Shown here piece by piece: positions 1 through 61,817 of a stretch of 61,817 nt of DNA. The DNA is taken from positions 1 through 61,817 of the IMG/VR virus record IMGVR_UViG_3300036906_000071. One strand, 5' to 3'. This DNA comes from a virus. How positions within the stretch are numbered: the first letter of the stretch is position 1; the number at the start of each line of letters is the position of its first letter. The notes under the pieces were generated by a model. It ran no database searches. It was not told where the DNA came from and saw nothing but the letters and a program-made list of their open reading frames with translations. Position numbers and translations under genes: made by a program.

Positions 1-127
1 GGGGGCGGCGTCCCGGTGTAGTAGACGATCAGCGCAACGTTGGCAATGTTCATCTTTCCGTGGTTGCCAGTTTGTCCATAGATGTCAGCCGTAAAAGATG
101 CTCCAGATATCAGTGTTGGATCGATTG
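1..127. repeat. Left copy of 127-bp terminal direct repeat
   Basis: Identical base for base to 61691-61817. The length equals a common maximum assembler k-mer and the repeat lies inside a single open reading frame that continues across the join. It is therefore best read as the overlap of a circular assembly and not as a physical terminal repeat of the virion DNA. Confidence 0.95.
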
Positions 128-1070
128 TATAAAGCGCCGTCACCTGCTGCATGGCGTAGTTATTGTTGGTGTTTGTGGGCTTCAGGTTTACGTTTCCAAC
201 GGTGGGGATAATCGCGTACAGATCGACAAACTCTCCCCCACCAGCGAATGAACTGGTAGCGGTCGCATAGATGGCCGTCACATTGGCCGGAAGAACATAG
301 CTTGGCAGGCTGAAGCCCGACCAGGTCATGGTAAAAAACTCCGCGAATGTGGAAGGACATGCGTATGCTGATCCTGATGTGTTTGTAGTGGAGGCACCTC
401 CACCTCCTGGTTCACCACCTCCACTCGGGCATAGCCCATAATCATGCCAAAATAGCGCACCGCCTGGCCCCGGTGTGTTCACCGTGGGATAGATCACCAC
501 AACCTGCCCGATGATCGGCGGCACCACCTGCATCGCAAGGTCCGCCTGTGATACGCATCCCGTCGTGGTGAATGCCCCACCCGTTCCATCTGGGCAGATA
601 GCCGATGTTGTCACCGGCAATGATGTATCCACCAAGGTTCCCACGTTGATTTTGCCGGGAACATTCAGCGCATAAGCTCCCGATATTGTCTGGTCCGCGG
701 TTGGGTTTAGTTGAACAAAATATCCTGAAAAGTTGGTGATAGCCGTCCACACACCATAGATGCACTGCCACGTTGTATTCGGAACGGTTGATATGTTCGT
801 GTAGAATTGGCCACTGACCAGGCAAACGCCACTCGGTACGCCGTTGCCGTAGATGTTGCCCACCTGCAATGTCGAGTTGATTCCTGGGATAAAGAACTGC
901 TGGGTGGGTATAAAGTTGATGGTTGCGTTCGGCAGCGGCGTGCCATTCGATCCGGCCAGCTTCCCCATCAGCGTCACATAGGGAGCCTGCGCAGCGCAGC
1001 TCGCCAGCGCAACCGCCAGCATCGCCGCTGCCCAAACCTTTTTTATCCAGCCCTTCGCAGTCTTCGCCAT
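1..1070 (-). CDS. Tail spike/fibre, N-terminal part (gene continues at the other contig end)
   Basis: The ATG at 1070 opens a frame without a stop down to base 1, in phase with the frame ending at 58618, so the whole protein is 1,380 residues (339 before the methionine at 61743, 1,041 after). It opens with a basic stretch and a hydrophobic segment ending in a lipobox-like LASC (Cys25), which is odd for a virion protein. The remainder of this part is Asn/Thr/Gly-rich and beta-like, as in fibre shafts. The start overlaps the end of the gene at 1043-1468 by 28 bp. The junction split is an artefact of linearising a circle. Confidence 0.85.
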   Translation of the reverse strand, partial: MAKTAKGWIKKVWAAAMLAVALASCAAQAPYVTLMGKLAGSNGTPLPNATINFIPTQQFFIPGINSTLQVGNIYGNGVPSGVCLVSGQFYTNISTVPNTTWQCIYGVWTAITNFSGYFVQLNPTADQTISGAYALNVPGKINVGTLVDTSLPVTTSAICPDGTGGAFTTTGCVSQADLAMQVVPPIIGQVVVIYPTVNTPGPGGALFWHDYGLCPSGGGEPGGGGASTTNTSGSAYACPSTFAEFFTMTWSGFSLPSYVLPANVTAIYATATSSFAGGGEFVDLYAIIPTVGNVNLKPTNTNNNYAMQQVTALYTIDPTLISGASFTADIYGQTGNHGKMNIANVALIVYYTGTPP

Positions 1071-1468
1071 CGCCCATCCCTCTGCGCCTCGTAGCATTCA
1101 TCGCCGCAAGGCAGCATGTAGCTCGTAGCTCCAGCCTCTTCCAACCGCCGACGCGAGGCTGCGTCGTCCATCAGCAGCGGGCGGCCGCACACCTTGCAAT
1201 AGCGGAACTCAACCTCGATCGTTACCGGCTCGCCGCCGTCCCTGCGGTCCATCTGCTCCAGCAGCCGCGCATCGCCCGGCCGCAGCCATACAAAATCCTC
1301 GCCCGTCGTCAGCCCCGCAATCGCGTGCTTGCGCGCCCACTCGGGTATCTCCACAACCTCCGGCTCAACCCGCAGCGCCACGCGCCGCCGCCGCTCCGGG
1401 ATCCCACGCATCTTCCGGTCGGCCCGGTTGCGCCGTATTGCCATCCGCCGGTAGTGCCCTGCCCGCAT
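1043..1468 (-). CDS. Hypothetical protein with CxxC motifs
   Basis: This 141-residue protein is Arg-rich at its N-terminus. A C-terminal cysteine set (CKVCG, then C and C in a PCGDEC context near the end) could hold one zinc. It lies in a run of small minus-strand genes between the integrase and the tail spike, starts 4 bases after the previous stop and overlaps the tail spike start. An ATG at residue 9 is an alternative start. The family is not recognised. Confidence 0.7.
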   Translation of the reverse strand: MRAGHYRRMAIRRNRADRKMRGIPERRRRVALRVEPEVVEIPEWARKHAIAGLTTGEDFVWLRPGDARLLEQMDRRDGGEPVTIEVEFRYCKVCGRPLLMDDAASRRRLEEAGATSYMLPCGDECYEAQRDGRWRRLRRAG

Positions 1469-1471
1469 CGC

Positions 1472-1693
1472 TCAATGTCCCAGGTGCCACTTCCCGCAAA
1501 AGCCACAGTGGTACGGCTGCATCAGCTCCTTGCGGCCCGGCTTCCAGTGCCGGATCCTGCCCTGCCGTTCCATCTCCACCGCCGCCAGCGCCGCCGCTTC
1601 CGTCTCATGCGCCAGCTTTCCCGCGCATACCCGCTCGAACCGCTCCGGATCCGTCTCCGGCTGCTGAATGTACTTTGTCGCTGGGATGATCAT
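1472..1693 (-). CDS. Small phage protein with C-terminal zinc-finger-like CxxCGxxH
   Basis: A 73-residue protein whose C-terminus reads YHCGFCGKWHLGH, a Cys2/His pattern common in small phage proteins that may bind nucleic acid. Its ATG overlaps the stop of the upstream gene by 4 bp (ATGA), so it is translationally coupled to it. The function is unknown. Confidence 0.7.
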   Translation of the reverse strand: MIIPATKYIQQPETDPERFERVCAGKLAHETEAAALAAVEMERQGRIRHWKPGRKELMQPYHCGFCGKWHLGH

Positions 1694-1875
1694 CGGTTGA
1701 TGTTGTGCGATGCCTGCGCCATCTCGCGCACCTTTGCGCCATGGTCGCCGCGCGGCGCGGCCTGCATCTTCGCTTCTGGGATCGTCTCGTTCTCATCCAC
1801 CCCCAGCGCGCGATGCAACCGCCCTTTGTGCGATTTCTTGAATGCGTCCTTCGCCCACTTCCCATCGTCGGCCAT
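1690..1875 (-). CDS. Small conserved phage protein
   Basis: The start at 1875 gives a 61-residue, highly charged protein beginning MADDGKWAKDAF. It resembles a family of small basic phage proteins with a GxLHRxLGV-type motif, seen here as GRLHRALGV. The open frame extends upstream to 1977, but the internal methionine gives the family-like N-terminus. It overlaps the next gene by 4 bp. The role is unknown. Confidence 0.65.
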   Translation of the reverse strand: MADDGKWAKDAFKKSHKGRLHRALGVDENETIPEAKMQAAPRGDHGAKVREMAQASHNINR

Positions 1876-1987
1876 CACCGCTCCAATCTCAAGGGCCGGC
1901 CTGCCGGCCGTAGCCGAGCGCCAATGGGCGATTGTTGGCCGGCCTGAGCTGAGACGGCGACTCCTCGGCACCGTCAAAGCTAAATCT

Positions 1988-2398
1988 TCATGCTACCAAC
2001 TGCCACACCATCACAGCGCCCGCCGCGCGCCCGCCGCTGATCCGCGGCTTCCAGCGCCGAGGACACTCCAGCTTCAGGCAATTCCCCTCCCAATGCGCCA
2101 TGGCCGTATCGAGTTGCTCGCGGGCACGCGCCATCGTCGTATGCGTATGCGACCTCGAGCAGCACCGCCCCGCAACCATGCGAACCTCCGCCGGCGTCTG
2201 CTGCCCCTGCAGCACGCATACGCGCTCGTTGTCACGCCGTTGCTTCGCCCGCGCCAATCGACACTCCAGACTTTGTGCGCAACTTGGCGGCCCTCTTTGG
2301 CTGGCCGCTGGCCTGCGCCAGGCGGGATGCGCTCCCCGGTTCCTGGCCTGTTTCTGCGCTGCTCTGTGGTTTTGGCCGGTGGATTCCCGGCCCATCAT
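1988..2398 (-). CDS. Hypothetical protein
   Basis: A 136-residue frame, Arg- and Cys-containing, with no recognised domain. It fills the space between the integrase and the small-gene run. The C-terminal half (from the methionine in the TTMARAREQ context) looks more protein-like than the first 40 residues, so the true start may lie downstream. A different frame at 1980-2219 competes with it. Confidence 0.4.
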   Translation of the reverse strand: MMGRESTGQNHRAAQKQARNRGAHPAWRRPAASQRGPPSCAQSLECRLARAKQRRDNERVCVLQGQQTPAEVRMVAGRCCSRSHTHTTMARAREQLDTAMAHWEGNCLKLECPRRWKPRISGGRAAGAVMVWQLVA

Positions 2399-2569
2399 CG
2401 GCTTCGAGCCCCCGCAGCCTGCGTGCCTGCCAGGTCCGCGCCGCTGAGCGGTGGGAGATGGTATTGATTACACCCCCTCTTCCCCCCAGGGGTTTCCCCC
2501 ATGAAAAACAGTCAATACCCTAAACCACCGGATGTCAAGGGGCAAAAACCGATAAAACCCGAAGTGGTC
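2399..2569. other. Non-coding segment beside the integrase, candidate attP region
   Basis: No convincing gene. It holds an inverted repeat with 8-bp arms, GGTATTGA at 2460-2467 and TCAATACC at 2512-2519, and a C/G-tract between them. On the minus strand a TTGACA box lies between the integrase stop and the second arm. Spacers directly downstream of phage integrase genes often hold attP, but a core cannot be defined from one genome. Confidence 0.35.
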
Positions 2570-3487
2570 TCAGCCATTCCGCCGCAGCCGCTCCAGTTGC
2601 ACCGCCCAGGCCTCCAGCATCGCCCGCCGCTGCTCGGCAAACTCGGCCCGATTGTATACCCCGCGCACGTTGCGCAGCTCATGTCCCAATGCCTTCTCCA
2701 CCACCTCCGCCGCCCAGCCCATCTCCGTCAGGTGCGTCGACGCCGTCCGCCGCAGGTCATGCACCGTAAAGTGCGCAGTCCCCGCCCGCCGCTCATACAC
2801 CCGCAGCAGCCCATTCAGCCAGGACGCCCCGGCCGGCGTCAACCACGCCGATCCCATCGGCAGCACCATCTCCACCTCCGGGATCTGGCGCGCGCGCAGC
2901 GCCCGCAGCAGCTCCACCGCCCGCGGCGGCAGGTACACCACATGCGCGCGGTCCATCTTCGTCCGCTCCCCCGCCATCGCCCACTCGCCGCGCTCCAGGT
3001 CGAACTCGCTCCACCGCGCCAGCCGCAACTCCCCCTTGCGCACCATCGTCAGCAACAGCAGCTCCACCGCCTGCGCGCCGCGCCCGCCATCCGCCGCCAG
3101 CACGCGCAGCAGCCGGCCCAGCTCATCCTCCCCCAGCACGCGGCTCCGGCTGCGCAGCCGCCCAACATACCGCCGCGGCACCGCCATCGCCGGGTCGGAC
3201 GTGCACACATGGCACACCCGCCCATAGTCGAACAGGCGTTTGATGACGCCGCGCAACGCCAGCGCCGATGCAGGCTTGCCCGCGTCCCTCCGGCCAAAGA
3301 CGATTGCCTGCACATGGCGCCCGTTCACGCGGTCCATCCGCAGCCGCCCCAGCCGGGGAAGCACGTCCCGCTCCAGATAGCGCGCCACCGCCGCTGGATT
3401 CTTGCGGTCCCGCGCCACCACCTCCGCCAGATAGCGCGTCGTGAACTCCCGCACCGTGATGTTCGTTGCCTGGTTACTGGCTTTCAT
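2570..3487 (-). CDS. int: Tyrosine recombinase (phage integrase)
   Basis: A 305-residue integrase. The N-terminal ~100 residues form the core-binding domain. The catalytic domain carries Arg150 (in VRKGEL), His243/Arg246 (HDLRR), His269 (GHE) and the nucleophile Tyr278. There is no DUF4102-type arm-binding domain. The ATG at 3487 is chosen because the ancestral C5-methyltransferase frame upstream ends in an ATGA overlap exactly there. It would integrate the phage at attB or resolve it. Sharing a transcript with the methyltransferase remnant places it under the divergent control region at 4.1-4.3 kb. Confidence 0.9.
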   Translation of the reverse strand: MKASNQATNITVREFTTRYLAEVVARDRKNPAAVARYLERDVLPRLGRLRMDRVNGRHVQAIVFGRRDAGKPASALALRGVIKRLFDYGRVCHVCTSDPAMAVPRRYVGRLRSRSRVLGEDELGRLLRVLAADGGRGAQAVELLLLTMVRKGELRLARWSEFDLERGEWAMAGERTKMDRAHVVYLPPRAVELLRALRARQIPEVEMVLPMGSAWLTPAGASWLNGLLRVYERRAGTAHFTVHDLRRTASTHLTEMGWAAEVVEKALGHELRNVRGVYNRAEFAEQRRAMLEAWAVQLERLRRNG

Positions 3488-3491
3488 CCTC

Positions 3492-4127
3492 TCAACTCCC
3501 GGTACTCCCGCTTCGCTTCCCGGCATGCATGGATGAACTCCGCCGCCGCTGGGACACAGATCGCGTCGCCGTACATGCGAAGCCGTCCCACTCTGGCGGA
3601 ACTCCCATGAGCCAGCGGCTGTAGGCCGGGTCCAATTGGCCTGTACTTGCCGTCGCGCCCGTACCACCAGTCGCAGTCGGCCCAGAAGCCGCCAGTTGCG
3701 CCTGCCTCGGCAACTGATCGAGCCTCGTGCGGGTCGAGCCATCCGGGTCCACGCCACTCTCGGACATCCCCGAAGTGTCCTTCCAGTCCCTCGCCGAGGG
3801 TGTCGTCACCGAGAGAAATACCTGATCCTCCAACCTCGATTTGTTGTCCATCGCACGATCCGGATTGCCCGCCGCGCTGAAGCTGGGGCAGGGGCAGCTT
3901 CCCGTCCACACGGGTCTGTCGTCTGGCCATCCTGCCTGTCGCAGGGCGAGACTCCAAAATCCTCCACCGGCGAAGAAGTGGCACTGGGTATATCCCACAA
4001 GGTCGCTTGGCTGCACATCCGCAATGCTTCGCTCATCCACATCTCCCGGCGCAATCGCGCCCGCCCTGATCGCTTCGCGGATTGTCTCCGCCTTCAGTGG
4101 GTCGATCTCGTTGTAGTACGCCTTCAT
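3492..4127 (-). CDS. DNA cytosine-5 methyltransferase, internally deleted
   Basis: A 211-residue protein. The first ~85 residues match the N-terminus of phage C5 methyltransferases: motif I as HFFAGGG and a motif IV Pro-Cys in GSCPCPSF. The sequence then jumps straight to a C-terminal segment (SGPTATGG, SRWLMGVPPEW), and motifs VI (ENV) and VIII are absent. Family members are about 400 or more residues, so catalysis is unlikely. The same 3' DNA read in a second frame, ending at 3484, also gives a C5-like C-terminus (PLAHG, RVGRLR, YGDAI). Confidence 0.75.
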   Translation of the reverse strand: MKAYYNEIDPLKAETIREAIRAGAIAPGDVDERSIADVQPSDLVGYTQCHFFAGGGFWSLALRQAGWPDDRPVWTGSCPCPSFSAAGNPDRAMDNKSRLEDQVFLSVTTPSARDWKDTSGMSESGVDPDGSTRTRLDQLPRQAQLAASGPTATGGTGATASTGQLDPAYSRWLMGVPPEWDGFACTATRSVSQRRRSSSMHAGKRSGSTGS

Positions 4128-4141
4128 TTTGGCTCTAACCC

Positions 4142-4159
4142 CTGTTCCACGTGGAGCAG
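4142..4159. promoter_or_regulatory. parS-like palindrome
   Basis: CTGTTCCACGTGGAGCAG is an 18-bp near-perfect palindrome. Its central 16 bases differ by one base from TGTTCCACGTGGAACA, a common form of the ParB-binding parS site of bacterial chromosomes. It sits just upstream of the minus-strand methyltransferase/integrase unit. No separate ParA or ParB gene is seen, so it would use host ParB or be an ordinary repressor operator. Confidence 0.5.
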
Positions 4160-4168
4160 AACAAGTCT

Positions 4169-4183
4169 ATACTTAGAAAGTAT
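4169..4183. promoter_or_regulatory. Inverted-repeat operator candidate
   Basis: ATACTT-AGA-AAGTAT is a perfect 6-bp inverted repeat with a 3-bp spacer in the divergent region between the genes at 4127 and 4270. Its position suits binding by a dimeric repressor. The HTH gene at 5924 is a possible partner, by inference only. Confidence 0.4.
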
Positions 4184-4206
4184 CCGCGCACTGTGTAAAA
4201 AAGGAC

Positions 4207-4236
4207 TTGACATCATCCCATCTACTATACTAATCT
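4207..4236 (+). promoter_or_regulatory. Sigma70-like promoter for the plus-strand operon
   Basis: TTGACA (4207-4212) is followed after 18 bases by TAATCT (4231-4236). An overlapping TATACT sits at 13-base spacing. It lies about 35 bases before the first small plus-strand frame and 137 bases before the gene at 4373. Confidence 0.5.
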
Positions 4237-4269
4237 TACCTTTGTTGGTATTATTAGAGGGTCCCGCCC

Positions 4270-4356
4270 ATGCTTATGATCATCCTTGCCGCCCCCACCG
4301 CACTCGCCTTCGTCCTCCCCATGATCGCCGAACTCTGGCCGAAGACAAACCTGTAG
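4270..4356 (+). CDS. Possible 28-residue hydrophobic peptide
   Basis: ATG to TAG, encoding a peptide that is hydrophobic through most of its length (starts MLMIILAAPTALAF). It could be a single membrane segment. It lies between the promoter and the gene at 4373, with 16 bases to the next ATG. No clear ribosome-binding site precedes it, so it may be a leader or chance. Confidence 0.3.
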   Translation: MLMIILAAPTALAFVLPMIAELWPKTNL

Positions 4357-4372
4357 CAGATCGGAGAAACCA

Positions 4373-4723
4373 ATGAAGATCGTCCCATTCGAGTTGTGCA
4401 TGGCCCTCACCGGGGCAAAGGCAATGCAGCGCGGCGGCCCGCGCGGCCCACGCGAGGTCCTGCGCTGGGTCCACCTGCCGGAGAGTGTTGCCCCCGAGTT
4501 CCGCATCGTCTACATCGATAGCGACGGCATCCTGCACCTCACCGGCGAAGACGGCCTCTACATGCCGCAGCCCGTCGCCGGCCAGGTGGAAAGCCCCGAA
4601 GACCTCGTGCTCTGGGTGGAGGATGACCTGCACACAACCGCTCCCATCTCTGACGGTTTCACTGACCAACGCGACGAAGACGCCGCCGATCAGGATTACT
4701 GCGACCGCGCCATTGCACTCTAG
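4373..4723 (+). CDS. Hypothetical acidic protein
   Basis: A 116-residue acidic protein preceded by GGAG about 6 bases before the ATG. It is the first well-supported gene of the plus-strand operon, 55 bases before the DUF6573 gene. The C-terminus is Asp/Glu-rich. No family is recognised. Confidence 0.65.
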   Translation: MKIVPFELCMALTGAKAMQRGGPRGPREVLRWVHLPESVAPEFRIVYIDSDGILHLTGEDGLYMPQPVAGQVESPEDLVLWVEDDLHTTAPISDGFTDQRDEDAADQDYCDRAIAL

Positions 4724-4778
4724 TAGCAGCCTAGCCGAGATCCACAACGCAACACGACACACAGAGAGGAATCACATC

Positions 4779-5240
4779 ATGGCAACCAATCCAATGACCG
4801 ACTTTTTCGGTGAAGTTATCTCATCCTACAGTCGCGCCGAAGCTATCGAGGACGGCGTACTGGTCAACCTGAGCGGCTCCACATTCCACTTCCGCGAGCG
4901 CCTCGGGCAGCCGTTGAACGTCGTGGAGGAGGCTGGAATCAAGTTCCCCGTTGCAATGACCATCGCAGCCTTCGAGAAGACCGTATCGGAGATTGACGGC
5001 GAACTACCCGCCGGCCAAGACATCAGCGGTCGCATCTGGGACGTTCTCACGATGTTCCGGCTGGCTGCGCGCAATGGTGGGCAGCTCATCCACTTCCGTG
5101 TGAGCGTGACCAACTGGGTTCACGTCAACGGCAAAGCCATCCACAGGACCAAACAAGAACTGGTCACGCTGAAAGCAGTATGTGGGCCAGGCGACGACGC
5201 CGAGCCCGTCATAACGATCATGCTACCCAACGAGGATTGA
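4779..5240 (+). CDS. DUF6573 family protein
   Basis: A 153-residue protein starting at the ATG after an AGAGAGGA ribosome-binding site. The C-terminal LKAVCGPGDDAEPV and ITIMLP match the DUF6573 family known from phages and plasmids; the function is unknown. Codons at 5093-5144 are identical to a 52-bp stretch inside the DUF5131 gene (7778-7829, opposite strand). Here the stretch fits the family pattern, so this is likely the donor copy. Confidence 0.75.
   Translation: MATNPMTDFFGEVISSYSRAEAIEDGVLVNLSGSTFHFRERLGQPLNVVEEAGIKFPVAMTIAAFEKTVSEIDGELPAGQDISGRIWDVLTMFRLAARNGGQLIHFRVSVTNWVHVNGKAIHRTKQELVTLKAVCGPGDDAEPVITIMLPNED
5093..5144 (+). repeat. 52-bp duplication, copy A
   Basis: Perfect match, on the opposite strand, to 7778-7829. 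It encodes the same 17 residues (FRVSVTNW to NGKAIH) in frame in both host genes. Confidence 0.9.
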
Positions 5241-5726
5241 CGTTTGAGTCCTGCCCCACCATCGACCGCAGCTATCTCGGTGAGGTCGCAGCTATCCATC
5301 GCGCCCAGTTCGCTGGTTCGTGCCTTACGATCGGTTAAGACTTATAGTTAAAGAGAGAGACTTAATACAGTAGTAGCCGTAGGTGCGATGGAAAACCAGC
5401 ATAAACAGCCTATCTTCCTTAGTACACTGGCTTTACCTGTGCTTCGAAGGGTGTAAAAACCAATTTCACCATTCTGCATAATGCGGAAATCCCAGCTGCC
5501 TCGCTCCGCCAGGGCCCTGTTTTCCTTGCTTTCCACATCCATCCACAGCACTTTCAACAGCCCTGCGGTGCATATCTTTTCATCAGTCGCGCATCTCCCT
5601 CAATACTAACCTTTTACCGACGAAGATTTTCCACATCCCCCTCGCAAAACACGGTACTGAATATACTATCTTGACTATTCTCGCATCCTATACTATTGTT
5701 ACTTTGACGGGTAATGGAGGTCTCCA
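5241..5726. other. 486-bp intergenic region, origin/control candidate
   Basis: Relatively AT-rich. It contains a direct repeat CGCAGCTATC at 5268-5277 and 5287-5296, TTTCCACATCC at 5530-5540 and 5628-5638 (the latter extends to TTTTCCACA, which fits the DnaA-box consensus TTWTNCACA), and TATACTAT at 5662-5669 and 5689-5696. A weak minus-strand frame at 5348-5557 (69 residues, TTG start, poor ribosome-binding site) may not be a gene. With no replication gene elsewhere, this is the best origin candidate. Confidence 0.4.
5671..5699 (+). promoter_or_regulatory. Promoter candidate for the 5727-6199 genes
   Basis: TTGACT (5671-5676) with TATACT at 12-base spacing, or TATTGT (5694-5699) at 17-base spacing. 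It resembles the arrangement at 4207, where a TTGAC box also sits 12-13 bases before TATACT. The next ATG is at 5727, after a GGAGG ribosome-binding site. Confidence 0.4.
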
Positions 5727-5915
5727 ATGTTCCTGCGTGAACGCTTGCTGATTAAGATGATCGATGAGGCGCGCGCCAACCTCGACACCTGCGAGGCGCA
5801 GCCAACCTCTATCTACTCCCGAACGTCTCCCTCTCGGGAAGAAGCCGTCCAGCGCGCCGCCGCCCTGGTCAACGTACTTGAACTCGAGCGGGCCGACGCC
5901 GGCAGCTCCTTCTGA
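5727..5915 (+). CDS. Small hypothetical protein
   Basis: A 62-residue, charged and probably helical protein preceded by a strong GGAGG site 7 bases from the ATG. It lies 8 bases upstream of the HTH gene and is likely co-transcribed with it. Function unknown. Confidence 0.65.
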   Translation: MFLRERLLIKMIDEARANLDTCEAQPTSIYSRTSPSREEAVQRAAALVNVLELERADAGSSF

Positions 5916-5923
5916 AAGAACCT

Positions 5924-6199
5924 ATGCCAAGCACCGCCGAACGCGCTCCGTCCGCCCCGCCAGCACTTCCCATCCTCGCCGGAACCGACGCCTTTCGCGC
6001 CTGGCTGCGCGGGCAATGCAACGCCTCCAGCGTCAATGCGGTGGCCGCCGGGGCCGGCATCAAGCCAGCCTACCTCTCCAACGTCCTCAACGGCCGAAGC
6101 TCCATCGGGCCATCCTTTGCCGCCCGCTTCGGCTACCGCCACCGCCAGGAGGTCGTCTTCGAGCCCATCGCAGCCGCCAGCCCCACGGAGAAAGCCTGA
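5924..6199 (+). CDS. Helix-turn-helix DNA-binding protein (Cro/CI-like)
   Basis: A 91-residue protein. The pattern around residues 36-60 (AVAAGAGIKPAYLSNVLNG) is a typical recognition helix-turn-helix of the Cro/C1 superfamily, followed by short C-terminal strands (EVVFEPI). It is the only clear repressor-like gene near the control region. Likely targets are the inverted repeats at 4142-4183 or the TATACTAT pair at 5662-5696, which is inference. Confidence 0.65.
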   Translation: MPSTAERAPSAPPALPILAGTDAFRAWLRGQCNASSVNAVAAGAGIKPAYLSNVLNGRSSIGPSFAARFGYRHRQEVVFEPIAAASPTEKA

Positions 6200-6205
6200 C
6201 CCCGC

Positions 6206-6229
6206 CCAAGGTTTAACTCCCTGCCTTGG
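6206..6229. terminator. Weak hairpin between convergent genes
   Basis: CCAAGG and CCTTGG arms separated by 12 bases, just after the plus-strand HTH gene and before the end of the minus-strand early operon. There is no T-run, so it is a weak bidirectional terminator candidate. Confidence 0.3.
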
Positions 6230-6303
6230 CTCCAACTATCGGTCTTTACAGCCCTCTCGCCACCCACAATAGGAACGTCAGGCCATCCTCTCCAGCCATG
6301 CCA

Positions 6304-6596
6304 TCACTGCGCCGCCTTGTAGCACGCCCGGCACAGCACAGGCCGTCCCTGCGTCGGCACAAAGGGCACCGTACAACTTACCATATTGACGGCCAGCCGC
6401 AGTTCGCGCACAGCGCCTCCGTCTCCACCATTCGCCGCCCGGTCCCGGTTCCCTGCCCCTTGCTGCCCCGGCACGCCTTGCACCGCTTTGGATCGTTGGT
6501 CAGCCCGCGTTCCTTGTAGAAGCGCTGCTCCCCTGCGGTAAATAGAAACTCGCTGCCACACGCCTTGCACGTCAACTGCCTGTCTGTCGCTTCCAT
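6304..6596 (-). pseudogene. Zinc-ribbon protein, frameshifted
   Basis: The frame from 6596 gives a zinc-ribbon domain (TCKACGSEF, then RCKACRG, FYKERGL between them) and stops at 6378 shortly after CANCG. The family C-terminus, VPFVPTQGRPVLCRACYK, continues in the -1 frame to 6304. One base is therefore missing or extra near 6380-6400. It is the last gene of the long minus-strand early operon. The family is a widespread small zinc-binding protein of unknown role. Confidence 0.65.
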
Positions 6597-6619
6597 GGTC
6601 TCCTCATTCTCCCCTCAGT

Positions 6620-6925
6620 TTATGCCTGCTCCGTGTCCAACAGCACCATCACCGCCTCGTCCTCGTCGGCGATGCTCACCCAGTTCGGGTTGGTTGGATA
6701 GCGCGTCATCAGCCCGCGCGTCTCCAGGTACAGCACCGCATCCTTCAGTGTTTGCTCCTGCTCCTGCGGCAGCTCCCACCACTCGCCCGGTTCGTCGATC
6801 CCAACAAGTCGACCAGGCCATCCGTTCGCGTCGCGTGTCACGTTGACACCGCATCCCTCAATCAGCGACACCGACGCCTCGTAGGCAATCGAATACGTCA
6901 GCCTGTCCAGTTCTGTCTTCGTCAT
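6620..6925 (-). CDS. Hypothetical protein
   Basis: A 101-residue acidic protein whose ATG overlaps the stop of the KH-domain gene by 4 bp, so it is coupled to it. No motif is recognised. Confidence 0.7.
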   Translation of the reverse strand: MTKTELDRLTYSIAYEASVSLIEGCGVNVTRDANGWPGRLVGIDEPGEWWELPQEQEQTLKDAVLYLETRGLMTRYPTNPNWVSIADEDEAVMVLLDTEQA

Positions 6926-7251
6926 AGATCCTCCGTGGATGGAAGTGGTTCTATAAAGTTCCGGCGCGTGACCTTCGTCTCCTGGATATTCAGTTCGCAG
7001 CGCAAACCCATCTTCGTCGCGGCCCCGCCCAGAATTGTGCGCAGGGAGCGCGCCGTCCTCCCTGTCTTGCCGATCAGCTTGCCCACATCGCCTTCCGCCA
7101 CGTCTATGTTCAGCAGCAGCGCGCCGCCGATGTCCTGGACGCCATGGATATAGACCTGCGCCGGATCGTCCACCAGCGCCACTGCCATCTGCCGCAGCAG
7201 ATCGGCCAATGCCATCTCCACATTCGCTTCTGTCGCCTTAGTCTCGTCCAT
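6922..7251 (-). CDS. KH-domain RNA-binding protein, KhpA-like
   Basis: A 109-residue protein. The C-terminal two thirds match bacterial KhpA: an LVDDPAQV segment, then GKLIGKTGRTARSLRTIL with the GxxG loop (GKTG, residues 61-64) that contacts RNA. The start at 7251 gives the family-length N-terminus. It overlaps the DUF5131 gene by 14 bp. KhpA binds RNA broadly in many bacteria, often with KhpB. In a phage it could redirect host or phage transcripts, which is inference. Confidence 0.8.
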   Translation of the reverse strand: MDETKATEANVEMALADLLRQMAVALVDDPAQVYIHGVQDIGGALLLNIDVAEGDVGKLIGKTGRTARSLRTILGGAATKMGLRCELNIQETKVTRRNFIEPLPSTEDL

Positions 7252-8350
7252 GCTCTGCCTCCAAATCGGGATTCCCGGCGGGTGATGGGAACTGGTGCCA
7301 CTCCACGCCGTCCAACAGATGCCCCGTAGCCTTCTTGCCCACACGGGTCACAAGGTTGTTTGGTCCGAGTTCAAAACCTACTGGAGAGCTCCCACAGGGG
7401 GCCGATCGTCCGTCGGTCTGTAACCATCGCACCCGCTCAGGTCCAACCGAGCCCGGCTTGATTCCGTGACCGGCAGAAAGATGTTGATCACCACCCTTCC
7501 ACTCACCCCACTGCTTGAAGAAGAACGGAACGCCGGCGGCGACACACTGATCGCGCAGCCCACGCGCCCAATCGGGGTGCATCGGGCGCGCGCCAGGTCC
7601 ACTCTCTCCGCCGCAGATCGCCCAGTCGATTCCCGTCAGGTCAACCGCGCCGGGGTTGAAGATCAGCGGCTCGAAGGAAACGAACCGCACAGCCGCGGGC
7701 GTTTGCCTGAGTATATCGAGCCGCAGGTGTTGGTTCCCTTCATCGCTCACACCCAGCCATACGTTCGGCAGCGGCCAGTGGATGGCTTTGCCGTTGACGT
7801 GAACCCAGTTGGTCACGCTCACACGGAAGCGGAATCCCTCTGGAAGCGAAGAAGAAGGGTGCTTGCCGTCTCTTCTAAGCAACTCCCACATTGCCATCGC
7901 AAGAGACGCATTGGTCGAGGTAGAAGTACTCCGTCTCCTCGATTCGATATACGCCTGCATCCTCTCGGGTCGCTTGGTGAGCACCTGGGAAGTGTGCCGC
8001 GGCGAGAGCGCCATCACCGCGAAGATGCGGTCCAGCATCTCGTCCGTCACGCCCGGATGAAACAGGTCGCTCATGGAGTTCACGAAGATCCGCCGCGGCT
8101 TGAGCCATTTCAGCGGGTCCAGAAGATGCTCTTCCACAAACATGATCTGCCCGTTCCAGCCGCGCCAGAGTGTTCCGCCATTCTCTCCGTTCGCGTGGAA
8201 GGTAATCAGTCCATCGTAGGGTTGGCCAGGTCCGCAGAAACGCGCAGCCTGTTTCTCTGCGTAGCAGTGCCGGCAACCCTCGCTAACCCTCGAACACCCG
8301 CGGATCGGGTTCCAGCTCTCGTCCGTCCATTCGATCTTCGTCGCCATCAT
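7238..8350 (-). CDS. Phage Gp37/Gp68 family protein (DUF5131)
   Basis: A 370-residue protein beginning with the family signature IEWTDESWNP and GCxxxSxGCxxCYAE (three cysteines in CX6CX2C), then LTKRPERM and, later, RFVSFEPLI and WAICGGESGPGARPM. The biochemical role is unknown; the cysteine pattern suggests a metal site. Residues ~174-190 are encoded by the 52-bp duplicated segment shared with the DUF6573 gene, and the preceding ~40 residues (Ser/Thr-rich) look unlike the family, which points to a recombination scar. It is ATGA-coupled to the receiver gene. Confidence 0.8.
   Translation of the reverse strand: MMATKIEWTDESWNPIRGCSRVSEGCRHCYAEKQAARFCGPGQPYDGLITFHANGENGGTLWRGWNGQIMFVEEHLLDPLKWLKPRRIFVNSMSDLFHPGVTDEMLDRIFAVMALSPRHTSQVLTKRPERMQAYIESRRRSTSTSTNASLAMAMWELLRRDGKHPSSSLPEGFRFRVSVTNWVHVNGKAIHWPLPNVWLGVSDEGNQHLRLDILRQTPAAVRFVSFEPLIFNPGAVDLTGIDWAICGGESGPGARPMHPDWARGLRDQCVAAGVPFFFKQWGEWKGGDQHLSAGHGIKPGSVGPERVRWLQTDGRSAPCGSSPVGFELGPNNLVTRVGKKATGHLLDGVEWHQFPSPAGNPDLEAEHGRD
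7778..7829 (-). repeat. 52-bp duplication, copy B
   Basis: Perfect reverse-complement match of 5093-5144, in frame inside the DUF5131 gene. Confidence 0.9.
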
Positions 8351-8790
8351 GCCACCGCCCTTCGTTGTGCTGCGTTGTACTCAGCCTTCTGCCGCTCAAT
8401 CGACGCCTTCTTCGGCCCTCGCTTGCGCACCACCAGAATCCGCACCCGCTCCAGCAGCTCGGCAGGCGAGCACGCGCCCTTGGGTAGGAAGGCATCGGCG
8501 CGGCCGGCGGGGTCATAGCTCTGTACCGTGCCGGAGACAATCATCGCGGGCAGATCTGGATGCAGGTCTTTGGCGCGGCGAACCAGTTCGTTGCCATCCA
8601 TCTCCGGCATCAGCAGATCGGTAAGAAGTAGATCGACCGAGCCGGGCCGCATCCCAGCCAGGGCAGTCAGTACCTCGGGCGCCGAAGTAAACTTCTCGAC
8701 ACGGTAGCCGCGCGTCTCCAGAAGGAAACATCGCACACTCAGCGCCTGCGCATTGTCATCGACCACAATCAATCGCTTCTTCGGCCTCAT
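8347..8790 (-). CDS. Stand-alone response-regulator receiver domain
   Basis: A 147-residue CheY-like protein. The acidic pocket is Asp11/Asp12 (VVDD), the phosphoacceptor Asp58 (in LLLTDLLMPEMDG), the switch Ser86/Thr88 (IVSGT) and Lys104 (FLPKG). The C-terminal ~35 residues are basic. There is no output domain, but the gene immediately upstream encodes a Fis-type HTH and overlaps it by 4 bp. It would be phosphorylated by a host histidine kinase, since none is encoded here. Confidence 0.88.
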   Translation of the reverse strand: MRPKKRLIVVDDNAQALSVRCFLLETRGYRVEKFTSAPEVLTALAGMRPGSVDLLLTDLLMPEMDGNELVRRAKDLHPDLPAMIVSGTVQSYDPAGRADAFLPKGACSPAELLERVRILVVRKRGPKKASIERQKAEYNAAQRRAVA

Positions 8791-9014
8791 GGCTTAACCC
8801 CCAGCTTGCGCCGCCGTCGCTTGCGCTGCCCCGCCGCCACCAGGATGCGCGTCACCGTATTGCGATGCACCCCCAGCCGCAGCGCAGCATGTTCGCGGTG
8901 CCCATTCTCGCGGTCGACCGCATCGCGCACCGCCGCAACCCTCACCCGGCGCTCAATCTCCGCCAGCGTCACATCCATCCCAACCAACTGCCCAACCATC
9001 GCGCCAAGCGTCAT
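8787..9014 (-). CDS. Fis-type helix-turn-helix protein
   Basis: A 75-residue protein. The C-terminal half carries a Fis/NtrC-type HTH (AALRLGVHRNTVTRIL) followed by a basic tail. The start at 9014 is chosen because the upstream extension is not protein-like. It is ATGA-coupled to the receiver gene. Receiver plus Fis-HTH is the domain set of RegA/ActR-type response regulators, here split over two genes. Confidence 0.75.
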   Translation of the reverse strand: MTLGAMVGQLVGMDVTLAEIERRVRVAAVRDAVDRENGHREHAALRLGVHRNTVTRILVAAGQRKRRRRKLGVKP

Positions 9015-9033
9015 CGTGTCCTCCCGATCGTGC

Positions 9034-9228
9034 CTACCACTTCGGTCCCAGCAGCCAGTGCAGCGCATCGCGCGCGCCCAGTCCCATCAGAAAGATCGTC
9101 AGCAGGGCAACTAGAATCGCGGTGGCCGCGGCGGCGATAAACCCCGCAAACTCACCCGGTGCCATGCCGCGCGGGCTTTGCCGACCACCTCGGCCCTGTA
9201 TGCTGACCACTGTTCCCTGCTGCTTCAT
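9034..9228 (-). CDS. Small single-pass membrane protein
   Basis: A 64-residue protein with one strong hydrophobic segment (residues ~29-48, FAGFIAAAATAILVALLTIF) after a basic N-terminus. Its ATG overlaps the stop of the upstream secreted-protein gene. A role in superinfection exclusion or membrane targeting is possible but not shown. Confidence 0.65.
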   Translation of the reverse strand: MKQQGTVVSIQGRGGRQSPRGMAPGEFAGFIAAAATAILVALLTIFLMGLGARDALHWLLGPKW

Positions 9229-9554
9229 GGCTTTGGCGCCGCGACGCATACGGGATACCCGTCTGGCCCCTGTTGCGGGATGGAGTCCTTGCCGCAAGCA
9301 TCCATCAATTCCTTCACAGCGGCTTGCAGCGCGATTTGCTTTGCCGGGTTCGCCTGCTGGGCTTGCTGCAGCAGCTCGTTCGCAGACTGGGCCTCAGACA
9401 GCGCCTTGTAGTAGCGCATCTTCACCGCATCGGAGATGATGGGCGGTTTGGTTGCCGCTGCCGCAGCCGCCGGTTTGGTTACGTTCTGCGCCTGCGCTCC
9501 CATGCCAACTGCCAGCAGCGCCATCACCGCAAAAATCAGGATCGTTTGCTTCAT
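9225..9554 (-). CDS. Exported small coiled-coil protein
   Basis: A 109-residue protein with a clear Sec signal peptide (MKQTILIF... ending GAQAQ, residues 1-22), an Ala-rich linker and a Gln/Ala-rich helical segment likely to form a coiled coil. Two cysteines near the C-terminus could form a disulfide. It resembles in layout the 112-residue protein at 54016-54354. It is probably periplasmic; the function is unknown. Confidence 0.7.
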   Translation of the reverse strand: MKQTILIFAVMALLAVGMGAQAQNVTKPAAAAAATKPPIISDAVKMRYYKALSEAQSANELLQQAQQANPAKQIALQAAVKELMDACGKDSIPQQGPDGYPVCVAAPKP

Positions 9555-9608
9555 CTTCTTCCTCTCATTCTTCCCGGTGCGCCGGGCCGGTTATGCTTCC
9601 CTGCCTGC

Positions 9609-11015
9609 CTATACCAGCACCGCCTGCGCGGTTGCCTCTTCCAGCCGTCGGCGGCTCATCGCGGCGTACTCCGGGTTGAGCTCGATGCCGATGTAGTTAG
9701 AACGGTTCGCCACAGCGACCAGGCCGGTTGTGCCGCTGCCGCTGAAGGGGTCGAGCACGGTGCAGGGCACCGTTTCTGCTCCACATTTGCAGGATGGGCG
9801 CCAGCCTGTTGTCTCTGCTTTGTACGGCTCGCATCCGTGGCGGCCGTGTGAGGCGTCCTGCATCCTGCCGCCATAACCAGCGGGGTCAGCAATGCGCTTA
9901 CGACGCCCGCGTTGCCCATCCTCCTGGTGATCATTCCAGCCCTTTCCGGTTGTACCCCCTGACTTCTCCACCACCCGCACCCAGGGCGCGCCACAGGCCG
10001 CGCAGCAGCCCCGCTCGCTTGTCCCGGCCAGGATGCACGGCTCAACCAGCTTGCGCGGGAAGGTGGCGAAGTGGGCCTCTGGGAATGGCTCGGTCGCAAT
10101 CTCCCACACGCACCGCTTGTTGCGCTTCATGGTCGACGTGTTCGGATCGTCTCTCCATCCAGCGCCGCGCCCAAACGCCGCACCTTTGGCACTGCGGTTT
10201 TCAGTGGCATCGGACTCTTCCATCTTCTCACCCAATGCTCGCACCTTGCCTACCGTGGGATGGTTGATGAGGTTCTTGCCGTCTTCAAACCTGCTGCCAT
10301 GCCAACTGTCGCGCGGCTCACCGCCGTGCCGCTGTTCGACAGGTCTGCCATCCATCTCCCACGCGCCCTGCGACGTGTACGGTCTGCGCGGATCGTTGGT
10401 TGCCGAATCTTCCTTGATCGCCTCCGCGTCGTAGTAGTAGTGCGCCGCCTTCGTCAGCAGGAAGACGTATTCATGCGCCTTGGTGCAGCGGTCGGTCACG
10501 CTCTCTGGCATCGGGTTTGGCTTGCTCCAGATGATGTCCTGCCGCAACCACCAGCCATCCGCCTGCAACGCAAACGCGAGACGCCACGGCATCCCCACCA
10601 GGTCCTTCGGCTTCAGTGGGCCAGGAATTGACTGCATAGGCTGACCTGGTGCGGCATCTCCACGTTTTGGGTCGCAGTCGGCACCACGCCTTACACGCTG
10701 GCCCTGGTATCCACCGTTGGCCGACGTGTTGTTTTTCCCCCCACTCTTTCCGACCCACTTCGTATCGTTGGAGTAAGAGTCTCCCATATTCACCCAACAT
10801 GTTCCGTCCGAGCGCAGCACCCGCCGCACCTCGCGGAAGACCGCAACCATCTTGGCGATGTACTCCGCCAGTGTCGCCTCCAGGCCAATCTGCCCCGCGA
10901 CCTTATAGTCCCTCAGGCCCCAGTACGGCGGACTCGTCACCACGCAATGCACACTCCCGTCCGGCAGCTCCGCCAGCCGCTCCAGCACGTCGCCCTCGAG
11001 TATCTGGTAGCCCAT
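9609..11015 (-). CDS. DNA amino-methyltransferase (beta class, N4-cytosine/N6-adenine)
   Basis: A 468-residue protein. Motif IV is TSPPYWGLRDY near residue 30 and the AdoMet-binding motif I is FSGSGTTG near the C-terminus, the order of beta-class enzymes. The SPPY form is typical of N4-cytosine methylases. A cysteine pair in CCAACGAPW and a second in CKCGAE could hold zinc. There is no cognate nuclease, so it is likely an orphan enzyme protecting phage DNA from host restriction. The start at 11015 fits the family N-terminus. Confidence 0.85.
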   Translation of the reverse strand: MGYQILEGDVLERLAELPDGSVHCVVTSPPYWGLRDYKVAGQIGLEATLAEYIAKMVAVFREVRRVLRSDGTCWVNMGDSYSNDTKWVGKSGGKNNTSANGGYQGQRVRRGADCDPKRGDAAPGQPMQSIPGPLKPKDLVGMPWRLAFALQADGWWLRQDIIWSKPNPMPESVTDRCTKAHEYVFLLTKAAHYYYDAEAIKEDSATNDPRRPYTSQGAWEMDGRPVEQRHGGEPRDSWHGSRFEDGKNLINHPTVGKVRALGEKMEESDATENRSAKGAAFGRGAGWRDDPNTSTMKRNKRCVWEIATEPFPEAHFATFPRKLVEPCILAGTSERGCCAACGAPWVRVVEKSGGTTGKGWNDHQEDGQRGRRKRIADPAGYGGRMQDASHGRHGCEPYKAETTGWRPSCKCGAETVPCTVLDPFSGSGTTGLVAVANRSNYIGIELNPEYAAMSRRRLEEATAQAVLV

Positions 11016-11061
11016 GAGAAAGGTTCTGCCGGCGTTGCCGCCGCCGGCTGCGGGTTGGGAT

Positions 11062-11313
11062 CTAGTTTTCGCCGATAGTGTTCGAGAGGAGCGCCGTGCG
11101 ACCGCGCAACTCTGCGATTGCGCTGTCAACATCGTCCTGCAACTTCTCGATGAGCTCGTTGATCGTCAGCCTTGGCATGGGTTCGCTTTCCGGTGGGGCG
11201 ATTGGGGGCAGGGTACTACCTGTCTGCTGTCCGGCGAGGCACTGTTCCCATATTGGCTTCCGCCCCGGCGTCTTCTTTGCTGCCTTCTTCTTTGCTGCCT
11301 TCTTCAATGCCAT
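11062..11313 (-). CDS. Small basic protein with Lys/Ala-rich N-terminus
   Basis: An 83-residue protein. The first ~18 residues are Lys/Ala repeats like histone-type DNA-binding tails, and the C-terminal half is a likely helix (INELIEKLQDDVDSAIAEL). It may bind DNA or RNA non-specifically. It lies directly upstream of the methyltransferase gene. Confidence 0.65.
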   Translation of the reverse strand: MALKKAAKKKAAKKTPGRKPIWEQCLAGQQTGSTLPPIAPPESEPMPRLTINELIEKLQDDVDSAIAELRGRTALLSNTIGEN

Positions 11314-11364
11314 TGTTCTGCCTCGATTCTTTGCGGTTAGTCGTGCGTGAATGTTTGCCGTATC

Positions 11365-11586
11365 CTAGTTCCTATACTCACTTACCAAAAACTGGATTGC
11401 CCGCGCCTTATCCGTCAGGTCCAGCGCATTCCAAATCCTGTCCAGCGCCGCGGCCGGCAGCCTCAGTGTTGCCAGTTCTTCCGGGCCCTGTGCCGCGCAA
11501 CCACAGCCGGCGAGACGTCGCGGCCCGCTGGGGTGGCTGTTACCAGTCTCTGTTTCTTGGATCTCGGCAGGTCGCGGCAGAGCCAC
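11365..11586 (-). CDS. Possible short protein overlapping the previous gene
   Basis: The C-terminal ~40 residues (EELATLRLPAAALDRIWNAL to FLVSEYRN) look like genuine protein and continue past the stop of the gene at 11463. No good start lies close to that stop, so this may be the real C-terminus of the upstream gene after a frameshift, or a separate gene starting inside it at 11586. Confidence 0.35.
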   Translation of the reverse strand: MALPRPAEIQETETGNSHPSGPRRLAGCGCAAQGPEELATLRLPAAALDRIWNALDLTDKARAIQFLVSEYRN

Positions 11587-11933
11587 GCTACAGTTCCACC
11601 TCCAAGTCCATATTTGCGCTGCCGCGCAGAGTCCGTCATCGTGCCATACTCCGCGCGCACCTTGGCGCGAACCCCTTCGCTGATCCGTCTCTTCGCCATG
11701 CGCTTCCCCTCGTTTCCCACACCATCCACTCCCGCTGCCGGTTTTGTGCTTGCAATAGCTGGCGGCGGGACCTTCACCCCGGCCGCCGCGCCAGCCGGTC
11801 CATCTCGTTCAGCACCACGTCGCTGGTAAACTCCGGCATGCGCCGCGCACATCGGTTCGTCGTCCACCATCACCACTGCGTCCCTCGGGATGTGCTCCAC
11901 GCCGCACGGCATACAATAACCCAGCTTAGACAT
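11463..11933 (-). CDS. Chimeric protein: cysteine-containing N-terminus plus HTH-like C-terminus
   Basis: A 156-residue frame. The first ~33 residues (CMPCG, then VVMVDDEPMCAAH) look like a small zinc-binding phage protein. The next ~25 residues come from a 69-bp duplicated segment (11780-11848) read in a different frame from its source. From the methionine at 11699, which has its own GAGGGG ribosome-binding site, a 78-residue HTH-like protein begins (MAKRRISEGVRAK). Two genes may therefore be fused here. The start at 11933 overlaps the upstream stop by 8 bp. Confidence 0.55.
   Translation of the reverse strand: MSKLGYCMPCGVEHIPRDAVVMVDDEPMCAAHAGVYQRRGAERDGPAGAAAGVKVPPPAIASTKPAAGVDGVGNEGKRMAKRRISEGVRAKVRAEYGTMTDSARQRKYGLGGGTVAWLCRDLPRSKKQRLVTATPAGRDVSPAVVARHRARKNWQH
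11780..11848 (-). repeat. 69-bp duplication, derived copy
   Basis: 66 of 69 bases match 12109-12177. Here it is read out of the source frame inside the gene at 11463-11933. Confidence 0.85.
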
Positions 11934-12327
11934 CGCTCCCTCGCCCAATAAACTCAACATTCCCGTAGTACCGGCTGCGCCAGATGTTCTGCCGGTTGCC
12001 ATGCTTCTCCGGCCTCTGGCTCCGCCGCACCCGGTCGGTCGCCTCCATCACGCCCAGCGTTCGCGCCCGCTTCATCGCCGGGCCAATCGCCGACAGGTTG
12101 TGCGTCTGCGGCCGCCGCGCCAGCCGGTCCATCTCGTTCAGCACATCGTCGCTGGTAAACTCCGGCATCCGCCGCGCCACAGCCACCAGGCAGGCGTCGA
12201 ACAGGTGGCGCCACTCCGGGGCCGCATGGTCGTCGGCCTGCTGCATCCCCGCAGCCACAGTCGCCTGCAGCGCCGGAGACCACCGCCCCGTAAAGTCCAA
12301 TGCCATCTGCGGCGCCATCGCTGCCAT
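11926..12327 (-). CDS. Conserved phage protein of unknown function
   Basis: A 133-residue protein. The motifs FTSDDVLNEMDR, THNLSAIGPAMKRA and RSQRPEKHGNRQNIW are shared by many phage proteins of this size, in my recollection, usually annotated hypothetical. The C-terminal part resembles a winged-helix segment. It carries the in-frame source copy of the 69-bp repeat. It lies in a string of small early genes. Confidence 0.65.
   Translation of the reverse strand: MAAMAPQMALDFTGRWSPALQATVAAGMQQADDHAAPEWRHLFDACLVAVARRMPEFTSDDVLNEMDRLARRPQTHNLSAIGPAMKRARTLGVMEATDRVRRSQRPEKHGNRQNIWRSRYYGNVEFIGRGSDV
12109..12177 (-). repeat. 69-bp duplication, source copy
   Basis: In frame within the 133-residue conserved phage protein, encoding PEFTSDDVLNEMDRLARRP. 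It matches 11780-11848 at 66 of 69 bases. Confidence 0.85.
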
Positions 12328-12330
12328 CCC

Positions 12331-12651
12331 TCACCCCTCTGCCAGTAGCATTGCATTCAGGCGTTGGAGCCGGTCAATTTCCGCAGCGATGAGTGCCCCA
12401 GCTTTGACGAGGTTGCGGATTGGATCAGGAGACGGCTTCCACCATGACGGATGCCAAGGCCAATAAGTAGGTAACGTCTCAGTTATGCAGCCGTCTCGCA
12501 GACGTACCTGCGATGCGGCCACGCTCACATAGCTCAGCCCCGCCAAGCCAATCTCAGCATGGGTGTGAATGTCGTCATGCTCCGGCGTCCAGCCCTCAAC
12601 GTCTATCTGGCGCTTCCGTTCCTCTGCAATCAACTCGATTCCACTCTGCAT
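12331..12651 (-). CDS. Conserved phage protein, possible nucleotide pyrophosphohydrolase relative
   Basis: A 106-residue protein. IELIAEERKRQIDVEGW, a following HDD, and RNLVKAGALIAAEIDRL near the C-terminus are typical of a common small phage family with weak relation to all-alpha NTP pyrophosphohydrolases (MazG-like acidic helices). The enzymatic role is unproven. The start at 12651 has a GAGGGG-like site made by an 18-bp repeat shared with the next gene junction. Confidence 0.6.
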   Translation of the reverse strand: MQSGIELIAEERKRQIDVEGWTPEHDDIHTHAEIGLAGLSYVSVAASQVRLRDGCITETLPTYWPWHPSWWKPSPDPIRNLVKAGALIAAEIDRLQRLNAMLLAEG

Positions 12652-12656
12652 ATCCC

Positions 12657-12884
12657 TCACCCCTCTGCCCGCACATCGGTTGCGCACAGTGACTTGCCCT
12701 TGATCGGCGGCAACGCGCGAAAGCGCAGCCGCTGCCCCAGCTCCCAGCACTCCGGCGGCACATCGGCCTGGCGCACAAACACGTCCCGGCCGCCGCCATC
12801 GTCCGCAATAAACCCATAGCCCGTCGCAAACCGGGCCTTCAGCGTCCCAGTCCGCTCCGCCGCCTCCGCCTTCTTCCGCTCCAT
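12657..12884 (-). CDS. Cold-shock-domain protein
   Basis: A 75-residue single cold-shock domain. TGTLKARFATGYGFIADDGG contains the RNP1-like GYGFI, and DVFVRQADV is the RNP2-like strand. It has a short basic N-terminal extension. Cold-shock proteins bind single-stranded RNA or DNA and melt structure. It starts 20 bases after groEL and is likely in the same transcript. Confidence 0.8.
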   Translation of the reverse strand: MERKKAEAAERTGTLKARFATGYGFIADDGGGRDVFVRQADVPPECWELGQRLRFRALPPIKGKSLCATDVRAEG

Positions 12885-12903
12885 AGCCGCCGCCTCTATC
12901 GCC

Positions 12904-14574
12904 CTACCGGCCCGATACCGGAACTGTTCCCTGCGCCGCCGCCGGCGCCGGCAGGGTGCATACCACCGCCTCCGTCGTCAGCAGCAGCCCGGCAATCGAT
13001 GCCGCCTTCTCCAGCGCCACCTGCGTCACCTTCAGCGGGTCAACCACCCCAGCCTCCACCAGGTCTTCGTACTCATGCGTCTCCGCGTTGAACCCGTAGG
13101 CCTGCTCGCCGTCGACGGACCGCTCCAGGTTCTCCATCACCTCGTTCAGCACCACGTCGGGAGCTTCGCCGGCGTTGGCCGCAATCTGCCGCAGCGGGGC
13201 GCGCAGCGCCTTCACCACAATCTCCCATCCCAGCCGCTCGTCCCTGCCATCATGCAGCACCGTGCCGATCGCAGCCTCCACCGCCCGCGCCGCCCGCACC
13301 AGGGCAACGCCCCCGCCCGCCACAATCCCGCCCTCCGCCGCCGCCCGCGCGCTGAATACCGCGTCCTGCAGGCGGTCTTTCCGCTCGCGCAGCTCCACCC
13401 CGGTGGCCGCGGCCACCTTCAGCACCACCGCGCCGTCGGTCAGCCGGCCAATGCGGATGCCAAACTGCTCCTCCTCGTAGGGATCGTCGGTCGCCCCGCG
13501 CAGCGCCCGCAACTGCTCGGCGCGCTCCAATATCTTGGCCGTATCGCCGCTCGGCTCAATCAGGATGGTGCGGTTCTCCAGCACAATCGCCCGCCGCGCG
13601 CTGCCCAGCATCTGGGCCGTCCACCGGCTCAGGTCATGGCCCATCTCGCTGCTGAATGCCTCGCCCCCCCCCGTCGCAATCGCCAGGTCCTTCAGATGCT
13701 CCTTCCGCTTGGCCCCAAAGCCCGGCGGCACCGCGCAGCAACTCTCCAGCGTTCCCTTGCGGATGTTGGCCGCAAGCACTCTCAGGGCATCGCCGTCCAC
13801 GCTCTCCGCCACAATCAGCAGAGGCCGCTTCGTCCCGGCCACGCTCTCCAGCAGCCGCATCAGGTTCAGCGGATGGTCCATCCGGTCCGTATTGCACTGG
13901 ATCAGGGGCCGCTCGCTCAAAAAGATCAGCGGCTCCTCCAGCACGCAGGCGCTCCGCTCGGGGCTGTTCACAAACCCCTGCTGCGTCCATCCCTGCTCCC
14001 ACTGGTAGCCCGTCTGGTGCTCCAGTTCGCACTTCAGCCCCACCGCGTCCTCGGTCGTAATCATTCCCTGCGGCCCCACCTTGTCGATCGCGTCCGCCAC
14101 CAGGATCCCCAGCTCCGTCTCCCCATGCAGGCTCACCGTCGCCGCCGCCTGGATCATGGCATGGTCCGCCGGTACGGCCTGCCCAGCCAGAGATTCCTGC
14201 GCCACCGCCGCCGCCGCCGACACTCCCGCCGCCAGCCGCATCCGGTCGACCCCCGCCGCCACCAGCTTCATCCCCTCGTTCAGGATCGCCTCCGCCAGCA
14301 CCACCGCCGTCGTTGTGCCGTCCCCCGCGCTCTCGTCCGCGCTTGCCGCCACCATCCGCAGCAGCCGCGCGCCCGCCTGCTCCAGCGGGTCTTCCAGCTC
14401 GATCTCCTTGGCCACGGTCACGCCATCGCGCGTCGCCGCCACCCCAAACGGCCGCACCAGCAAGGCATTCCGCCCGCCCGGCCCCAGCGTCGACTTCACC
14501 GCATCCGCCAGCAGCCGGATGCCACGCATCACCTTCTCGCGGGCCTCATCGCCCAAGATCACTCGGTTTGCCAT
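12904..14574 (-). CDS. groEL: Chaperonin GroEL (60 kDa subunit)
   Basis: A 556-residue, full-length chaperonin. TLGPGGRN matches the canonical TLGPKGRN nucleotide loop with Lys replaced by Gly. GDGTTTAVVLA carries the catalytic Asp region, and GGIVAGGGVAL is the C-terminal equatorial signature. The usual Gly-Gly-Met tail is absent; the protein ends in an Ala/Pro-rich stretch. With the phage GroES at 17760 it would form an ATP-driven folding cage, most likely for capsid or tail proteins. The two genes are about 3 kb apart, unlike the bacterial groESL operon. Confidence 0.93.
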   Translation of the reverse strand: MANRVILGDEAREKVMRGIRLLADAVKSTLGPGGRNALLVRPFGVAATRDGVTVAKEIELEDPLEQAGARLLRMVAASADESAGDGTTTAVVLAEAILNEGMKLVAAGVDRMRLAAGVSAAAAVAQESLAGQAVPADHAMIQAAATVSLHGETELGILVADAIDKVGPQGMITTEDAVGLKCELEHQTGYQWEQGWTQQGFVNSPERSACVLEEPLIFLSERPLIQCNTDRMDHPLNLMRLLESVAGTKRPLLIVAESVDGDALRVLAANIRKGTLESCCAVPPGFGAKRKEHLKDLAIATGGGEAFSSEMGHDLSRWTAQMLGSARRAIVLENRTILIEPSGDTAKILERAEQLRALRGATDDPYEEEQFGIRIGRLTDGAVVLKVAAATGVELRERKDRLQDAVFSARAAAEGGIVAGGGVALVRAARAVEAAIGTVLHDGRDERLGWEIVVKALRAPLRQIAANAGEAPDVVLNEVMENLERSVDGEQAYGFNAETHEYEDLVEAGVVDPLKVTQVALEKAASIAGLLLTTEAVVCTLPAPAAAQGTVPVSGR

Positions 14575-14607
14575 TCTGCCCTTTCCGTTAGTTACTGGAT
14601 TAGTGGT

Positions 14608-15069
14608 TTAGTCCTCGACAACAATCTGCGCCTTCAGCAGTTCAACGGTGTTCTGAAACGCCCTTACAAGGACTTCGGTTGGAATTTCCAGCGGATAGAC
14701 CGATCCTGAGCGAGCCATGCCAGCCATCACGCAGTCGGCGATCATGTCCAGCACGTCAATGAGGTTTACATCCGCAGGTACGCCATCGGGTTGCATCAGG
14801 TGGTGCCGATTGACTTTGCGGTGATTGTCCCACCATGTGGTCTGCTTGAAGCCGGTGAGAAAGTCTCGGTGGAATCCGTCAATGTCGCTGATCTTATCGA
14901 AGTCGTGATGCTCTGCCTGGTCGCACAGCAGGATGCCGAGGAACCCCATCGCGGCACCAACGTCTTGAATGTGTTGGATGCTGCTCGCCAACAGCGTTTC
15001 CTTGCTTGTGTGGGCAAAGTCGCAGGTTCTAGTGTCGGCTGTCGGACTCTTTTTGATCCTGATCTTCAT
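14608..15069 (-). CDS. DUF5662-like phage protein
   Basis: A 153-residue protein with conserved stretches HHDFDKISDIDGFHRDF, TTWWDNHRKVNRHHL and DVLDMIADCVMAGMARSG. The spaced His/Asp pairs suggest a metal-dependent HD-like fold. Assignment to DUF5662 is from memory of the pattern. The start at 15069 is preceded by GGAG. It sits just upstream of groEL. Function unknown. Confidence 0.65.
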   Translation of the reverse strand: MKIRIKKSPTADTRTCDFAHTSKETLLASSIQHIQDVGAAMGFLGILLCDQAEHHDFDKISDIDGFHRDFLTGFKQTTWWDNHRKVNRHHLMQPDGVPADVNLIDVLDMIADCVMAGMARSGSVYPLEIPTEVLVRAFQNTVELLKAQIVVED

Positions 15070-15079
15070 GGGTAAACTC

Positions 15080-15382
15080 CTATTGTTTTGCGCGAGAGAT
15101 ACCAAGGTACTCGTCTGCAATCCAAGATGGTTTAGTGAACGGGCCGCCAGAGATGAGGTATGGGGAGCCAATCATACCCCCAAGAAACATCTCCTTAACC
15201 CAACTTGGGTCGGGACTCGATGGATTGATGAGAGTGATGATGGTCTTTGATGGCCCAAAGCCCCAATCACATCCTATAAACCTTCGTGGCCAGCCGCCTA
15301 CCGGCGCGAAGAAGTAGGATGGCGCCACCGCAGCCACCGGCGCTGCCATGCCAAGCATCTGTAGAAATTGGCGCCGGTCCAT
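15080..15382 (-). CDS. Small protein with twin-arginine-like signal
   Basis: A 100-residue protein beginning MDRRQFLQMLG followed by a hydrophobic Ala/Val stretch, which fits a Tat-type or Sec signal. The mature part is short and Gly/Pro-rich. The ATG is preceded by GAGGAG. Before insertion of the element at 15406 its start codon would have overlapped the stop of the upstream gene as TAATG. Function unknown. Confidence 0.65.
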   Translation of the reverse strand: MDRRQFLQMLGMAAPVAAVAPSYFFAPVGGWPRRFIGCDWGFGPSKTIITLINPSSPDPSWVKEMFLGGMIGSPYLISGGPFTKPSWIADEYLGISRAKQ

Positions 15383-15397
15383 TATGTCTCCTCAGTG

Positions 15398-15405
15398 AAA
15401 AGTTT
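15398..15405. repeat. Target-site duplication of element 1 (copy 1)
   Basis: AAAAGTTT, repeated exactly at 16165-16172, directly outside the two inverted ends of the inserted element. Confidence 0.85.
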
Positions 15406-16164
15406 GGGACTTATATACTTGAGTCCCTTTCATACAAACTCCATGACTTGCTGCGCCATCCGCTTCGCGGCAATCTCGCAGTATTTCTCTTCCCGCTCGA
15501 TCCCGACCGCAGTCAACCCCGCGTCCTTCGCAGCGCGCAGCGTGGTTCCTGACCCACAATAGGGGTCTAGAACGGTCTTGGCAGTTGGGAAGAACATCAG
15601 ACACCACTTCATCAGAGCAACTGGTTTTTGAGTGGGGTGCAGCCTCTGTAAAGCCTCCGATGTACCTCGCTTGCGTTTGGCCTCAGCGCTGTCGGATTGA
15701 ATGCAAAGCCCGTTCCAAAGAAACCGGAATATGCGAAGTGGCTGATCCCGGGAAGTCCACGCCGCCTCACCATCCCCGAAGTCGTTAGAGGTAAGTCCCA
15801 CTTTTTTGTCCCACACAAGCCAACTCCCGGGAGGCAATTGATGGGCCAATTTATGCGCTCCCCAAATAACAGAGTTGTCCGCAACACTCGGAAGCCATGA
15901 AACATCTACCGCCTCGCCATCCCCGGTAACAGAGTCAGAAGTACTCCTCTCCCGATGAACCCAGTTACCATTTAGACCCGGGGCCTTCTTATTCCGAGGA
16001 CTTGGGGCTTTATAACTTTGGCCATACGGGGGATCAGTCAGCAGCAAGTCGAAGCGCGGCAGGGTCGGCAGTATCTCTCTGCAGTCGCCGTGGTATATCG
16101 TGCTACCCGCGTGCTCGTAGTAAGTCTTCATTCAGTCTCCAAGGGAGTCATGTATATAAGTCCC
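15406..16164. mobile_element. Cargo-carrying element 1: inverted repeats plus methyltransferase gene
   Basis: A 759-bp insertion. Its ends are inverted repeats, GGGACTTATATACTTGAGTC at 15406 and, on the other strand from 16164, GGGACTTATATACATGACTC; the first 24 bases match at 22 positions. A perfect 8-bp direct repeat (AAAAGTTT) flanks it. The only gene inside is the amino-methyltransferase, whose stop reaches into the left end; no transposase is present. Removing the element and one direct repeat joins the upstream HAD-like frame to a TAA that overlaps the ATG at 15382 (TAATG). Element 2 (45786-46061) shares the ends. Confidence 0.85.
15430..16131 (-). CDS. DNA amino-methyltransferase carried by element 1
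   Basis: A 233-residue protein. TDPPYG (motif IV) lies near residue 33 and DPYCGSGTT (AdoMet motif I) near residue 190, the beta-class order; DPPY favours N6-adenine methylation. It is shorter than the enzyme at 9609 and unrelated in detail. It fills almost the whole space between the inverted repeats and has no linked nuclease, so it is an orphan methylase acting as element cargo. Expression may come from the interrupted upstream gene, whose TGA overlaps its ATG. Confidence 0.88.
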   Translation of the reverse strand: MKTYYEHAGSTIYHGDCREILPTLPRFDLLLTDPPYGQSYKAPSPRNKKAPGLNGNWVHRERSTSDSVTGDGEAVDVSWLPSVADNSVIWGAHKLAHQLPPGSWLVWDKKVGLTSNDFGDGEAAWTSRDQPLRIFRFLWNGLCIQSDSAEAKRKRGTSEALQRLHPTQKPVALMKWCLMFFPTAKTVLDPYCGSGTTLRAAKDAGLTAVGIEREEKYCEIAAKRMAQQVMEFV

Positions 16165-16298
16165 AAAAGTTTCACAAGTTCCTGCCGTTCGAGGTCGGCT
16201 ATCGTGCGCGCCCCCTGCCAGCCGCTGCGGTAGCTGTGCAGCACACCGTCAAAGTCGATCGACAGAACCGGCTTTCCCTTCGTCAGGTCATTCGCCAT
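16128..16298 (-). pseudogene. HAD-like gene fragment interrupted by element 1
   Basis: The ATG at 16298 gives 56 residues with the HAD motif I, VLSIDFDGVLHSY, typical of phage HAD-like phosphatases. The last ~13 codons come from the element end. Without the insertion the frame would continue through LVKLFTEET to a TAA at 15384-15382. Even then it would be only about 61 residues, so most of the phosphatase had already been lost. Confidence 0.65.
16165..16172. repeat. Target-site duplication of element 1 (copy 2)
   Basis: AAAAGTTT, identical to 15398-15405. Confidence 0.85.
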
Positions 16299-16322
16299 TG
16301 CCGCCCCCCTGCTTTCAAATTG

Positions 16323-17078
16323 CTACACGATCACTGGCAGGTTGACGATCTCTTCTACTGTGCTGGTCTTGATCTTCTGTTCCAGCCATGCGGCGATGTT
16401 CTGCTGCGCGGTAAGCTTCCAGCGCCCGGCATCCGCCTCGAATAGTGCACAGTGGTTGCCTGCCCCCTCCGGCGACTTCACCCGGAAAATGAAATCGCCC
16501 GAGGGCTGCTCCACCTCCAGGAAGGTGCGGAAAGGCTTCAATGTCACCCGCGGCTTCATGGTCACAGTCTCAACCATGTGGACCCCGGACTTCACAGAGA
16601 CCTTCTGAGCAAAGCCATCGTCCTCCTGGCGCAGTTCGCTATCCTTGGCGATGTTGCCAGCCAGTTTCACCAGTGCGTCGAGATCCTCGTCCTGCACAAA
16701 CATCGAGCGCAGCGCGATGTTGAACTCCTCCTGCGGCATGAACTGGTTGAAGCGGAACTCCCGCTCTGGCTTCGGGGCCTCCGCCAGCAAGTAGTGCAGC
16801 CGCCGGCCATACTCGTCGCTCCTGGTGGCAACCAGAAACACCTTGTCGTGGTCGCATACCCACACCAGGGATGTCTTCGGATCGAAGCCCTCTACCTTGT
16901 TCTCCAGCATCAGCATAAACCCGGAGAGCGTGCTGACGCCCAGGGTCTTCAGCATCGGAGGCGTAAAGAGCGTGCAGGTCTTGTCTTTGTCGATGAGCTC
17001 GAAGCCGCGAACCTCGAGTACCTTTGCCGGAGCCAAACTAAGTATCCGGTCAATCGTCACTGGATTTACATTGTCCAT
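16323..17078 (-). CDS. Conserved phage protein of unknown function
   Basis: A 251-residue protein. Segments such as GVHMVETVTM, LKPFRTFLEVEQPSGDFIFR and CALFEADAGRWKL resemble a family of phage proteins related to DUF2303-type proteins, though that link is uncertain. It is paired with the 129-residue gene upstream (17135), as in other phages where two such genes are adjacent. No catalytic motif is visible. Confidence 0.65.
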   Translation of the reverse strand: MDNVNPVTIDRILSLAPAKVLEVRGFELIDKDKTCTLFTPPMLKTLGVSTLSGFMLMLENKVEGFDPKTSLVWVCDHDKVFLVATRSDEYGRRLHYLLAEAPKPEREFRFNQFMPQEEFNIALRSMFVQDEDLDALVKLAGNIAKDSELRQEDDGFAQKVSVKSGVHMVETVTMKPRVTLKPFRTFLEVEQPSGDFIFRVKSPEGAGNHCALFEADAGRWKLTAQQNIAAWLEQKIKTSTVEEIVNLPVIV

Positions 17079-17134
17079 CGGTCCTTCTCTCTGCCGGCTT
17101 GCGCCATGCGGTTGATGTGTCTAGGTGTGGAGCT

Positions 17135-17524
17135 TCAGTTTGTCCGGGTCTTTGCTGGAGGATCAATCGTCGGCCCGCTCATATCGAACTCAATCTCCGA
17201 CTGCTGCGTGTTGCGGCCAAAGGCCAGAAACTCCCCGTCTTTGTGGGCAAAGTACATATTCGCGGTGGCGGGTTTCAGACCGGCCAGCTTGGTCTCCACC
17301 TTTGCGTTGTACTCCGCGCCGCTGCGGTCCTTGTACGGGGTAATCTCGATCGACAGCAGAATCTTCCGCTTCTGTGTCGGCTCCGTGTTTGGGTCGGCGA
17401 CATTCGCCGCCAACCGCTTCAGTGCTTCGTTGAACATCTCGTACACGGCGCCCGACGCCATGTTGTCGATGCTCAATAACTCCGGTAGACCGTTGTGTAC
17501 CGGCGCTTCCGTCTTCTTCTCCAT
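17135..17524 (-). CDS. Conserved phage protein of unknown function
   Basis: A 129-residue protein. ANVADPNTEPTQKRKILLSIEITP and the following beta-rich segment match a recurrent small phage family, found next to a larger partner as here. It begins with a GGAGG-like site. Function unknown. Confidence 0.65.
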   Translation of the reverse strand: MEKKTEAPVHNGLPELLSIDNMASGAVYEMFNEALKRLAANVADPNTEPTQKRKILLSIEITPYKDRSGAEYNAKVETKLAGLKPATANMYFAHKDGEFLAFGRNTQQSEIEFDMSGPTIDPPAKTRTN

Positions 17525-17542
17525 CGCTTTACCTTCCTCCGT

Positions 17543-17770
17543 TCAAATTGGCAGCGCCTTGCGTCGTGCCGCCTTCATCTCTTCACGCGCCATCTGCCGC
17601 GCCAGCAGGCGGACCCGCCTCCGGGTCGCCGGCCATTGGTAGCCGCCAACGTCGCCTCTGGGTCCGCAGACCCACAGCTTCGTCGAGAGTTTTTTGAGGA
17701 CAACACGGTGGATGACGCGAAACATCCGGGGCCGGTCAACCAGCTTCACCCCGCCTAACTCAATCGTCAT
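17543..17770 (-). CDS. Small basic hypothetical protein
   Basis: A 75-residue Arg/Lys-rich protein. Its ATG lies inside the last codons of groES (11-bp overlap), indicating translational coupling. It may bind nucleic acid by charge. No family recognised. Confidence 0.6.
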   Translation of the reverse strand: MTIELGGVKLVDRPRMFRVIHRVVLKKLSTKLWVCGPRGDVGGYQWPATRRRVRLLARQMAREEMKAARRKALPI

Positions 17771-18089
17771 GGCTCGGCCCCGTCTTCTGCATACGCCGCC
17801 CCAGAATCTCCTCGTCGCGCAGTATCAGATACTCCACCCCGCCCACCACCACCTTCGTTCCGGCAAACTGGCCGAAGAGCACCTGATCTCCCACCGCGCA
17901 CGCCACCGGAATAAATACCCCAAGCTCGTGCCGCCCTGGCCCGGTCGCCATCACCCGGCCCTCCAGCGGACGCTCCTTCTGGTTGTCCGGCACCACAATC
18001 CCACCCGGCCGCGCCTCCTCGCCGGCAGCCTCGTCCTGCCTCACCAGCACACGGTCATGGAACGGCTCAAAGTCTACTGCTTCAGGCAT
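17760..18089 (-). CDS. groES: Co-chaperonin GroES
   Basis: A 109-residue protein with the full GroES pattern: PFHDRVLVRQDEA at the start, a flexible mobile-loop region followed by GGIVVPDN, then GRVMATGPGR, VGDQVLFGQFAG, and a final YLILRDEEILG. It caps the phage GroEL (12904-14574). The start at 18089 overlaps the upstream gene by 8 bp. The extra N-terminal residues and short C-terminal tail are slightly longer than typical. Confidence 0.92.
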   Translation of the reverse strand: MPEAVDFEPFHDRVLVRQDEAAGEEARPGGIVVPDNQKERPLEGRVMATGPGRHELGVFIPVACAVGDQVLFGQFAGTKVVVGGVEYLILRDEEILGRRMQKTGPSHDD

Positions 18090-18414
18090 GGTTCTCCTCT
18101 CCCGGCATCGATCCGGCCTCTGGTTGTAGCCTCGCTGGGTTCGCTGGCGGCGCAAGGGTCGCGCGCAGTTGCACCCGCGCCTCATAGCAGATTTGGATTC
18201 GCATTCGCAGCCGCTTGGAGGCGGCCGGCGGCATTGCAACCGCGGCAATCCGCTCCTCGCACTCCTCGCCATACTTCCACAAGGCGCGCAGAATGGCGTC
18301 GAAGTTATCGCCTGGAACTGTTGGGGGGGGCTGCAATACGGGTAGGCTGGACATCATCATCACCATCGGCTTCGGTCTGCTGCCACGGTCAAGATACTTC
18401 GCGGAAGCAGGCAT
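18082..18414 (-). CDS. Hypothetical protein, first gene of the early minus-strand operon
   Basis: A 110-residue protein; a Pro-rich N-terminal third is followed by a helical, Arg-rich region (ASKRLRMRIQICYEARVQLRA). ATG codons at 18414 and 18366 are both possible. It overlaps groES by 8 bp. Function unknown. Confidence 0.5.
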   Translation of the reverse strand: MPASAKYLDRGSRPKPMVMMMSSLPVLQPPPTVPGDNFDAILRALWKYGEECEERIAAVAMPPAASKRLRMRIQICYEARVQLRATLAPPANPARLQPEAGSMPGEENHA

Positions 18415-18563
18415 GTCAAGCAGTATATCGGCGCGCCTGTGCAAAAGTTTAGCCGCCGCACCGAAACCGGCAACACCGTCCCCTCTGCGCGCTCTATCAT
18501 CTTTTTATGCTTTTTTGCAATAATAGTTGTTTACAAGCGTAAATCCGTGCTATTCTGTGTGGC
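18415..18563. promoter_or_regulatory. Divergent promoter region
   Basis: It separates the long minus-strand early operon from the plus-strand operon and is AT-rich in its centre. On the plus strand an extended -10 (TGCTATTCT, 18549-18557) lies 15 bases after TTTACA (18530-18535). On the minus strand TTGCAA precedes TATAG-like boxes by about 18 bases around 18490-18520. Both are readable host sigma70-type promoters. Confidence 0.5.
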
Positions 18564-18755
18564 ATGAAACGCAAGATTGCGGCAGCGCAGCAGACCAAGT
18601 CCGCGCCCTCGCGCATCACTGTCACTCTCGCGCCGCATATCGCCGAGGCCCTCGCCAAGGCCGCCGCCCACCGCGGCATCCGGCCCACCACCTGCATCCA
18701 GATTATCGTCGGCGACTTTCTCGCCCAGGACAAGACCAAGGCCATCGCCCCATGA
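18564..18755 (+). CDS. Small basic protein, possible ribbon-helix-helix regulator
   Basis: A 63-residue protein starting KRKIAAAQQTK. The segment SRITVTLAPHIAEALAKAAAHRGI is a strand-helix arrangement typical of Arc/CopG-type regulators. It is the first gene after the promoter, so autoregulation is likely by analogy. Its stop overlaps the next ATG (ATGA). Confidence 0.55.
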   Translation: MKRKIAAAQQTKSAPSRITVTLAPHIAEALAKAAAHRGIRPTTCIQIIVGDFLAQDKTKAIAP

Positions 18756-19066
18756 GCACCGTTCCCTCCGACAGCCCGCTCGCCTTCAACCCTGCGCCCC
18801 GCCAGACGCGCCCCGGCCTCCTCGGCCGCCGCCTTCGCCTCACCTGCGAGTTTGGCCACATCGTCCCCCGGCAGGAGCGGATCGCCCTGGACGCTGCCTG
18901 GCAATGCCGCTACCCCTCCCACCTCTTGCAGCCCTGCGGCAGCCGCCGCCGCCAGTGGGCCTGGTTCCCCGCCCCACTCTACCGCGTGGCCTGGCAGTGG
19001 GCCACCTGGGCCCTCCGCCGCCTCTTCCAACTCGTGTTGCCCGGAGGACGCCATGCCCAACCCTGA
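18752..19066 (+). CDS. Hypothetical protein
   Basis: A 104-residue protein with an Arg-rich, Trp-containing C-terminus (residues ~72-95) that could contact the membrane. It overlaps the previous gene by 4 bp and the alarmone-hydrolase-like gene by 14 bp. Not recognised. Confidence 0.55.
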   Translation: MSTVPSDSPLAFNPAPRQTRPGLLGRRLRLTCEFGHIVPRQERIALDAAWQCRYPSHLLQPCGSRRRQWAWFPAPLYRVAWQWATWALRRLFQLVLPGGRHAQP

Positions 19067-19565
19067 GACCGAGTTGCAACCCTTTCGCTTCGACCTGGCC
19101 CTGCTCATCGCCAAGGCTGCCCACCACGGCCAGCTCGACCTCGCCGGCAAACCCTACCTCTGGCACGTCCTCCGCGTCGGTGTCTCCCTGCTGCCCGACA
19201 TGGACGCCGCCATCGCCGGCCTGCTCCACGATGTGCTCGAAGATGGTCCCGTGTCTGGCGACTTCATCCTCTACAGAACTTTTCCAGGTCCAATCCTCTA
19301 CGCCGTCCACGCCCTCACCCGGTGCAAGCAGGCCGAGAGCTACACCGAATACATCCGCCGCGTCGCCGCCGACCCGCTCGCCGCCAAAGTCAAGCTCGCC
19401 GACCTCGCCGACAACCTCCGGCCCGACCGCCTCGCCGCCGTCCGCGCCGCCAAAGGGATGGAGAAGGAGGCTGAACTGCTGCAGCGTTACACCGCCGCGC
19501 GAGACTACCTGCTGGGCAACGTGTTCGTTGCGGGGTACATGGCGCGAGACATCTTTAAGGGTTGA
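19053..19565 (+). CDS. HD-domain phosphohydrolase, small alarmone hydrolase-like
   Basis: A 170-residue single HD domain in the SpoT/Mesh1 pattern: His38 (YLWHVL), His59-Asp60 and Glu63-Asp64 (GLLHDVLED), and Asp117 in VKLADLADNLR, which matches the SpoT VKLADRLHNMR block. These are the metal and catalytic residues of ppGpp hydrolases. There is no synthetase domain. It could lower ppGpp in the infected cell or cleave related signalling nucleotides. The substrate is inferred from the motif only. Confidence 0.8.
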   Translation: MPNPETELQPFRFDLALLIAKAAHHGQLDLAGKPYLWHVLRVGVSLLPDMDAAIAGLLHDVLEDGPVSGDFILYRTFPGPILYAVHALTRCKQAESYTEYIRRVAADPLAAKVKLADLADNLRPDRLAAVRAAKGMEKEAELLQRYTAARDYLLGNVFVAGYMARDIFKG

Positions 19566-19580
19566 TCCACTGGAGGCAGC

Positions 19581-19934
19581 ATGAAACGAATCGCAATCAT
19601 CGCACTGTTCTTGGCTGTGCCGCTCATCGCGCAGACCTCCAAGCCAGTTCCGGCATCTCAGACGACATTCATATCCGATTGCTCGACGCATCCCGAAGCC
19701 TGTATCTCCACGACTCCATCATTCGTTATGAATCCAGTTGACGAGCATGGGTGCAGCCAGTTCAACGGGTACCAGTGGGATGAGTCTGTGAAGGGATGCG
19801 CTATCACGGTAACATTTTCATCGGATGAAACAAGTCCGTTGACCTGCAAAATAACGGCACGAGACAGCCATACGCAGACTGTCACATGCTGGTACACGCC
19901 CGCGCCAGCCAAGACGCCCGAACCAGCGAAGTGA
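19581..19934 (+). CDS. Exported small cysteine-containing protein
   Basis: A 117-residue protein with a Sec signal peptide (MKRIAIIALFLAVPLIAQT) and several cysteines in the mature part that could form disulfides. It lies 15 bases after the HD gene, with a GGAGG site. No homolog recognised; it is likely periplasmic. Confidence 0.65.
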   Translation: MKRIAIIALFLAVPLIAQTSKPVPASQTTFISDCSTHPEACISTTPSFVMNPVDEHGCSQFNGYQWDESVKGCAITVTFSSDETSPLTCKITARDSHTQTVTCWYTPAPAKTPEPAK

Positions 19935-19968
19935 CGGCCTCTCGTTGACCTGGGAGCAGGGTTGATCC

Positions 19969-20172
19969 ATGAAAATCTGCTACGATTGCGGCTGTCAGAT
20001 CCACCGCCGGGAGAAGTGGAAGATCACCGGCTGCCTCGTCCGCCACATCAACTGCAAGAACCCCCGGCTCCAGCAGCGAAGCCTGCTCCTTTCTCAGCCC
20101 TCCCAAGGCCCCGCCGCCCCGCTAGACTCCCAGCCCCCCATGCTCGACACGGTAAAACCGGAGAGTGAATAA
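19969..20172 (+). CDS. Small CxxC protein
   Basis: A 67-residue protein with CYDCGC near the N-terminus and another cysteine after HINC; these may bind zinc. The C-terminus is Pro-rich. Its last base overlaps the ATG of the next gene (TAATG). Confidence 0.55.
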   Translation: MKICYDCGCQIHRREKWKITGCLVRHINCKNPRLQQRSLLLSQPSQGPAAPLDSQPPMLDTVKPESE

Positions 20173-20522
20173 TGGATTTAGTAGGGACGTGTCCAAAGGA
20201 CTTTTGGGAAGAGTGGATTGCCGAAGGAGATGCCGCCGGCGAGCTATACACTGGCGAAGAGTGGGGCTGGTACACACGGGACAGAAAGGCTCCATCGGCG
20301 AAACCGGGAGATCGCTTCTATGTTGTGGCTCACGGAAAGTTGCGTGGGTGGGCACCAGTGACGCGAGTGCAGAACAATGGGAATGGCGCGTTTGTGATCT
20401 GCCGCAGAGGGGGTGCAGTCGCCTGCACCGTTCCATTCGCCATTCCCGGATTTCGCGGTTTACGCAAACGATGGTGGGACTGGACGATCGAAGCGCCGTT
20501 TGTAGATTGGCGTATCCCGTAG
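20172..20522 (+). CDS. Conserved phage protein, PUA/ASCH-like
   Basis: A 116-residue protein. It begins MDLVGTCPKDFWEEWIAEGD and has GDRFYVVAHGKLRGWAP and RRGGAVACTVP, a pattern resembling small PUA/ASCH-like beta-barrel proteins that read nucleic acids. That call is tentative. It ends one base before the converging terminase gene. Confidence 0.6.
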   Translation: MDLVGTCPKDFWEEWIAEGDAAGELYTGEEWGWYTRDRKAPSAKPGDRFYVVAHGKLRGWAPVTRVQNNGNGAFVICRRGGAVACTVPFAIPGFRGLRKRWWDWTIEAPFVDWRIP

Positions 20523-20523
20523 C

Positions 20524-22167
20524 CTACCGCTGCACCGGCGTCTCCAGCATCGATCGCCGCGTCAGCGGAATCCCTCGCGCCGCCATCCGCTCCGCCTCGT
20601 CCAGCTCCAGCCGCTTCCGCCAGCGGTAGTGCGCCAGCGATGTCTCGTCCAGCCCCCGCTGCCGCATCTCCTCCAACTCCTTGTCCAGCGCCACCTCCCC
20701 AGGGGCGTTGCTCGTGTCGTAGTAGGTGTTGTACCCGTACCGCGTCTCGTCCGTGATGTCGTCCAGCGGGTCGCCATGCACCTTCTTGATCGCCCGCCGC
20801 TCGTCGATCACCCGCGAGCTCAGCGCCTTGTAGGTGTACGGAACGCCGCTCGTCAGCACCAGCTCCTGGCTGGCCAGCCCGTTGTACAGGTGCTGCGCGC
20901 TGGCCTGGCTGTCCTTCGCCTCCGCCCCGCTCTTGATGCACGGTATCCCATACTCGTTGAAGACCTCCGCCATGATCTCGAAGTTGCTGCGCCCCGTTCC
21001 CGAGTGCTGGTCGTTGGCCGAATCGATTACCGCAAAGTTGATCCGCGGCCCCTCCGGGTCGCGGCCCTTCAGCTTGGCCAGCCACGCCTCCTGCATCGGC
21101 TGCGGCAGCCCCGGTTCCCCGTCCCCGATCGCGGCAAACCCGTCCTTGCAGATGCGCAGCGCAAACTCCTTCGACGACATCTTCTTCTCGATCCGCTCGC
21201 GCGTCTTGAACGTCCGCCCCAGCGGGCTGACCGCGTACATCCCCGCCGCCGCCGAGCTGTTGCCAAACCCAAAGTCGATGCTGATAAAGTGGTTCCACCA
21301 CCACTCCTCCGTCACCGTCTGGATCTTCACCACCATCCCCGGCTGCATGAAGTCGTAGTAGATTCCCTCCGCATTGCACCAGCAGCCGTCCAGCAGTTGC
21401 TTGCGCAGCACCGCCGTCTGGCTCATCAGCCCCTTGATCTTCGACTCGTAGTAGCTGGGATTGTCGTGGATAAACGCCGGTATGAACGCCGTGGTAAAGC
21501 CCACCGGCTCGCCCGTGGTCCAGCGCGCCCCGCGGTATACCTTCCCCGGCACCACGCTGGTCTCCCTCGGCCGGCTGTCGTCGGGCGGCGCCGGGAAGTG
21601 GATTGGGCACCGCCCGCGCAGGAACACCTGCATCTGCCAGCCATAGCCCTCGCCGCCGGGATTGCAGGTAAACCGGCCACGCACCCGCAGCCCGCTCTCC
21701 GCCGGCGCCACCAGCCAGGCCACCAGCGCGCGCACCCGGTGCTCCGGGTGCTGCCCGCTCTCGTCAATCCCCAGAAAGCTGAATGGGTTGCCCTGGTAGT
21801 TGTCCAGGTGCGCATCGGTCTTCAGATAGCCGTAGCGGATGGTCCCCCCGGCCGGGAACTGCCACGCATGGTCGGTGCGCATGTGCCGCCCGCCCAGCGG
21901 CCGGTAGATGCGCTGCATGATGTCCTTCAGCTCGGGCATGTCCGTGCGCTGCTTGCGAATCAGCACCCCGGTCAGCCAGGGGTTGCGGTACTCGTCGGCC
22001 GCGTCCGCCACCAGCAGCTGGCTCTTCCCCCCGCCCGACGCCCCGCCATAGTCCAGCAACTCTGCAGCGGAGTTGCGCGCCGCCTGCTGCGCCGTGTTGA
22101 TCGGCCACCACATCGCCTTCGAGTTGGTAGGCCTCGGCTCCAGCGCAGGATAGTTGCACTCAATCAT
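20524..22167 (-). CDS. terL: Terminase large subunit
   Basis: A 547-residue packaging motor. The ATPase has Walker A GGASGGGKS (41-49) and Walker B FLGIDES (~131-137). The C-terminal nuclease shows SIDFGFGNSS (~283) and IDSAND (~375) as acidic metal ligands. It overlaps the small subunit by 4 bp and is the last gene of the late transcript; the plus-strand operon converges on it with one base between. Confidence 0.93.
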   Translation of the reverse strand: MIECNYPALEPRPTNSKAMWWPINTAQQAARNSAAELLDYGGASGGGKSQLLVADAADEYRNPWLTGVLIRKQRTDMPELKDIMQRIYRPLGGRHMRTDHAWQFPAGGTIRYGYLKTDAHLDNYQGNPFSFLGIDESGQHPEHRVRALVAWLVAPAESGLRVRGRFTCNPGGEGYGWQMQVFLRGRCPIHFPAPPDDSRPRETSVVPGKVYRGARWTTGEPVGFTTAFIPAFIHDNPSYYESKIKGLMSQTAVLRKQLLDGCWCNAEGIYYDFMQPGMVVKIQTVTEEWWWNHFISIDFGFGNSSAAAGMYAVSPLGRTFKTRERIEKKMSSKEFALRICKDGFAAIGDGEPGLPQPMQEAWLAKLKGRDPEGPRINFAVIDSANDQHSGTGRSNFEIMAEVFNEYGIPCIKSGAEAKDSQASAQHLYNGLASQELVLTSGVPYTYKALSSRVIDERRAIKKVHGDPLDDITDETRYGYNTYYDTSNAPGEVALDKELEEMRQRGLDETSLAHYRWRKRLELDEAERMAARGIPLTRRSMLETPVQR

Positions 22168-22853
22168 CGCCGCGCCGCCGCCGCCGGCACCGGGACCTCA
22201 AGCACCGCCTTGGCTGCGTGCGCGCTCGCCCGCGCATCGTCCGGCGTCTTTGCCGCAACATGGGCCGCCGGCCGCGCCAGAGGCGATGTCTTCGCTGCCG
22301 CCGCTGGCGCAGCCTCATCGGGTAACAAGTCGGCAGGCTCCTGCTGCACCTGGCTCGCCGCCCTCGTGTAGATGGATTGGTAGATGCAGGGTTCGGGAAC
22401 ACCCAATGTTCCGTCTGGTTGCGACATTCGTTCAATCTTCTCCAGCCGCCCATCCCGGATTGTTCCCGTAAACACCGCCGCCAGCTTTAAAAACTGCGCC
22501 TTCATTTGGTGGCCGTTCTTCATCTCCTCCGCGGGCGTCTCGATCAGGCGGATCATCTGCTGGAAAATCTTCTTCTCCGTCAGGTCGATCTGCTCGTCTT
22601 CCTTCGTCTCCCGCCGGTTCAGGTCGGCGGCGTCCAGCTTGGCCTGCTCATACTCCAGCAGATGCCGCCGCCGCGCCAGCTCCTCGCCCACATGCACGCG
22701 CTTCAGCAGCGCCTGCGCCCGCTCCAGTGTGATCTTGGTCTTGCGCGCAGCCTTCGCCAGCTTGTCCTCCGTCCCACCCTCGCGGATGTAGTGGCGCAGC
22801 AGGCGCTGCTCCTCGCTGGTCAGGCATCGGTCTGCTTGGGCGGTGCGGCTCAT
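22164..22853 (-). CDS. terS: Terminase small subunit-like protein
   Basis: A 229-residue protein directly upstream of terL with a 4-bp overlap. The N-terminus (LTSEEQRLLRHYIREG, then KLAKAARKTKITLERAQALL) forms an HTH-like domain, the middle is a long coiled coil, and the C-terminal 60 residues are Ala/Pro-rich and disordered. This layout and position fit a DNA-recognition terminase subunit. Confidence 0.75.
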   Translation of the reverse strand: MSRTAQADRCLTSEEQRLLRHYIREGGTEDKLAKAARKTKITLERAQALLKRVHVGEELARRRHLLEYEQAKLDAADLNRRETKEDEQIDLTEKKIFQQMIRLIETPAEEMKNGHQMKAQFLKLAAVFTGTIRDGRLEKIERMSQPDGTLGVPEPCIYQSIYTRAASQVQQEPADLLPDEAAPAAAAKTSPLARPAAHVAAKTPDDARASAHAAKAVLEVPVPAAAARR

Positions 22854-22913
22854 AGGCGTTCCGGCGATTCACTTTCTGGCCTTGCGGTGCTTCTGCTTCA
22901 TCCTACAACACAG

Positions 22914-22940
22914 AAAAGCCCCACCCATGGGGTGAGGCCC
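22914..22940 (-). terminator. Hairpin with T-run upstream of terS
   Basis: On the minus strand GCCTCACCC and GGGTGGGGC pair around a short loop and are followed by TTTTC. It would partly end transcription from the giant-protein gene and the tRNA before the terminase genes. Confidence 0.5.
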
Positions 22941-23055
22941 TCCTGCATCTTCGGGGATCGGGAGAGCGGCTCCCTACGCCCTGGTTGCCATCTCCTGACG
23001 CCGTTCGCCTTCGGAGACAGCCGCGCGCCGGGAAACGGCAAAAACCGGCGCACAC

Positions 23056-23373
23056 TCAAAAATTGAATCCCGTGCGTTCACACCAATCCTCGCCCCTCAT
23101 CTGAGCAACCCGGACTCGCTGATCTCTACTGCCAAAGTAGCGACAATATGTGCTGAATAGCCGCATTTTTATTTCCATCCAGCATAGCTCTACATCAGCG
23201 CGAAGCATCTTGAGCCATAGACCCGCCCACGTCTTCGAAACCACATAGCCACCACCGCAGACTTCCAGCCCCATCGGTTGGATGAAGTAAGCAATCCATC
23301 CTCCACTGTAGAGTTGGTAGGGTTGATAGTAGTGATGGACATAGTGACTGATGGTTCGAAATAGTCTGCTCAT
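23056..23373 (-). CDS. Hypothetical Tyr-rich protein
   Basis: A 105-residue protein rich in Tyr, Trp and Arg, with a GAGGCG site 5 bases before the ATG. A segment (GGWIAYFIQPMGLEVCGGGYVV) may associate with membrane. It lies between the tRNA and the terminase genes. Not recognised. Confidence 0.5.
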   Translation of the reverse strand: MSRLFRTISHYVHHYYQPYQLYSGGWIAYFIQPMGLEVCGGGYVVSKTWAGLWLKMLRADVELCWMEIKMRLFSTYCRYFGSRDQRVRVAQMRGEDWCERTGFNF

Positions 23374-23439
23374 CGTCGCCTCAATCTTCGACGGATAGAT
23401 TGATGCTCCAACTCATGGTGTTTATCCTTGTGGTTCGGA

Positions 23440-23516
23440 TGGTTGCGGGGGCCGGATTTGAACCGGCGACCTGTGAGTTATGAGCCCACTGTTCTACCAG
23501 GCTGAACTACCCCGCT
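23440..23516 (-). tRNA. tRNA-fMet(CAT), initiator type
   Basis: 77 nt with encoded CCA. The anticodon loop is CTCATAA. The first acceptor position is a mismatch (A1-A72), the anticodon stem carries GGG on its 5' side (one partner is a G-U pair), and the D-arm, T-arm and acceptor closely match bacterial initiator tRNA. A1-A72 replaces the usual C1-A72. It sits 18 bases after the giant gene and would be co-transcribed with the late genes. Confidence 0.88.
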
Positions 23517-23533
23517 CAGCGCAGTATACTCAG

Positions 23534-26500
23534 CTACGGGTTGCTGTCAACCTTCATTACATCGTTCAGCTCCGCCTCGAACGGCTCCATGCTTGCCGGG
23601 TCCTTCACATAGGCTTCGTTGGCCTTTTTCCCGATCACCCCCTGCAGCGCCGCGCGCTCCTCCGGGGTCGCCTTCTTCCAGATTTGCAGGTTCTGCTGCA
23701 GGCTCAGGCGCTTTGCCATCCGCTCCAGCGGCGGCTCAAAGGCCTCCTCCTGCGCCGTCTGGAACTCCCGCTCCGTAATCTTTCCGTCCACCAGGGCCTC
23801 GTTCAGCTTCCTGTCGTCCAGGTTGCCCGCCCGCAGCGCCTGCACCAGGTTGCGCTCGCTCTCGCTGTGTTCTGCCTGCTCCCGCGTGCGCGGCGCCTCC
23901 GGGTTCTCCTGCATATAGTGCTCCGCCAGGTTCATCGCACTGCTGTTCTGCACAATCTTCGTTGCCGGCTGGAAGCCCGCATAGCCCAGCAACCCCATCA
24001 GGCCCAAACTCTTCTTGGTTATGTCGCTAAATTCGCCGCCGCCGGCATTCTGCCGCTGCCGCTGCATGCTCTCGATCGAGAATGGCACATACTTGCTGGC
24101 AATATACTTCGCATACTCGCCCGCCTGGCTCGAGCCCAGGTTCCTGCTGAACCATGGATCGTCTTCGTTGCGGATCTGCCTTCCGTAGTAGTCGCTGTTC
24201 ATCATCATCTCCGCGGCCACGTTGATGCCGGGGCTGGCAAAGTTGAAGGCCGTCCGCCAGGGCACTGTGTTCTGCGCAACGTCCTCGCCCACCGCCATCA
24301 GGTTCTTGGTGTAGCCGGGAATGCTCAGCATCGTGCCATCCGGCGTCTCCACCATCGCATAGGCCTTCAGGCCATGCTTCTCCGTGTCTGGAGCATGGCC
24401 GGTCATCAGGTAGGTTGCCGCCGCCGAAAACATCCCAGTAAAGATCGGCGTAGCCAGGGAAAACGCCATCTTGTGCGTTAACTCCGGCCGCCGCCGCGCC
24501 GCCGCCCGCGCAAACGCCCTTGCCGTATCCGTCACCGCCCCGCCATACTCCATGTAGGTCCCGCTCTGCCAGCCCACACTGCGCACCCCCAACTGGGCCA
24601 GGTGCTGCGCCGTCTTGTTCCAGAAGCGGTTGTCGTAGATCATCTGGCCATAGCGGTAGTCCACGCTGTCCGATGCATCCTGCACCCGCCGCCGAATCTC
24701 CGCATCGTCCCAGCCGCGCCGCGTGGCCTCTGCCAGGATGTTTGCGGTCATGTCCTGCAACGTTCCAGCCTTGATCCGGGGAATCATCCCGCGCATCAGC
24801 CAGCTACCCGCCAGGTCGATCGTGGCCGGCACCGCCCCCTTCGCGCCCTTGAACCAGTCGCCCCGGCGGATGTCCTCCGTCACCTGCTTCCACCGTGGGG
24901 CGTCCAGCCGCAACGCCTGCTCCGGCCGCCACCCGCTGCGCGTAATCCAGTTCACCTCCGCCTGGTAGCGTGCCGCCGAGCCGGGATTCAGGTACTCGCC
25001 CATGGGCGCCACCGTCCGCTCCAGCAGGTTGTAGCGCGAGGGCCGCGCGCCAGCCTCGTAGTACTCCCGCAGCACCTTGTTGCCAACGTAGAGATGCCGC
25101 GCCACCGGGCCAACCGTGCTTACGCCCCGCGCAATATGCTTCGCCGCGCTCAGGCCCCGCCCCTGCAATGCCTCTTCCAGCCCCAGCGAGATGTCGCCAA
25201 TCGCCAGGTTGACGGTGCTGGCCGTTGCATGGAAGGCGCTCAGCGCCAGTTGCGTGGCATTCATCGAACGGTTTACATCGAAGGCCGCGTCCAGCATGGC
25301 ATTGCGCCCAATCAGCCCCTGCGACACAAAGTTGTTGAAGCTCTTCGCCGCCGCATCCGGAGCATAGTAGTGGCCATCCAGCACCCGCTCGCCATCGGCA
25401 TTCATGTGCGTCACCGTGGCAAAGCGGTCGTTGATCTGCGTCCAGTCCGCCGGCGCGTCCTTGGGCGATTTGAACATCCGCAGCAACCCCTGCCCCCGCA
25501 TCTGCTGGATCGTGTCCTGCGCGAAGATGTACCGCCGGATGGCCAGGTGCCGCTCCAGAATCGCGTCCACCGGGTTCCAGCTCTTCGGCTCCAGGTGGTA
25601 GTCCAGCGCGGTTTTGAAGTAGCGGATCTCGCGCGGCTGCAAAAACTTCTTGTTCCCGAAGATCGAGCCCTGCTTGCCAAACACCTTCGCATAGCCTGGG
25701 CTGCTTCGGTCCCAGATGTGCGGATAATGGTTTTGCAGGAAGTTCTGGAACTTCTCCGGGTCCAGCTTCTCCAGCGCGTGCCAGTCGTCCAGCCCGATGT
25801 TGTACAGCACCTTCGCCTGCTCGCGGTGCTTTGGGTCGATCTCATCGAACCGGCCATGCTCCCAACTGTCGATCATGTCGGCGGTCTTCGCCTTGGCCAG
25901 CCCCTCGAAGTCCTTGCGCATCTCGCCCAGCGACTGCTTCAACTGGAGCACGCTGCGGTCCATCTGCCCCCGCTTATCGCGCAGCAGCTCCCGCGTGTCG
26001 CTGCCTGCGTTGGGGGCCTCGTCGCGCCAGTCCGTGTAGGCGCCCAGCGCGCGCTTCCACACCGATGGCCCGCCCAGGGGCAGCGGCCGCTGCTCCTCCG
26101 CCGGCTCGGTGCGCTCGGGCCGCGGCATCGGCTCCCACTCGCCCCGGCCCTGCGCCTCCTTCACCCAGTCCGGCTTGTACTCCTTGTCTTCGGACTTCTG
26201 GAACATCGACACACCCTGCTCCCCCACCGCCTTACGCATCTCCGGCGTGATGTCCAGCACGGGTACTTTAGTAGCCGCACGCATCCGAACTTCGTCATTG
26301 GGTGAGTCCTTGTGCTGCGCCGCCTCTTCCGCAGTGTCCCATGGCCCAGCGTAGGATTCGGTCTGACCTGGGCGATAGATGTCGTACCCGCGATCCAGCT
26401 TTGTGCTTGGGGCATCCACAAACGTCTCTCCCACCTTCGCGCCCCACTGCTTGCCAAACTTCCGCGCATAGTCCGGCAGCATCTTGTCGTAGAAGCCCTT

Positions 26501-29500
26501 CATCCCCTCCCCGCCCACTCGCAGGTCTGCGTTGTGCAGAAACCTCGCCGCATAGGGGTTGTTTGGGTCTGGCTCGGGCTGGTCTAAGAGTTTCTGTGCT
26601 GCTTCTTTGCCGATGATGTCTGCGAGTCCATCCCGTGTGGTCTTTACGCTGTCCATCACGCGCCGATGGTTGAGGTCGGTTGCCGTGATGTCGAGATCGT
26701 CGCCGCGGCCATTCAGGGTTATGTCGTTGATCTGTTTGCTCAGGTAGTACCGCTTGGCCTGCTCTTCGCCCGGCGTCCAGCTCACCCCATCGTAGCCATT
26801 GTCCGCGGCGTACTTCACCGCCCGGCGGAAGGCCATCTCGTGCCAGTCCTTCTTGAAGGGCGCGTCGGGAACGCTATTGCCAAAATTGTGTCGTGTGCGC
26901 TCGTCTTCCAGTGCTTGCTCGGCCAGTCGCGCATCACGCCAGGTGTTGATGCTCTGAATATCTCTCGGGTCGGTCACATCCCATCGTTCAGCCCAGTCGG
27001 GATGTCCAAGCACTGCGCTTCTGGCTTGCCCCATCGTGTCATATCCAAGATTGTCTGATCTGTTAAACGCGGCCACTGAGTCTGCAGCGGTGACAGATCG
27101 GAGATCATTTGCTGCTTTGTATCGTGCAGTAAACTCTTCCGCTTCAGGAGTTTTATACCCTCGTGCCCGCCCCTTCTGGTGCCAGTCGCTCTGAATCTCC
27201 TCGATGTGCAGCAGCTTCTTCCCATCCGGCGCGGTGCGGTCGTTGAAGCGGATGTGCGCCAGCACGTCATCTTCAGCCCAGTGGCCGCTATGAAACGATT
27301 GCCCACGTTCCAATCCCATGGCTGCGCGGGTGCCGGGCTTAGCGCGGCTAGCCGGATCAGAAAGTATCAGCAGCTTCTCCCGGTAGTTCTCCCCGCCAGG
27401 CAGGGTGTAGGTGCCATACTTCGGCTCTGAACTACGATCGCTCTCGGAGCGTTCAGACAATGCGCGGCTGTTCATTAGGTTTGTCAGATAGTGGGCGGCG
27501 CGTATTCGCGCACTGCCTACGTACCCCTGATCAACCTGAAACTCGCGGCCTGTGTTTGGATCGTTGGCCACATACTGGTGCTCGGTCTTCCGCACATCGC
27601 TAGCTTCCAATCGCACCTGTGGGCGTTCCTTGGGTACATGGTCGCCCTTTGTCACCTCTTCCACTTTGATTGTGTTCTCGGCCAGGTGCTGTTGCACCTC
27701 GGCGGGCGTCACCCTCGGCCTGCCGCGCAGCTCTTCCAGCCCGCTCCACTTCAACTCCTCGGCCTTCACGCCGTTGTTCTCCAGCATCCGCACCAGCGCG
27801 TCGCCCGGCATCGGCCCCTTCATCTTCTCGCCCAGGATGCGCGCGCTCTTCAAAAACCACGGATTCTGCCGGTTCGCTTCCTTGTCCTCCACAGCCCGCT
27901 GGAAGAGAATGCTTCCCTCACTCCTCGGCGCATCGTCCCGGGTCTGGATGGTGTAGACCTTTGCTGGTAGCTGCTCGCCCTGCCGCTTGGCATACTCTGC
28001 GCGATGCGTTCCCTCATACAGCACGTCGCCGCCCGCTGTGCGCACAACCTCCGCCGCTGGAAAGTCCTTTGCGCTGACATTCGACCTCTTCCAGTCCGCG
28101 AGCTTGCCTTCGCGCGTCCAGTCCTGAAGCCGCGTCAGCTTTGCCGGATCGACCGCCTCCCGCTCAATCGACAGGATCTTTACGCCCGGCTGGTTCTTCA
28201 GCCAGTGGTCCAGCGTGTAGGCACCCGTCTTGCCCCGGGTCAGCATGTCCACTACTTTTTCGTTTGGCTTCTCTTCCGTCCGCTGGAAGAGCGTGTCCTG
28301 CCCGCCCGCGCCCGTGCCAAAGAATAGCGGCGACTCCCGCTCCATCTGTCCCGCTTTTTTGCTGATGTTCGCGCCCGGCTCCCGCAGCCGCTCGGTCAAC
28401 TCCCGGCCCTGCTGCTCCGCCTCGGCCTGCGCGCGCTCCGCATCCGCGCCCTCCATCCCCGGCAATGCCCGGCTCGGCGGCGGCTTCGGCGGCTGGAGGC
28501 GGCTGCCTTCCCGCGCACTTCGATACTGTTGATGGCTGAGACGATAATCCCCGCGATCCCTGCCGGCGGTCTCCTCTGCCTGCGTGCGCGGACGCACTTC
28601 AGCCTGCCGGGCTTGTTCTCTGAGGCGCTCAAGTTCGCCGTCCAGTTGGTCGAGAAGGTCGTTGGCGCGGGCCTCCTGTGGGCTGCCCTCTTTCGCCGCA
28701 CTGTAGGCACGGGCGGCCTTCTCCCAGCGCTCCTCCGCATCCCGGATCGCAGCATCGCGCGCTGTAACCTCCTCGCGCTCCCGCACCAAATCTTCCATGC
28801 CAGGAAAAGCAACCGAAGTGCCTTTCAGGGGCTCATATCCCGCAGGCCGCGCCCGCTGGAAGGCGGGCGGTATCGGTGGCTTGCCTTGTTGCGCTCTCTT
28901 TTCGAGGATACGCTGTGCCGCCTGCACTGCTTCATTGTCGGGATGCCCCGCTGCGGTACGCGCCAGCCGCTGGCTCTCTGTCATCTCGCGGATCTCGCCG
29001 GCGGCCAGCGCGTGGCTGTAATCCTGGCGCAACGCTTCACGCCGCTCGGTCAGAGCGGCATCTTTCGCATCTTGATTTTTGAGTGCCGCTTTCCAAGATG
29101 TGTGGCTTGTGCTGCTGTTGCTCCGTGAGAGTGCCGGGTCCCCATATCCCTGCCGTCCAGCATCGTGTTGCGCCGCGTAGTCCTCAAAGTCTCGGTAGAG
29201 AGGTGTGGTCAGTTCACCTTGCGGCGCGCCGCCTTCTGAAACACCTCGTTCGCCACCTTCAGCAATGGGTCGTCCTCCACCCCGGTCATGTGGACCGGCC
29301 CCATCTGTTTGGCGAACTTCGCCCCCAGTTTGTCCACCGCCGCCTCGTGCCGCCGATGCACTGCGTCCCGCAGCGCCTTGGTTGTACTCGTCGCCATAGT
29401 CGTACCCCCTGCGTACCTCGTCGATCACCGCCTTCAACCGCGGATCGGTCTCCGGCAGGTCCTGCAGAATCCCAGGCCCTTTTTCTTCCACAGCCTCGGT

Positions 29501-32500
29501 CAGGAACGAGCGTACCATACTTACGCGCTCTTCGTCGCCGATTTTAAACGCTGGATCGCCCGCCATGGCCTTCGCCATCAGCTCCATCGCCACCACCGAT
29601 GGCTTGGCCTCTCTATAGCCTATTCTGCGCAGCCCATCGGCAATCTCCGCAAATTCAGGCTGATCGGCCACGCTGGTCATCGCGTAGGAGTTGTCCAACC
29701 CATGCTCGCGCTGCCACTGGTGCGCCGCCTCCTCCCGCGCCGTGTCCCCGCGGTAGTCTCCGCGCAGGATCGAAGCCCCACCCTGCTCGTTCTGCGCCTC
29801 CTTCAGCAGCTTCACCATCCGCTCATAGCCCGCCCGCGCGCCCTCGTCCGGCATCCCCAAAGCGTCTAAATCCCCCTGGACTGCCTTCATAAACGCAATG
29901 GCCGTGTTGACCTGTTCCTTGGTCAGCGTCATCCCAGTCCAGCTCTGCCGCGCGCCCAGCAGCTTGCCCAGCTTCGAGTCTTTGATCTGGCCAAACAGCC
30001 GGTGCCACACCCCCTCGCCGTCCGCATCCAGCACCAGATGCTTCCGCCCGCCCGCCTCCACCACCGCGCTCTTGTGCGCTGCGGCGTTCTCGTGCTGGTC
30101 GCGGCCAACAGCGGCGGCAAGTTGAGACTTGCGGTTGGAAGCTCGCGTCTCGTTCTCTGCAATTTCTTTGTCTTGGGGGTTTAGTACTTGACTCCGAACT
30201 TCGGGTCGTCCTTCGCCCGCTTGTGCAGATCCTCGATCCCCTTCTGTGCGATCTCGCGGGCCACCTGCTTCAGTGGCACCTGCTGCGCTGGGGAGGATAC
30301 TTGGGGCTTCGGCTGCTGCATAGATTGCCTTTCCTCTGTCACCATCAAAGACCCCCTTGTCCTTCAGGGCCTTTAACTCTTCCTGCATCTGCTGTGCTAC
30401 TTCATCCTGCTTCAATTGTTTCATTTCCTCGAGCGTTTGTCGAGTGTTTTCCAGAAGTTTTTCGCTGCCCTTGGCTCCGGAGTTATCGATCCCCTGGACC
30501 CCAATCTGGTCTCCGTACTTGTCCATCATGGCCAGCAGGGTCTTTGGCAGGTCGGTGTAAGCCTTTGCCATGTAGTCCACATTCACCGTGCGTCCAATGC
30601 CCGGCTTGCCATCGTGGCCTACCGCTCGCATCACCATCCGGTTGACCGTGGTTTTGGGGTCATCCACATAGATCCAGCGAATCACCGGCCGGCGCCCGCT
30701 CGCCAGTATCTTGTCAATCAGGATCGAGGAATCCTTTGGGTCGGTCATAATGTCTTCCACCCGCAGTCCAACCCTCGATTCCGCCTCTGCACTCTGAGTG
30801 AAGGTCTTCCCACTGCCAGGGCTTGCCGTCACTATGTCCACCATATCCTTACCGGCTTTTACCGGCGCCGCCAGTTCTGTGTTGAGGGCTGCCGAGGCAA
30901 CCGCCGCGGCTGAGGTGTGGACGTCGCGCTCAGCGCGCGTTGGGTCTTTCTGAAAGTCGGAATACATCTCCTTGGCCGCATCCGTCGCAATCGTGGCAAC
31001 CCCGTCGACTGAATGCTTGGCTAGGTACTGGTCCACCAACTTCGGCAGGTTCTCTTTGGTGTAGTTGATGTTGGCTTTTTCTGCGTCGCTGCCCGTCACT
31101 GGCGCCATGGACCCTTTCCGCTGGTCTGGCCCCACATACCGTTTGCTACCGGCTTTTACCGGTTCGGGCAGGCGCATCTCACCCACCGGCACATTGCGCA
31201 CCTTTGTTCTGGCAGCGTCGTCCAGCGTCACCCGTCCGCTGGCTTTGTTCCCATTCCACCCAGGGTTGTAGTGTTCCAGCGTGCCCGGCCGCCACTCGCC
31301 GTCCGGGCCGCGAACCTCCACTGGCGTCGACTGCCTCCCCGCCGTCCACGCTACTCTGCGTTCTGCTGACCCGGCTCCGGCTGCTGCTGCTGCTGGGCGC
31401 TCGGCTCCGGCTCTGCGGGTGGGGGGGATGGGGGGACGGCCGGCTGGCCGTGCTTGCGCAGCTTCTTGAACTCCCGCACGGCCGCTGTCTGCTCCGCCAG
31501 GGACAGCTTTTGATAGCTCTGCCCGGATGTCGTCGTAGGCTCGCTGTTTGATGCCATTTGCGTTCCCTCCGTCCGCCAACTCTCTGGCCGCGCGGTTCAG
31601 GATATCGTCAATTGTACCCCCGCGCGTGCTCAGTCGATCGTAAATTTCTTGCGCCTGCGCCGCGTCGCGCGCGATCCTGGCATTCTCTTCCGGCTTCAAC
31701 TGCTGGCCCTCAACCTTGCCCAACATCGCCGCTTTGCCTGTATCGGCCACGCTCTGGAATGTCCGCCGTTCCTGCGCAATCCTGTCGCGCACAGCACTCG
31801 AAATCTCCGCCTTCTCCAGCGCCAGGCTGCGCGTCATCTCCTGCGCGCCAAACAATCCCTGCTGTGTCTCGGTGGTCTGTTGCGCACCTTTCACCATCCG
31901 GGCGAGTTCGTCGACCACATCGTCCGTAACCTTGCCGCCCTTCGCCTCCCGCTTCTGAATCAGTTTGACGATGGCTTCCTGGTCCGCCGCGTCCGCCGTG
32001 GCGTTGCCAATGGCAATGGCCCGGCCCTGGCGGAGCTTGCCGCTTACTACCTGATCGAATAGGCTGGGGTCCAACCGGCTTAGCGCAACCCCGTTGGCCG
32101 CCGTTGCCTCACCCATGCTTATTCCCAAGTCGTCCAGCTTCTCCGGGGTAAATCCCGAGTCGCGGAAGAACTTCGCGGCATCCATCGCCGTCCCGCGCCC
32201 TTCGGCTATGTTCTGCAGCGCTCCCACCGCCCGCGCCGCCGCCGCCGTCGGTGCGTCGATCTTCTTCACATCAATGTCCGGTACACCGTTCTCCTGCGCC
32301 AACTGTAAGCGATGATGCCCATTCACCGCGTAAGTTTTGCCAGTCTCAGGGTCCTTCCATACACTGACAACCCCGGCCAGGTCGTTGTTCCACTTCCGTC
32401 CCTTTAGCAGGTTGGTCACACCAGATCTGTCAGTGTTCATCTTGTACTGAAAGCGCTGAGGATCGAGCGTGATGTCACTTACCGGCATTCGCACCACGCC

Positions 32501-35194
32501 GTCAGCCTTCTGCGCTTCGGAGATGGCCGGCTCGCTCGCCACCGGCAGCGTCACCCCCTGCACTCCGCGTGCGGGTTCTGGCGCTACGACTTGCGCTTCG
32601 CGGGTGGCTTCGGGGCGCGCGGCGGGAGCTTCCGCCCCTTGCTGGCCTGGTTCCACTCCTCCACGTTCACCCCCTGTTGCTCCAGCTTCTTGCGGTGGGC
32701 GTTGAAGAACGCCTCCTGCGCCTTGCTCCGGTACGGCATTGGCTGTCTCCTGTCTCGTCCGCGCCGCTTGCTCGGCCGCCTCGTGCTGTTGAATGATCTT
32801 GCGCTCCAGTACCTCGGCCTCGGCGTCCTTGCCCTGCTGGCGAAGCTCCTGGGCCTTGCGGTAGTCGTCGTGCGTCGCCTCCGCCGCGCGCTCCATCTCC
32901 GGCGTCTGGATCAGCACCTCGGCCCGCTTCACCGGCTCATTTTCCACACCCGCTTCGCGAGCAGCTCCCTCAGTGTTGACAATGGCTTGCGTCTGCCGGA
33001 CGGCATTCTTGCCCGGCTCGCCTGTTACCGTGCCGTTCACGCTCTCCACCGGCATCGTCTGGTCCAGGTTCCGCAGCACATGGTCCGCCGCCGCCTGGTC
33101 CGGCACCGTCACCTTCGCGGCTGCAATATCACCAATTTGGCTCGGTGCTACGCCCTGCTCTTCAGTTTTATTGATGATGCGCCCACTGTCTTTTGAGTCA
33201 CGCACCGCCTTCAAATTCGCGCCGGGTACTCCTTCGGTTGCCGCCTCCACCGCATCTCCAATGTGGGGTGCTTGCCTCTCCGCGCTCGCGCGCAGTGCTT
33301 CCACATCGTTTGTGGCGTGAAGTGGCGGCTTTCGCGCGGCATCTGCCATGACTCGCCGCTGTCCCTCGGAGTTTATCTCAGAGGGTGAACCACCACCCTG
33401 GACTGCCTCCGCAACGCGCGTAGCGGCCTGCTGCGCCCGATACTCTGCCACCGCCTCCGGTTTGATGGGTAGTACCTTGTCCATCACCCCCTCAACTCCA
33501 CCCTTCACCGCATGGCGCGCGGCCATCCCAGCCATCGCACCATCGATGATTGCCGAGGTAGCCAGCGCTGCCGCTTTCTCATGGTCGCCAGCCTGATAAG
33601 CCTTCCATGCCTCCGGCGTCTCTTGAATCACCCCGCGCGCCATCTGTCCGCCAAAATACAGGCTCACCAACTTCGATTCCGGCATGGTGGCAATCAGCGC
33701 AGCTTGGTCAAGCCGGCTGAAGTCGCTGAGTTTGTCGCGTACAGCTTTGGCCACCGCACCTGGGATTCCAGTAGAGCTCTGCCTCCAATTTCGGGTCAGC
33801 AACTCTCGCTGTTGCGGAGTTAGCCTGGTTGGGTCAATGTTCCCTTTGGCAGCCTCGCCCTTCAGCACTGCAACCTGGTCCTGCTCCTCGGCGGTCAGCG
33901 GTACATCGCGTGGGATCAGACGTGGGACGCGCGATTCAAGATCGGCGGTGGTGGTTGCCTTCTGTTGGCCATACTGCTGCTCCTCGGCTGGAGTCAGACG
34001 ATGGATGTTGCCCAGTTGTGCGCGGTCTTTGTCGGTGAGTAGAAGGCTCTGGACAATGCTCCCGTAGCCCTCCTTCTCCATCGGCACACCCTGCGCAGCC
34101 ACGTCGCGCGGTGTAGGCAGGGGTGCCACTGTGGGCGATGCGGGAGTATAGGGCTGGATGTGGGGTGCTGTACGTCCGTTGATGTTGGGCAGCGCCGCTT
34201 GCTGTTCATGGAGTTGCTGGGCATAGGCTGTGGCATGTTCCGGTGTGTCGAAAATACCAATGGTTTTGCCGTACTTCTGATAGTAGGCTTCAGCCTCTGA
34301 GGGTTTGCCGTTGATGCGCTTATCGGACAGAATATGAGGCGGTTTTCCATCCTCGCCGTCGGTGACGCGCGGCACTAAAACCTCACCCTGATCCGTTCCA
34401 AAGCTGGTTGACCAAAGTGTGCTTGACTGATTGGGACCAGCCTGGGGATTGGGAACAATCGGGCGATCATTGATGTTAACGTTGCTGCTGCCGTGTTTCA
34501 TCCCAACCGGGTTTCCCCACACTGTCTGGGGCACACTGGCGCGCACCTGTTGCGCTTGCTGGCCCATTGTTGTAGGTTCTGGCAGCTTCGGAAGACGGTA
34601 GGCAACATCCCCCGCGTGCTCACGCGCAAGCTCACGGTTGGCGCCCTCCTCCAGACTTTGAGCCTGAAAGGGGCTGGCCGGCGGCGGCGCGAGCGGGGCG
34701 GGACCGGGGGCATTCAGGGGATTGTCGGCAGTGGTTGGTACGGGGGCTTGACCGGGCCGCGCCAGCAGTTGCGGCAGAGTCGTAGGAGCAGACTGTAACT
34801 GATACTGTGTATCGCGGGCGGCGATAGGGGTTGCTGGGCGAGGCGCTGTGTATAGGAATGGGTTGGGGGGCTTGGGTGCCCCACCCGCCGCTGCCTGTGG
34901 TGCAGCAACCCCACTATTTGCAGGAGATATGGGTTTATTGGGATCGCCACTTGAGCGCATACCCACCGGAGCACCAGAGACTCCTCTGCTGTAGACCGTG
35001 GGCGTAAACCCAGCCTCGGTCTGCTCCATTGTGGGGTATCCCAGTGGTTGAGTTGGAGGGTGTAAAGCATCCGGTGCGGTTGCCGACCCGATGACCTTAT
35101 ACCCGTCGGGGATGTCGCTGTAGGCCGGCGGCGGGGCCGATGGCAGTACCTTGTAGCCATCCGGCACATCGCTATATTGCTGGCTACCGTCCAT
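23534..35194 (-). CDS. Giant polyvalent virion protein
   Basis: A 3,886-residue protein; the ATG at 35194 shares a base with the upstream stop (TAATG). The N-terminus has two copies of a YSDxPDGYKV motif. Near 900 there is a ParB-like domain (GVVRMPVSDI, VNGHHRLQLA). Near 1455 there is a zeta-toxin-like P-loop (TASPGSGKT), and near 1820 EEAAHQWQ suggests a metallopeptidase. Near 2660 lies the conserved IEEIQSDWHQKGR module. The last ~700 residues resemble the LPD38-type domain of polyvalent proteins. Such proteins are carried in the head and injected with DNA to defend it. Linkers overlap four small genes. Confidence 0.85.
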   Translation of the reverse strand: MDGSQQYSDVPDGYKVLPSAPPPAYSDIPDGYKVIGSATAPDALHPPTQPLGYPTMEQTEAGFTPTVYSRGVSGAPVGMRSSGDPNKPISPANSGVAAPQAAAGGAPKPPNPFLYTAPRPATPIAARDTQYQLQSAPTTLPQLLARPGQAPVPTTADNPLNAPGPAPLAPPPASPFQAQSLEEGANRELAREHAGDVAYRLPKLPEPTTMGQQAQQVRASVPQTVWGNPVGMKHGSSNVNINDRPIVPNPQAGPNQSSTLWSTSFGTDQGEVLVPRVTDGEDGKPPHILSDKRINGKPSEAEAYYQKYGKTIGIFDTPEHATAYAQQLHEQQAALPNINGRTAPHIQPYTPASPTVAPLPTPRDVAAQGVPMEKEGYGSIVQSLLLTDKDRAQLGNIHRLTPAEEQQYGQQKATTTADLESRVPRLIPRDVPLTAEEQDQVAVLKGEAAKGNIDPTRLTPQQRELLTRNWRQSSTGIPGAVAKAVRDKLSDFSRLDQAALIATMPESKLVSLYFGGQMARGVIQETPEAWKAYQAGDHEKAAALATSAIIDGAMAGMAARHAVKGGVEGVMDKVLPIKPEAVAEYRAQQAATRVAEAVQGGGSPSEINSEGQRRVMADAARKPPLHATNDVEALRASAERQAPHIGDAVEAATEGVPGANLKAVRDSKDSGRIINKTEEQGVAPSQIGDIAAAKVTVPDQAAADHVLRNLDQTMPVESVNGTVTGEPGKNAVRQTQAIVNTEGAAREAGVENEPVKRAEVLIQTPEMERAAEATHDDYRKAQELRQQGKDAEAEVLERKIIQQHEAAEQAARTRQETANAVPEQGAGGVLQRPPQEAGATGGERGGVEPGQQGAEAPAARPEATREAQVVAPEPARGVQGVTLPVASEPAISEAQKADGVVRMPVSDITLDPQRFQYKMNTDRSGVTNLLKGRKWNNDLAGVVSVWKDPETGKTYAVNGHHRLQLAQENGVPDIDVKKIDAPTAAAARAVGALQNIAEGRGTAMDAAKFFRDSGFTPEKLDDLGISMGEATAANGVALSRLDPSLFDQVVSGKLRQGRAIAIGNATADAADQEAIVKLIQKREAKGGKVTDDVVDELARMVKGAQQTTETQQGLFGAQEMTRSLALEKAEISSAVRDRIAQERRTFQSVADTGKAAMLGKVEGQQLKPEENARIARDAAQAQEIYDRLSTRGGTIDDILNRAARELADGGNANGIKQRAYDDIRAELSKAVPGGADSGRAGVQEAAQARPAGRPPIPPTRRAGAERPAAAAAGAGSAERRVAWTAGRQSTPVEVRGPDGEWRPGTLEHYNPGWNGNKASGRVTLDDAARTKVRNVPVGEMRLPEPVKAGSKRYVGPDQRKGSMAPVTGSDAEKANINYTKENLPKLVDQYLAKHSVDGVATIATDAAKEMYSDFQKDPTRAERDVHTSAAAVASAALNTELAAPVKAGKDMVDIVTASPGSGKTFTQSAEAESRVGLRVEDIMTDPKDSSILIDKILASGRRPVIRWIYVDDPKTTVNRMVMRAVGHDGKPGIGRTVNVDYMAKAYTDLPKTLLAMMDKYGDQIGVQGIDNSGAKGSEKLLENTRQTLEEMKQLKQDEVAQQMQEELKALKDKGVFDGDRGKAIYAAAEAPSILPSAAGATEAGGPRDRTEGDRGSAQAGEGRPEVRSQVLNPQDKEIAENETRASNRKSQLAAAVGRDQHENAAAHKSAVVEAGGRKHLVLDADGEGVWHRLFGQIKDSKLGKLLGARQSWTGMTLTKEQVNTAIAFMKAVQGDLDALGMPDEGARAGYERMVKLLKEAQNEQGGASILRGDYRGDTAREEAAHQWQREHGLDNSYAMTSVADQPEFAEIADGLRRIGYREAKPSVVAMELMAKAMAGDPAFKIGDEERVSMVRSFLTEAVEEKGPGILQDLPETDPRLKAVIDEVRRGYDYGDEYNQGAAGRSASAARGGGGQTGGEVRQTDGAGPHDRGGGRPIAEGGERGVSEGGAPQGELTTPLYRDFEDYAAQHDAGRQGYGDPALSRSNSSTSHTSWKAALKNQDAKDAALTERREALRQDYSHALAAGEIREMTESQRLARTAAGHPDNEAVQAAQRILEKRAQQGKPPIPPAFQRARPAGYEPLKGTSVAFPGMEDLVREREEVTARDAAIRDAEERWEKAARAYSAAKEGSPQEARANDLLDQLDGELERLREQARQAEVRPRTQAEETAGRDRGDYRLSHQQYRSAREGSRLQPPKPPPSRALPGMEGADAERAQAEAEQQGRELTERLREPGANISKKAGQMERESPLFFGTGAGGQDTLFQRTEEKPNEKVVDMLTRGKTGAYTLDHWLKNQPGVKILSIEREAVDPAKLTRLQDWTREGKLADWKRSNVSAKDFPAAEVVRTAGGDVLYEGTHRAEYAKRQGEQLPAKVYTIQTRDDAPRSEGSILFQRAVEDKEANRQNPWFLKSARILGEKMKGPMPGDALVRMLENNGVKAEELKWSGLEELRGRPRVTPAEVQQHLAENTIKVEEVTKGDHVPKERPQVRLEASDVRKTEHQYVANDPNTGREFQVDQGYVGSARIRAAHYLTNLMNSRALSERSESDRSSEPKYGTYTLPGGENYREKLLILSDPASRAKPGTRAAMGLERGQSFHSGHWAEDDVLAHIRFNDRTAPDGKKLLHIEEIQSDWHQKGRARGYKTPEAEEFTARYKAANDLRSVTAADSVAAFNRSDNLGYDTMGQARSAVLGHPDWAERWDVTDPRDIQSINTWRDARLAEQALEDERTRHNFGNSVPDAPFKKDWHEMAFRRAVKYAADNGYDGVSWTPGEEQAKRYYLSKQINDITLNGRGDDLDITATDLNHRRVMDSVKTTRDGLADIIGKEAAQKLLDQPEPDPNNPYAARFLHNADLRVGGEGMKGFYDKMLPDYARKFGKQWGAKVGETFVDAPSTKLDRGYDIYRPGQTESYAGPWDTAEEAAQHKDSPNDEVRMRAATKVPVLDITPEMRKAVGEQGVSMFQKSEDKEYKPDWVKEAQGRGEWEPMPRPERTEPAEEQRPLPLGGPSVWKRALGAYTDWRDEAPNAGSDTRELLRDKRGQMDRSVLQLKQSLGEMRKDFEGLAKAKTADMIDSWEHGRFDEIDPKHREQAKVLYNIGLDDWHALEKLDPEKFQNFLQNHYPHIWDRSSPGYAKVFGKQGSIFGNKKFLQPREIRYFKTALDYHLEPKSWNPVDAILERHLAIRRYIFAQDTIQQMRGQGLLRMFKSPKDAPADWTQINDRFATVTHMNADGERVLDGHYYAPDAAAKSFNNFVSQGLIGRNAMLDAAFDVNRSMNATQLALSAFHATASTVNLAIGDISLGLEEALQGRGLSAAKHIARGVSTVGPVARHLYVGNKVLREYYEAGARPSRYNLLERTVAPMGEYLNPGSAARYQAEVNWITRSGWRPEQALRLDAPRWKQVTEDIRRGDWFKGAKGAVPATIDLAGSWLMRGMIPRIKAGTLQDMTANILAEATRRGWDDAEIRRRVQDASDSVDYRYGQMIYDNRFWNKTAQHLAQLGVRSVGWQSGTYMEYGGAVTDTARAFARAAARRRPELTHKMAFSLATPIFTGMFSAAATYLMTGHAPDTEKHGLKAYAMVETPDGTMLSIPGYTKNLMAVGEDVAQNTVPWRTAFNFASPGINVAAEMMMNSDYYGRQIRNEDDPWFSRNLGSSQAGEYAKYIASKYVPFSIESMQRQRQNAGGGEFSDITKKSLGLMGLLGYAGFQPATKIVQNSSAMNLAEHYMQENPEAPRTREQAEHSESERNLVQALRAGNLDDRKLNEALVDGKITEREFQTAQEEAFEPPLERMAKRLSLQQNLQIWKKATPEERAALQGVIGKKANEAYVKDPASMEPFEAELNDVMKVDSNP
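29209..29397 (-). CDS. Nested small gene 4 inside the giant gene
   Basis: A 62-residue charged helical protein (MATSTTKALRDAVHRRHEAA) in the +1 frame. AGGGGG lies 7 bases before the ATG. Its codons are strongly G/C-ended, while the giant frame here has poor third positions and reads as Gly/Arg-rich filler. Function unknown. Confidence 0.6.
   Translation of the reverse strand: MATSTTKALRDAVHRRHEAAVDKLGAKFAKQMGPVHMTGVEDDPLLKVANEVFQKAARRKVN
30181..30345 (-). CDS. Nested small gene 3 inside the giant gene
   Basis: A 54-residue protein in the +1 frame, with a GGGGG site 6 bases before the ATG. The second half (VAREIAQKGIEDLHKRAKDD) is an amphipathic helix. The giant frame over this stretch is low-complexity (Gly/Arg/Glu). 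Function unknown. Confidence 0.6.
   Translation of the reverse strand: MVTEERQSMQQPKPQVSSPAQQVPLKQVAREIAQKGIEDLHKRAKDDPKFGVKY
31351..31557 (-). CDS. Nested small gene 2 inside the giant gene
   Basis: A 68-residue protein in the +1 frame with GGAGGG 7 bases before the ATG. It has a helical centre (LAEQTAAVREFKKLRKHG) and a Pro/Gln-rich tail. The giant frame here is Ala/Gly/Arg filler. Confidence 0.6.
   Translation of the reverse strand: MASNSEPTTTSGQSYQKLSLAEQTAAVREFKKLRKHGQPAVPPSPPPAEPEPSAQQQQQPEPGQQNAE
32584..32739 (-). CDS. Nested small gene 1 inside the giant gene
   Basis: A 51-residue basic protein in the +1 frame, with AGGAG 7 bases before the ATG. MPYRSKAQEAFFNAHRKKLE and VEEWNQASKGRKLP follow the pattern of a common small phage protein family, which is the best evidence that these nested frames are real genes. 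Confidence 0.7.
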   Translation of the reverse strand: MPYRSKAQEAFFNAHRKKLEQQGVNVEEWNQASKGRKLPPRAPKPPAKRKS

Positions 35195-36654
35195 TATGCC
35201 TTCACCCACTTGCCGTTGGTCTTCACTTCAACCGTGCCATCCGGTGCCTGGCGGTGAGTTCCGTCCGGGGCTGGCTGTGGTTTTGCTGCGGCGTTTGGTG
35301 CTGCTGGCGCCGGTGCAGCAGTATCCGGTTTCCACGATCCATCCGGTTGAATGGTCATGTGGTTAGCCGTGCCGCCAGCTTCTTCGAGGGCAGATTCGTA
35401 CTTGTCCTGGGCCTCCTGCATGTCCGCCAACCAATTCTGTAGTGTATACCGCCCCCCTGCCTTATCCCTCCTGTCGCGTAGCAGGGTCGTCGCAGCATCC
35501 ATTGCAGACTTCTTTTCGTCGAGTATCTTGTTGGCGAGGGCCGGAGGAATCGGTGCGCCGGAGCCTTTGTCTGGCCGCCCTGCCGCCGTGGTATTGATCT
35601 GCTCGAGTGCCTCCATGGTTAGCTTCTGGCCGGGGTTGTTCTGCCGCCAGACGCTCAGTGCTTGGCTGCGCGCAATCTCCTCCGCCGTCGCCTGTCGCGG
35701 GTCGAAGAGCTTCCCATTCGCCCTGAAGAAGGTGGCATTTTGCCCCGTCAGCCCCAGCCGGTTCGCCTGCGTGTTCCATGCGTCGAAATTCGCCAACATC
35801 TCCAGCGACTTTGCCTTGGCCTTGGCCTCCGGCGTCTCGTTTGCATTCCGCGCCGCCGCATCCACAGATTCGTTCGCGTTCTTCACATTCGCGTTGGCCC
35901 CGGTTGTCAGGTCGCCGGCCAGCTTGCCGCTCGCGTCAATCTGCTTTGCCTTGGCGGCTGTCGCGTCCACCCGCGCCTTCCAGGCCTCCTTCGCCACCGC
36001 CGCCTGGGCCTGCGTATCGCCAAGCTCCTGCTTCCGCTCGGCCTCTTCCCGCCCATAGCTGGCGTTCGGCGCGCCATAGGCCGTCCCGCCGCGAATGTCC
36101 TGCGGCTCGATCGCGCCCACCAGCCCTCCGGGAATCCCACCCGTCAGGTATCCAACCGCGCCCGACCGCACTCCCCGCCCAATCCGCTGCATCACGGTCG
36201 GCTTATACTGCGCCAGCATCGCTCCCGTGCCCTCGCTCCGCCCCGCCGCCGTGTCCTCCGGCGTCATCGTCCGCAGCGGCGTTGGGGCGCTCTTCGCCGC
36301 AGCCTTCTGGTTCAGCGCATCCAGTTGTGGATTGTCTGTCGGGATCTCGTTCTCCGCCCCCGCAGCCGCCCCCATCTCCCGCTGCAAGCCCGCCAGCCCA
36401 GCCATGCTGTAGTCCTGCGCCGTCGTCGGCGATGCCGTCGCCGGAATGGGCGCTGCTGCCGCCGGTGCTGAAGCTCCGGCCGGCGGAGGCGTTCCCTGGC
36501 CGGCGGTCTCCGCTCTGGGATAGCCCTGGCTATAGGCTGGCACGGGGACATCCCGAATCGCCATCAGCTCATCGATCGACAATGGCGTTGCCGCGCTGGG
36601 ATACTTCGCCAGATCGCCCGAATCCAGGTTGCTGCTGTACTTATCGTCCGCCAT
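35194..36654 (-). CDS. Internal virion-like coiled-coil protein
   Basis: A 486-residue protein rich in Ala, Lys and Gln, with a Pro/Ala-rich N-terminal third, a short Gly-rich hydrophobic patch (~155-175) and long helices. The C-terminus has a DGSWKPD / DGTVEVKTNGKWVKA repeat-like end. It sits between a tail-associated gene and the giant gene and overlaps both (14 bp and 1 bp), as ejection proteins of short-tailed phages do. The role is inferred from position. Confidence 0.65.
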   Translation of the reverse strand: MADDKYSSNLDSGDLAKYPSAATPLSIDELMAIRDVPVPAYSQGYPRAETAGQGTPPPAGASAPAAAAPIPATASPTTAQDYSMAGLAGLQREMGAAAGAENEIPTDNPQLDALNQKAAAKSAPTPLRTMTPEDTAAGRSEGTGAMLAQYKPTVMQRIGRGVRSGAVGYLTGGIPGGLVGAIEPQDIRGGTAYGAPNASYGREEAERKQELGDTQAQAAVAKEAWKARVDATAAKAKQIDASGKLAGDLTTGANANVKNANESVDAAARNANETPEAKAKAKSLEMLANFDAWNTQANRLGLTGQNATFFRANGKLFDPRQATAEEIARSQALSVWRQNNPGQKLTMEALEQINTTAAGRPDKGSGAPIPPALANKILDEKKSAMDAATTLLRDRRDKAGGRYTLQNWLADMQEAQDKYESALEEAGGTANHMTIQPDGSWKPDTAAPAPAAPNAAAKPQPAPDGTHRQAPDGTVEVKTNGKWVKA

Positions 36655-37480
36655 TGCCCACCGCCTTCTTTAGCGCCAGATTGAAGAGCCACTGGAAGAA
36701 CCGCCGCAACCTCTTCCGCGTCTGGATCTTCTTCGCCATCCGCTTGCCCCAGCGTCCATACGCCGCCAGCACCGTCGGCCCATACCAGTGCGCGCGGAAG
36801 TCGCTGCCAAGCCATCTGCGCACAAGAATTGTGCGCGGGTCGGCCCAGCCGCCCCACAGCTCCGCCGCAATCCAGCAGCGTCCTGCCGCATTTTCCACAA
36901 TCGTATTTGCAGCCTGTTGCTGTTGCTCCAGATAGCTTGGCATCTCGCCAGCCTTCTGCTCTTCACCCAGCGCTCCAGCCGCCAGTTCGCCCTCGTCCTT
37001 GGCCAGGCCCATCTGCTGCCCAGTCACCCCTGCCTGCATTCCCGGCACTGCCTGATAGCCGCCCAGCGCCTTCTCGTTGTATCCGGCCTCCTGGCCGATC
37101 CGCTCCTGGTTCGCGCCCGCCACCTGCCCGCCCATGGTGCGCTGCGCCTGCTGCGCCGCCTCTTCCGCGCCCGCCACCGCGCCGCCCACATTCGCGCCGG
37201 TGCGCACGCTTGCGCCCTCCACCGCCTGCTTGGTCGCGTCGCTCACCCCCGCCGCCGTGTCGGCAAGCTGCTGGTTCTGCGCCGTCTGGAACTCGCCGCC
37301 CGCCACATAGGGGTTTGCCGAGGCAAACTTCCCCAACTGCGACTGGAAATTGTTAACGTCGCCCTGCTGGGTGGCAATGTCGCCCGGGACCGCGCCAAAC
37401 GCAGTTGTCGAATTTGCGTTGAGGGTTTGGTTCTGACTCTTGGCTGTATCTACTACCTGTCCTTCTTGGGCTCGGCTCAT
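36641..37480 (-). CDS. Virion protein with conserved CxIAAELxGG C-terminal domain
   Basis: A 279-residue protein. The first ~200 residues are Gln/Ala/Gly-rich helices. The last ~75 begin CWIAAELWGGW and match a short C-terminal domain found at the ends of many phage structural proteins, followed by a strongly basic tail. The start at 37480 has a GAGG site. It is probably an internal or tail-associated protein. Confidence 0.65.
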   Translation of the reverse strand: MSRAQEGQVVDTAKSQNQTLNANSTTAFGAVPGDIATQQGDVNNFQSQLGKFASANPYVAGGEFQTAQNQQLADTAAGVSDATKQAVEGASVRTGANVGGAVAGAEEAAQQAQRTMGGQVAGANQERIGQEAGYNEKALGGYQAVPGMQAGVTGQQMGLAKDEGELAAGALGEEQKAGEMPSYLEQQQQAANTIVENAAGRCWIAAELWGGWADPRTILVRRWLGSDFRAHWYGPTVLAAYGRWGKRMAKKIQTRKRLRRFFQWLFNLALKKAVGNGGR

Positions 37481-37487
37481 CGTGTCC

Positions 37488-37907
37488 TCACAATTCTCGA
37501 TAGAAATGGGCCAGGTCTCCATCGACTCTGGCGGTGCATAGGCGTTTCGTCAATCCATCCTCAATCTGCGAAACTCGTGTCTTCGGCACCAGCACATGAA
37601 AGTCCTGGTAACCCATCTCGCGCAGCGCATAGAAGATCGCCGGGGCCTCGTCCATCATCGCTCCGGTTACCTCTTCCCCTCCGCCAAAACACATCAACTC
37701 CAGCGTCCTTTCAAACACGGCGCTTGCGCGCACCCGTCCGCGTTCATCCACGGCCACCAGCGCCAACGCAATCTTTGGCATCGGCCGGCCCTCCCGGTCG
37801 AACACCGGCGGCACCCCGTACTTCGTTCCGTCGCGCCGGTTCTGCGCCCGGCAGTGGCGCAGCACGGCCCTCATATCCGACGGCCGCATCCTGCGAATCT
37901 CGATCAC
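37488..37907 (-). CDS. GNAT-like phage protein
   Basis: A 139-residue protein starting at a GTG that overlaps the upstream stop (GTGA). EIRRMRPSDMRAVLRHC and the following strand/helix order fit the GNAT acetyltransferase fold seen in small podoviral proteins near the internal virion genes. An acetyl-CoA loop is not obvious, so activity is uncertain. Confidence 0.65.
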   Translation of the reverse strand: MIEIRRMRPSDMRAVLRHCRAQNRRDGTKYGVPPVFDREGRPMPKIALALVAVDERGRVRASAVFERTLELMCFGGGEEVTGAMMDEAPAIFYALREMGYQDFHVLVPKTRVSQIEDGLTKRLCTARVDGDLAHFYREL

Positions 37908-38233
37908 TTCGGCCCGCTCCCGGTCCGCAGCGTTGGGTTCTGCTCCAGCTTCTCCATCACCGCCCGGTGGTGCGCGTGCAACGCCTCCAGCGTCTCCTGC
38001 TTCACCTTCTCGAAGTCTACCGGCGCGGCAGGCGTGGCCCGTCCGCACAACCTGCATGTGTCGCCGCCGAAGTGGTGGATCAGGTGGTGCTCCAGAGGCA
38101 CCAGCTTCCTGGGGTACACCTCTCTCCCGGTAATCGCGCTCACCGACGGAACCAGCACATCGGGGTTGTGAAACACCACCGTATGCGTCGCCGCCGCTGG
38201 ATCAAGCCATTCGTCTTTCTGTTGCCAGGCCAT
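37904..38233 (-). CDS. Hypothetical protein with CxxC
   Basis: A 109-residue protein with CRLCG and several His residues (PLEHHLIHHFGG) before it, possibly one zinc site, then a helical C-terminus. It overlaps the GNAT-like gene by 4 bp. It lies in the tail/virion gene run. Confidence 0.6.
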   Translation of the reverse strand: MAWQQKDEWLDPAAATHTVVFHNPDVLVPSVSAITGREVYPRKLVPLEHHLIHHFGGDTCRLCGRATPAAPVDFEKVKQETLEALHAHHRAVMEKLEQNPTLRTGSGPK

Positions 38234-38242
38234 CGCTCGCTC

Positions 38243-39073
38243 CTACACTGCTGTCAGTCTTCCGCCGTTTCCGCCGGTTGCCGTGCCGCCGCCGGGAACT
38301 GGGCTGCCAACCGTCACCACTCCCACCGGCTCCAGATTGTCCGCCAGCGTCGTTGCCAGGCTGGGCTGCAGCCGGAACTGGCTGCCGTCCCACCCCACAA
38401 ACTGCTTACTCTGCTGCACCAGCCCCACAATCGTCGCCGATGGCCGCAGGCTCTCCACCCCGCCCTTCACCGCCGTGTAGGGCGTATACTTCCCGCCCGG
38501 CCCATTCACGCTCACCACGTCGCCCGCCCCGGTCGAAGTCGATGTTACCTCCGCGTAGTTGGTCTGGTTGAACGTCCCTCCCGGCGCAATCGCGCTCGAG
38601 CTCACCAGCCCGGCGTCCACCGCCGACTGCGACGCCATCTGGTATCCAGACCAGTTCTGCCGGTCGTAGCTCACCCGCATCCGCACAAAGTGGCTGGCCC
38701 CCGGCTGGTTCAGCACCAGGCTGTTGCCCGTCGTCACTGGATGCACTGTCACATTCGACGTAAATCCCTTCACCGGCGAGGTGCTGATCTCCTTCCACAC
38801 CGGCCGCCCCGCCTGCTCGCCGTCTTCCATCGCAATCGTGATGGCGCCGTTCGCCCCGCTCGCCGCGATCGATGTGCCGGCTGGCGCCACCTGCGTCGCC
38901 GCCGCCCCCTGGGGCCGCAGCGCATTCGGGTTGGTGGCCTGGATCGCCCCCACCAGCGTCTCCGCCAGCGTGCGAAAGTCCTCCGCCGCCGCGCTTCCGC
39001 CATTCGACGCAATCGACCTGCGCACGCTCTCAATCTGCGCGCTCAACGGCAGCGGACTGGCCTGGGTGCTCAT
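38243..39073 (-). CDS. Putative tail/virion structural protein
   Basis: A 276-residue protein, beta-rich, Ser/Thr/Gly-rich and without enzyme motifs. The ATG overlaps the stop of the nozzle gene by 4 bp. VRMRVSYDRQNWSGYQMAS suggests an Ig-like fold. It is most likely a tail accessory or decoration protein. Confidence 0.6.
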   Translation of the reverse strand: MSTQASPLPLSAQIESVRRSIASNGGSAAAEDFRTLAETLVGAIQATNPNALRPQGAAATQVAPAGTSIAASGANGAITIAMEDGEQAGRPVWKEISTSPVKGFTSNVTVHPVTTGNSLVLNQPGASHFVRMRVSYDRQNWSGYQMASQSAVDAGLVSSSAIAPGGTFNQTNYAEVTSTSTGAGDVVSVNGPGGKYTPYTAVKGGVESLRPSATIVGLVQQSKQFVGWDGSQFRLQPSLATTLADNLEPVGVVTVGSPVPGGGTATGGNGGRLTAV

Positions 39074-42000
39074 CGATCCTTCTCTCCGCGTCCCGGCGTC
39101 ACCGGAATCAGGTATACGGTCATCATCTTCAGGCTGAACCAGCTGTCCTTCACCTTGTTGTTGCGGAACTCCACGCTCCAATACTCGCCCATCTTCGGCG
39201 GCACCTTGCGCGTGATCCCCTCGCTCATGTCCGGCGTCAGAGGAATGTCGCGGCACTTGATCGCCAGCTTCGACCCGCCCTGCCCCGTCGCGCTGTCGCG
39301 CCCCTTCCTGAATGCCGCCGACAGGATGCCCTGCCCGTTGGCGTTCAGGTTGAAGCCCTCCGGCTTGCACACCGCCTGCATCAGCCCCGCGCTCACCGTC
39401 CGGTAGACGCAATCGATCCCAGTGCCATTGTCGTTGTAGATGCCCGGCGTCCTGCACGAGAGCCCGCCATCACCGCCGCTCGACCCAAAGAAGAGCTGGC
39501 TGACGGTAAAGCTCGAGTCCGGCATGGTGTTCCAGTCCGGCCCATTCACATACGCCGGCCCCGGCGGCAGCGTCCGCTTTACCCGCCGGATGGTGTTCGC
39601 CTGGATGTCCTGGAAGCTGTACCGCCGCGCCGCCTCCTGTGTCGCCTCGTGCTGCATGTATCCGAAGAAGTGGATTGGGTCCAGCCAGCCTTCCAGATAC
39701 GAAATTGCAATCACCATGTTCGGCACCGTCGAGCCGCCCATCGGCACGCTCACCAGCACCTGCTTCGTGTTCTCGTCGATGTAGCACTCGATCAGGCGCT
39801 TGCAGCTCCAGTTCACCTTCGCCCACTGCCGCGGCACCTCCTTCGCCATCAGGTCGGTCTCCCCGCCCTCGTACTTGTAGATTCCCTTCTCGTTCACCAG
39901 CATCACAAACTTCGAGCAGGCCGCCCACGCCTTCGGCCCGCACGCGCCAATGCCCTGGCTTGGCCCCTCGCCGCCCCAGCGCCGCTTCGCATTCCATCCC
40001 GACGCGCCGCCCGTCGTCGGCTCGATCGCATACCCCGAGGCCGACCGGACCGCCAGAATGATTCCCATGAATTTGTCCGTGAATCCGTAGCACTCCTCGC
40101 CGTTGGCGGAGATGGCCAGCGGCCCCAGGTCCCCGCGAAAGCTCTCCGGGTCGGTCTGCACCGAGATCATCCCCCCGCCATTCAACCCATCCACGCCGCT
40201 CAACGCCAGCGCCTGCACACTCTCCAGGTAATCCACACGCACGCACGGCGGCGGCGCAATCACCTGCATCCGGTCGTCCACATTGTTCTGCTGCATCAGG
40301 TAGGTGTCGTCGAAGCTGAAGCTGGCCTGCGTCGTTGTATTGTCCAGGATCGCCGTCGGCGTGTAGTTCGCATTGCCCACCGCCTCGGTCATCCCATACA
40401 CAAAGTTCTCGCTGGGAACAAGCAGGTTGATGTCGCCAATCCAGTCGAATGGGCCGTCCGCGGTGCCATCGGCCACGGTAAACGCCACCAGCCGCGCCTT
40501 CACATTGGCCGGCCCAATGGCAATCAGGAAGGCCCCCAGCTCCCAGCCATCCTCATCCACCGCGCAGCTCACCACGCTTGCCGCCGTAAAGCCGCTCACC
40601 GTCTCGTTCTGGTTCATCCACATCAGCGCGGCATAGCGCCGGCCCTGGCTGCCATTGATGCCGCCGCCTGCCGTGTCCGCCGCAATCGACCCTCCGGGGC
40701 CCGTCCCATTGACAGTTGGCGGATTCGGCCCAGTAGCCGTCTGCACGATGAATGGCTGCTGCGCCGGCTGGTAGTAGCCCACCAGCGCAAAGGCCGAAGG
40801 CGGCGGCGCGGCAGTCCCGGTCGCCACGTCCGCCTCGTAGATCCCAACGCTCGTGATGCTGTAAAGTTGCTCGTTGTCCGGCCCCAGCGGCTCGGCCACC
40901 GTCACCACCACCGCATCGTTCGGGTTGGTGTTGACGATGGAGTTGGCCGGCCCCAGCGGCGTCTCTCCCACACTGTTGGTGTAGGTCATCGCCACATAAA
41001 CGTCGCGCCCCGCAGGGAACAAGCCGGCGGGCAGCGTGGCTGAATTGGCGATAGGCGGCTGCGCACCGCCCGGAGTGACCCCTGTTACTATTGGCGCACT
41101 GCCTACTGCATAAGGAACTGCGTTGGCGCGGCAGTAAGGGCCGCCAAACTCCGATTGGTAGGCATTCACGCCGGTTACCGTCGGCCCATAGCTTGCCGCC
41201 AGGGAAATCTGCACTCCCTGGTTCGCTGCGGTGGTCGTAATCGTGGCAACCGCGCCCGGCGTGGTCTCCCCATTTATATTCAGCAGTGTCAGTTCAATCA
41301 GCACCACTGTGCCCGATCCAAACGTGCCGCTGCCATTCACCAGCGAGAGTCCCGGCGCCGCTGGCGGCGTCACCACGCTCCCCGCAGCCGAGCGCAGGAT
41401 GTCCGGCATCGCCGTTGGCGTCGGCAGTTGACCCGCGGTCACTCGCGCGCTGCAGAAGTTCGGCGGCGCGGCATTTCCCGGATCAACTCCATTTACGGGA
41501 AGAGTGGTTCCCAACCCCACTTCATACCCATATTGCGTATAGGTCGAGATCGCAGGGGCTGGAGAGCCTGTCGGCACAATCGCCACATAGACATTCGCTG
41601 TCAGCGGAATATAGGCCGCGCTCAGCGTCTGCTCCCATGCCGGCAATTGCGCCAGAGTGGGAATTGGTACTCGAACCGAGGTGCTTCCGAAGGTTGTGGT
41701 GATGAACACAGACGTAGAGGGCAGCGTCTCGCCAGCCGTATTATTTAATGTAATAACGACGTAGACATCCATCCCGGCAGCTATGCCGCCACCAGTGTTC
41801 AGGCTGAGGGTGGGAGAAGAGGGTGTCCAAAGCCGGTTGGCAATCACCATCGTCAGTTCTTTCCACACCACCTGGTTGGGGCCTGGATTGTCGATGTATT
41901 CTGTGCCGTCCGGGTCGGAAGCAGTGAAGGCCGGCGCTGCGGCTGCCGTGGTGCCATTGTTCTGCGCCTGGTAGGTGTGCCCGTTGCCCCCAGCTACCGC

Positions 42001-42555
42001 CGGCGTGCATATCTCGTTCGCCAGCACCGGCGTGTTCGGCTGCCACACCCAGCCCACCGGCTTCATCCCCAGCGGATAGACGGTCAGCGCCTTCGGATCG
42101 ATGCAGGCCGGGGTTGTGCTGGCCTGTTTCAGATTGCTGAACGCTGCCCACACTTTGTTGAAGGCCGAGCAGCCCAGCATGTGCGTCCCCACCGGCGGCG
42201 TGAATCCGCCGGGCGTGGCAGGGAACGCCACCGCGCGGCCCGTGCCCAGCGGCGCCTCGTATTGCAGCGTTCCGGCCGCATCGAAGAAGACAGGCCGCTC
42301 AAAGGCAGCCGTGACCCCGGCAAACTCCGGCTGATACACAAACTCTTCATGCCCGGTGATCGCCGCCTGGTTCTTGCCCTGGATGCCGAGATTGATTCCC
42401 GCCCGCGTCGTCGCCGAGGTCACATTGCCCTGGTCGCGCGCAAACTCAACATTGCGGCAGACGCTGGCGCAGCCCACAGGCAGATTGGTCGGGTCGTCCT
42501 GGTCAACCTGCCCCAGGGAGCGCACAAACTGGACAGCTTTTCCAAACCATTGCAT
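39070..42555 (-). CDS. Tail nozzle protein (gp12-like) with Ig-like inserts
   Basis: A 1,161-residue protein. The N-terminus (FGKAVQFVRSLGQVDQDDP) and the C-terminal half (WAACSKFVMLVNEKGIYKYE, VPNMVIAISYLEGWLDP) fit the large nozzle (tail tubular B) proteins of short-tailed phages. Between residues ~250 and ~640 three similar modules recur, each with a GETxP turn (GETLPS, GETTPG, GETPLG), like inserted Ig/fibronectin domains. It follows the adaptor genes. Confidence 0.75.
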   Translation of the reverse strand: MQWFGKAVQFVRSLGQVDQDDPTNLPVGCASVCRNVEFARDQGNVTSATTRAGINLGIQGKNQAAITGHEEFVYQPEFAGVTAAFERPVFFDAAGTLQYEAPLGTGRAVAFPATPGGFTPPVGTHMLGCSAFNKVWAAFSNLKQASTTPACIDPKALTVYPLGMKPVGWVWQPNTPVLANEICTPAVAGGNGHTYQAQNNGTTAAAAPAFTASDPDGTEYIDNPGPNQVVWKELTMVIANRLWTPSSPTLSLNTGGGIAAGMDVYVVITLNNTAGETLPSTSVFITTTFGSTSVRVPIPTLAQLPAWEQTLSAAYIPLTANVYVAIVPTGSPAPAISTYTQYGYEVGLGTTLPVNGVDPGNAAPPNFCSARVTAGQLPTPTAMPDILRSAAGSVVTPPAAPGLSLVNGSGTFGSGTVVLIELTLLNINGETTPGAVATITTTAANQGVQISLAASYGPTVTGVNAYQSEFGGPYCRANAVPYAVGSAPIVTGVTPGGAQPPIANSATLPAGLFPAGRDVYVAMTYTNSVGETPLGPANSIVNTNPNDAVVVTVAEPLGPDNEQLYSITSVGIYEADVATGTAAPPPSAFALVGYYQPAQQPFIVQTATGPNPPTVNGTGPGGSIAADTAGGGINGSQGRRYAALMWMNQNETVSGFTAASVVSCAVDEDGWELGAFLIAIGPANVKARLVAFTVADGTADGPFDWIGDINLLVPSENFVYGMTEAVGNANYTPTAILDNTTTQASFSFDDTYLMQQNNVDDRMQVIAPPPCVRVDYLESVQALALSGVDGLNGGGMISVQTDPESFRGDLGPLAISANGEECYGFTDKFMGIILAVRSASGYAIEPTTGGASGWNAKRRWGGEGPSQGIGACGPKAWAACSKFVMLVNEKGIYKYEGGETDLMAKEVPRQWAKVNWSCKRLIECYIDENTKQVLVSVPMGGSTVPNMVIAISYLEGWLDPIHFFGYMQHEATQEAARRYSFQDIQANTIRRVKRTLPPGPAYVNGPDWNTMPDSSFTVSQLFFGSSGGDGGLSCRTPGIYNDNGTGIDCVYRTVSAGLMQAVCKPEGFNLNANGQGILSAAFRKGRDSATGQGGSKLAIKCRDIPLTPDMSEGITRKVPPKMGEYWSVEFRNNKVKDSWFSLKMMTVYLIPVTPGRGEKDR

Positions 42556-42635
42556 CGATGCCGGCCCTCAGTTGCAAATACACATCGGCCCACGCCCCGG
42601 TGCTCCAGGGCGCGGGCGATGCGGTTGGCTTGGTT

Positions 42636-43010
42636 CTATGCGGACTCTTCGGCCAGATGGATGCCCAGCAGCACGGATCCTGCAAGCACGGGTGCGGGAT
42701 AAGCCGCGCCGTTCGCCTGCTGCACCCCGGCCAGATACACCTCCAGCCCGATGTTGGTCAACGTCGGCACAGCCGGCCACGTCGGCTGCACATCGTAGCC
42801 AGCCATGTTGACGCTCAGCACCTCCACCGGCGTCGATGGCGCGCGCGATGGAAACGGACCGCCCAGCAGTTTCGGGTCCAGGATCGCGCCCAGGTTCAGT
42901 GCGTCGCTCTGTCCACCGGCGGCAGGCGTATTTCCGCTGAAGACCGCCTCCACCAGCAGTGTGTCGGGATTCGATGCCGGCCGACGCCCCAGCAGTGTCA
43001 ATGTAACCAT
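42636..43010 (-). CDS. Small structural protein
   Basis: A 124-residue beta-rich protein beginning MVTLTLLGRRPASNPD, with a GGAG-type site before the ATG. It lies between the head-tail adaptor and the nozzle genes, so a connector role is possible. No family recognised. Confidence 0.6.
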   Translation of the reverse strand: MVTLTLLGRRPASNPDTLLVEAVFSGNTPAAGGQSDALNLGAILDPKLLGGPFPSRAPSTPVEVLSVNMAGYDVQPTWPAVPTLTNIGLEVYLAGVQQANGAAYPAPVLAGSVLLGIHLAEESA

Positions 43011-43048
43011 GATGTTGCTCCTTTTTTGACCCGCCGCGGCGGGAGATT

Positions 43049-43756
43049 TTACTGCCAACGATACCCGTAGTAGCCACTGGCGTTGCGGTCCATCCGTCCG
43101 GTCCTCGCCGGGTTGTCTTGCGTCTGCCGCACCAGTTCGGCGGCAATGTTGTCGCAGGTTGCGTCGGCCCGCATGGCGTAGCCCTCCAATATCTGAGGGT
43201 TGGCGCGCTCCACCGCCGCCAGCGCCGCCGCTCCATAGCTTGTCGCCACCCACATCGAGGGGTCCACAATCAGCTCGTCCTCGTCCGCTGTCAGCTCCGG
43301 CGGCGTGAACCGGCCCCGTACTTCGAAGTCCAGCGCAGCCGCCGATGGCGTTACCAGCAGCTTGTTCCCCAGCCAGTCCCAGGCCACTACCGCATTTAGC
43401 ATCACTGGCGTCGCGCCCGGCGGGGACGCCGGCGGCAACTGGTGCGGCCCGTGCCCCCTGCGAAAGTAGTTTGCCGGCGTCCCCGCCGGCTTCGTCCAAA
43501 CATGGTCCGGCGTGTACAGCCCGCACAGCGGCTGGCCCGCTCTCTGGTATTGATAGAGGCTAGTCGTGCCGGCGGCTACATTCGCCACCAGCACGACACC
43601 CTCCAGGTTCTGTCCGCAGGCGTTCCGTATGCGCAGATACTGGTCGCCATAGGTCTGGTTGATGAGCGGCGTCACATACTCGTCCGTCACCCAGTCCCCA
43701 TCCGGGTCGCCCAGCAGCGACTGTACCTTCGCCTTTACGTCTGCCAGTGTGTTCAC
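43049..43756 (-). CDS. Head-tail adaptor (tail tubular A-like)
   Basis: A 235-residue protein. It opens with LADVKAKVQSLLGDPDGDWVTDEYVTPLINQTY, the helical start typical of podoviral adaptor proteins, and has DEDELIVDPSMWVATSYGAAALAAVE. Its position between the capsid block and the nozzle gene fits a ring bridging portal and tail. It overlaps the upstream gene by 4 bp. Confidence 0.7.
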   Translation of the reverse strand: MNTLADVKAKVQSLLGDPDGDWVTDEYVTPLINQTYGDQYLRIRNACGQNLEGVVLVANVAAGTTSLYQYQRAGQPLCGLYTPDHVWTKPAGTPANYFRRGHGPHQLPPASPPGATPVMLNAVVAWDWLGNKLLVTPSAAALDFEVRGRFTPPELTADEDELIVDPSMWVATSYGAAALAAVERANPQILEGYAMRADATCDNIAAELVRQTQDNPARTGRMDRNASGYYGYRWQ

Positions 43757-44895
43757 TTCTTCTCACCTGTCGCTTTCGCGCGCTCCTGCCGCCGCGCCGT
43801 CTGCTCCGTCAACAGCTTCATCACCTCTTTGTGCTCGGCCTCGGGCAGCACGTCCAGCACGCTCTCCGCCACCGGCCAGCCCCGCCGCACGCATTCCACG
43901 GCGCACTTCGCGTCGTAGGGCACCTTGCACGCTCCGCACATCAACGCCTCCGGGTCGATGGTGCTCGTCCGGCATACCGGGCAAACCTTCATCGCCTCGA
44001 ACGTCCCGCCTGCATCCGCATTCTCGTTCATCCATGGCTGCTTCTCCTTGAAGTAGCCGATCTCCACCCCAAAGAGACCCCAAACGCGCATTGGCCGCGT
44101 CACGTTGCGCCGTTCCATCTCGTCCTTCGAGTTGAACAGGCTGTACGCCTTCTGGCTGATCTCGTTGGTGAAGCGCACCTGATTCGCAATCAGCTTCTCC
44201 AGCTCCTCATACAGGTCGGTCTCGCGCAGCCGCACGCCAAGCTGGCCGTCGGTGTCCGGGATGGTGTATGCCTCCGGCACCCATATCTTGTTCTTGTTCT
44301 GCTTCAGCCGGTGCTCGTCCAGTTCGTGAATGTCGCCGTCGAAGATCAGCACGCCGCCCGTCATCTCTCCATCGCCCTGCGCCGTCGAGTAGGCGCGCCA
44401 GAAGTGCCACGCAATCTCCATCGGCGGGATGTAGCGCGCGCTCATCGTCGGCGTCGCCCAGGTCAGCTCGGGATGGTCCATCTGGCCGCCCGGCGATAGG
44501 TAATACTTCGCATCGCCCAGCGTCACATAGTGGGCGCGGTGCAGCCTTCCGCCGCGCTTGAACTCCCACTGCGTCTTCGATCCCGGCTCGCTGAAGGCTG
44601 GGATGCGCATATTGATCTGCCCGCCTACATGCAGCGGCACAGGATTGAAGTTCATGATGGTGCAGGGCTGCAGCGGCCCGCGGATGCGCCCCGTCTGGTC
44701 CTTCATTGTGCGGTCCTTCAGCTCGGCCCGCAGGTGGCGCATGGCGCGCTGGTTAGCCCGGTCGGCCGCGCCTATGGCCTCCTTCTGTTGTGTTGCAACC
44801 GCCTGTGGCATGGGCTCGGCCTGTATCTGTGTCGCTTTGGGTGCTTCTAAAGTTGCTGGCATTTCAATGCTCCTGGCGTTACTGGGTTGATTCAT
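43753..44895 (-). CDS. Putative virion protein with C-terminal zinc ribbon
   Basis: A 380-residue protein. Residues ~305-330 contain CPVCRTSTIDPEALMCGACK, a four-cysteine zinc ribbon. The central part is beta-rich. It lies in the head gene block between the capsid and adaptor genes. Function unknown. Confidence 0.6.
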   Translation of the reverse strand: MNQPSNARSIEMPATLEAPKATQIQAEPMPQAVATQQKEAIGAADRANQRAMRHLRAELKDRTMKDQTGRIRGPLQPCTIMNFNPVPLHVGGQINMRIPAFSEPGSKTQWEFKRGGRLHRAHYVTLGDAKYYLSPGGQMDHPELTWATPTMSARYIPPMEIAWHFWRAYSTAQGDGEMTGGVLIFDGDIHELDEHRLKQNKNKIWVPEAYTIPDTDGQLGVRLRETDLYEELEKLIANQVRFTNEISQKAYSLFNSKDEMERRNVTRPMRVWGLFGVEIGYFKEKQPWMNENADAGGTFEAMKVCPVCRTSTIDPEALMCGACKVPYDAKCAVECVRRGWPVAESVLDVLPEAEHKEVMKLLTEQTARRQERAKATGEKK

Positions 44896-44900
44896 CGCCT

Positions 44901-45593
44901 TTAAAACGCGGAAAGCTGAAAATCCTCTCCGCGGCCTACCTCTATCGCTACCTGGTTGCGGAACCGCTGCGCCGCCCGGCTCAGCGACCCCAGCACCGGA
45001 CCCACCATCGCCCGGCTGGTTGCCGCCATGCTCTCCTCGTACATTCCGGCAAGCCGCGAGCGCTCATACGCCTCCTCGGCCAGTTCGCCCTGCAAATAGG
45101 CGTCCCAGTCCTTTGGCCGCTCCTGCTCCTGGCGCATCCACTCCCGCACCCGCGCCCGCAGGTCCCCGGCCGCCTCGATCGCCGGCCATGGCCCGTCCAG
45201 CATGAAGTAGTCTCCGGCCCGCGGCACGCCCTGCATCATCCGCGTTCGCCCGTCCGCCCCGCTGCGCTGCGCGTCGTAGAACTCCTCGCTGCCCCACGAG
45301 CTCGCCGGAAACCAGCGCTCCAGAATCCATCCCTGGAACTTGTACCGTGGAACGTAAAACACGCCCTCCTGCACCCGGTCCGGCGCGGGCAACGCCACCT
45401 CCAACCCCCGCCCCGTCCACTTCTCCTCGCCGCCGCTGGGCATCGTGCGCAGTACGCCCTCCACCCGCAGCCGCTTGGCCTGCGCCAGAATCATCCGCCA
45501 CAGCGGACGTCCGTCCGGCGTGGCACCGCCATAGGCGCGCAGCATCGCGCGGACCCGCGCCGGTGTCTCCATCTCCAGGCAGTCGTCAGCCAT
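44901..45593 (-). CDS. Hypothetical virion-block protein
   Basis: A 230-residue protein starting at an ATG that shares one base with the PGDYG gene stop (TAATG). It is mixed alpha/beta, with a helical C-terminal third. No motif is recognised. Position suggests a head or connector accessory. Confidence 0.6.
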   Translation of the reverse strand: MADDCLEMETPARVRAMLRAYGGATPDGRPLWRMILAQAKRLRVEGVLRTMPSGGEEKWTGRGLEVALPAPDRVQEGVFYVPRYKFQGWILERWFPASSWGSEEFYDAQRSGADGRTRMMQGVPRAGDYFMLDGPWPAIEAAGDLRARVREWMRQEQERPKDWDAYLQGELAEEAYERSRLAGMYEESMAATSRAMVGPVLGSLSRAAQRFRNQVAIEVGRGEDFQLSAF

Positions 45594-45777
45594 TAGACAG
45601 CCTCGTAGGTCTTCTCAAAGATGTCGGGTTTACAGGGATAGAAGTGTTCTCCATCTGGTTCAGGAATAACAAAATCTCCGAGTTCTAGATTAACCAACTG
45701 CCCAGCATGAATGGTGTGGACATGAGGTTGATCGTTTCCAGATGTAAAGCAGGACATAGAATTACACATCCCCTTCA

Positions 45778-45785
45778 CTAGTTTT
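45778..45785. repeat. Target-site duplication of element 2 (copy 1)
   Basis: CTAGTTTT, repeated exactly at 46062-46069 outside the inverted ends. Confidence 0.85.
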
Positions 45786-46061
45786 GGGACTTATATACTT
45801 CAGTCCCTTTCTCCTAATCGACCCTGCGATATACGCCCGCAGTTAGCACTAACTCTTCGGGCACAAACATTTCCTTGATTGGACCGCCATGCGCATAGCC
45901 GGTGGCCAGGTTCAGAGATTCCAGCCCGACAAGATTTTGGGTGCCGACTACACCGAGATAGACCCCGGCGATGCAAAGGCGTTGCGACCTGCAATTACAA
46001 CGTCACCAACCTTCATTTTTGGTTCTCCTTTTCCCGTAAGGGATTCAAATATGTAATTCCC
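45786..46061. mobile_element. Cargo-carrying element 2: inverted repeats plus one small gene
   Basis: A 276-bp insertion into the PGDYG gene. The ends are GGGACTTATATACTTCAGTC at 45786 and, on the other strand from 46061, GGGAATTACATATTTGAATC; 20 of the first 26 bases match. An 8-bp direct repeat flanks it. Each end also contains its own short palindrome (GGGACT with AGTCCC). The left end is almost identical to that of element 1. The only cargo is the small gene at 45814-46016. No transposase is present. Confidence 0.88.
45814..46016 (-). pseudogene. Cargo gene of element 2, frameshifted
   Basis: A strong AAAAGGAG site precedes ATG at 46016. The frame (MKVGDVVIAGRNAF) stops after 22 residues, but the -1 frame continues sensibly (IAGVYLGVVGTQ, PIKEMFVPEELVL, AGVYRRVD) to TAG at 45814. 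The break falls at a TTT near 45970. A one-base loss, a sequencing error or recoding could explain it. The intact product would be about 67 residues. Confidence 0.6.
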
Positions 46062-46069
46062 CTAGTTTT
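46062..46069. repeat. Target-site duplication of element 2 (copy 2)
   Basis: CTAGTTTT, identical to 45778-45785. Confidence 0.85.
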
Positions 46070-46152
46070 CCGTATTCGACATATTGTTCGGCTTCAATGA
46101 CAACAGGCTTCTTGCGATACTTTGCCATGTGCGGGCTCCTTGCTAAAGTTGC

Positions 46153-46179
46153 GCGGCGGGGTTTGTGAGGCCCCGCCGC
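46153..46179 (-). terminator. Strong hairpin after the capsid gene
   Basis: GCGGCGGGG and CCCCGCCGC (9 bp) with a 9-base loop, 24 bases after the capsid stop, followed on the minus strand by a short T-run. Typical of a partial terminator or mRNA-stabilising hairpin after a highly expressed capsid gene. Confidence 0.6.
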
Positions 46180-46202
46180 GGACTGAATTGCAGCTCGGAC
46201 AA

Positions 46203-47501
46203 CTAGGCGGCTACGGTCAACGCTGGATTGATTCCCAGGTTGTGCGCCACCGCGTGGACCCACGGCTTGCGCGTGTACACCGTCCAGCTGTCCTGGAAGT
46301 GCGCATCGTAGGTTGTGGTGTGCTGCCCGTTAACAATCCGCTCATACCAGAAGCCCTTGATCGGCCCGGTCATGAACTTCTGGCTGCCCGGATAACGCGC
46401 CTTGCCCAGCAGGCTTGGCGCAATGTCGTACAGATAGTCCACGGCCGCAACCGAGTCCTCCTGCACATCCTTGCCGCCAATGGTCCAGACCCGCTTGCGG
46501 TTTGGCGAGATGTCCAGCGTCTGGGTCGTCTGCCCAGGCGAGTTCATCTCCACCCGCTTCGCAAAACCGAGCTGGTTGGCCGTCACGCGCTGCACCGGGT
46601 TGGTGTAGTAGAACGCGGTCTCCTGCTCGGCGTCCATCCCGTTCGAGAGCGACTTCCGCACCTCGAGCGAGTCGATCACGCCCAGCGATAGCGGCGCCGT
46701 GCCCGCATTCGCGCTGGCGGCCTGCACCTGCTCCACCGTCCGCTGAATGCCGAACATGTCGCCGGCCTGCGTTGCGTTGATGAGGTACTGCAGCCCTGCC
46801 GGCCCTACCGGCACCCCGCTGGCATAGTTCAGCGGGATCAGGGACCCGCCCGAGACAATGAGGGCTGGATAGTCCACCGTCACCGTGTCCACGGTCGCGC
46901 CCGTCGGCTTCGACTTGGCCAGGATCGTCACCTGCCCCAGCACGTTCATGTTCGCGTCGGTCGCCTGGTACACGTTGTTCAGGTCGAGCTGCCGGTTGCC
47001 GAAGCTCAGCATCGCCAGCGGCACTGGGTTTGCCCCGTTGACGGTGGCGTCCCCGGTCGCCAGAATGCCCTGGTTGTACCCCTGAAGCAGGCAGTTGCGG
47101 AAGTGCGCCATCTTCATCTTCGACTTCGCAATCAGCCGCGCCACCACGTCCGTGATGATCGGCCGCTGGTCCCCGCCAGCCTCCTCGCTGATGCGGTTCA
47201 TCAGGTCGGTCGAGGCAATGGCCACATCGTGGCTTACCGGAACGATGATGAACTGTAGGTACTCGGCCCCATTGCCCTGCGGCAGCGGCCCGCCATCCGG
47301 CGAGAGCCCTGCCACCTGCCCGCCACTGTCCACCTGCAGCGGCACGCGGAACTTCTCCGTGCCCACGTCGTAGGCGCTGATGGTGGCAATCCGTTTGTCC
47401 AGCCCCACATCGAGGTTCTGGCTCAATTCAATGTTCGTGTCGATCACCTGGCGCATTACGGCAATCGCCGACTGCGCTGTGTAGTTCACTGGAGGTGCCA
47501 T
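46203..47501 (-). CDS. Major capsid protein
   Basis: A 432-residue protein. Size, position after portal and scaffold, the strong ribosome-binding site and the flanking hairpins mark it as the capsid gene. Its N-terminal helix (MRQVIDTNIELSQNLDVGLDK), central beta-rich body and C-terminal VDYLYDIAP suit an HK97-like fold, although the family cannot be fixed by eye. Confidence 0.75.
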   Translation of the reverse strand: MAPPVNYTAQSAIAVMRQVIDTNIELSQNLDVGLDKRIATISAYDVGTEKFRVPLQVDSGGQVAGLSPDGGPLPQGNGAEYLQFIIVPVSHDVAIASTDLMNRISEEAGGDQRPIITDVVARLIAKSKMKMAHFRNCLLQGYNQGILATGDATVNGANPVPLAMLSFGNRQLDLNNVYQATDANMNVLGQVTILAKSKPTGATVDTVTVDYPALIVSGGSLIPLNYASGVPVGPAGLQYLINATQAGDMFGIQRTVEQVQAASANAGTAPLSLGVIDSLEVRKSLSNGMDAEQETAFYYTNPVQRVTANQLGFAKRVEMNSPGQTTQTLDISPNRKRVWTIGGKDVQEDSVAAVDYLYDIAPSLLGKARYPGSQKFMTGPIKGFWYERIVNGQHTTTYDAHFQDSWTVYTRKPWVHAVAHNLGINPALTVAA

Positions 47502-47515
47502 GGTTGTCTTCCCTC

Positions 47516-47530
47516 CCAGCTTTTACCGGC
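47516..47530 (-). promoter_or_regulatory. Leader hairpin before the capsid gene
   Basis: On the minus strand CCCAGC and GCTGGG arms flank an 8-base loop, immediately before GGGAGGGAAG and the capsid ATG. It could stabilise the mRNA or tune translation. Confidence 0.4.
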
Positions 47531-47614
47531 TGGGTGTGTATGGCGTTGTCCCTTCGTCACGCGCGGCCAGATGTGTTTCTTGCGCTTCGCCTGGCCCCGC
47601 GGCCTGCAAAATCG

Positions 47615-49267
47615 TCAATAACCGTACTTCAGCCGGGTCCGCGCGCTCATCAGGATGGCGGCCCTGTCCTCCTCGTCCCCTGCGGCCCAGCGCGGGTCCT
47701 TCTGCGCCGTCTCCCGCGCCTTCTCGCTCAACTGCGCCTCCGTCAGCACCGGCTGGCTTCCTCCCCCGGCGCTCTGCGGCTCGATGCGCGCCACCCCGGC
47801 AATCTTCTGCTGGCGGTCCGCCTCCCCTGCCTGGCTCTGCCGCAGCCCGTCCTGCAACTCTTTCACCTTGCGTTGAAGGATCGGCGTCAGATAGCTGGCG
47901 CGCAGCCGCGCCGCATTGGTCTCGCGCTGTTGCACCCCGGCCGGGCCCAGCCGCTGCAGCCGCTGGATCTCAGCCCGCTCCGTTGGCATCCCCATCACCG
48001 TCCGGTCGAACTCCGTCAGCGCCTCCACGGCAAACGCCGGTATGGTGCTTGGCTGCTGCGTCGCCGGATCGATCCATGGGCGCGTTATCAGGAACTCCGG
48101 GATTGCCTCGCCGCGCGCCTTGGCGGCGTCAAGGTAGGTGTCGATGTCCTTGCCCACGCCCTTCTGCCAGCTGACGCGCTGCGCGCCTTCGAACTGGCGT
48201 ACCGTGCTGGCCTGCGCGCCCTTTCCAGCCTCCTGCTGCTGGCGGTTGAACTCGGCCTGCTGCCGCTCCAGCCGCTCCTGAAACTGCTTTTGCTCCGGTG
48301 TCGCATCCTCCGGCAGCGGCGGCGGCGCCGCTGGCCCGGGATTCAGAAGGCTTAGCACATAGTTCAGCGCGTCCCGCGTGTATCCCGCATCCTCCAGCGC
48401 GGCCAGATCGGCGTCCTTTGCCGCCTGGTCCGGGTAGACGCCCTTTGTCTTCGCTTCCAGATCGCGGAGCTGGCCCAGGCTCTGGTCGCGCATCTCCGTT
48501 AGCTTCTCCAGGCTGGCCGGCGTTCTCAGGCATAGGTCGTAGTCCTTGCCATACACCGGCTGGCCGTCCGCCCCGCGCAGGGCCACGCCCTTGTCGTCCG
48601 TCTTTACAAACTGATCCTTCAGGCCGGTGTAGCCTGCCGTCCGCGCAGCCGGGTCGTCCACGCCCATCAGCATGTTGTGCCGCACATCCAGCACCACGTT
48701 GGCCTGGCGCGCCATGAACTGCGCAGCCTCCAGCGTCGGCGCCAGCGCCAGAATCGGCTTGGCCGCCTCGCTCGCCCGCGCAGCCTCCATCACCAGCTGC
48801 TGCGCCGCCGGGTTCGCCTCCAATGCCGCCTTCAGCGCCGGATCGGCGGCAATCGCATCGTCAAACGCCTTCGGCAAGGCCTCGGTCGCCGCCGCAGGCG
48901 GTGGTGTCTCCTTGCCAGCCTCCGCCGCTGGAACCTCCGCCGCTGGGACCTCCGCCTCCGCAGCCTCCGGGTTCTGCTGCGCCCACGCATCGTGCTCGGT
49001 AATGAACTTCCTCAAACCCTCTTCCGTCGGCTCATAGCCGCCCGACTGCGGCTCGGCTGGCGGTGCCGCTGCTGCTGCCGGGGTAGCCGGCACCCCTGGC
49101 GCTGCGGGCGCTGCCGGTGCTGCGGGCGTAGAGGGTGTTGCCGGCGCAGCCGGTGTGCTTGGCGGTGCCGCTGGCGTTGCTGGCGCGCTGGGCGTAGAGG
49201 GTGTTGCCGGCGCAGCCGGGGCTGGCGCTGGCGCTGCTGCTGCTACTGGCGTTACTGGCGTTGCCAT
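47615..49267 (-). CDS. Putative scaffolding protein
   Basis: A 550-residue protein located between portal and capsid, where scaffolds lie. The first ~70 residues are almost only Pro, Ala, Thr and Ser from short tandem DNA repeats (a 30-bp unit near 49126 recurs at 49190). The rest is Gln/Glu-rich and helical with a coiled coil (QFQERLERQQAEFNRQQQEA) and a basic end. Confidence 0.65.
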   Translation of the reverse strand: MATPVTPVAAAAPAPAPAAPATPSTPSAPATPAAPPSTPAAPATPSTPAAPAAPAAPGVPATPAAAAAPPAEPQSGGYEPTEEGLRKFITEHDAWAQQNPEAAEAEVPAAEVPAAEAGKETPPPAAATEALPKAFDDAIAADPALKAALEANPAAQQLVMEAARASEAAKPILALAPTLEAAQFMARQANVVLDVRHNMLMGVDDPAARTAGYTGLKDQFVKTDDKGVALRGADGQPVYGKDYDLCLRTPASLEKLTEMRDQSLGQLRDLEAKTKGVYPDQAAKDADLAALEDAGYTRDALNYVLSLLNPGPAAPPPLPEDATPEQKQFQERLERQQAEFNRQQQEAGKGAQASTVRQFEGAQRVSWQKGVGKDIDTYLDAAKARGEAIPEFLITRPWIDPATQQPSTIPAFAVEALTEFDRTVMGMPTERAEIQRLQRLGPAGVQQRETNAARLRASYLTPILQRKVKELQDGLRQSQAGEADRQQKIAGVARIEPQSAGGGSQPVLTEAQLSEKARETAQKDPRWAAGDEEDRAAILMSARTRLKYGY

Positions 49268-49289
49268 AGTGGTTCTCCTTTATTTTGCG

Positions 49290-51851
49290 TTACTTGTTGA
49301 TTAAGTCCGCTGCTTTTACGGTTGTGTCCACAATCTCTTTGCCCGCGCTTACCTGCGCGCTGGCCGTGCCCTTGGTTAGCGATGGGTCCATCTGCGCAAT
49401 CTGGGCCAGCCGCAGGATCGCCGGCGCAGCCTGTTGCATCAATAGCTGGAACTCCTGCTGCATCGTCTGCTGCTGGGCGTCGGGCTGCTTTGGCGGCTGG
49501 CCGGCCTGGGTTATTCTCATCTGCCGCTGCGCCTGCTTCATCAGCTTCACCGTCCGCACCTCGCCGATCGCATCGTAGTAGAGCTGCCACCACTGCCATG
49601 CCGGGGTCCCATCGTACTGCCGGCTGGCAGTGTCCTGCATATACTTCGCAGCCACCCTCTCCGATATGTCCAGATTGTCGCTCAGCGATGGCGCCGCCGG
49701 CAGTTGTACCGGCTGCATTGTTCCATCCGCTCCCGCTGCGGCCTGCGGTGGCGCTGTCTTCAGCTCCGCCAGCTTCGCCAGGTCGCCCAGCGTCTTCAAC
49801 CGCTGGCTCTCGCTCGGCGCATTCGATCCTGGAACGATCGCCGTACATGCCTTCGCCTGGTTCTCCGGGTCGTCAAACCACTCCGCCGCAGCCGGGTTTT
49901 GGTTGTTCAGCGCGCTAAAGACCGACAGAATCGCCTCGCGTATCTCCTCCGCGGTCGCCGGCAGGTTCTGGTCCGGATCCTGGGTGAAGCTGCAATCCCC
50001 ATCCAGGTCGGCGGGATACACGGTCTCGTTCTGGTAGCTTCCGCCCTGGTCCTTGCGCACGTCCCAAAGCTGCTGGATCGCCCCCGCCTGCATCAGTTGC
50101 TTCAGCCAGTACACAATGTTCTCGTCAGACTGCGCGGCCTCCCGCTTGGCGTTCATCCAGTACCGCCGGAAGGTTGTCAGCGCCCGGTCCAGCATCTGCG
50201 CCTGGCCCATCCCGGTATCGACGCCCACCGTCGTGCCGGTCCCCTGCACCTGCGGCGGAAGCTCCGCCACCAGCATCAGGAAGGTGTACAGCGATGAAGC
50301 ATAGTTCCACATCTCGGGCGCCATCGGCGTGTCGAAATGCGCGAATGTATCGCCCAACGGCCTCGGTTCGCCATTGATCTTGTCGGGGACCGGGATAATC
50401 GTCATCGGCGACAGGCGCAAGGCGGCAATCTTTTTCTGGTCGCCCATCGACGCCCGCATCAGGTTCAGCCCCATCGATGCGCGCATAGCCTGCTCATCCA
50501 CCAGTTGATTGGCTGCGTTGATCCTGCGGTTGAATGGCACCACGCGGTTGGCGATCGCCGGCGGATACGCTCCAAATCCCTGCTGCAGTTTGCCCTGCGT
50601 CCACTCCCGCACCAGGCTCGCAGACCGGATCTCCGTCGTCTCCTCGCCCAGGTTCGCTATCATCAGCCCCTTGGGAAACAGCCGCTTCATCTTGTCGCCA
50701 AACTCTTTGTCGCCCGTCCGGTAGAAGGTCCGCGGCTGGCACCACACCTCGCTGTAGGTCACCGAGCTCTGGTTCATGTCGGAGGTCTGGTTGGCAGCCA
50801 TCGCATACCCTTCCAACCGGCGAAACCGCTCATACTCCGAGTTCGCGCTGGTCGGCGAGACCGCCCCCTCCTGGATCGAGTCCGCCAGGTCCGGGTGCAT
50901 CTCCCGTGCCTCGCCTATATCGATCTCCCACTCATGCGCCAGCAGCGGTGTGGCCGCAACGCGCTTCGCCTTCGGGTCCATGTCGATCTCGCGCGGATCG
51001 TGGATGGTCTCCTTCACCCCGGCGCGCGGCACCTCCTTCATGCCCGCCATGCGCAGTCCCGTGGTGCCGCCTTCGCCCTCGGCGTAGTACGACTCGGGCC
51101 CCAGCGTTGCTCCGCAGCCGGGGCACGCCGGAAGCTCTCCATGGCCGCCCGGCGCCAGCTCCGTCAGCGGCGTCTCCTTGCCGCACTGCCGGCACTTCAT
51201 CCGCGCCGGCGGCCGCACCTCAAAGTCCTCGTAGGCCGCCACCTGGTCCACGCCGAACAGATCGCCGTCGAAGACCGCCCGCACATGCCGGAAGTACGTC
51301 CCAAAATCGAATTGAGACTCGAAGGCCTCCGACAGCAGCTCCTCCGCCCCATTCTTGCGATGCACACTCTCGATCGCCGTCTTCGCCGCCTTCGCCGCCT
51401 TTACATCCTTCGGCACGGTGGCATCCACCGGGTCCACCACCGTGCGCGGCAATGCGCTCGCCAGTATCCCCGTCCAAACATTGCAGCACAGCAGCGTGAC
51501 GTTGGTGACAAAGGGTTCCAGGTCCGCGTTCTCACCCGGGGCCATCTGGTCCGATGCGCGATACTGCGCCAGCGCGTCGAACCAGCTGTTTGTCCCAGGG
51601 TTCCATCCCAGGCATTGCACACCCTTCCTGAAGAGCGAGTTGCGCCCCCAGTCGCGGAACAGCTCCAGCCGGTTGGTCATCCAACTGTCGCGGTACTGGC
51701 GAATGCAGTCCAGTATCTTGCGGCGGTCGGCGTCGTCGATCCCCAGATGGCTGAAGTCGCGCTTGCCCGGCTTGGGCGGCCCGCTCTGCGCGCTCTGGCG
51801 GGTTGTGCCGTCGTCGACGCCCGGCTCTCGAATTGCTATGCCTGATGCCAT
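49290..51851 (-). CDS. Portal protein with inserted zinc ribbon
   Basis: An 853-residue protein. Length, position before scaffold and capsid, and segments such as MTNRLELFRDWGRNSLFRKG, WTGILASALPRTVVDPV and FGTYFRHVRAVFDGDL fit large podoviral portal proteins. Around residues 220-255 it carries CRQCG and CPGCG, a four-cysteine zinc ribbon that is unusual for portals. The helical C-terminus is Gln-rich. The next gene upstream stops 2 bases away. Confidence 0.8.
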   Translation of the reverse strand: MASGIAIREPGVDDGTTRQSAQSGPPKPGKRDFSHLGIDDADRRKILDCIRQYRDSWMTNRLELFRDWGRNSLFRKGVQCLGWNPGTNSWFDALAQYRASDQMAPGENADLEPFVTNVTLLCCNVWTGILASALPRTVVDPVDATVPKDVKAAKAAKTAIESVHRKNGAEELLSEAFESQFDFGTYFRHVRAVFDGDLFGVDQVAAYEDFEVRPPARMKCRQCGKETPLTELAPGGHGELPACPGCGATLGPESYYAEGEGGTTGLRMAGMKEVPRAGVKETIHDPREIDMDPKAKRVAATPLLAHEWEIDIGEAREMHPDLADSIQEGAVSPTSANSEYERFRRLEGYAMAANQTSDMNQSSVTYSEVWCQPRTFYRTGDKEFGDKMKRLFPKGLMIANLGEETTEIRSASLVREWTQGKLQQGFGAYPPAIANRVVPFNRRINAANQLVDEQAMRASMGLNLMRASMGDQKKIAALRLSPMTIIPVPDKINGEPRPLGDTFAHFDTPMAPEMWNYASSLYTFLMLVAELPPQVQGTGTTVGVDTGMGQAQMLDRALTTFRRYWMNAKREAAQSDENIVYWLKQLMQAGAIQQLWDVRKDQGGSYQNETVYPADLDGDCSFTQDPDQNLPATAEEIREAILSVFSALNNQNPAAAEWFDDPENQAKACTAIVPGSNAPSESQRLKTLGDLAKLAELKTAPPQAAAGADGTMQPVQLPAAPSLSDNLDISERVAAKYMQDTASRQYDGTPAWQWWQLYYDAIGEVRTVKLMKQAQRQMRITQAGQPPKQPDAQQQTMQQEFQLLMQQAAPAILRLAQIAQMDPSLTKGTASAQVSAGKEIVDTTVKAADLINK

Positions 51852-51852
51852 G

Positions 51853-52176
51853 CTATCCCCCAGCCCTTATGCGCGATCCCGGCAGGCGTATCGCGCCGGC
51901 TTTCGCCGCATCGTTTGCCCACGTCTCAACGCTCTCGAAGGTGGCCTGCGTCCGCAGCGGCGGGTCTTTGCCCTCGACTGCCGCAGCCTCCGGCGTCTGG
52001 GCCCGCACCTCAAACGGCCGGCCACCAGCCGCTTCCGCTTCCGCTCCAACCGTCAACGGGTCTACGCCCAGCACCCGCAGATAGCGGTCCAGCAGCTCAC
52101 GGTTCAGCGCCTCCAGCGCGCGGATGCGCTCCTCGGCCGCGCGCAGCCTTCGCCCGCTTGCCAGTGGCCAGTTCAT
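51853..52176 (-). CDS. Small coiled-coil protein before the portal
   Basis: A 107-residue protein whose ATG (52176) shares a base with the previous stop (TGATG). The N-terminal third is a likely coiled coil (RLRAAEERIRALEALNRELLD). It may be a head-assembly accessory. The open frame extends upstream to 52272, but the overlap supports the internal start. Confidence 0.6.
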   Translation of the reverse strand: MNWPLASGRRLRAAEERIRALEALNRELLDRYLRVLGVDPLTVGAEAEAAGGRPFEVRAQTPEAAAVEGKDPPLRTQATFESVETWANDAAKAGAIRLPGSRIRAGG

Positions 52177-52556
52177 CAGTACCACTCCCTTACGATTGCC
52201 TGCGTCGGGGTCGCCGTCGCCGAGGTCAGCTTCGCCACCACCGCCCCCATGCCGCCCACCGGCACGCCCCACCCGCCATGCACCGAGCGCGGATCGCCCA
52301 GGTTGATGAGCGCCTGCGGCACAGCCGCGGGATCGTCCTGCTTCCAGAAGCCCGCGCCCGCCGCCGGCGGCGAGAGAGTTCCGGTGATTGGGTCCACCAG
52401 GTTGCCCGCAAAACCCTGCGCCACGCCGCCATTCGGAGATCCCGCAGCCATGTCCTCGGCAATCTCCACAAACCGCGCCATCACGCTCAGTACTATCGCA
52501 GTCATGGCGCCGCCGCTCGCATTCAACGGCACATAGGTAAGTTTGGGATTCGTCAT
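52176..52556 (-). CDS. Hypothetical protein
   Basis: A 126-residue Gly/Ala-rich protein, one base coupled to the next gene. A short hydrophobic helix (MTAIVLSVMARFVEIAEDM) lies near the N-terminus. Function unknown. Confidence 0.6.
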   Translation of the reverse strand: MTNPKLTYVPLNASGGAMTAIVLSVMARFVEIAEDMAAGSPNGGVAQGFAGNLVDPITGTLSPPAAGAGFWKQDDPAAVPQALINLGDPRSVHGGWGVPVGGMGAVVAKLTSATATPTQAIVREWY

Positions 52557-52592
52557 TGCAGCCTCGCTTTCGTTTGGTCCTTGCTGGTTGGC

Positions 52593-53009
52593 TTATTGCG
52601 CGCCATTTCCCTCGTTGTCGGTCTTATCCTTGCGCTCAACGCTTGTTCTGTTGAAAGTGCTGCTCTTTCCCCCAAACTGTATTCTGCCCCCCAAACCGTG
52701 CAACAGCACAAGCAGCGTCATGAACACAGATCCAATGTCCCGGATCGATCGAAAGTCGTCACCAAGATCGCGGATGGCGCTGTTTGTTATATCGATCTTT
52801 TGGTCGATTTTGTCGAACCGCACCGCCATCCGCGTCTGCGTATCGCTCAGGTTGTCGATCCGCGTCGCGCTTACCGCTATCTGCGATTGCAGGCTGAGCT
52901 GGGAGTTGCTCTGCCCCCATACATCCACGCCAATTCCTATGCACACCGATATTGCGAGCGAACACAACACATAGAGCCATCTGGCAATGTGTTTCCCGAA
53001 GATCTTCAT
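52593..53009 (-). CDS. Two-pass membrane protein with coiled coil, lysis candidate
   Basis: A 138-residue protein with an N-terminal membrane segment (~12-28, WLYVLCSLAISVCIGIG), a polar coiled-coil middle (TRIDNLSDTQTRMAVRFDKI) and a second segment (~94-108, VFMTLLVLLHGLG). This layout and its place near the lysis/tail-fibre genes suggest a holin or holin regulator. There is no sequence match to a named family. Confidence 0.5.
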   Translation of the reverse strand: MKIFGKHIARWLYVLCSLAISVCIGIGVDVWGQSNSQLSLQSQIAVSATRIDNLSDTQTRMAVRFDKIDQKIDITNSAIRDLGDDFRSIRDIGSVFMTLLVLLHGLGGRIQFGGKSSTFNRTSVERKDKTDNEGNGAQ

Positions 53010-53090
53010 CGTTTAGTCCCTCCGTCTACTGCTTGCATTGAGGGCGTTGCCAGGGTGTTGCTCCGCGTTTCTACCTGCTCGAGGGCGTTG

Positions 53091-53921
53091 CTACTTGCCC
53101 CAGCCAATCAGCAATCCGAAGATCGGCTGGTAGCCGGTGCCGTTCGATACCGACGACTTCATAAACCGCAGCGAAGGCATCAGATAGTAGTTCCCCTTCA
53201 CCTTGATGGCCACCAGGGCGCCACCGTTCCACTGCCACCCGGTGTTTGTCCCGCTCCAACTGATTCCCGCCGCCGTTGGAACGTACACCGGCACATTGCC
53301 GAGCGTGAATACCTTCTGCGCAATCCCGGCGCCAATGTTCGTGGTCACCGTAAAAGGCTTCATCGTGTTGGGCAGCGCGTCCACCGCGGTGAAGGCGTAG
53401 GTGCCAGACACGTTCAGCGCATGCGCATACAGCGCCGTGCCCGCCACCGAGGGCGAGGCATTCACGCTGTACGATCCGCCCGCGGCATAGAGATTCTGTA
53501 TGTCCGGCGTAGCTGTCTGCGCCTTCAGGTGCGTGGGGAATGCCAGGCCCGGGCCCAGCAGCAGCGCGCCAACAACTACTTTGGCGATGATGTTCTGTGC
53601 GGCAGCAGCCTGTTGTGCAGCGGCAGCAGCAACGGCGGCATCGGCCTGCTGTTGCACCGCGTCCGAAGGGCCGGCAAAGATCGTTGGGCTGATCACATGC
53701 AGCAGGACCGAGAGCGACACCAGTGCGGCAAATATCCCGGCGTGCTCCGGCTGCGCAAGCCAGTTGTGGGCCAGCGTGGGAACCCCAATCACGGCGGCCA
53801 GCGTTCCAATTCCATGAAGCAGTTGCGGTATCTTGACTGTCATCGGTGTTCTCTCCTTCGCTACGGCCTCAATCTTGTTGAAGTCGCTGTAAGCCTTCCA
53901 TAGTTTCACGGGGCTAAGCAT
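53091..53921 (-). CDS. Membrane protein with beta-rich C-terminal domain
   Basis: A 276-residue protein with two or three hydrophobic segments in the first 130 residues (TLAAVIGVP, AALVSLSVLLHVISP, VVVGALLLGPGLAF), an Ala/Gln-rich stretch, then a C-terminal beta-rich domain. An in-frame ATG at 53843 has a better ribosome-binding site (GGAGAG) and may be the true start. It may act in lysis or at the envelope; the function is unknown. Confidence 0.55.
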   Translation of the reverse strand: MLSPVKLWKAYSDFNKIEAVAKERTPMTVKIPQLLHGIGTLAAVIGVPTLAHNWLAQPEHAGIFAALVSLSVLLHVISPTIFAGPSDAVQQQADAAVAAAAAQQAAAAQNIIAKVVVGALLLGPGLAFPTHLKAQTATPDIQNLYAAGGSYSVNASPSVAGTALYAHALNVSGTYAFTAVDALPNTMKPFTVTTNIGAGIAQKVFTLGNVPVYVPTAAGISWSGTNTGWQWNGGALVAIKVKGNYYLMPSLRFMKSSVSNGTGYQPIFGLLIGWGK

Positions 53922-53943
53922 TATGGCCCTCCTTCGGGAAGCA

Positions 53944-53980
53944 GGCCGCCAGCCCAGCTTCTGTCCCTGCGCTGGCGGCC
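53944..53980. terminator. Strong intergenic hairpin
   Basis: GGCCGCCAGC and GCTGGCGGCC form a perfect 10-bp stem with a 17-base loop between the genes at 54016 and 53921. There is no T-run, so it may be an attenuator or an RNA-stability element. Confidence 0.5.
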
Positions 53981-54015
53981 CTGTTGAGTTGCAGCGGTTG
54001 GTGCGGACCCAATCC

Positions 54016-54354
54016 TTACTTCTTCTTAGCAGCCACCGGCTGCACGGGTATGTTCTTGTCGTTGGACCCGTCGATAGACGGTTGCGGTGGCTGGGCGGGA
54101 GCGGCCTTTGCCGCCTCCGCAGCCTTCATCTGGTCAAGCCAGTACTGGCACTCCTGGATCGCCCCCCCTGTGGCGTTGGCGTTGGCCACCATCTGGTCGT
54201 ACTGCTGCTTGAGCAGCACCAGCCGCGCCTCCAGCGCGCGTTGGGTGACGCCCTGCGGCGCCGGTTGCGGTGCGGGCGGGGCGGCCGGCTGCTGGGCAGA
54301 GACCATAAGGCCCCCACCCAGCAGCAGGATCAGGCAAATCGCTTGGTGGCGCAT
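54016..54354 (-). CDS. Exported small coiled-coil protein
   Basis: A 112-residue protein with a Sec signal peptide (MRHQAICLILLLGGGLMVSAQ), a Pro-rich linker, a coiled coil (ALEARLVLLKQQYDQM) and a Lys-rich tail. Size, export and position near lysis genes are compatible with an outer spanin-like role, but no lipobox is present. It is similar in layout to 9225-9554. Confidence 0.6.
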   Translation of the reverse strand: MRHQAICLILLLGGGLMVSAQQPAAPPAPQPAPQGVTQRALEARLVLLKQQYDQMVANANATGGAIQECQYWLDQMKAAEAAKAAPAQPPQPSIDGSNDKNIPVQPVAAKKK

Positions 54355-54375
54355 GGCGGTGCTCCTTGCTTGGTT

Positions 54376-55596
54376 CTAGGTTCCCGGCGTGCCCTTGTAG
54401 GCGATGTAGGCGTCGGTGCCGTTGACCTTGATCTTCAGGTAGCCCGTCACCGATCCAGCGGATGCCGTGCTTCCGTTGATGAATGCAGAGCCGTTGTTTG
54501 ACAGATCGAACAGATACCCAGCCTTCGAGTAGCCGTAGATCAGCGAGTTGAAGGTGGTTGCCGTGGTGTTGGTCAGCACCGCCGAATCGCAAAAGGCGCA
54601 GGTCACGCTGGGGCCTGTCGCTCCTGCATCGCTCCATATCGGGGTGACGTGCGACCCGGAGGTCAGTGTGGCTGCTGAGATGTCCAACTGCCCCAGCAAG
54701 CCGGCGATCCATGCGGTGCCGGCGACCGTCCCGGCCAGGATGAGCTTTCCTTGGGTGCCGTTCGCATAACCGCCAGCGACTGTCGTTCCGGCAGCGAAGG
54801 TTGCAGTCCCGCGAACGCCCGTCAGATTGTTCCCGCCATCCGAGAAGGAGGCGTTGGTGGTTGTGATTGCGCCGATAATCGTGCGCACACTGCCCGGCGT
54901 CGCTGTGGTCTGCGTGTTGCTCACCGACAATATGCCCGGCGTATAGGCCAGCGCCAGTTGGGTGTACGCCGCGCCGGTCCAGGTGTAGTAGGTCATCGGC
55001 GCCGTTGTCACGTCGACGATCATCAGGTTGGTTGTGCCAAAGGCGGCAGGGATCGCAGCAATTTCGGCGGCCGGCGTCTGGCTTCCCGGCAGGCTGGCAA
55101 TGTACGTCTTCCACGCCGGGTCCAGAACGACCATCGTCGGATAGGCCGCGCTCTTATTGTTGTAGAGCGCCTCCTGCAGCCCGCCCGTGCCGGATTTGAC
55201 GTAGAAGGTGATGTGGCTGTGGTTGGTCGACGAGCTAAAGCCGCAGCTCGATCCGGTCTGGAAGGTGGTCGATGGGCTCACCACCTCGCTGTTGGCCGTG
55301 TTGCTGTCCTGGAGATACAGCGGGAACGGGGTTGCCGCCGGGCCAAAGACGAAGTAGGGATTGGACGACGATCCGTTCGGGTAGGTCTGGCAACTTCCCG
55401 GCCCGGTCGGTCCGGTGTTCCAGTTGAAGTTGTTTGCGCCCGAACCCTGCATATTTGCCTGGGCATAGTCGATCGCAAAGACCCAGTGGAAGTTCGCGCT
55501 GCCGTACTGGCTCTGCGCCAGCGCGGGAACAGCACAGGTCAACGCAAGGATTGCTGTCGCCACCATGGCGACACCGATTGCTCGTAGCGTTTTCAT
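54376..55596 (-). CDS. Secreted-type tail fibre/receptor-binding protein
   Basis: A 406-residue protein. It begins with a Sec signal peptide (MKTLRAIGVAMVATAIL... ending ALAQS). The mature part is Gly/Thr/Asn-rich and beta-like, and the C-terminus (TGYLKIKVNGTDAYIAYKG) resembles the last domain of phage fibre proteins. A signal peptide on a fibre is unexpected. It may be a fibre that folds in the envelope or a decoy exported during infection. Confidence 0.6.
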   Translation of the reverse strand: MKTLRAIGVAMVATAILALTCAVPALAQSQYGSANFHWVFAIDYAQANMQGSGANNFNWNTGPTGPGSCQTYPNGSSSNPYFVFGPAATPFPLYLQDSNTANSEVVSPSTTFQTGSSCGFSSSTNHSHITFYVKSGTGGLQEALYNNKSAAYPTMVVLDPAWKTYIASLPGSQTPAAEIAAIPAAFGTTNLMIVDVTTAPMTYYTWTGAAYTQLALAYTPGILSVSNTQTTATPGSVRTIIGAITTTNASFSDGGNNLTGVRGTATFAAGTTVAGGYANGTQGKLILAGTVAGTAWIAGLLGQLDISAATLTSGSHVTPIWSDAGATGPSVTCAFCDSAVLTNTTATTFNSLIYGYSKAGYLFDLSNNGSAFINGSTASAGSVTGYLKIKVNGTDAYIAYKGTPGT

Positions 55597-55630
55597 GGTT
55601 TCTCTTTTCTGAGGGCCTCTGGCCGCTCAA

Positions 55631-55692
55631 CCAGCGCCCTCGGACGCTGGACAATTCAGATTGGTTGCAAGGGGCGGAAGCTCCCCGCCCCT
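55631..55692. other. Two hairpins in the 55597-55717 gap
   Basis: CCAGCG...CGCTGG (55631-55650) and GGGGCGG...CCGCCCC (55671-55692), with short loops, between two fibre-block genes. The second is followed by few T residues. They may be transcriptional attenuators or processing signals. Confidence 0.45.
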
Positions 55693-55717
55693 CGGACGAT
55701 TGCGCGCGCTGCCGTGC

Positions 55718-56230
55718 TTAACTTTGCGGTGCTGGCGGATCGGGGTCTTCCGGGGCCTCGGTCTGTGCCGGGGCTTCCGGCTGGGCTGGTGCGAGCGGCG
55801 CTTCCGGCTGGGCTGGTGCCTGTGCGAGCAGCGCTTCCGGCTGGGCAGGCGCCTGTGCGAGCGCCTGCTCTGCGGCAACCGCGTCCAGGTCTTCAGCCGA
55901 CGGCAGGTCCACAGCCGGCGGTTGCGGCGGGTTCGGGTCTGGCGGCGCGACAGATGGTGGATAGACGCCCGGCGTACCGGGCGCATCCGAGGCCACGCGC
56001 ACGCTGAATGCGCGCTGGATATAGCCGTCGATGTCCTTCGCCAACCCCGGTGCGTTTGGGTCCAGATACACCAGGGTGACGTGCTCCTCCGCTGGCAATG
56101 TCTTGCCGTCACCGTCCAGCAGCGCGTTGCCGCCGCGCGAGGGCAGAAACAATTCGCTCGATACAACCAGCGCCACTACCACCGGCCCATCCTGCACCGG
56201 ACGATACATTACCGCATCTCCGTATTTCAT
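55718..56230 (-). CDS. Hypothetical protein with Pro/Ala/Gln repeats
   Basis: The ATG at 56230 follows a good AAAGGAG site. The 170-residue product starts MKYGDAVMYRPVQDG and has a folded N-terminal half of about 100 residues. The C-terminal tail is made of near-repeats of a 12-14-residue unit, QPEAxLAQAPA. The repeats are reflected in the DNA. Not recognised. Confidence 0.6.
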   Translation of the reverse strand: MKYGDAVMYRPVQDGPVVVALVVSSELFLPSRGGNALLDGDGKTLPAEEHVTLVYLDPNAPGLAKDIDGYIQRAFSVRVASDAPGTPGVYPPSVAPPDPNPPQPPAVDLPSAEDLDAVAAEQALAQAPAQPEALLAQAPAQPEAPLAPAQPEAPAQTEAPEDPDPPAPQS

Positions 56231-56252
56231 TGTGTTTCTCCTTTGCTGCGAT

Positions 56253-57707
56253 TTAATTGTGGTGCGCATGACAATAAACATCTGGTGTTACGCCACCTCC
56301 GCCGTTTTGCATGATTTGAGTTACATGCAATTCGAGCAAACCAGCAGGTGCCGTTGGTAAAGGTGTTGTCCCAATGCTCACTGAAAGACTGCTGGGCGAG
56401 CTTAGCGCGTTGGCAAAACAGAATACTTGATAGGATGTGTCTGGCATCGCTCCCGGTAGATAGGCTGCGGCCAAACACTGGTTCGGTTGTCCTGTGCCAA
56501 TTGTACAAGCTGCCGGAATTGTCCAGTAGTAATCGATTGTAATTGTAGCTGTTAGGCAGGGAGATCCCGAATCACCCGCGCCGCCATACGCGTCCCAGTT
56601 CATGCAGTGGCCATGAACTCCCGCGCCGTTGGACGTGACAACCTCACCCTCCGTGCCCGTTCCGTTCAGCTTTATGTTGGTCGCCTTCGGCGATGTTGGA
56701 TGGTCCGTCACAATGAAAAGCGGCGATTGCGTGAAGTTGATCGCAGGCTCGACCGGCAGCGCCGTGCCCGCCAGCATGATGGTCTGGTAGTTGATCGTGC
56801 TCGACTCCGAGCAGGGCGTTGCCGACGGCATAAAGGTGTGGTAGGCGTCGCTCCCAGCGCACAGCGTGTATCCTGTTCCCACGCCCAGCCCGCCATTGAC
56901 GATGTAGCCGCCTAGAGAGTTGGTTGCGCCCAGCTCGTTGTCGATCGGCCAGCCCGGCACATTGGTTCCCACACCCAGCGCCAGCACCTGCAGTAGCGGA
57001 TAGCCGGCTAAACTCAGCGGCCCGGAGATCGACTGTAACCCGTGGTTGTACGGAATCGCCTGGATCGTCGATCCGTAGGTCGCCACTCCGTTGTAGAGCG
57101 GCAACCCAGTGTTGAGGTTATATGTCTGTCCCGGCCCCAGCAACTGCCACTGCATCGGGTACCCAGGCAACGCATTCCCGTTGCGGTCGATCAGCGACAC
57201 ATTGTACCCGGTCCCGGTCGGCCATCCCGCATCGTTGGCCGTCTGCTCGCACAGTGTTGTGTTCGTCGCCGGCAGCACCGCCCCGCTGGCCAATGCCGCC
57301 GCCTGCGTGTATACCGCGCTCCCGCTGGTCGTTCCCTGCAACGTCTCCGCCCCGCTCGCCGTGCCGATGTAGACTCCCATCCCCACCGCCAGCGCAGGCA
57401 TCCCCGGCGGCGGAGCCACCTGCATGGATCCCGGCGCGCTCAACTGCGCGCTCGTCTCCGGGCTGGCCAGCGTCGTGTGCCCCGCCGCATCCAGCCACGC
57501 AATCTCCACATAGTAGGTCGCGGCAGGCAGAGCGCCGCTATAGACGGGCGCAAGCGTTGGCACCGTCAGAGGATTCAGCAACCCCACCACGCTCCCATCC
57601 ACGCTGGTTGCGCAGCTCGAAGTCGACTGCACCACCACCGGCACCGTCTGCGCGCGCACCCCTGCGGCCAGCAATACCATCGTCAAATAAGTTGCAATCC
57701 TCTTCAT
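56253..57707 (-). CDS. Secreted-type tail fibre-like protein
   Basis: A 484-residue protein starting MKRIATYLTMVLLAAGVRAQ, a Sec signal peptide. The body is Gly/Thr/Pro-rich beta-strand sequence with an Ig/fibronectin-like opening (ATYYVEIAWLDAAGHT), and the C-terminus resembles fibre tip domains. It lies between the endolysin-like gene and the small gene at 55718. It is likely a second host-binding protein; as with its neighbours, the export signal is odd. Confidence 0.6.
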   Translation of the reverse strand: MKRIATYLTMVLLAAGVRAQTVPVVVQSTSSCATSVDGSVVGLLNPLTVPTLAPVYSGALPAATYYVEIAWLDAAGHTTLASPETSAQLSAPGSMQVAPPPGMPALAVGMGVYIGTASGAETLQGTTSGSAVYTQAAALASGAVLPATNTTLCEQTANDAGWPTGTGYNVSLIDRNGNALPGYPMQWQLLGPGQTYNLNTGLPLYNGVATYGSTIQAIPYNHGLQSISGPLSLAGYPLLQVLALGVGTNVPGWPIDNELGATNSLGGYIVNGGLGVGTGYTLCAGSDAYHTFMPSATPCSESSTINYQTIMLAGTALPVEPAINFTQSPLFIVTDHPTSPKATNIKLNGTGTEGEVVTSNGAGVHGHCMNWDAYGGAGDSGSPCLTATITIDYYWTIPAACTIGTGQPNQCLAAAYLPGAMPDTSYQVFCFANALSSPSSLSVSIGTTPLPTAPAGLLELHVTQIMQNGGGGVTPDVYCHAHHN

Positions 57708-57768
57708 CGTTCGCCTCAGTCTGCCGCCGCGACCTGCGGCATGGGCACTGCGTAGTTTGCTTCCAGCT

Positions 57769-58164
57769 TTACTGCTCCGCCTGCGTCTGTCCACTGATAA
57801 CTGTAAGCTGATTGTCGCCAGCCACCACAGCCGTTCCCATTGCGATGCGGGTGTTGTGCGGCATAATCATGCAGCCCTCTGAGGCGGTATGATTCATCGC
57901 TTCATTGTCCCCGTGACAGAAAAAGTCTGCGCGTCCAAACATTTCATTCGCCGGGTCGGGGATGAGCCGCATGGCAATAATCCCCACCTTTGGATCGGTG
58001 CATGGAGGCATGATGGTATAGAGTCCCTGCGGAAGCGGCCCAACCTTGGGAACGTCCTGCATGGCTGGATTGTTTAGTCCAGATCCACACCCCGCGTAAC
58101 CCGTGGCCATTTCCTCGCCGTCATGCGTCAAGATTCCTGTCGATTGCTGATATTGAAATGCCAT
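57769..58164 (-). CDS. Tlde1/DUF2778-like peptidoglycan enzyme, endolysin candidate
   Basis: A 131-residue protein. It reads FQYQQSTGILTHDG at the start, GPLPQGLYTIMPP, then FFCHGDN and SEGCMIM, the catalytic His and Cys blocks of the DUF2778/Tlde1 family of L,D-transpeptidase-like enzymes that attack peptidoglycan. In a phage lysis/fibre block it is best read as an endolysin. It has no signal peptide, so it would need a holin. Confidence 0.7.
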   Translation of the reverse strand: MAFQYQQSTGILTHDGEEMATGYAGCGSGLNNPAMQDVPKVGPLPQGLYTIMPPCTDPKVGIIAMRLIPDPANEMFGRADFFCHGDNEAMNHTASEGCMIMPHNTRIAMGTAVVAGDNQLTVISGQTQAEQ

Positions 58165-58617
58165 TCAAAACCTCATATTTGCCCACCATCGTTCGCGTAC
58201 TATCGCCGGCATCGCTTCCGCTGCAAACCTTTGAGGCGCGGCTCCGATTCTGGCTAACCAGTCACCGTTTTATCCCTTGCGGGAGAGACCTGTCAGTTCC
58301 GCCTCAAACTCTTTTCCCGTCCCAAACCGATAAGGATGTCCGTGCGACAACCATCCTCCGGCTCGACTTAGCAGACCGATAAGGCGTTCTGAACAGCCTC
58401 CGGCCCGCGACGGGAAACTTTATAAACCCCTAAAATGTGGGGCCGTTCGGACTTGCAGATACTAGGCTTCGACCGATCTTACAGCTTATTATGGACGATC
58501 AATCGGCTTGGCGTCCAGCTTATACCTCTCCACCGTTCTCATCCTACTAGGCCCCTTCGTCGGGGGTATCTCAAATTGGTTGCGGACCGAAGAGTTGAAC
58601 TTCGCCTCTCGGCTTCA
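58165..58617. other. 453-bp gap with structured sequence, no gene
   Basis: No good frame on either strand. It contains a direct repeat ACCGATAAGG (about 58326 and 58375), several short hairpins including one with CCCC/GGGG arms near 58550-58565 and another close behind the tail spike stop near 58580-58615, and an AT-rich core near 58420-58440 (AAACTTTATAAACCCC). It may be a non-coding RNA or a regulatory region for the lysis gene. Confidence 0.35.
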
Positions 58618-61600
58618 TCAATGTGTCAACCACGCATACGCCGATCCGCTGTAGCTGCAAATCACCGCAGCCGTGACTGTGCCGCCGCTCGTATATGCGG
58701 TCATGTACAGGGGCGCGGCTGCATCGCTCACAACAGCCGTATCTCCATTTATTCCAGAGGCGCATGTGGGGAGAGGGGTGCCTGCCGCACTATAACCTCC
58801 ACCCAAACTACCACCTACAGGGAAAAAAGCCCCTCCTGCGGTCGGCTGTAAATATAGCGCCATTGGAGTCACCGACGTATCGGCATACCATTTATAGGAT
58901 GAGGAAGCAGCGATAGCCCCTGGCATCTCAAACAGTTCGTATACACCGGGCGTCCCACTGGCACCAGTCACGGCGCTTAGGGTCGTCCAAGTCAAATTAT
59001 TGTCAGAATACTGTATGTTGAAGGCTGTCGGATTTTCACCGCTATAACTATCGGGAACAATGGCAACCTCTGCGACGGGAACCGAAGAACCGAAATCGTA
59101 CTCCACATAACCGCTTGATCCGCCAGCGTTGGACGCCCAGCGATTGGGGAAAGACCCAACCTGACTGAGCTGATTGATGTCGGTCCCATATCCTGTGTTC
59201 GGGGAATACCATGTCCCGCCCGCCGGAGCCTGAATTACTCCCGCTACCGCACGGAATTGCAATGCTGACATGGACCAGTAAGTACCGCCTGCTGAGGAGA
59301 CTAAGACCATTCTCCAGTAGCGGTGAAAGGGGGGAGGAGCGCCAGACCCGCTATATGTAGTCGGTACGCTCCCGGCTCCAGTATAGGTCGTCCATGTTGC
59401 GCTCGCTGGGCAGTAGGTGATTTTTCCGTCCTGTGAGGAAACATAAGCTCCGAGCCGGCTGCAACTTCCGGTGGGCGCTGCCGCTGGCCCAAGCACTCCG
59501 CCAGGAGGCAAAAAGCTGCCATCACCAAAATACTGAAAATCAGTAGAATTTACGGTCCCTAAATACTCATCAACCACATTTGCCTTCAAACCCATCACCA
59601 AGGAATTAGTAAGTGAATTATTGCCCTGGTAGTTGAAACAAAAGTATGCTTGATTATAAGGCGGATTGTTGCCCTGCCCAAATGAATGGCACTGGGCGCG
59701 CCCGGTAGCATAAGTCAAATTGGGCATATAGTCCACATCGGTTAGACCATATTGGTTAGGGTTGTTTCCCGTGCTGGTCTGACGATAAAAATTGTTCACG
59801 CCCACTTGGTGCTGAATCGTATTTACCACAAAATCGTCTGCATCTTGAGCGGCGTCCGTTATCGAAAAGGCATCATAGCTATCGACCAGTGGCGTGTGTA
59901 TTTCGCCCTTTGCTTGCAGTCTTCCAGAGTCTAATAGAGACGATCCATAGTAAATGTAGCTTTTCGCCTTTGTTGCTGATGACTGCGATGCCATCGCTTC
60001 GTTCAGTGTCTGCGCGTAGGGCTGCACTCCGCCCGGAGCTATCCCGCCGTTTGAAGCGATTAGGTTGGTGTCCATGAAATTACTAAGTACCGATCCCACG
60101 TCAGCTAGATTGTCCCAATATTCTCCAGCGTACAAGCCTGTAGTGTTGAAGCTGGTTTTTCCTTGGCTGTACAGCCAATTATTTATCCTAGCTGCGTTGA
60201 TAAACACTGATGGGCAACTCATGTTGTTCCAGGGCGCAAAAGTGGAAGTTCCCTGCACTACAACCCACCCATCCGTGTGCGCCTTCGCCCAGATGGATTG
60301 CAGATGACCCTCGATCGTTGCCGCCGTCGCGCAGTCGTGCAGGTCGTTATTGAAGATGTCGTTGATGATAAGGTACTCAGGCGTGTTCCCCGTCATTACC
60401 GGGCTAATCGAGTGGAACAAAGCGGTGTAGTCAGAGTCGATGCCTGCCAAATAATTATTGGAATCGAGTATTATTTTGAATGCACCGTGTCCATTGAAGA
60501 AGGGCTGCTGCATCGTCTGTTGAGCCAGAAAGTAGTTTGCGCGCTGCACCGTGCCGCCTGTAATCGTCGCCGTGGCATAGGTGTAGTTGAACTCAAACTG
60601 TGTGCTGCTCAATCCTGTTGAGAGAACCTGGAAAAACCCGTATCCAGTGGTGGCGTTGCTAAACGGACTCGGCGGGGATGGGAACCCTGTTACATTAGCG
60701 CCAACAAAAACCCAGTCGCTCACCGCCAGCCCATTCGTGCCGCTGTTGGTGATGGTGCAGACCGTCCCATTGCAGCTTCCGCCCGTCACTGCAATCTGCG
60801 GGGCCAGCACTTGCGTGTCATCGGCCAGAATCGAGTCGCCGGTGAAGACGTAGAGCGTGTTCGCCGGGTTGTAGGACACCGATCCTCCGCCCGACGGTGC
60901 GCCCCCATCAACAAGGCTCCATGCATTCGCTGTTTTTTGGAACTCCGCAAGATGCCCGGGCGTAGGTGGTGCTGCTGCGCTGAAGACCGGAAGGAGTTTA
61001 TCCGCGCCACTGGCCCATATATGCCAGTTATTATAGGTACTATCGTAAAGAATTTGGCCCGCATACATAGTATTGCCTCCGCCCACCTGCGGAAGAAATA
61101 CTGAAGCATTGGAAAAATCATAAGTGGCTCCTGGCGCTATCCCACCCAAAATATCAGCGAGCGTCGGTTGGGCCTGGGTAAAAGCTCCAGTTATTGCTGA
61201 ATATCCAGTGAGATACTGGTGCGTAACAGCAGCAGCTGTCGCCGCTGCTGTTGCCGCCGCGTAACAGGGGTTTGGAGTGCTCGCGGTTGTGTACTGCACA
61301 TTCTGGCCATTCGTCGGTGCGAACCCCGTGCAGAACGGAACCGCATTCAGTCCCTTCACGGTCGCCGCCACGCTCCCGCTTCCAGATCCCGTCACATCCC
61401 CGGTGAGCGCGGTGATTCCGCTGCTGCCTGCGCTGAACGCGCTCCATGCCGTCCCATTGGTCTGGCACAGCACAGTATGCGTGCTGCCGCCCGTGGTGCA
61501 GTCCGTCGCGCTCGTCCCGTCCATCACCGAGTAGATTGTGCCCACTGGCGGCGTAGCAGCGTCTGGCAGTGTCGCCACAGTTGCCGGTTGCAAATCCAGC

Positions 61601-61817
61601 CCAGGAAACGGCGCATTGGGATCGACACCCAGCGTGTTGATCGATGGGTTGTAGAACGCCGGGGGAACCACCTGGATCGCTGTCGTCGCCGGGGGCGGCG
61701 TCCCGGTGTAGTAGACGATCAGCGCAACGTTGGCAATGTTCATCTTTCCGTGGTTGCCAGTTTGTCCATAGATGTCAGCCGTAAAAGATGCTCCAGATAT
61801 CAGTGTTGGATCGATTG
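58618..61817 (-). CDS. Tail spike with SGNH hydrolase and F5/8C-like domains (C-terminal part)
   Basis: This part continues the frame that begins at 1070. At about residue 638 of the full protein it reads YVFTGDSILADD, the Ser block of SGNH/GDSL hydrolases. IINDIFNNDL (~798) fits the Asn block, and an Asp/His pair lies near 973. Residues ~1143-1280 (YWRMVLVSS, GYVEYDFGSSVPVAEVAIVPDSY, FNIQYSDNNLTW) match discoidin/F5-8C carbohydrate-binding domains. It is probably a spike that binds surface glycan and removes acyl groups. Confidence 0.8.
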   Translation of the reverse strand, partial: IDPTLISGASFTADIYGQTGNHGKMNIANVALIVYYTGTPPPATTAIQVVPPAFYNPSINTLGVDPNAPFPGLDLQPATVATLPDAATPPVGTIYSVMDGTSATDCTTGGSTHTVLCQTNGTAWSAFSAGSSGITALTGDVTGSGSGSVAATVKGLNAVPFCTGFAPTNGQNVQYTTASTPNPCYAAATAAATAAAVTHQYLTGYSAITGAFTQAQPTLADILGGIAPGATYDFSNASVFLPQVGGGNTMYAGQILYDSTYNNWHIWASGADKLLPVFSAAAPPTPGHLAEFQKTANAWSLVDGGAPSGGGSVSYNPANTLYVFTGDSILADDTQVLAPQIAVTGGSCNGTVCTITNSGTNGLAVSDWVFVGANVTGFPSPPSPFSNATTGYGFFQVLSTGLSSTQFEFNYTYATATITGGTVQRANYFLAQQTMQQPFFNGHGAFKIILDSNNYLAGIDSDYTALFHSISPVMTGNTPEYLIINDIFNNDLHDCATAATIEGHLQSIWAKAHTDGWVVVQGTSTFAPWNNMSCPSVFINAARINNWLYSQGKTSFNTTGLYAGEYWDNLADVGSVLSNFMDTNLIASNGGIAPGGVQPYAQTLNEAMASQSSATKAKSYIYYGSSLLDSGRLQAKGEIHTPLVDSYDAFSITDAAQDADDFVVNTIQHQVGVNNFYRQTSTGNNPNQYGLTDVDYMPNLTYATGRAQCHSFGQGNNPPYNQAYFCFNYQGNNSLTNSLVMGLKANVVDEYLGTVNSTDFQYFGDGSFLPPGGVLGPAAAPTGSCSRLGAYVSSQDGKITYCPASATWTTYTGAGSVPTTYSGSGAPPPFHRYWRMVLVSSAGGTYWSMSALQFRAVAGVIQAPAGGTWYSPNTGYGTDINQLSQVGSFPNRWASNAGGSSGYVEYDFGSSVPVAEVAIVPDSYSGENPTAFNIQYSDNNLTWTTLSAVTGASGTPGVYELFEMPGAIAASSSYKWYADTSVTPMALYLQPTAGGAFFPVGGSLGGGYSAAGTPLPTCASGINGDTAVVSDAAAPLYMTAYTSGGTVTAAVICSYSGSAYAWLTH
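61691..61817. repeat. Right copy of 127-bp terminal direct repeat
   Basis: Exact copy of 1-127; see the left copy. Confidence 0.95.

Follow-up and report, generated by a model that had tools for sequence, protein, structure and literature searches.

Transposase-less gene cassettes with IS1595-type ends in a phage genome and their relatives in environmental viral records

Two inserts in a phage genome are, with good confidence, mobile insertion cassettes (MICs) of an IS1595-family transposon. The whole stretch of DNA that was analysed, here called the window, comprises 61,817 nucleotides (IMG/VR record IMGVR_UViG_3300036906_000071), and its 127-bp terminal direct repeats are what a complete phage genome assembled as a circle would show. 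Each cassette consists of a single passenger gene enclosed by two 22-nt ends and is free of a transposase. According to the proposed mechanism, a DDE transposase of the IS1595 family that is encoded elsewhere, in a host copy, a prophage or a co-infecting phage, would recognise these ends and place the cassette into an AT-rich 8-bp target that is duplicated on insertion. The cassette is polar: a Shine-Dalgarno sequence and a start codon follow directly on its 5' end, and the stop codon often comes from its 3' end. The cargo would probably be transcribed together with the phage operon in which it landed and expressed in this way, sometimes with translational coupling. Among the larger cargo proteins, methyltransferases and Mom-like enzymes make up more than half; they would alter the modification of the phage DNA and could thereby permit evasion of restriction.

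Two inserts with common ends in the window

Both inserts (15406-16164 and 45786-46061) terminate in 22-nt inverted repeats, and each is flanked by an exact duplication of its 8-bp target. The end pattern, allowing up to three mismatches, gave eight matches in the window (both strands counted), all of them at the four element ends, with a chance expectation of 0.08. The features are as follows.

Element 1 and its surroundings
15382..16298, minus strand: small gene interrupted by element 1 (MANDLTKGKPVLSIDFDGVLHS..., HAD-like by eye), in parts 16173-16298 and 15382-15405
15398..15405: target-site duplication, left copy, AAAAGTTT
15406..16164, minus strand (taken from the cargo): element 1, a 759-bp transposase-less cassette
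15406..15427: 3' end (terminal inverted repeat), GGGACTTATATACTTGAGTCCC
15430..16131, minus strand: cargo 1, a 233-aa DNA methyltransferase (N6_N4_Mtase PF01555, E 6e-19; phrog_67, E 3e-42)
16136..16140, minus strand: Shine-Dalgarno sequence GGAGA of cargo 1, directly inside the 5' end, called from sequence
16143..16164: 5' end, GGGACTTATATACATGACTCCC read inward
16165..16172: target-site duplication, right copy, AAAAGTTT

Element 2 and its surroundings
45593..46128, minus strand: 83-aa gene interrupted by element 2 (MAKYRKKPVVIEAEQYV...), in parts 46070-46128 and 45593-45785
45778..45785: target-site duplication, left copy, CTAGTTTT
45786..46061, minus strand: element 2, a 276-bp transposase-less cassette
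45786..45807: 3' end, GGGACTTATATACTTCAGTCCC
45814..46016, minus strand: cargo 2, a small ORF starting MKVGDVVIAGRNAFA..., disrupted by what looks like a 1-nt frameshift
46025..46029, minus strand: Shine-Dalgarno sequence AGGAG of cargo 2
46040..46061: 5' end, GGGAATTACATATTTGAATCCC read inward
46062..46069: target-site duplication, right copy, CTAGTTTT

Each insert sits inside a gene, and both cargos and both interrupted genes are encoded on the minus strand. Joining the flanks after removal of the element and one duplication restored a 49-aa frame (MANDLTKGKPVLSIDFDGVLHS...) at element 1 and the 83-aa frame MAKYRKKPVVIEAEQYVEYGKL/VKGMCNSM...EKTYEAV at element 2. The compact methyltransferase of element 1 contains the motifs DPPY and DPYCGSGTT. 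The frame of the interrupted upstream gene crosses the element end, and its stop codon TGA overlaps the methyltransferase ATG. The frameshift in cargo 2 appears to reflect either a pseudogene or a sequencing error. An IS1595 transposase (PF12762) was not found in the window.

A previous sequence-only reading of this DNA had grouped the two inserts as one family of transposase-less elements with 8-bp duplications at AT-rich targets. The shared 22-nt ends, the lack of a detectable transposase in the window and the exact duplications bear this out. Its description of the elements as MITE-like has to be replaced, since the elements are filled by intact ORFs, the methyltransferase among them. Carriage of passenger genes makes them MICs and not MITEs: a passenger gene lies between inverted repeats, a transposase gene is lacking and the target is duplicated. 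An internal palindrome (GGGACT...AGTCCC) had also been proposed as a shared feature. It is perfect at the left end of each element, but imperfect at the remaining two window ends and not conserved family-wide, where most ends have a mismatch within it. As a terminator the palindrome was rejected as a general feature: the 3' end can fold (-7.0 kcal/mol), but no T-run follows and most ends pair imperfectly. Pairing of the Shine-Dalgarno sequence with CUCCC of the end is possible, yet no better than in shuffles.

Further copies and an IS1595-family transposase

IMG/VR was scanned for exact matches to GGGACTTATATACNTNANTCCC, which gave 113 stretches, for a wider pattern, and for a second end type, which gave 51 stretches. 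With copies of one site merged, at least 83 distinct insertions are bordered directly on both sides by an exact 8-bp repeat; the sequence-only reading had staked the family on the existence of such duplicated copies. Among the insertions listed, 26 encode a transposase of about 306 aa and 57 are without any trace of one. The A+T content over the eight duplicated bases of the insertions listed is 70, 97, 86, 75, 75, 86, 97 and 70%, compared with 35-47% just outside. The 57 transposase-less elements listed span 276-1951 bp with a median of 539 bp, and a further cassette, from a Granulicella MAG, has 211 bp and encodes 50 aa. Of 85 inverted pairs of neighbouring ends in viral loci, 57 had an exact 8-bp direct repeat that abuts the two ends. 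The same repeat at shifted offsets was never seen in 1,360 control comparisons (16 offsets for each of the 85 end pairs), and the reversed end pattern had no match among 50 viral records. Metagenomic assembly and the frameshift of cargo 2 might raise the suspicion that the inverted repeats arose by chance or that the inserts were created by the assembly. The many end pairs with duplications in independent assemblies and the absence of control matches already refute this reading, to which we assign a vanishingly small probability.

Cassettes and transposons with the identical end pattern occur at 30:21 in viral and 2:16 in cellular records (p=0.0007, shared contigs removed). A single terminase profile was present in 18 of the 50 cassette-bearing viral records. 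These viral records come from metagenomes, and some of them are fragmentary or duplicate a contig that had been binned as bacterial. In cultured phages (INPHARED) the end motif had weak chance matches only, the best of them between tRNA genes in Rhizobium phages.

Two representatives of the transposase matched DDE_Tnp_IS1595 (PF12762) and Zn_ribbon_IS1595 (PF12760) of Pfam and NF033547 (transpos_IS1595) of NCBIfam; the remaining transposases of the 26 carry the same conserved motif. Full-length elements with the same ends, which the sequence-only reading had suggested looking for, were thus recovered from viral and cellular records alike, the latter being genomes or MAGs of Acidobacteriota, Pseudomonadota, Chloroflexota and Bacteroidota. 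As the transposase lies within 26 elements with the same ends, the mobilising enzyme can likely be named. An enzyme of another family with a merely coincidental IS1595 match would be a very improbable mobiliser. IS66-, ISL3- and IS256-like transposases also produce 8-bp duplications, but 26 viral elements (among those listed) and 17 cellular ones hold an IS1595-family transposase inside the same 22-nt ends, with 8-bp duplications. The relatives thus combine the transposase, AT-rich 8-bp duplications and ends starting with GGG, as expected for the IS1595 type. Without a transposase of their own, the window inserts are derivatives of the IS1595 family and not IS1595 elements proper.

Mobilisation of the cassettes in trans by an IS1595-family transposase appears to be the likely route. 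The 5' (right) end of element 1 matches the ends of elements with a transposase, for example L008 and L025, at 22 of 22 positions, and related cargo occurs at unrelated sites. PF12762 was missing from 40 of the 50 cassette-bearing viral records, over the family cut-off in nine and weak in one, although many records are fragments, so that a missing transposase there is no proof of absence. Together with the window, these 40 records argue for action in trans, strongly so for the window phage. The sequence-only reading had assigned the enzyme to the host. Its lack in the window and in the 40 records agrees with this, but viral records carry the transposase too (26 of the at least 83 insertions; nine of the 50 records). 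We found no transposase-bearing element with the exact cassette-type end pair (GGGAATTACATAC / ...GAGTCCC); those that come closest deviate from it by 1-3 nt at each end. In a tree built from 40 transposases, viral rows are interspersed among cellular ones (eight changes, at least three of them forced). This mixing may partly come from viral records of MAG-like origin. Transposase relatives in cultured phages reach at most 38% identity, and among plasmid transposases there are many IS1595 relatives, none above 60% identity.

Several loci carry signs of past movement. Cargo pairs or groups with 70-87% identity (L007/L178, L030/L164, L020/L074 and L295/L311/L240) lie at sites without flank similarity. 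The gene split by a C5-methyltransferase cassette in L188 is whole at the homologous position in L123, L132 and L173, with 72-77% identity across the empty-site junction. Locus L030 contains two abutting cassettes and three copies of the 8-mer CTATATTG, which indicates that the second insertion took place at the duplication of the first. For element 2, the search for an empty site yielded one capsid relative (63%), which is without the interrupted gene beside its capsid gene, and the search with the gene next to element 1 yielded no relatives.

Polarity, orientation and cargo of the cassettes

Beyond what the sequence-only reading had described, the cassettes have a built-in ribosome-binding site, a polarity and a cargo biased towards DNA modification. 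In 30 cases C occupies position 9 (as in GGGAATTACATAC) at one end but not at the other, and in 29 of them the end with C lies 5' of the cargo. A Shine-Dalgarno sequence with a start codon at nt 21-75 from the 5' end was found in 45 of the 57 cassettes listed, and the same test from the 3' end was positive in one of 57. The usual 5' junction is ACTCCCTTGGAGG, shortly followed by ATG. The start codons mostly fall at nt 33-54 from the 5' end and so leave no space for a full promoter within the cassette; a -10-like TATATA is present in many ends and may serve in a hybrid promoter. At the opposite side, the stop codon and the last residues often come from the 3' end (RDSSI, RDSCI, RELSI; also DSSI, DSCI, ELSI).

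The cargo shares the strand of the surrounding genes at a ratio of 45:3 in the 48 scorable cassettes compared with 14:9 in 23 transposase-bearing elements (Fisher p=0.0012). Genes were called with a simple codon model made for the analysis, and the cargo strands of element 2 and of L045 were set by hand, the 45:3 total being the same before and after. Using end polarity alone, independent of any ORF call in the cassette, the ratio of same to opposite strand was 21:4 (p=0.0009). The expressed orientation that had been proposed from the two window inserts therefore extends to the family. As the stretch ahead of the start codon is too short for a full promoter, expression would depend on the operon transcript, and under this dependence mostly same-strand insertions would persist. 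Opposite-strand insertions that disturb phage operons may also give rise to a strand bias.

These properties bear on the alternative that the cassettes are decay derivatives, i.e. transposons that lost their transposase and kept a passenger by chance (tIS leftovers), and show no specialisation towards phages or expression. Passengers, among them a methyltransferase and PAPS-reductase-like proteins, do occur in transposase-bearing elements from these collections, and the ends of such elements overlap with those of the cassettes. However, the cassettes have their own 5' end type with a 29:1 polarity, the ribosome-binding site is nearly fixed (45 of 57), the 3' end often provides the stop codon, and transposase remnants were undetected in the 57 cassettes listed. 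We consider decay an unlikely origin, though one that retains some weight.

About 19 of the 35 cargo proteins of at least 100 aa in the cassettes listed belong to DNA-modification families, namely N6_N4_Mtase, Dam, MethyltransfD12, C5 DNA_methylase, other phage methyltransferases and Mom-like proteins; this set includes sub-cut-off Pfam matches to Mom (L052, L099) and Dam (L020, L074). Among 78 flanking genes, none of the best 25 families was a DNA-modification family, and weaker single matches are possible beyond these. The remaining cargo comprises NUDIX, MazG-like, PAPS-reductase-like and cysteine-dioxygenase-like proteins, a lone TnpB and many small unknown proteins. A suspected recoding of TGA in L051 came down to chance open frames in several frames. 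Judged by sequence, the DNA-modification cargo is best read as serving to change the modification of phage DNA and thus to evade restriction.

Relation to known systems and significance

Known MICs include MIC231 of Bacillus cereus, of which MIC231A1 is moved in trans by the IS231A transposase, and the plasmid-borne mic-qnrD and mic-qnrS2, of which mic-qnrD has its own promoter (PMC3913671, PMC3129680). The cassettes share with them a passenger gene between transposon ends, a target duplication and the lack of a transposase (PMC3913671, PMC3129680). Whereas known MICs belong to other IS families and reside in bacterial chromosomes or plasmids, those described here have IS1595-type ends and reside in phage genomes. 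They further differ in their polar ends, the built-in ribosome-binding site, the lack of space for a full promoter and the DNA-modification cargo. Passenger-carrying IS1595 members are known as well: transporter IS (Siguier et al. 2009, as cited in PMC3129680), tISCpe8 and MTnSag1 (PMC5704250) and ISApl4 (PMC12561309). As far as the accessible parts of these descriptions go, they have the transposase family, AT-rich 8-bp duplications, GGG ends and passenger genes in common with the cassettes, but encode a transposase, which the window inserts do not. The 22-nt cassette end also differs from the ISApl4 end given in the accessible part of its description (GGGGCTGTACTAGA, PMC12561309), though both start with GGG. 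The same parts of these descriptions (PMC3129680, PMC5704250, PMC12561309) contain no phage cassettes.

Integron cassettes of phages (CALINs) resemble the present ones in having small genes with methyltransferases in the cargo and in occurring in virulent and temperate phages, but involve a tyrosine integrase and attC sites without target duplication (PMC9892861). The promoterless single genes with methyltransferase cargo recall these CALINs (PMC9892861) and could suggest integron-like or intron-like homing or recombination instead of transposition. Varied AT-rich, exact 8-bp duplications, inverted ends and a DDE transposase within the same ends speak against this, and its probability is slighter still than that of a mobilising enzyme from another family. 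Insertion by an integron leaves the target unduplicated; here exact 8-bp duplications accompany inverted ends. We thus retain the assignment to transposition by an IS1595-type enzyme. Phage morons usually come with a promoter and a terminator of their own and lack transposon ends, and anti-restriction genes, among them mom of phage Mu, are accessory genes of which some alter phage DNA. The cassette cargo likewise consists of accessory genes, some of them DNA-altering, but unlike morons it is enclosed by transposon ends.

In the open-licence literature, preprints excluded, we found no earlier report of phage MICs or IS1595 cassettes. The family, widespread in environmental phages, appears to be an undescribed variety of MIC that is polar, ready to translate and located in phages. 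It displays a strong bias to the expressible orientation and provides a concrete mechanism for the uptake of accessory genes by phages. The cassette ends offer a handle for listing cassettes in metagenomes, and their cargo, in which DNA modification accounts for about half and small unknown proteins for most of the remainder, constitutes a list of candidate anti-restriction and counter-defence genes. The cassettes could also account for the sporadic methyltransferases of phage genomes. With about even chances, they may form a phage-specialised cassette economy, in which IS1595 transposases of hosts or other mobile elements would power polar, promoterless, ready-to-translate genes in trans, and environmental phages would swap DNA-modification and small, possibly counter-defence genes between unrelated genomes, as a transposon counterpart of integron cassettes.

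Large genes and repeats of the phage

Besides the methyltransferase that forms the cargo of one of its two insertion cassettes, the phage encodes a second, larger DNA methyltransferase, whose motif regions are separated by a long spacer and whose gene is not within any cassette.

Window 9609-11132, strand -: second DNA methyltransferase, 507 aa (phrog_67)
Window 12904-14574, strand -: full-length GroEL chaperonin (phrog_5725, E 7e-118)
Window 23534-35209, strand -: open reading frame of 3891 aa, about one fifth of the genome
Window 5089-5147 and 7775-7833: inverted repeat of 59 nt, 97% complementary, with 2.6 kb between the copies
Window 11780-11848 and 12109-12177: direct repeat of 69 nt, 96% identical, with its copies in adjacent small genes

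The inverted repeat could permit inversion, or it could stem from a duplicated gene fragment.

Cassette and transposon ends in cellular records

In Sphingopyxis indica DS15, a transposon end lies at the contig edge in six contigs (L217, L219, L223, L252, L253 and L254), a pattern that a multi-copy element interrupting the assembly would be expected to leave. Three contigs from metagenome-assembled genomes (L212, L236 and L258) are identical to IMG/VR records (L045, L156 and L141, respectively), so either viral contigs have ended up in bacterial bins or bacterial contigs among the viral records.

Translation signals and unusual cassettes

The Shine-Dalgarno motif GGAGGG at cassette 5' ends (e.g. 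L040:351-384) is complementary to CUCCC of the same end, and the cassette end could therefore mask the ribosome site; this pairing was no better than in shuffled sequences.

One cassette (L080:2001-3178) carries TnpB as its sole cargo, with OrfB_IS605 and Cas12f1-like TNB domains, and is, by its predicted domains, a case of a nuclease carried on IS1595-type ends. At another locus (L030:469-1964), two cassettes stand in tandem and in the same orientation, with CTATATTG present in three copies. This arrangement possibly represents the beginning of cassette arrays.
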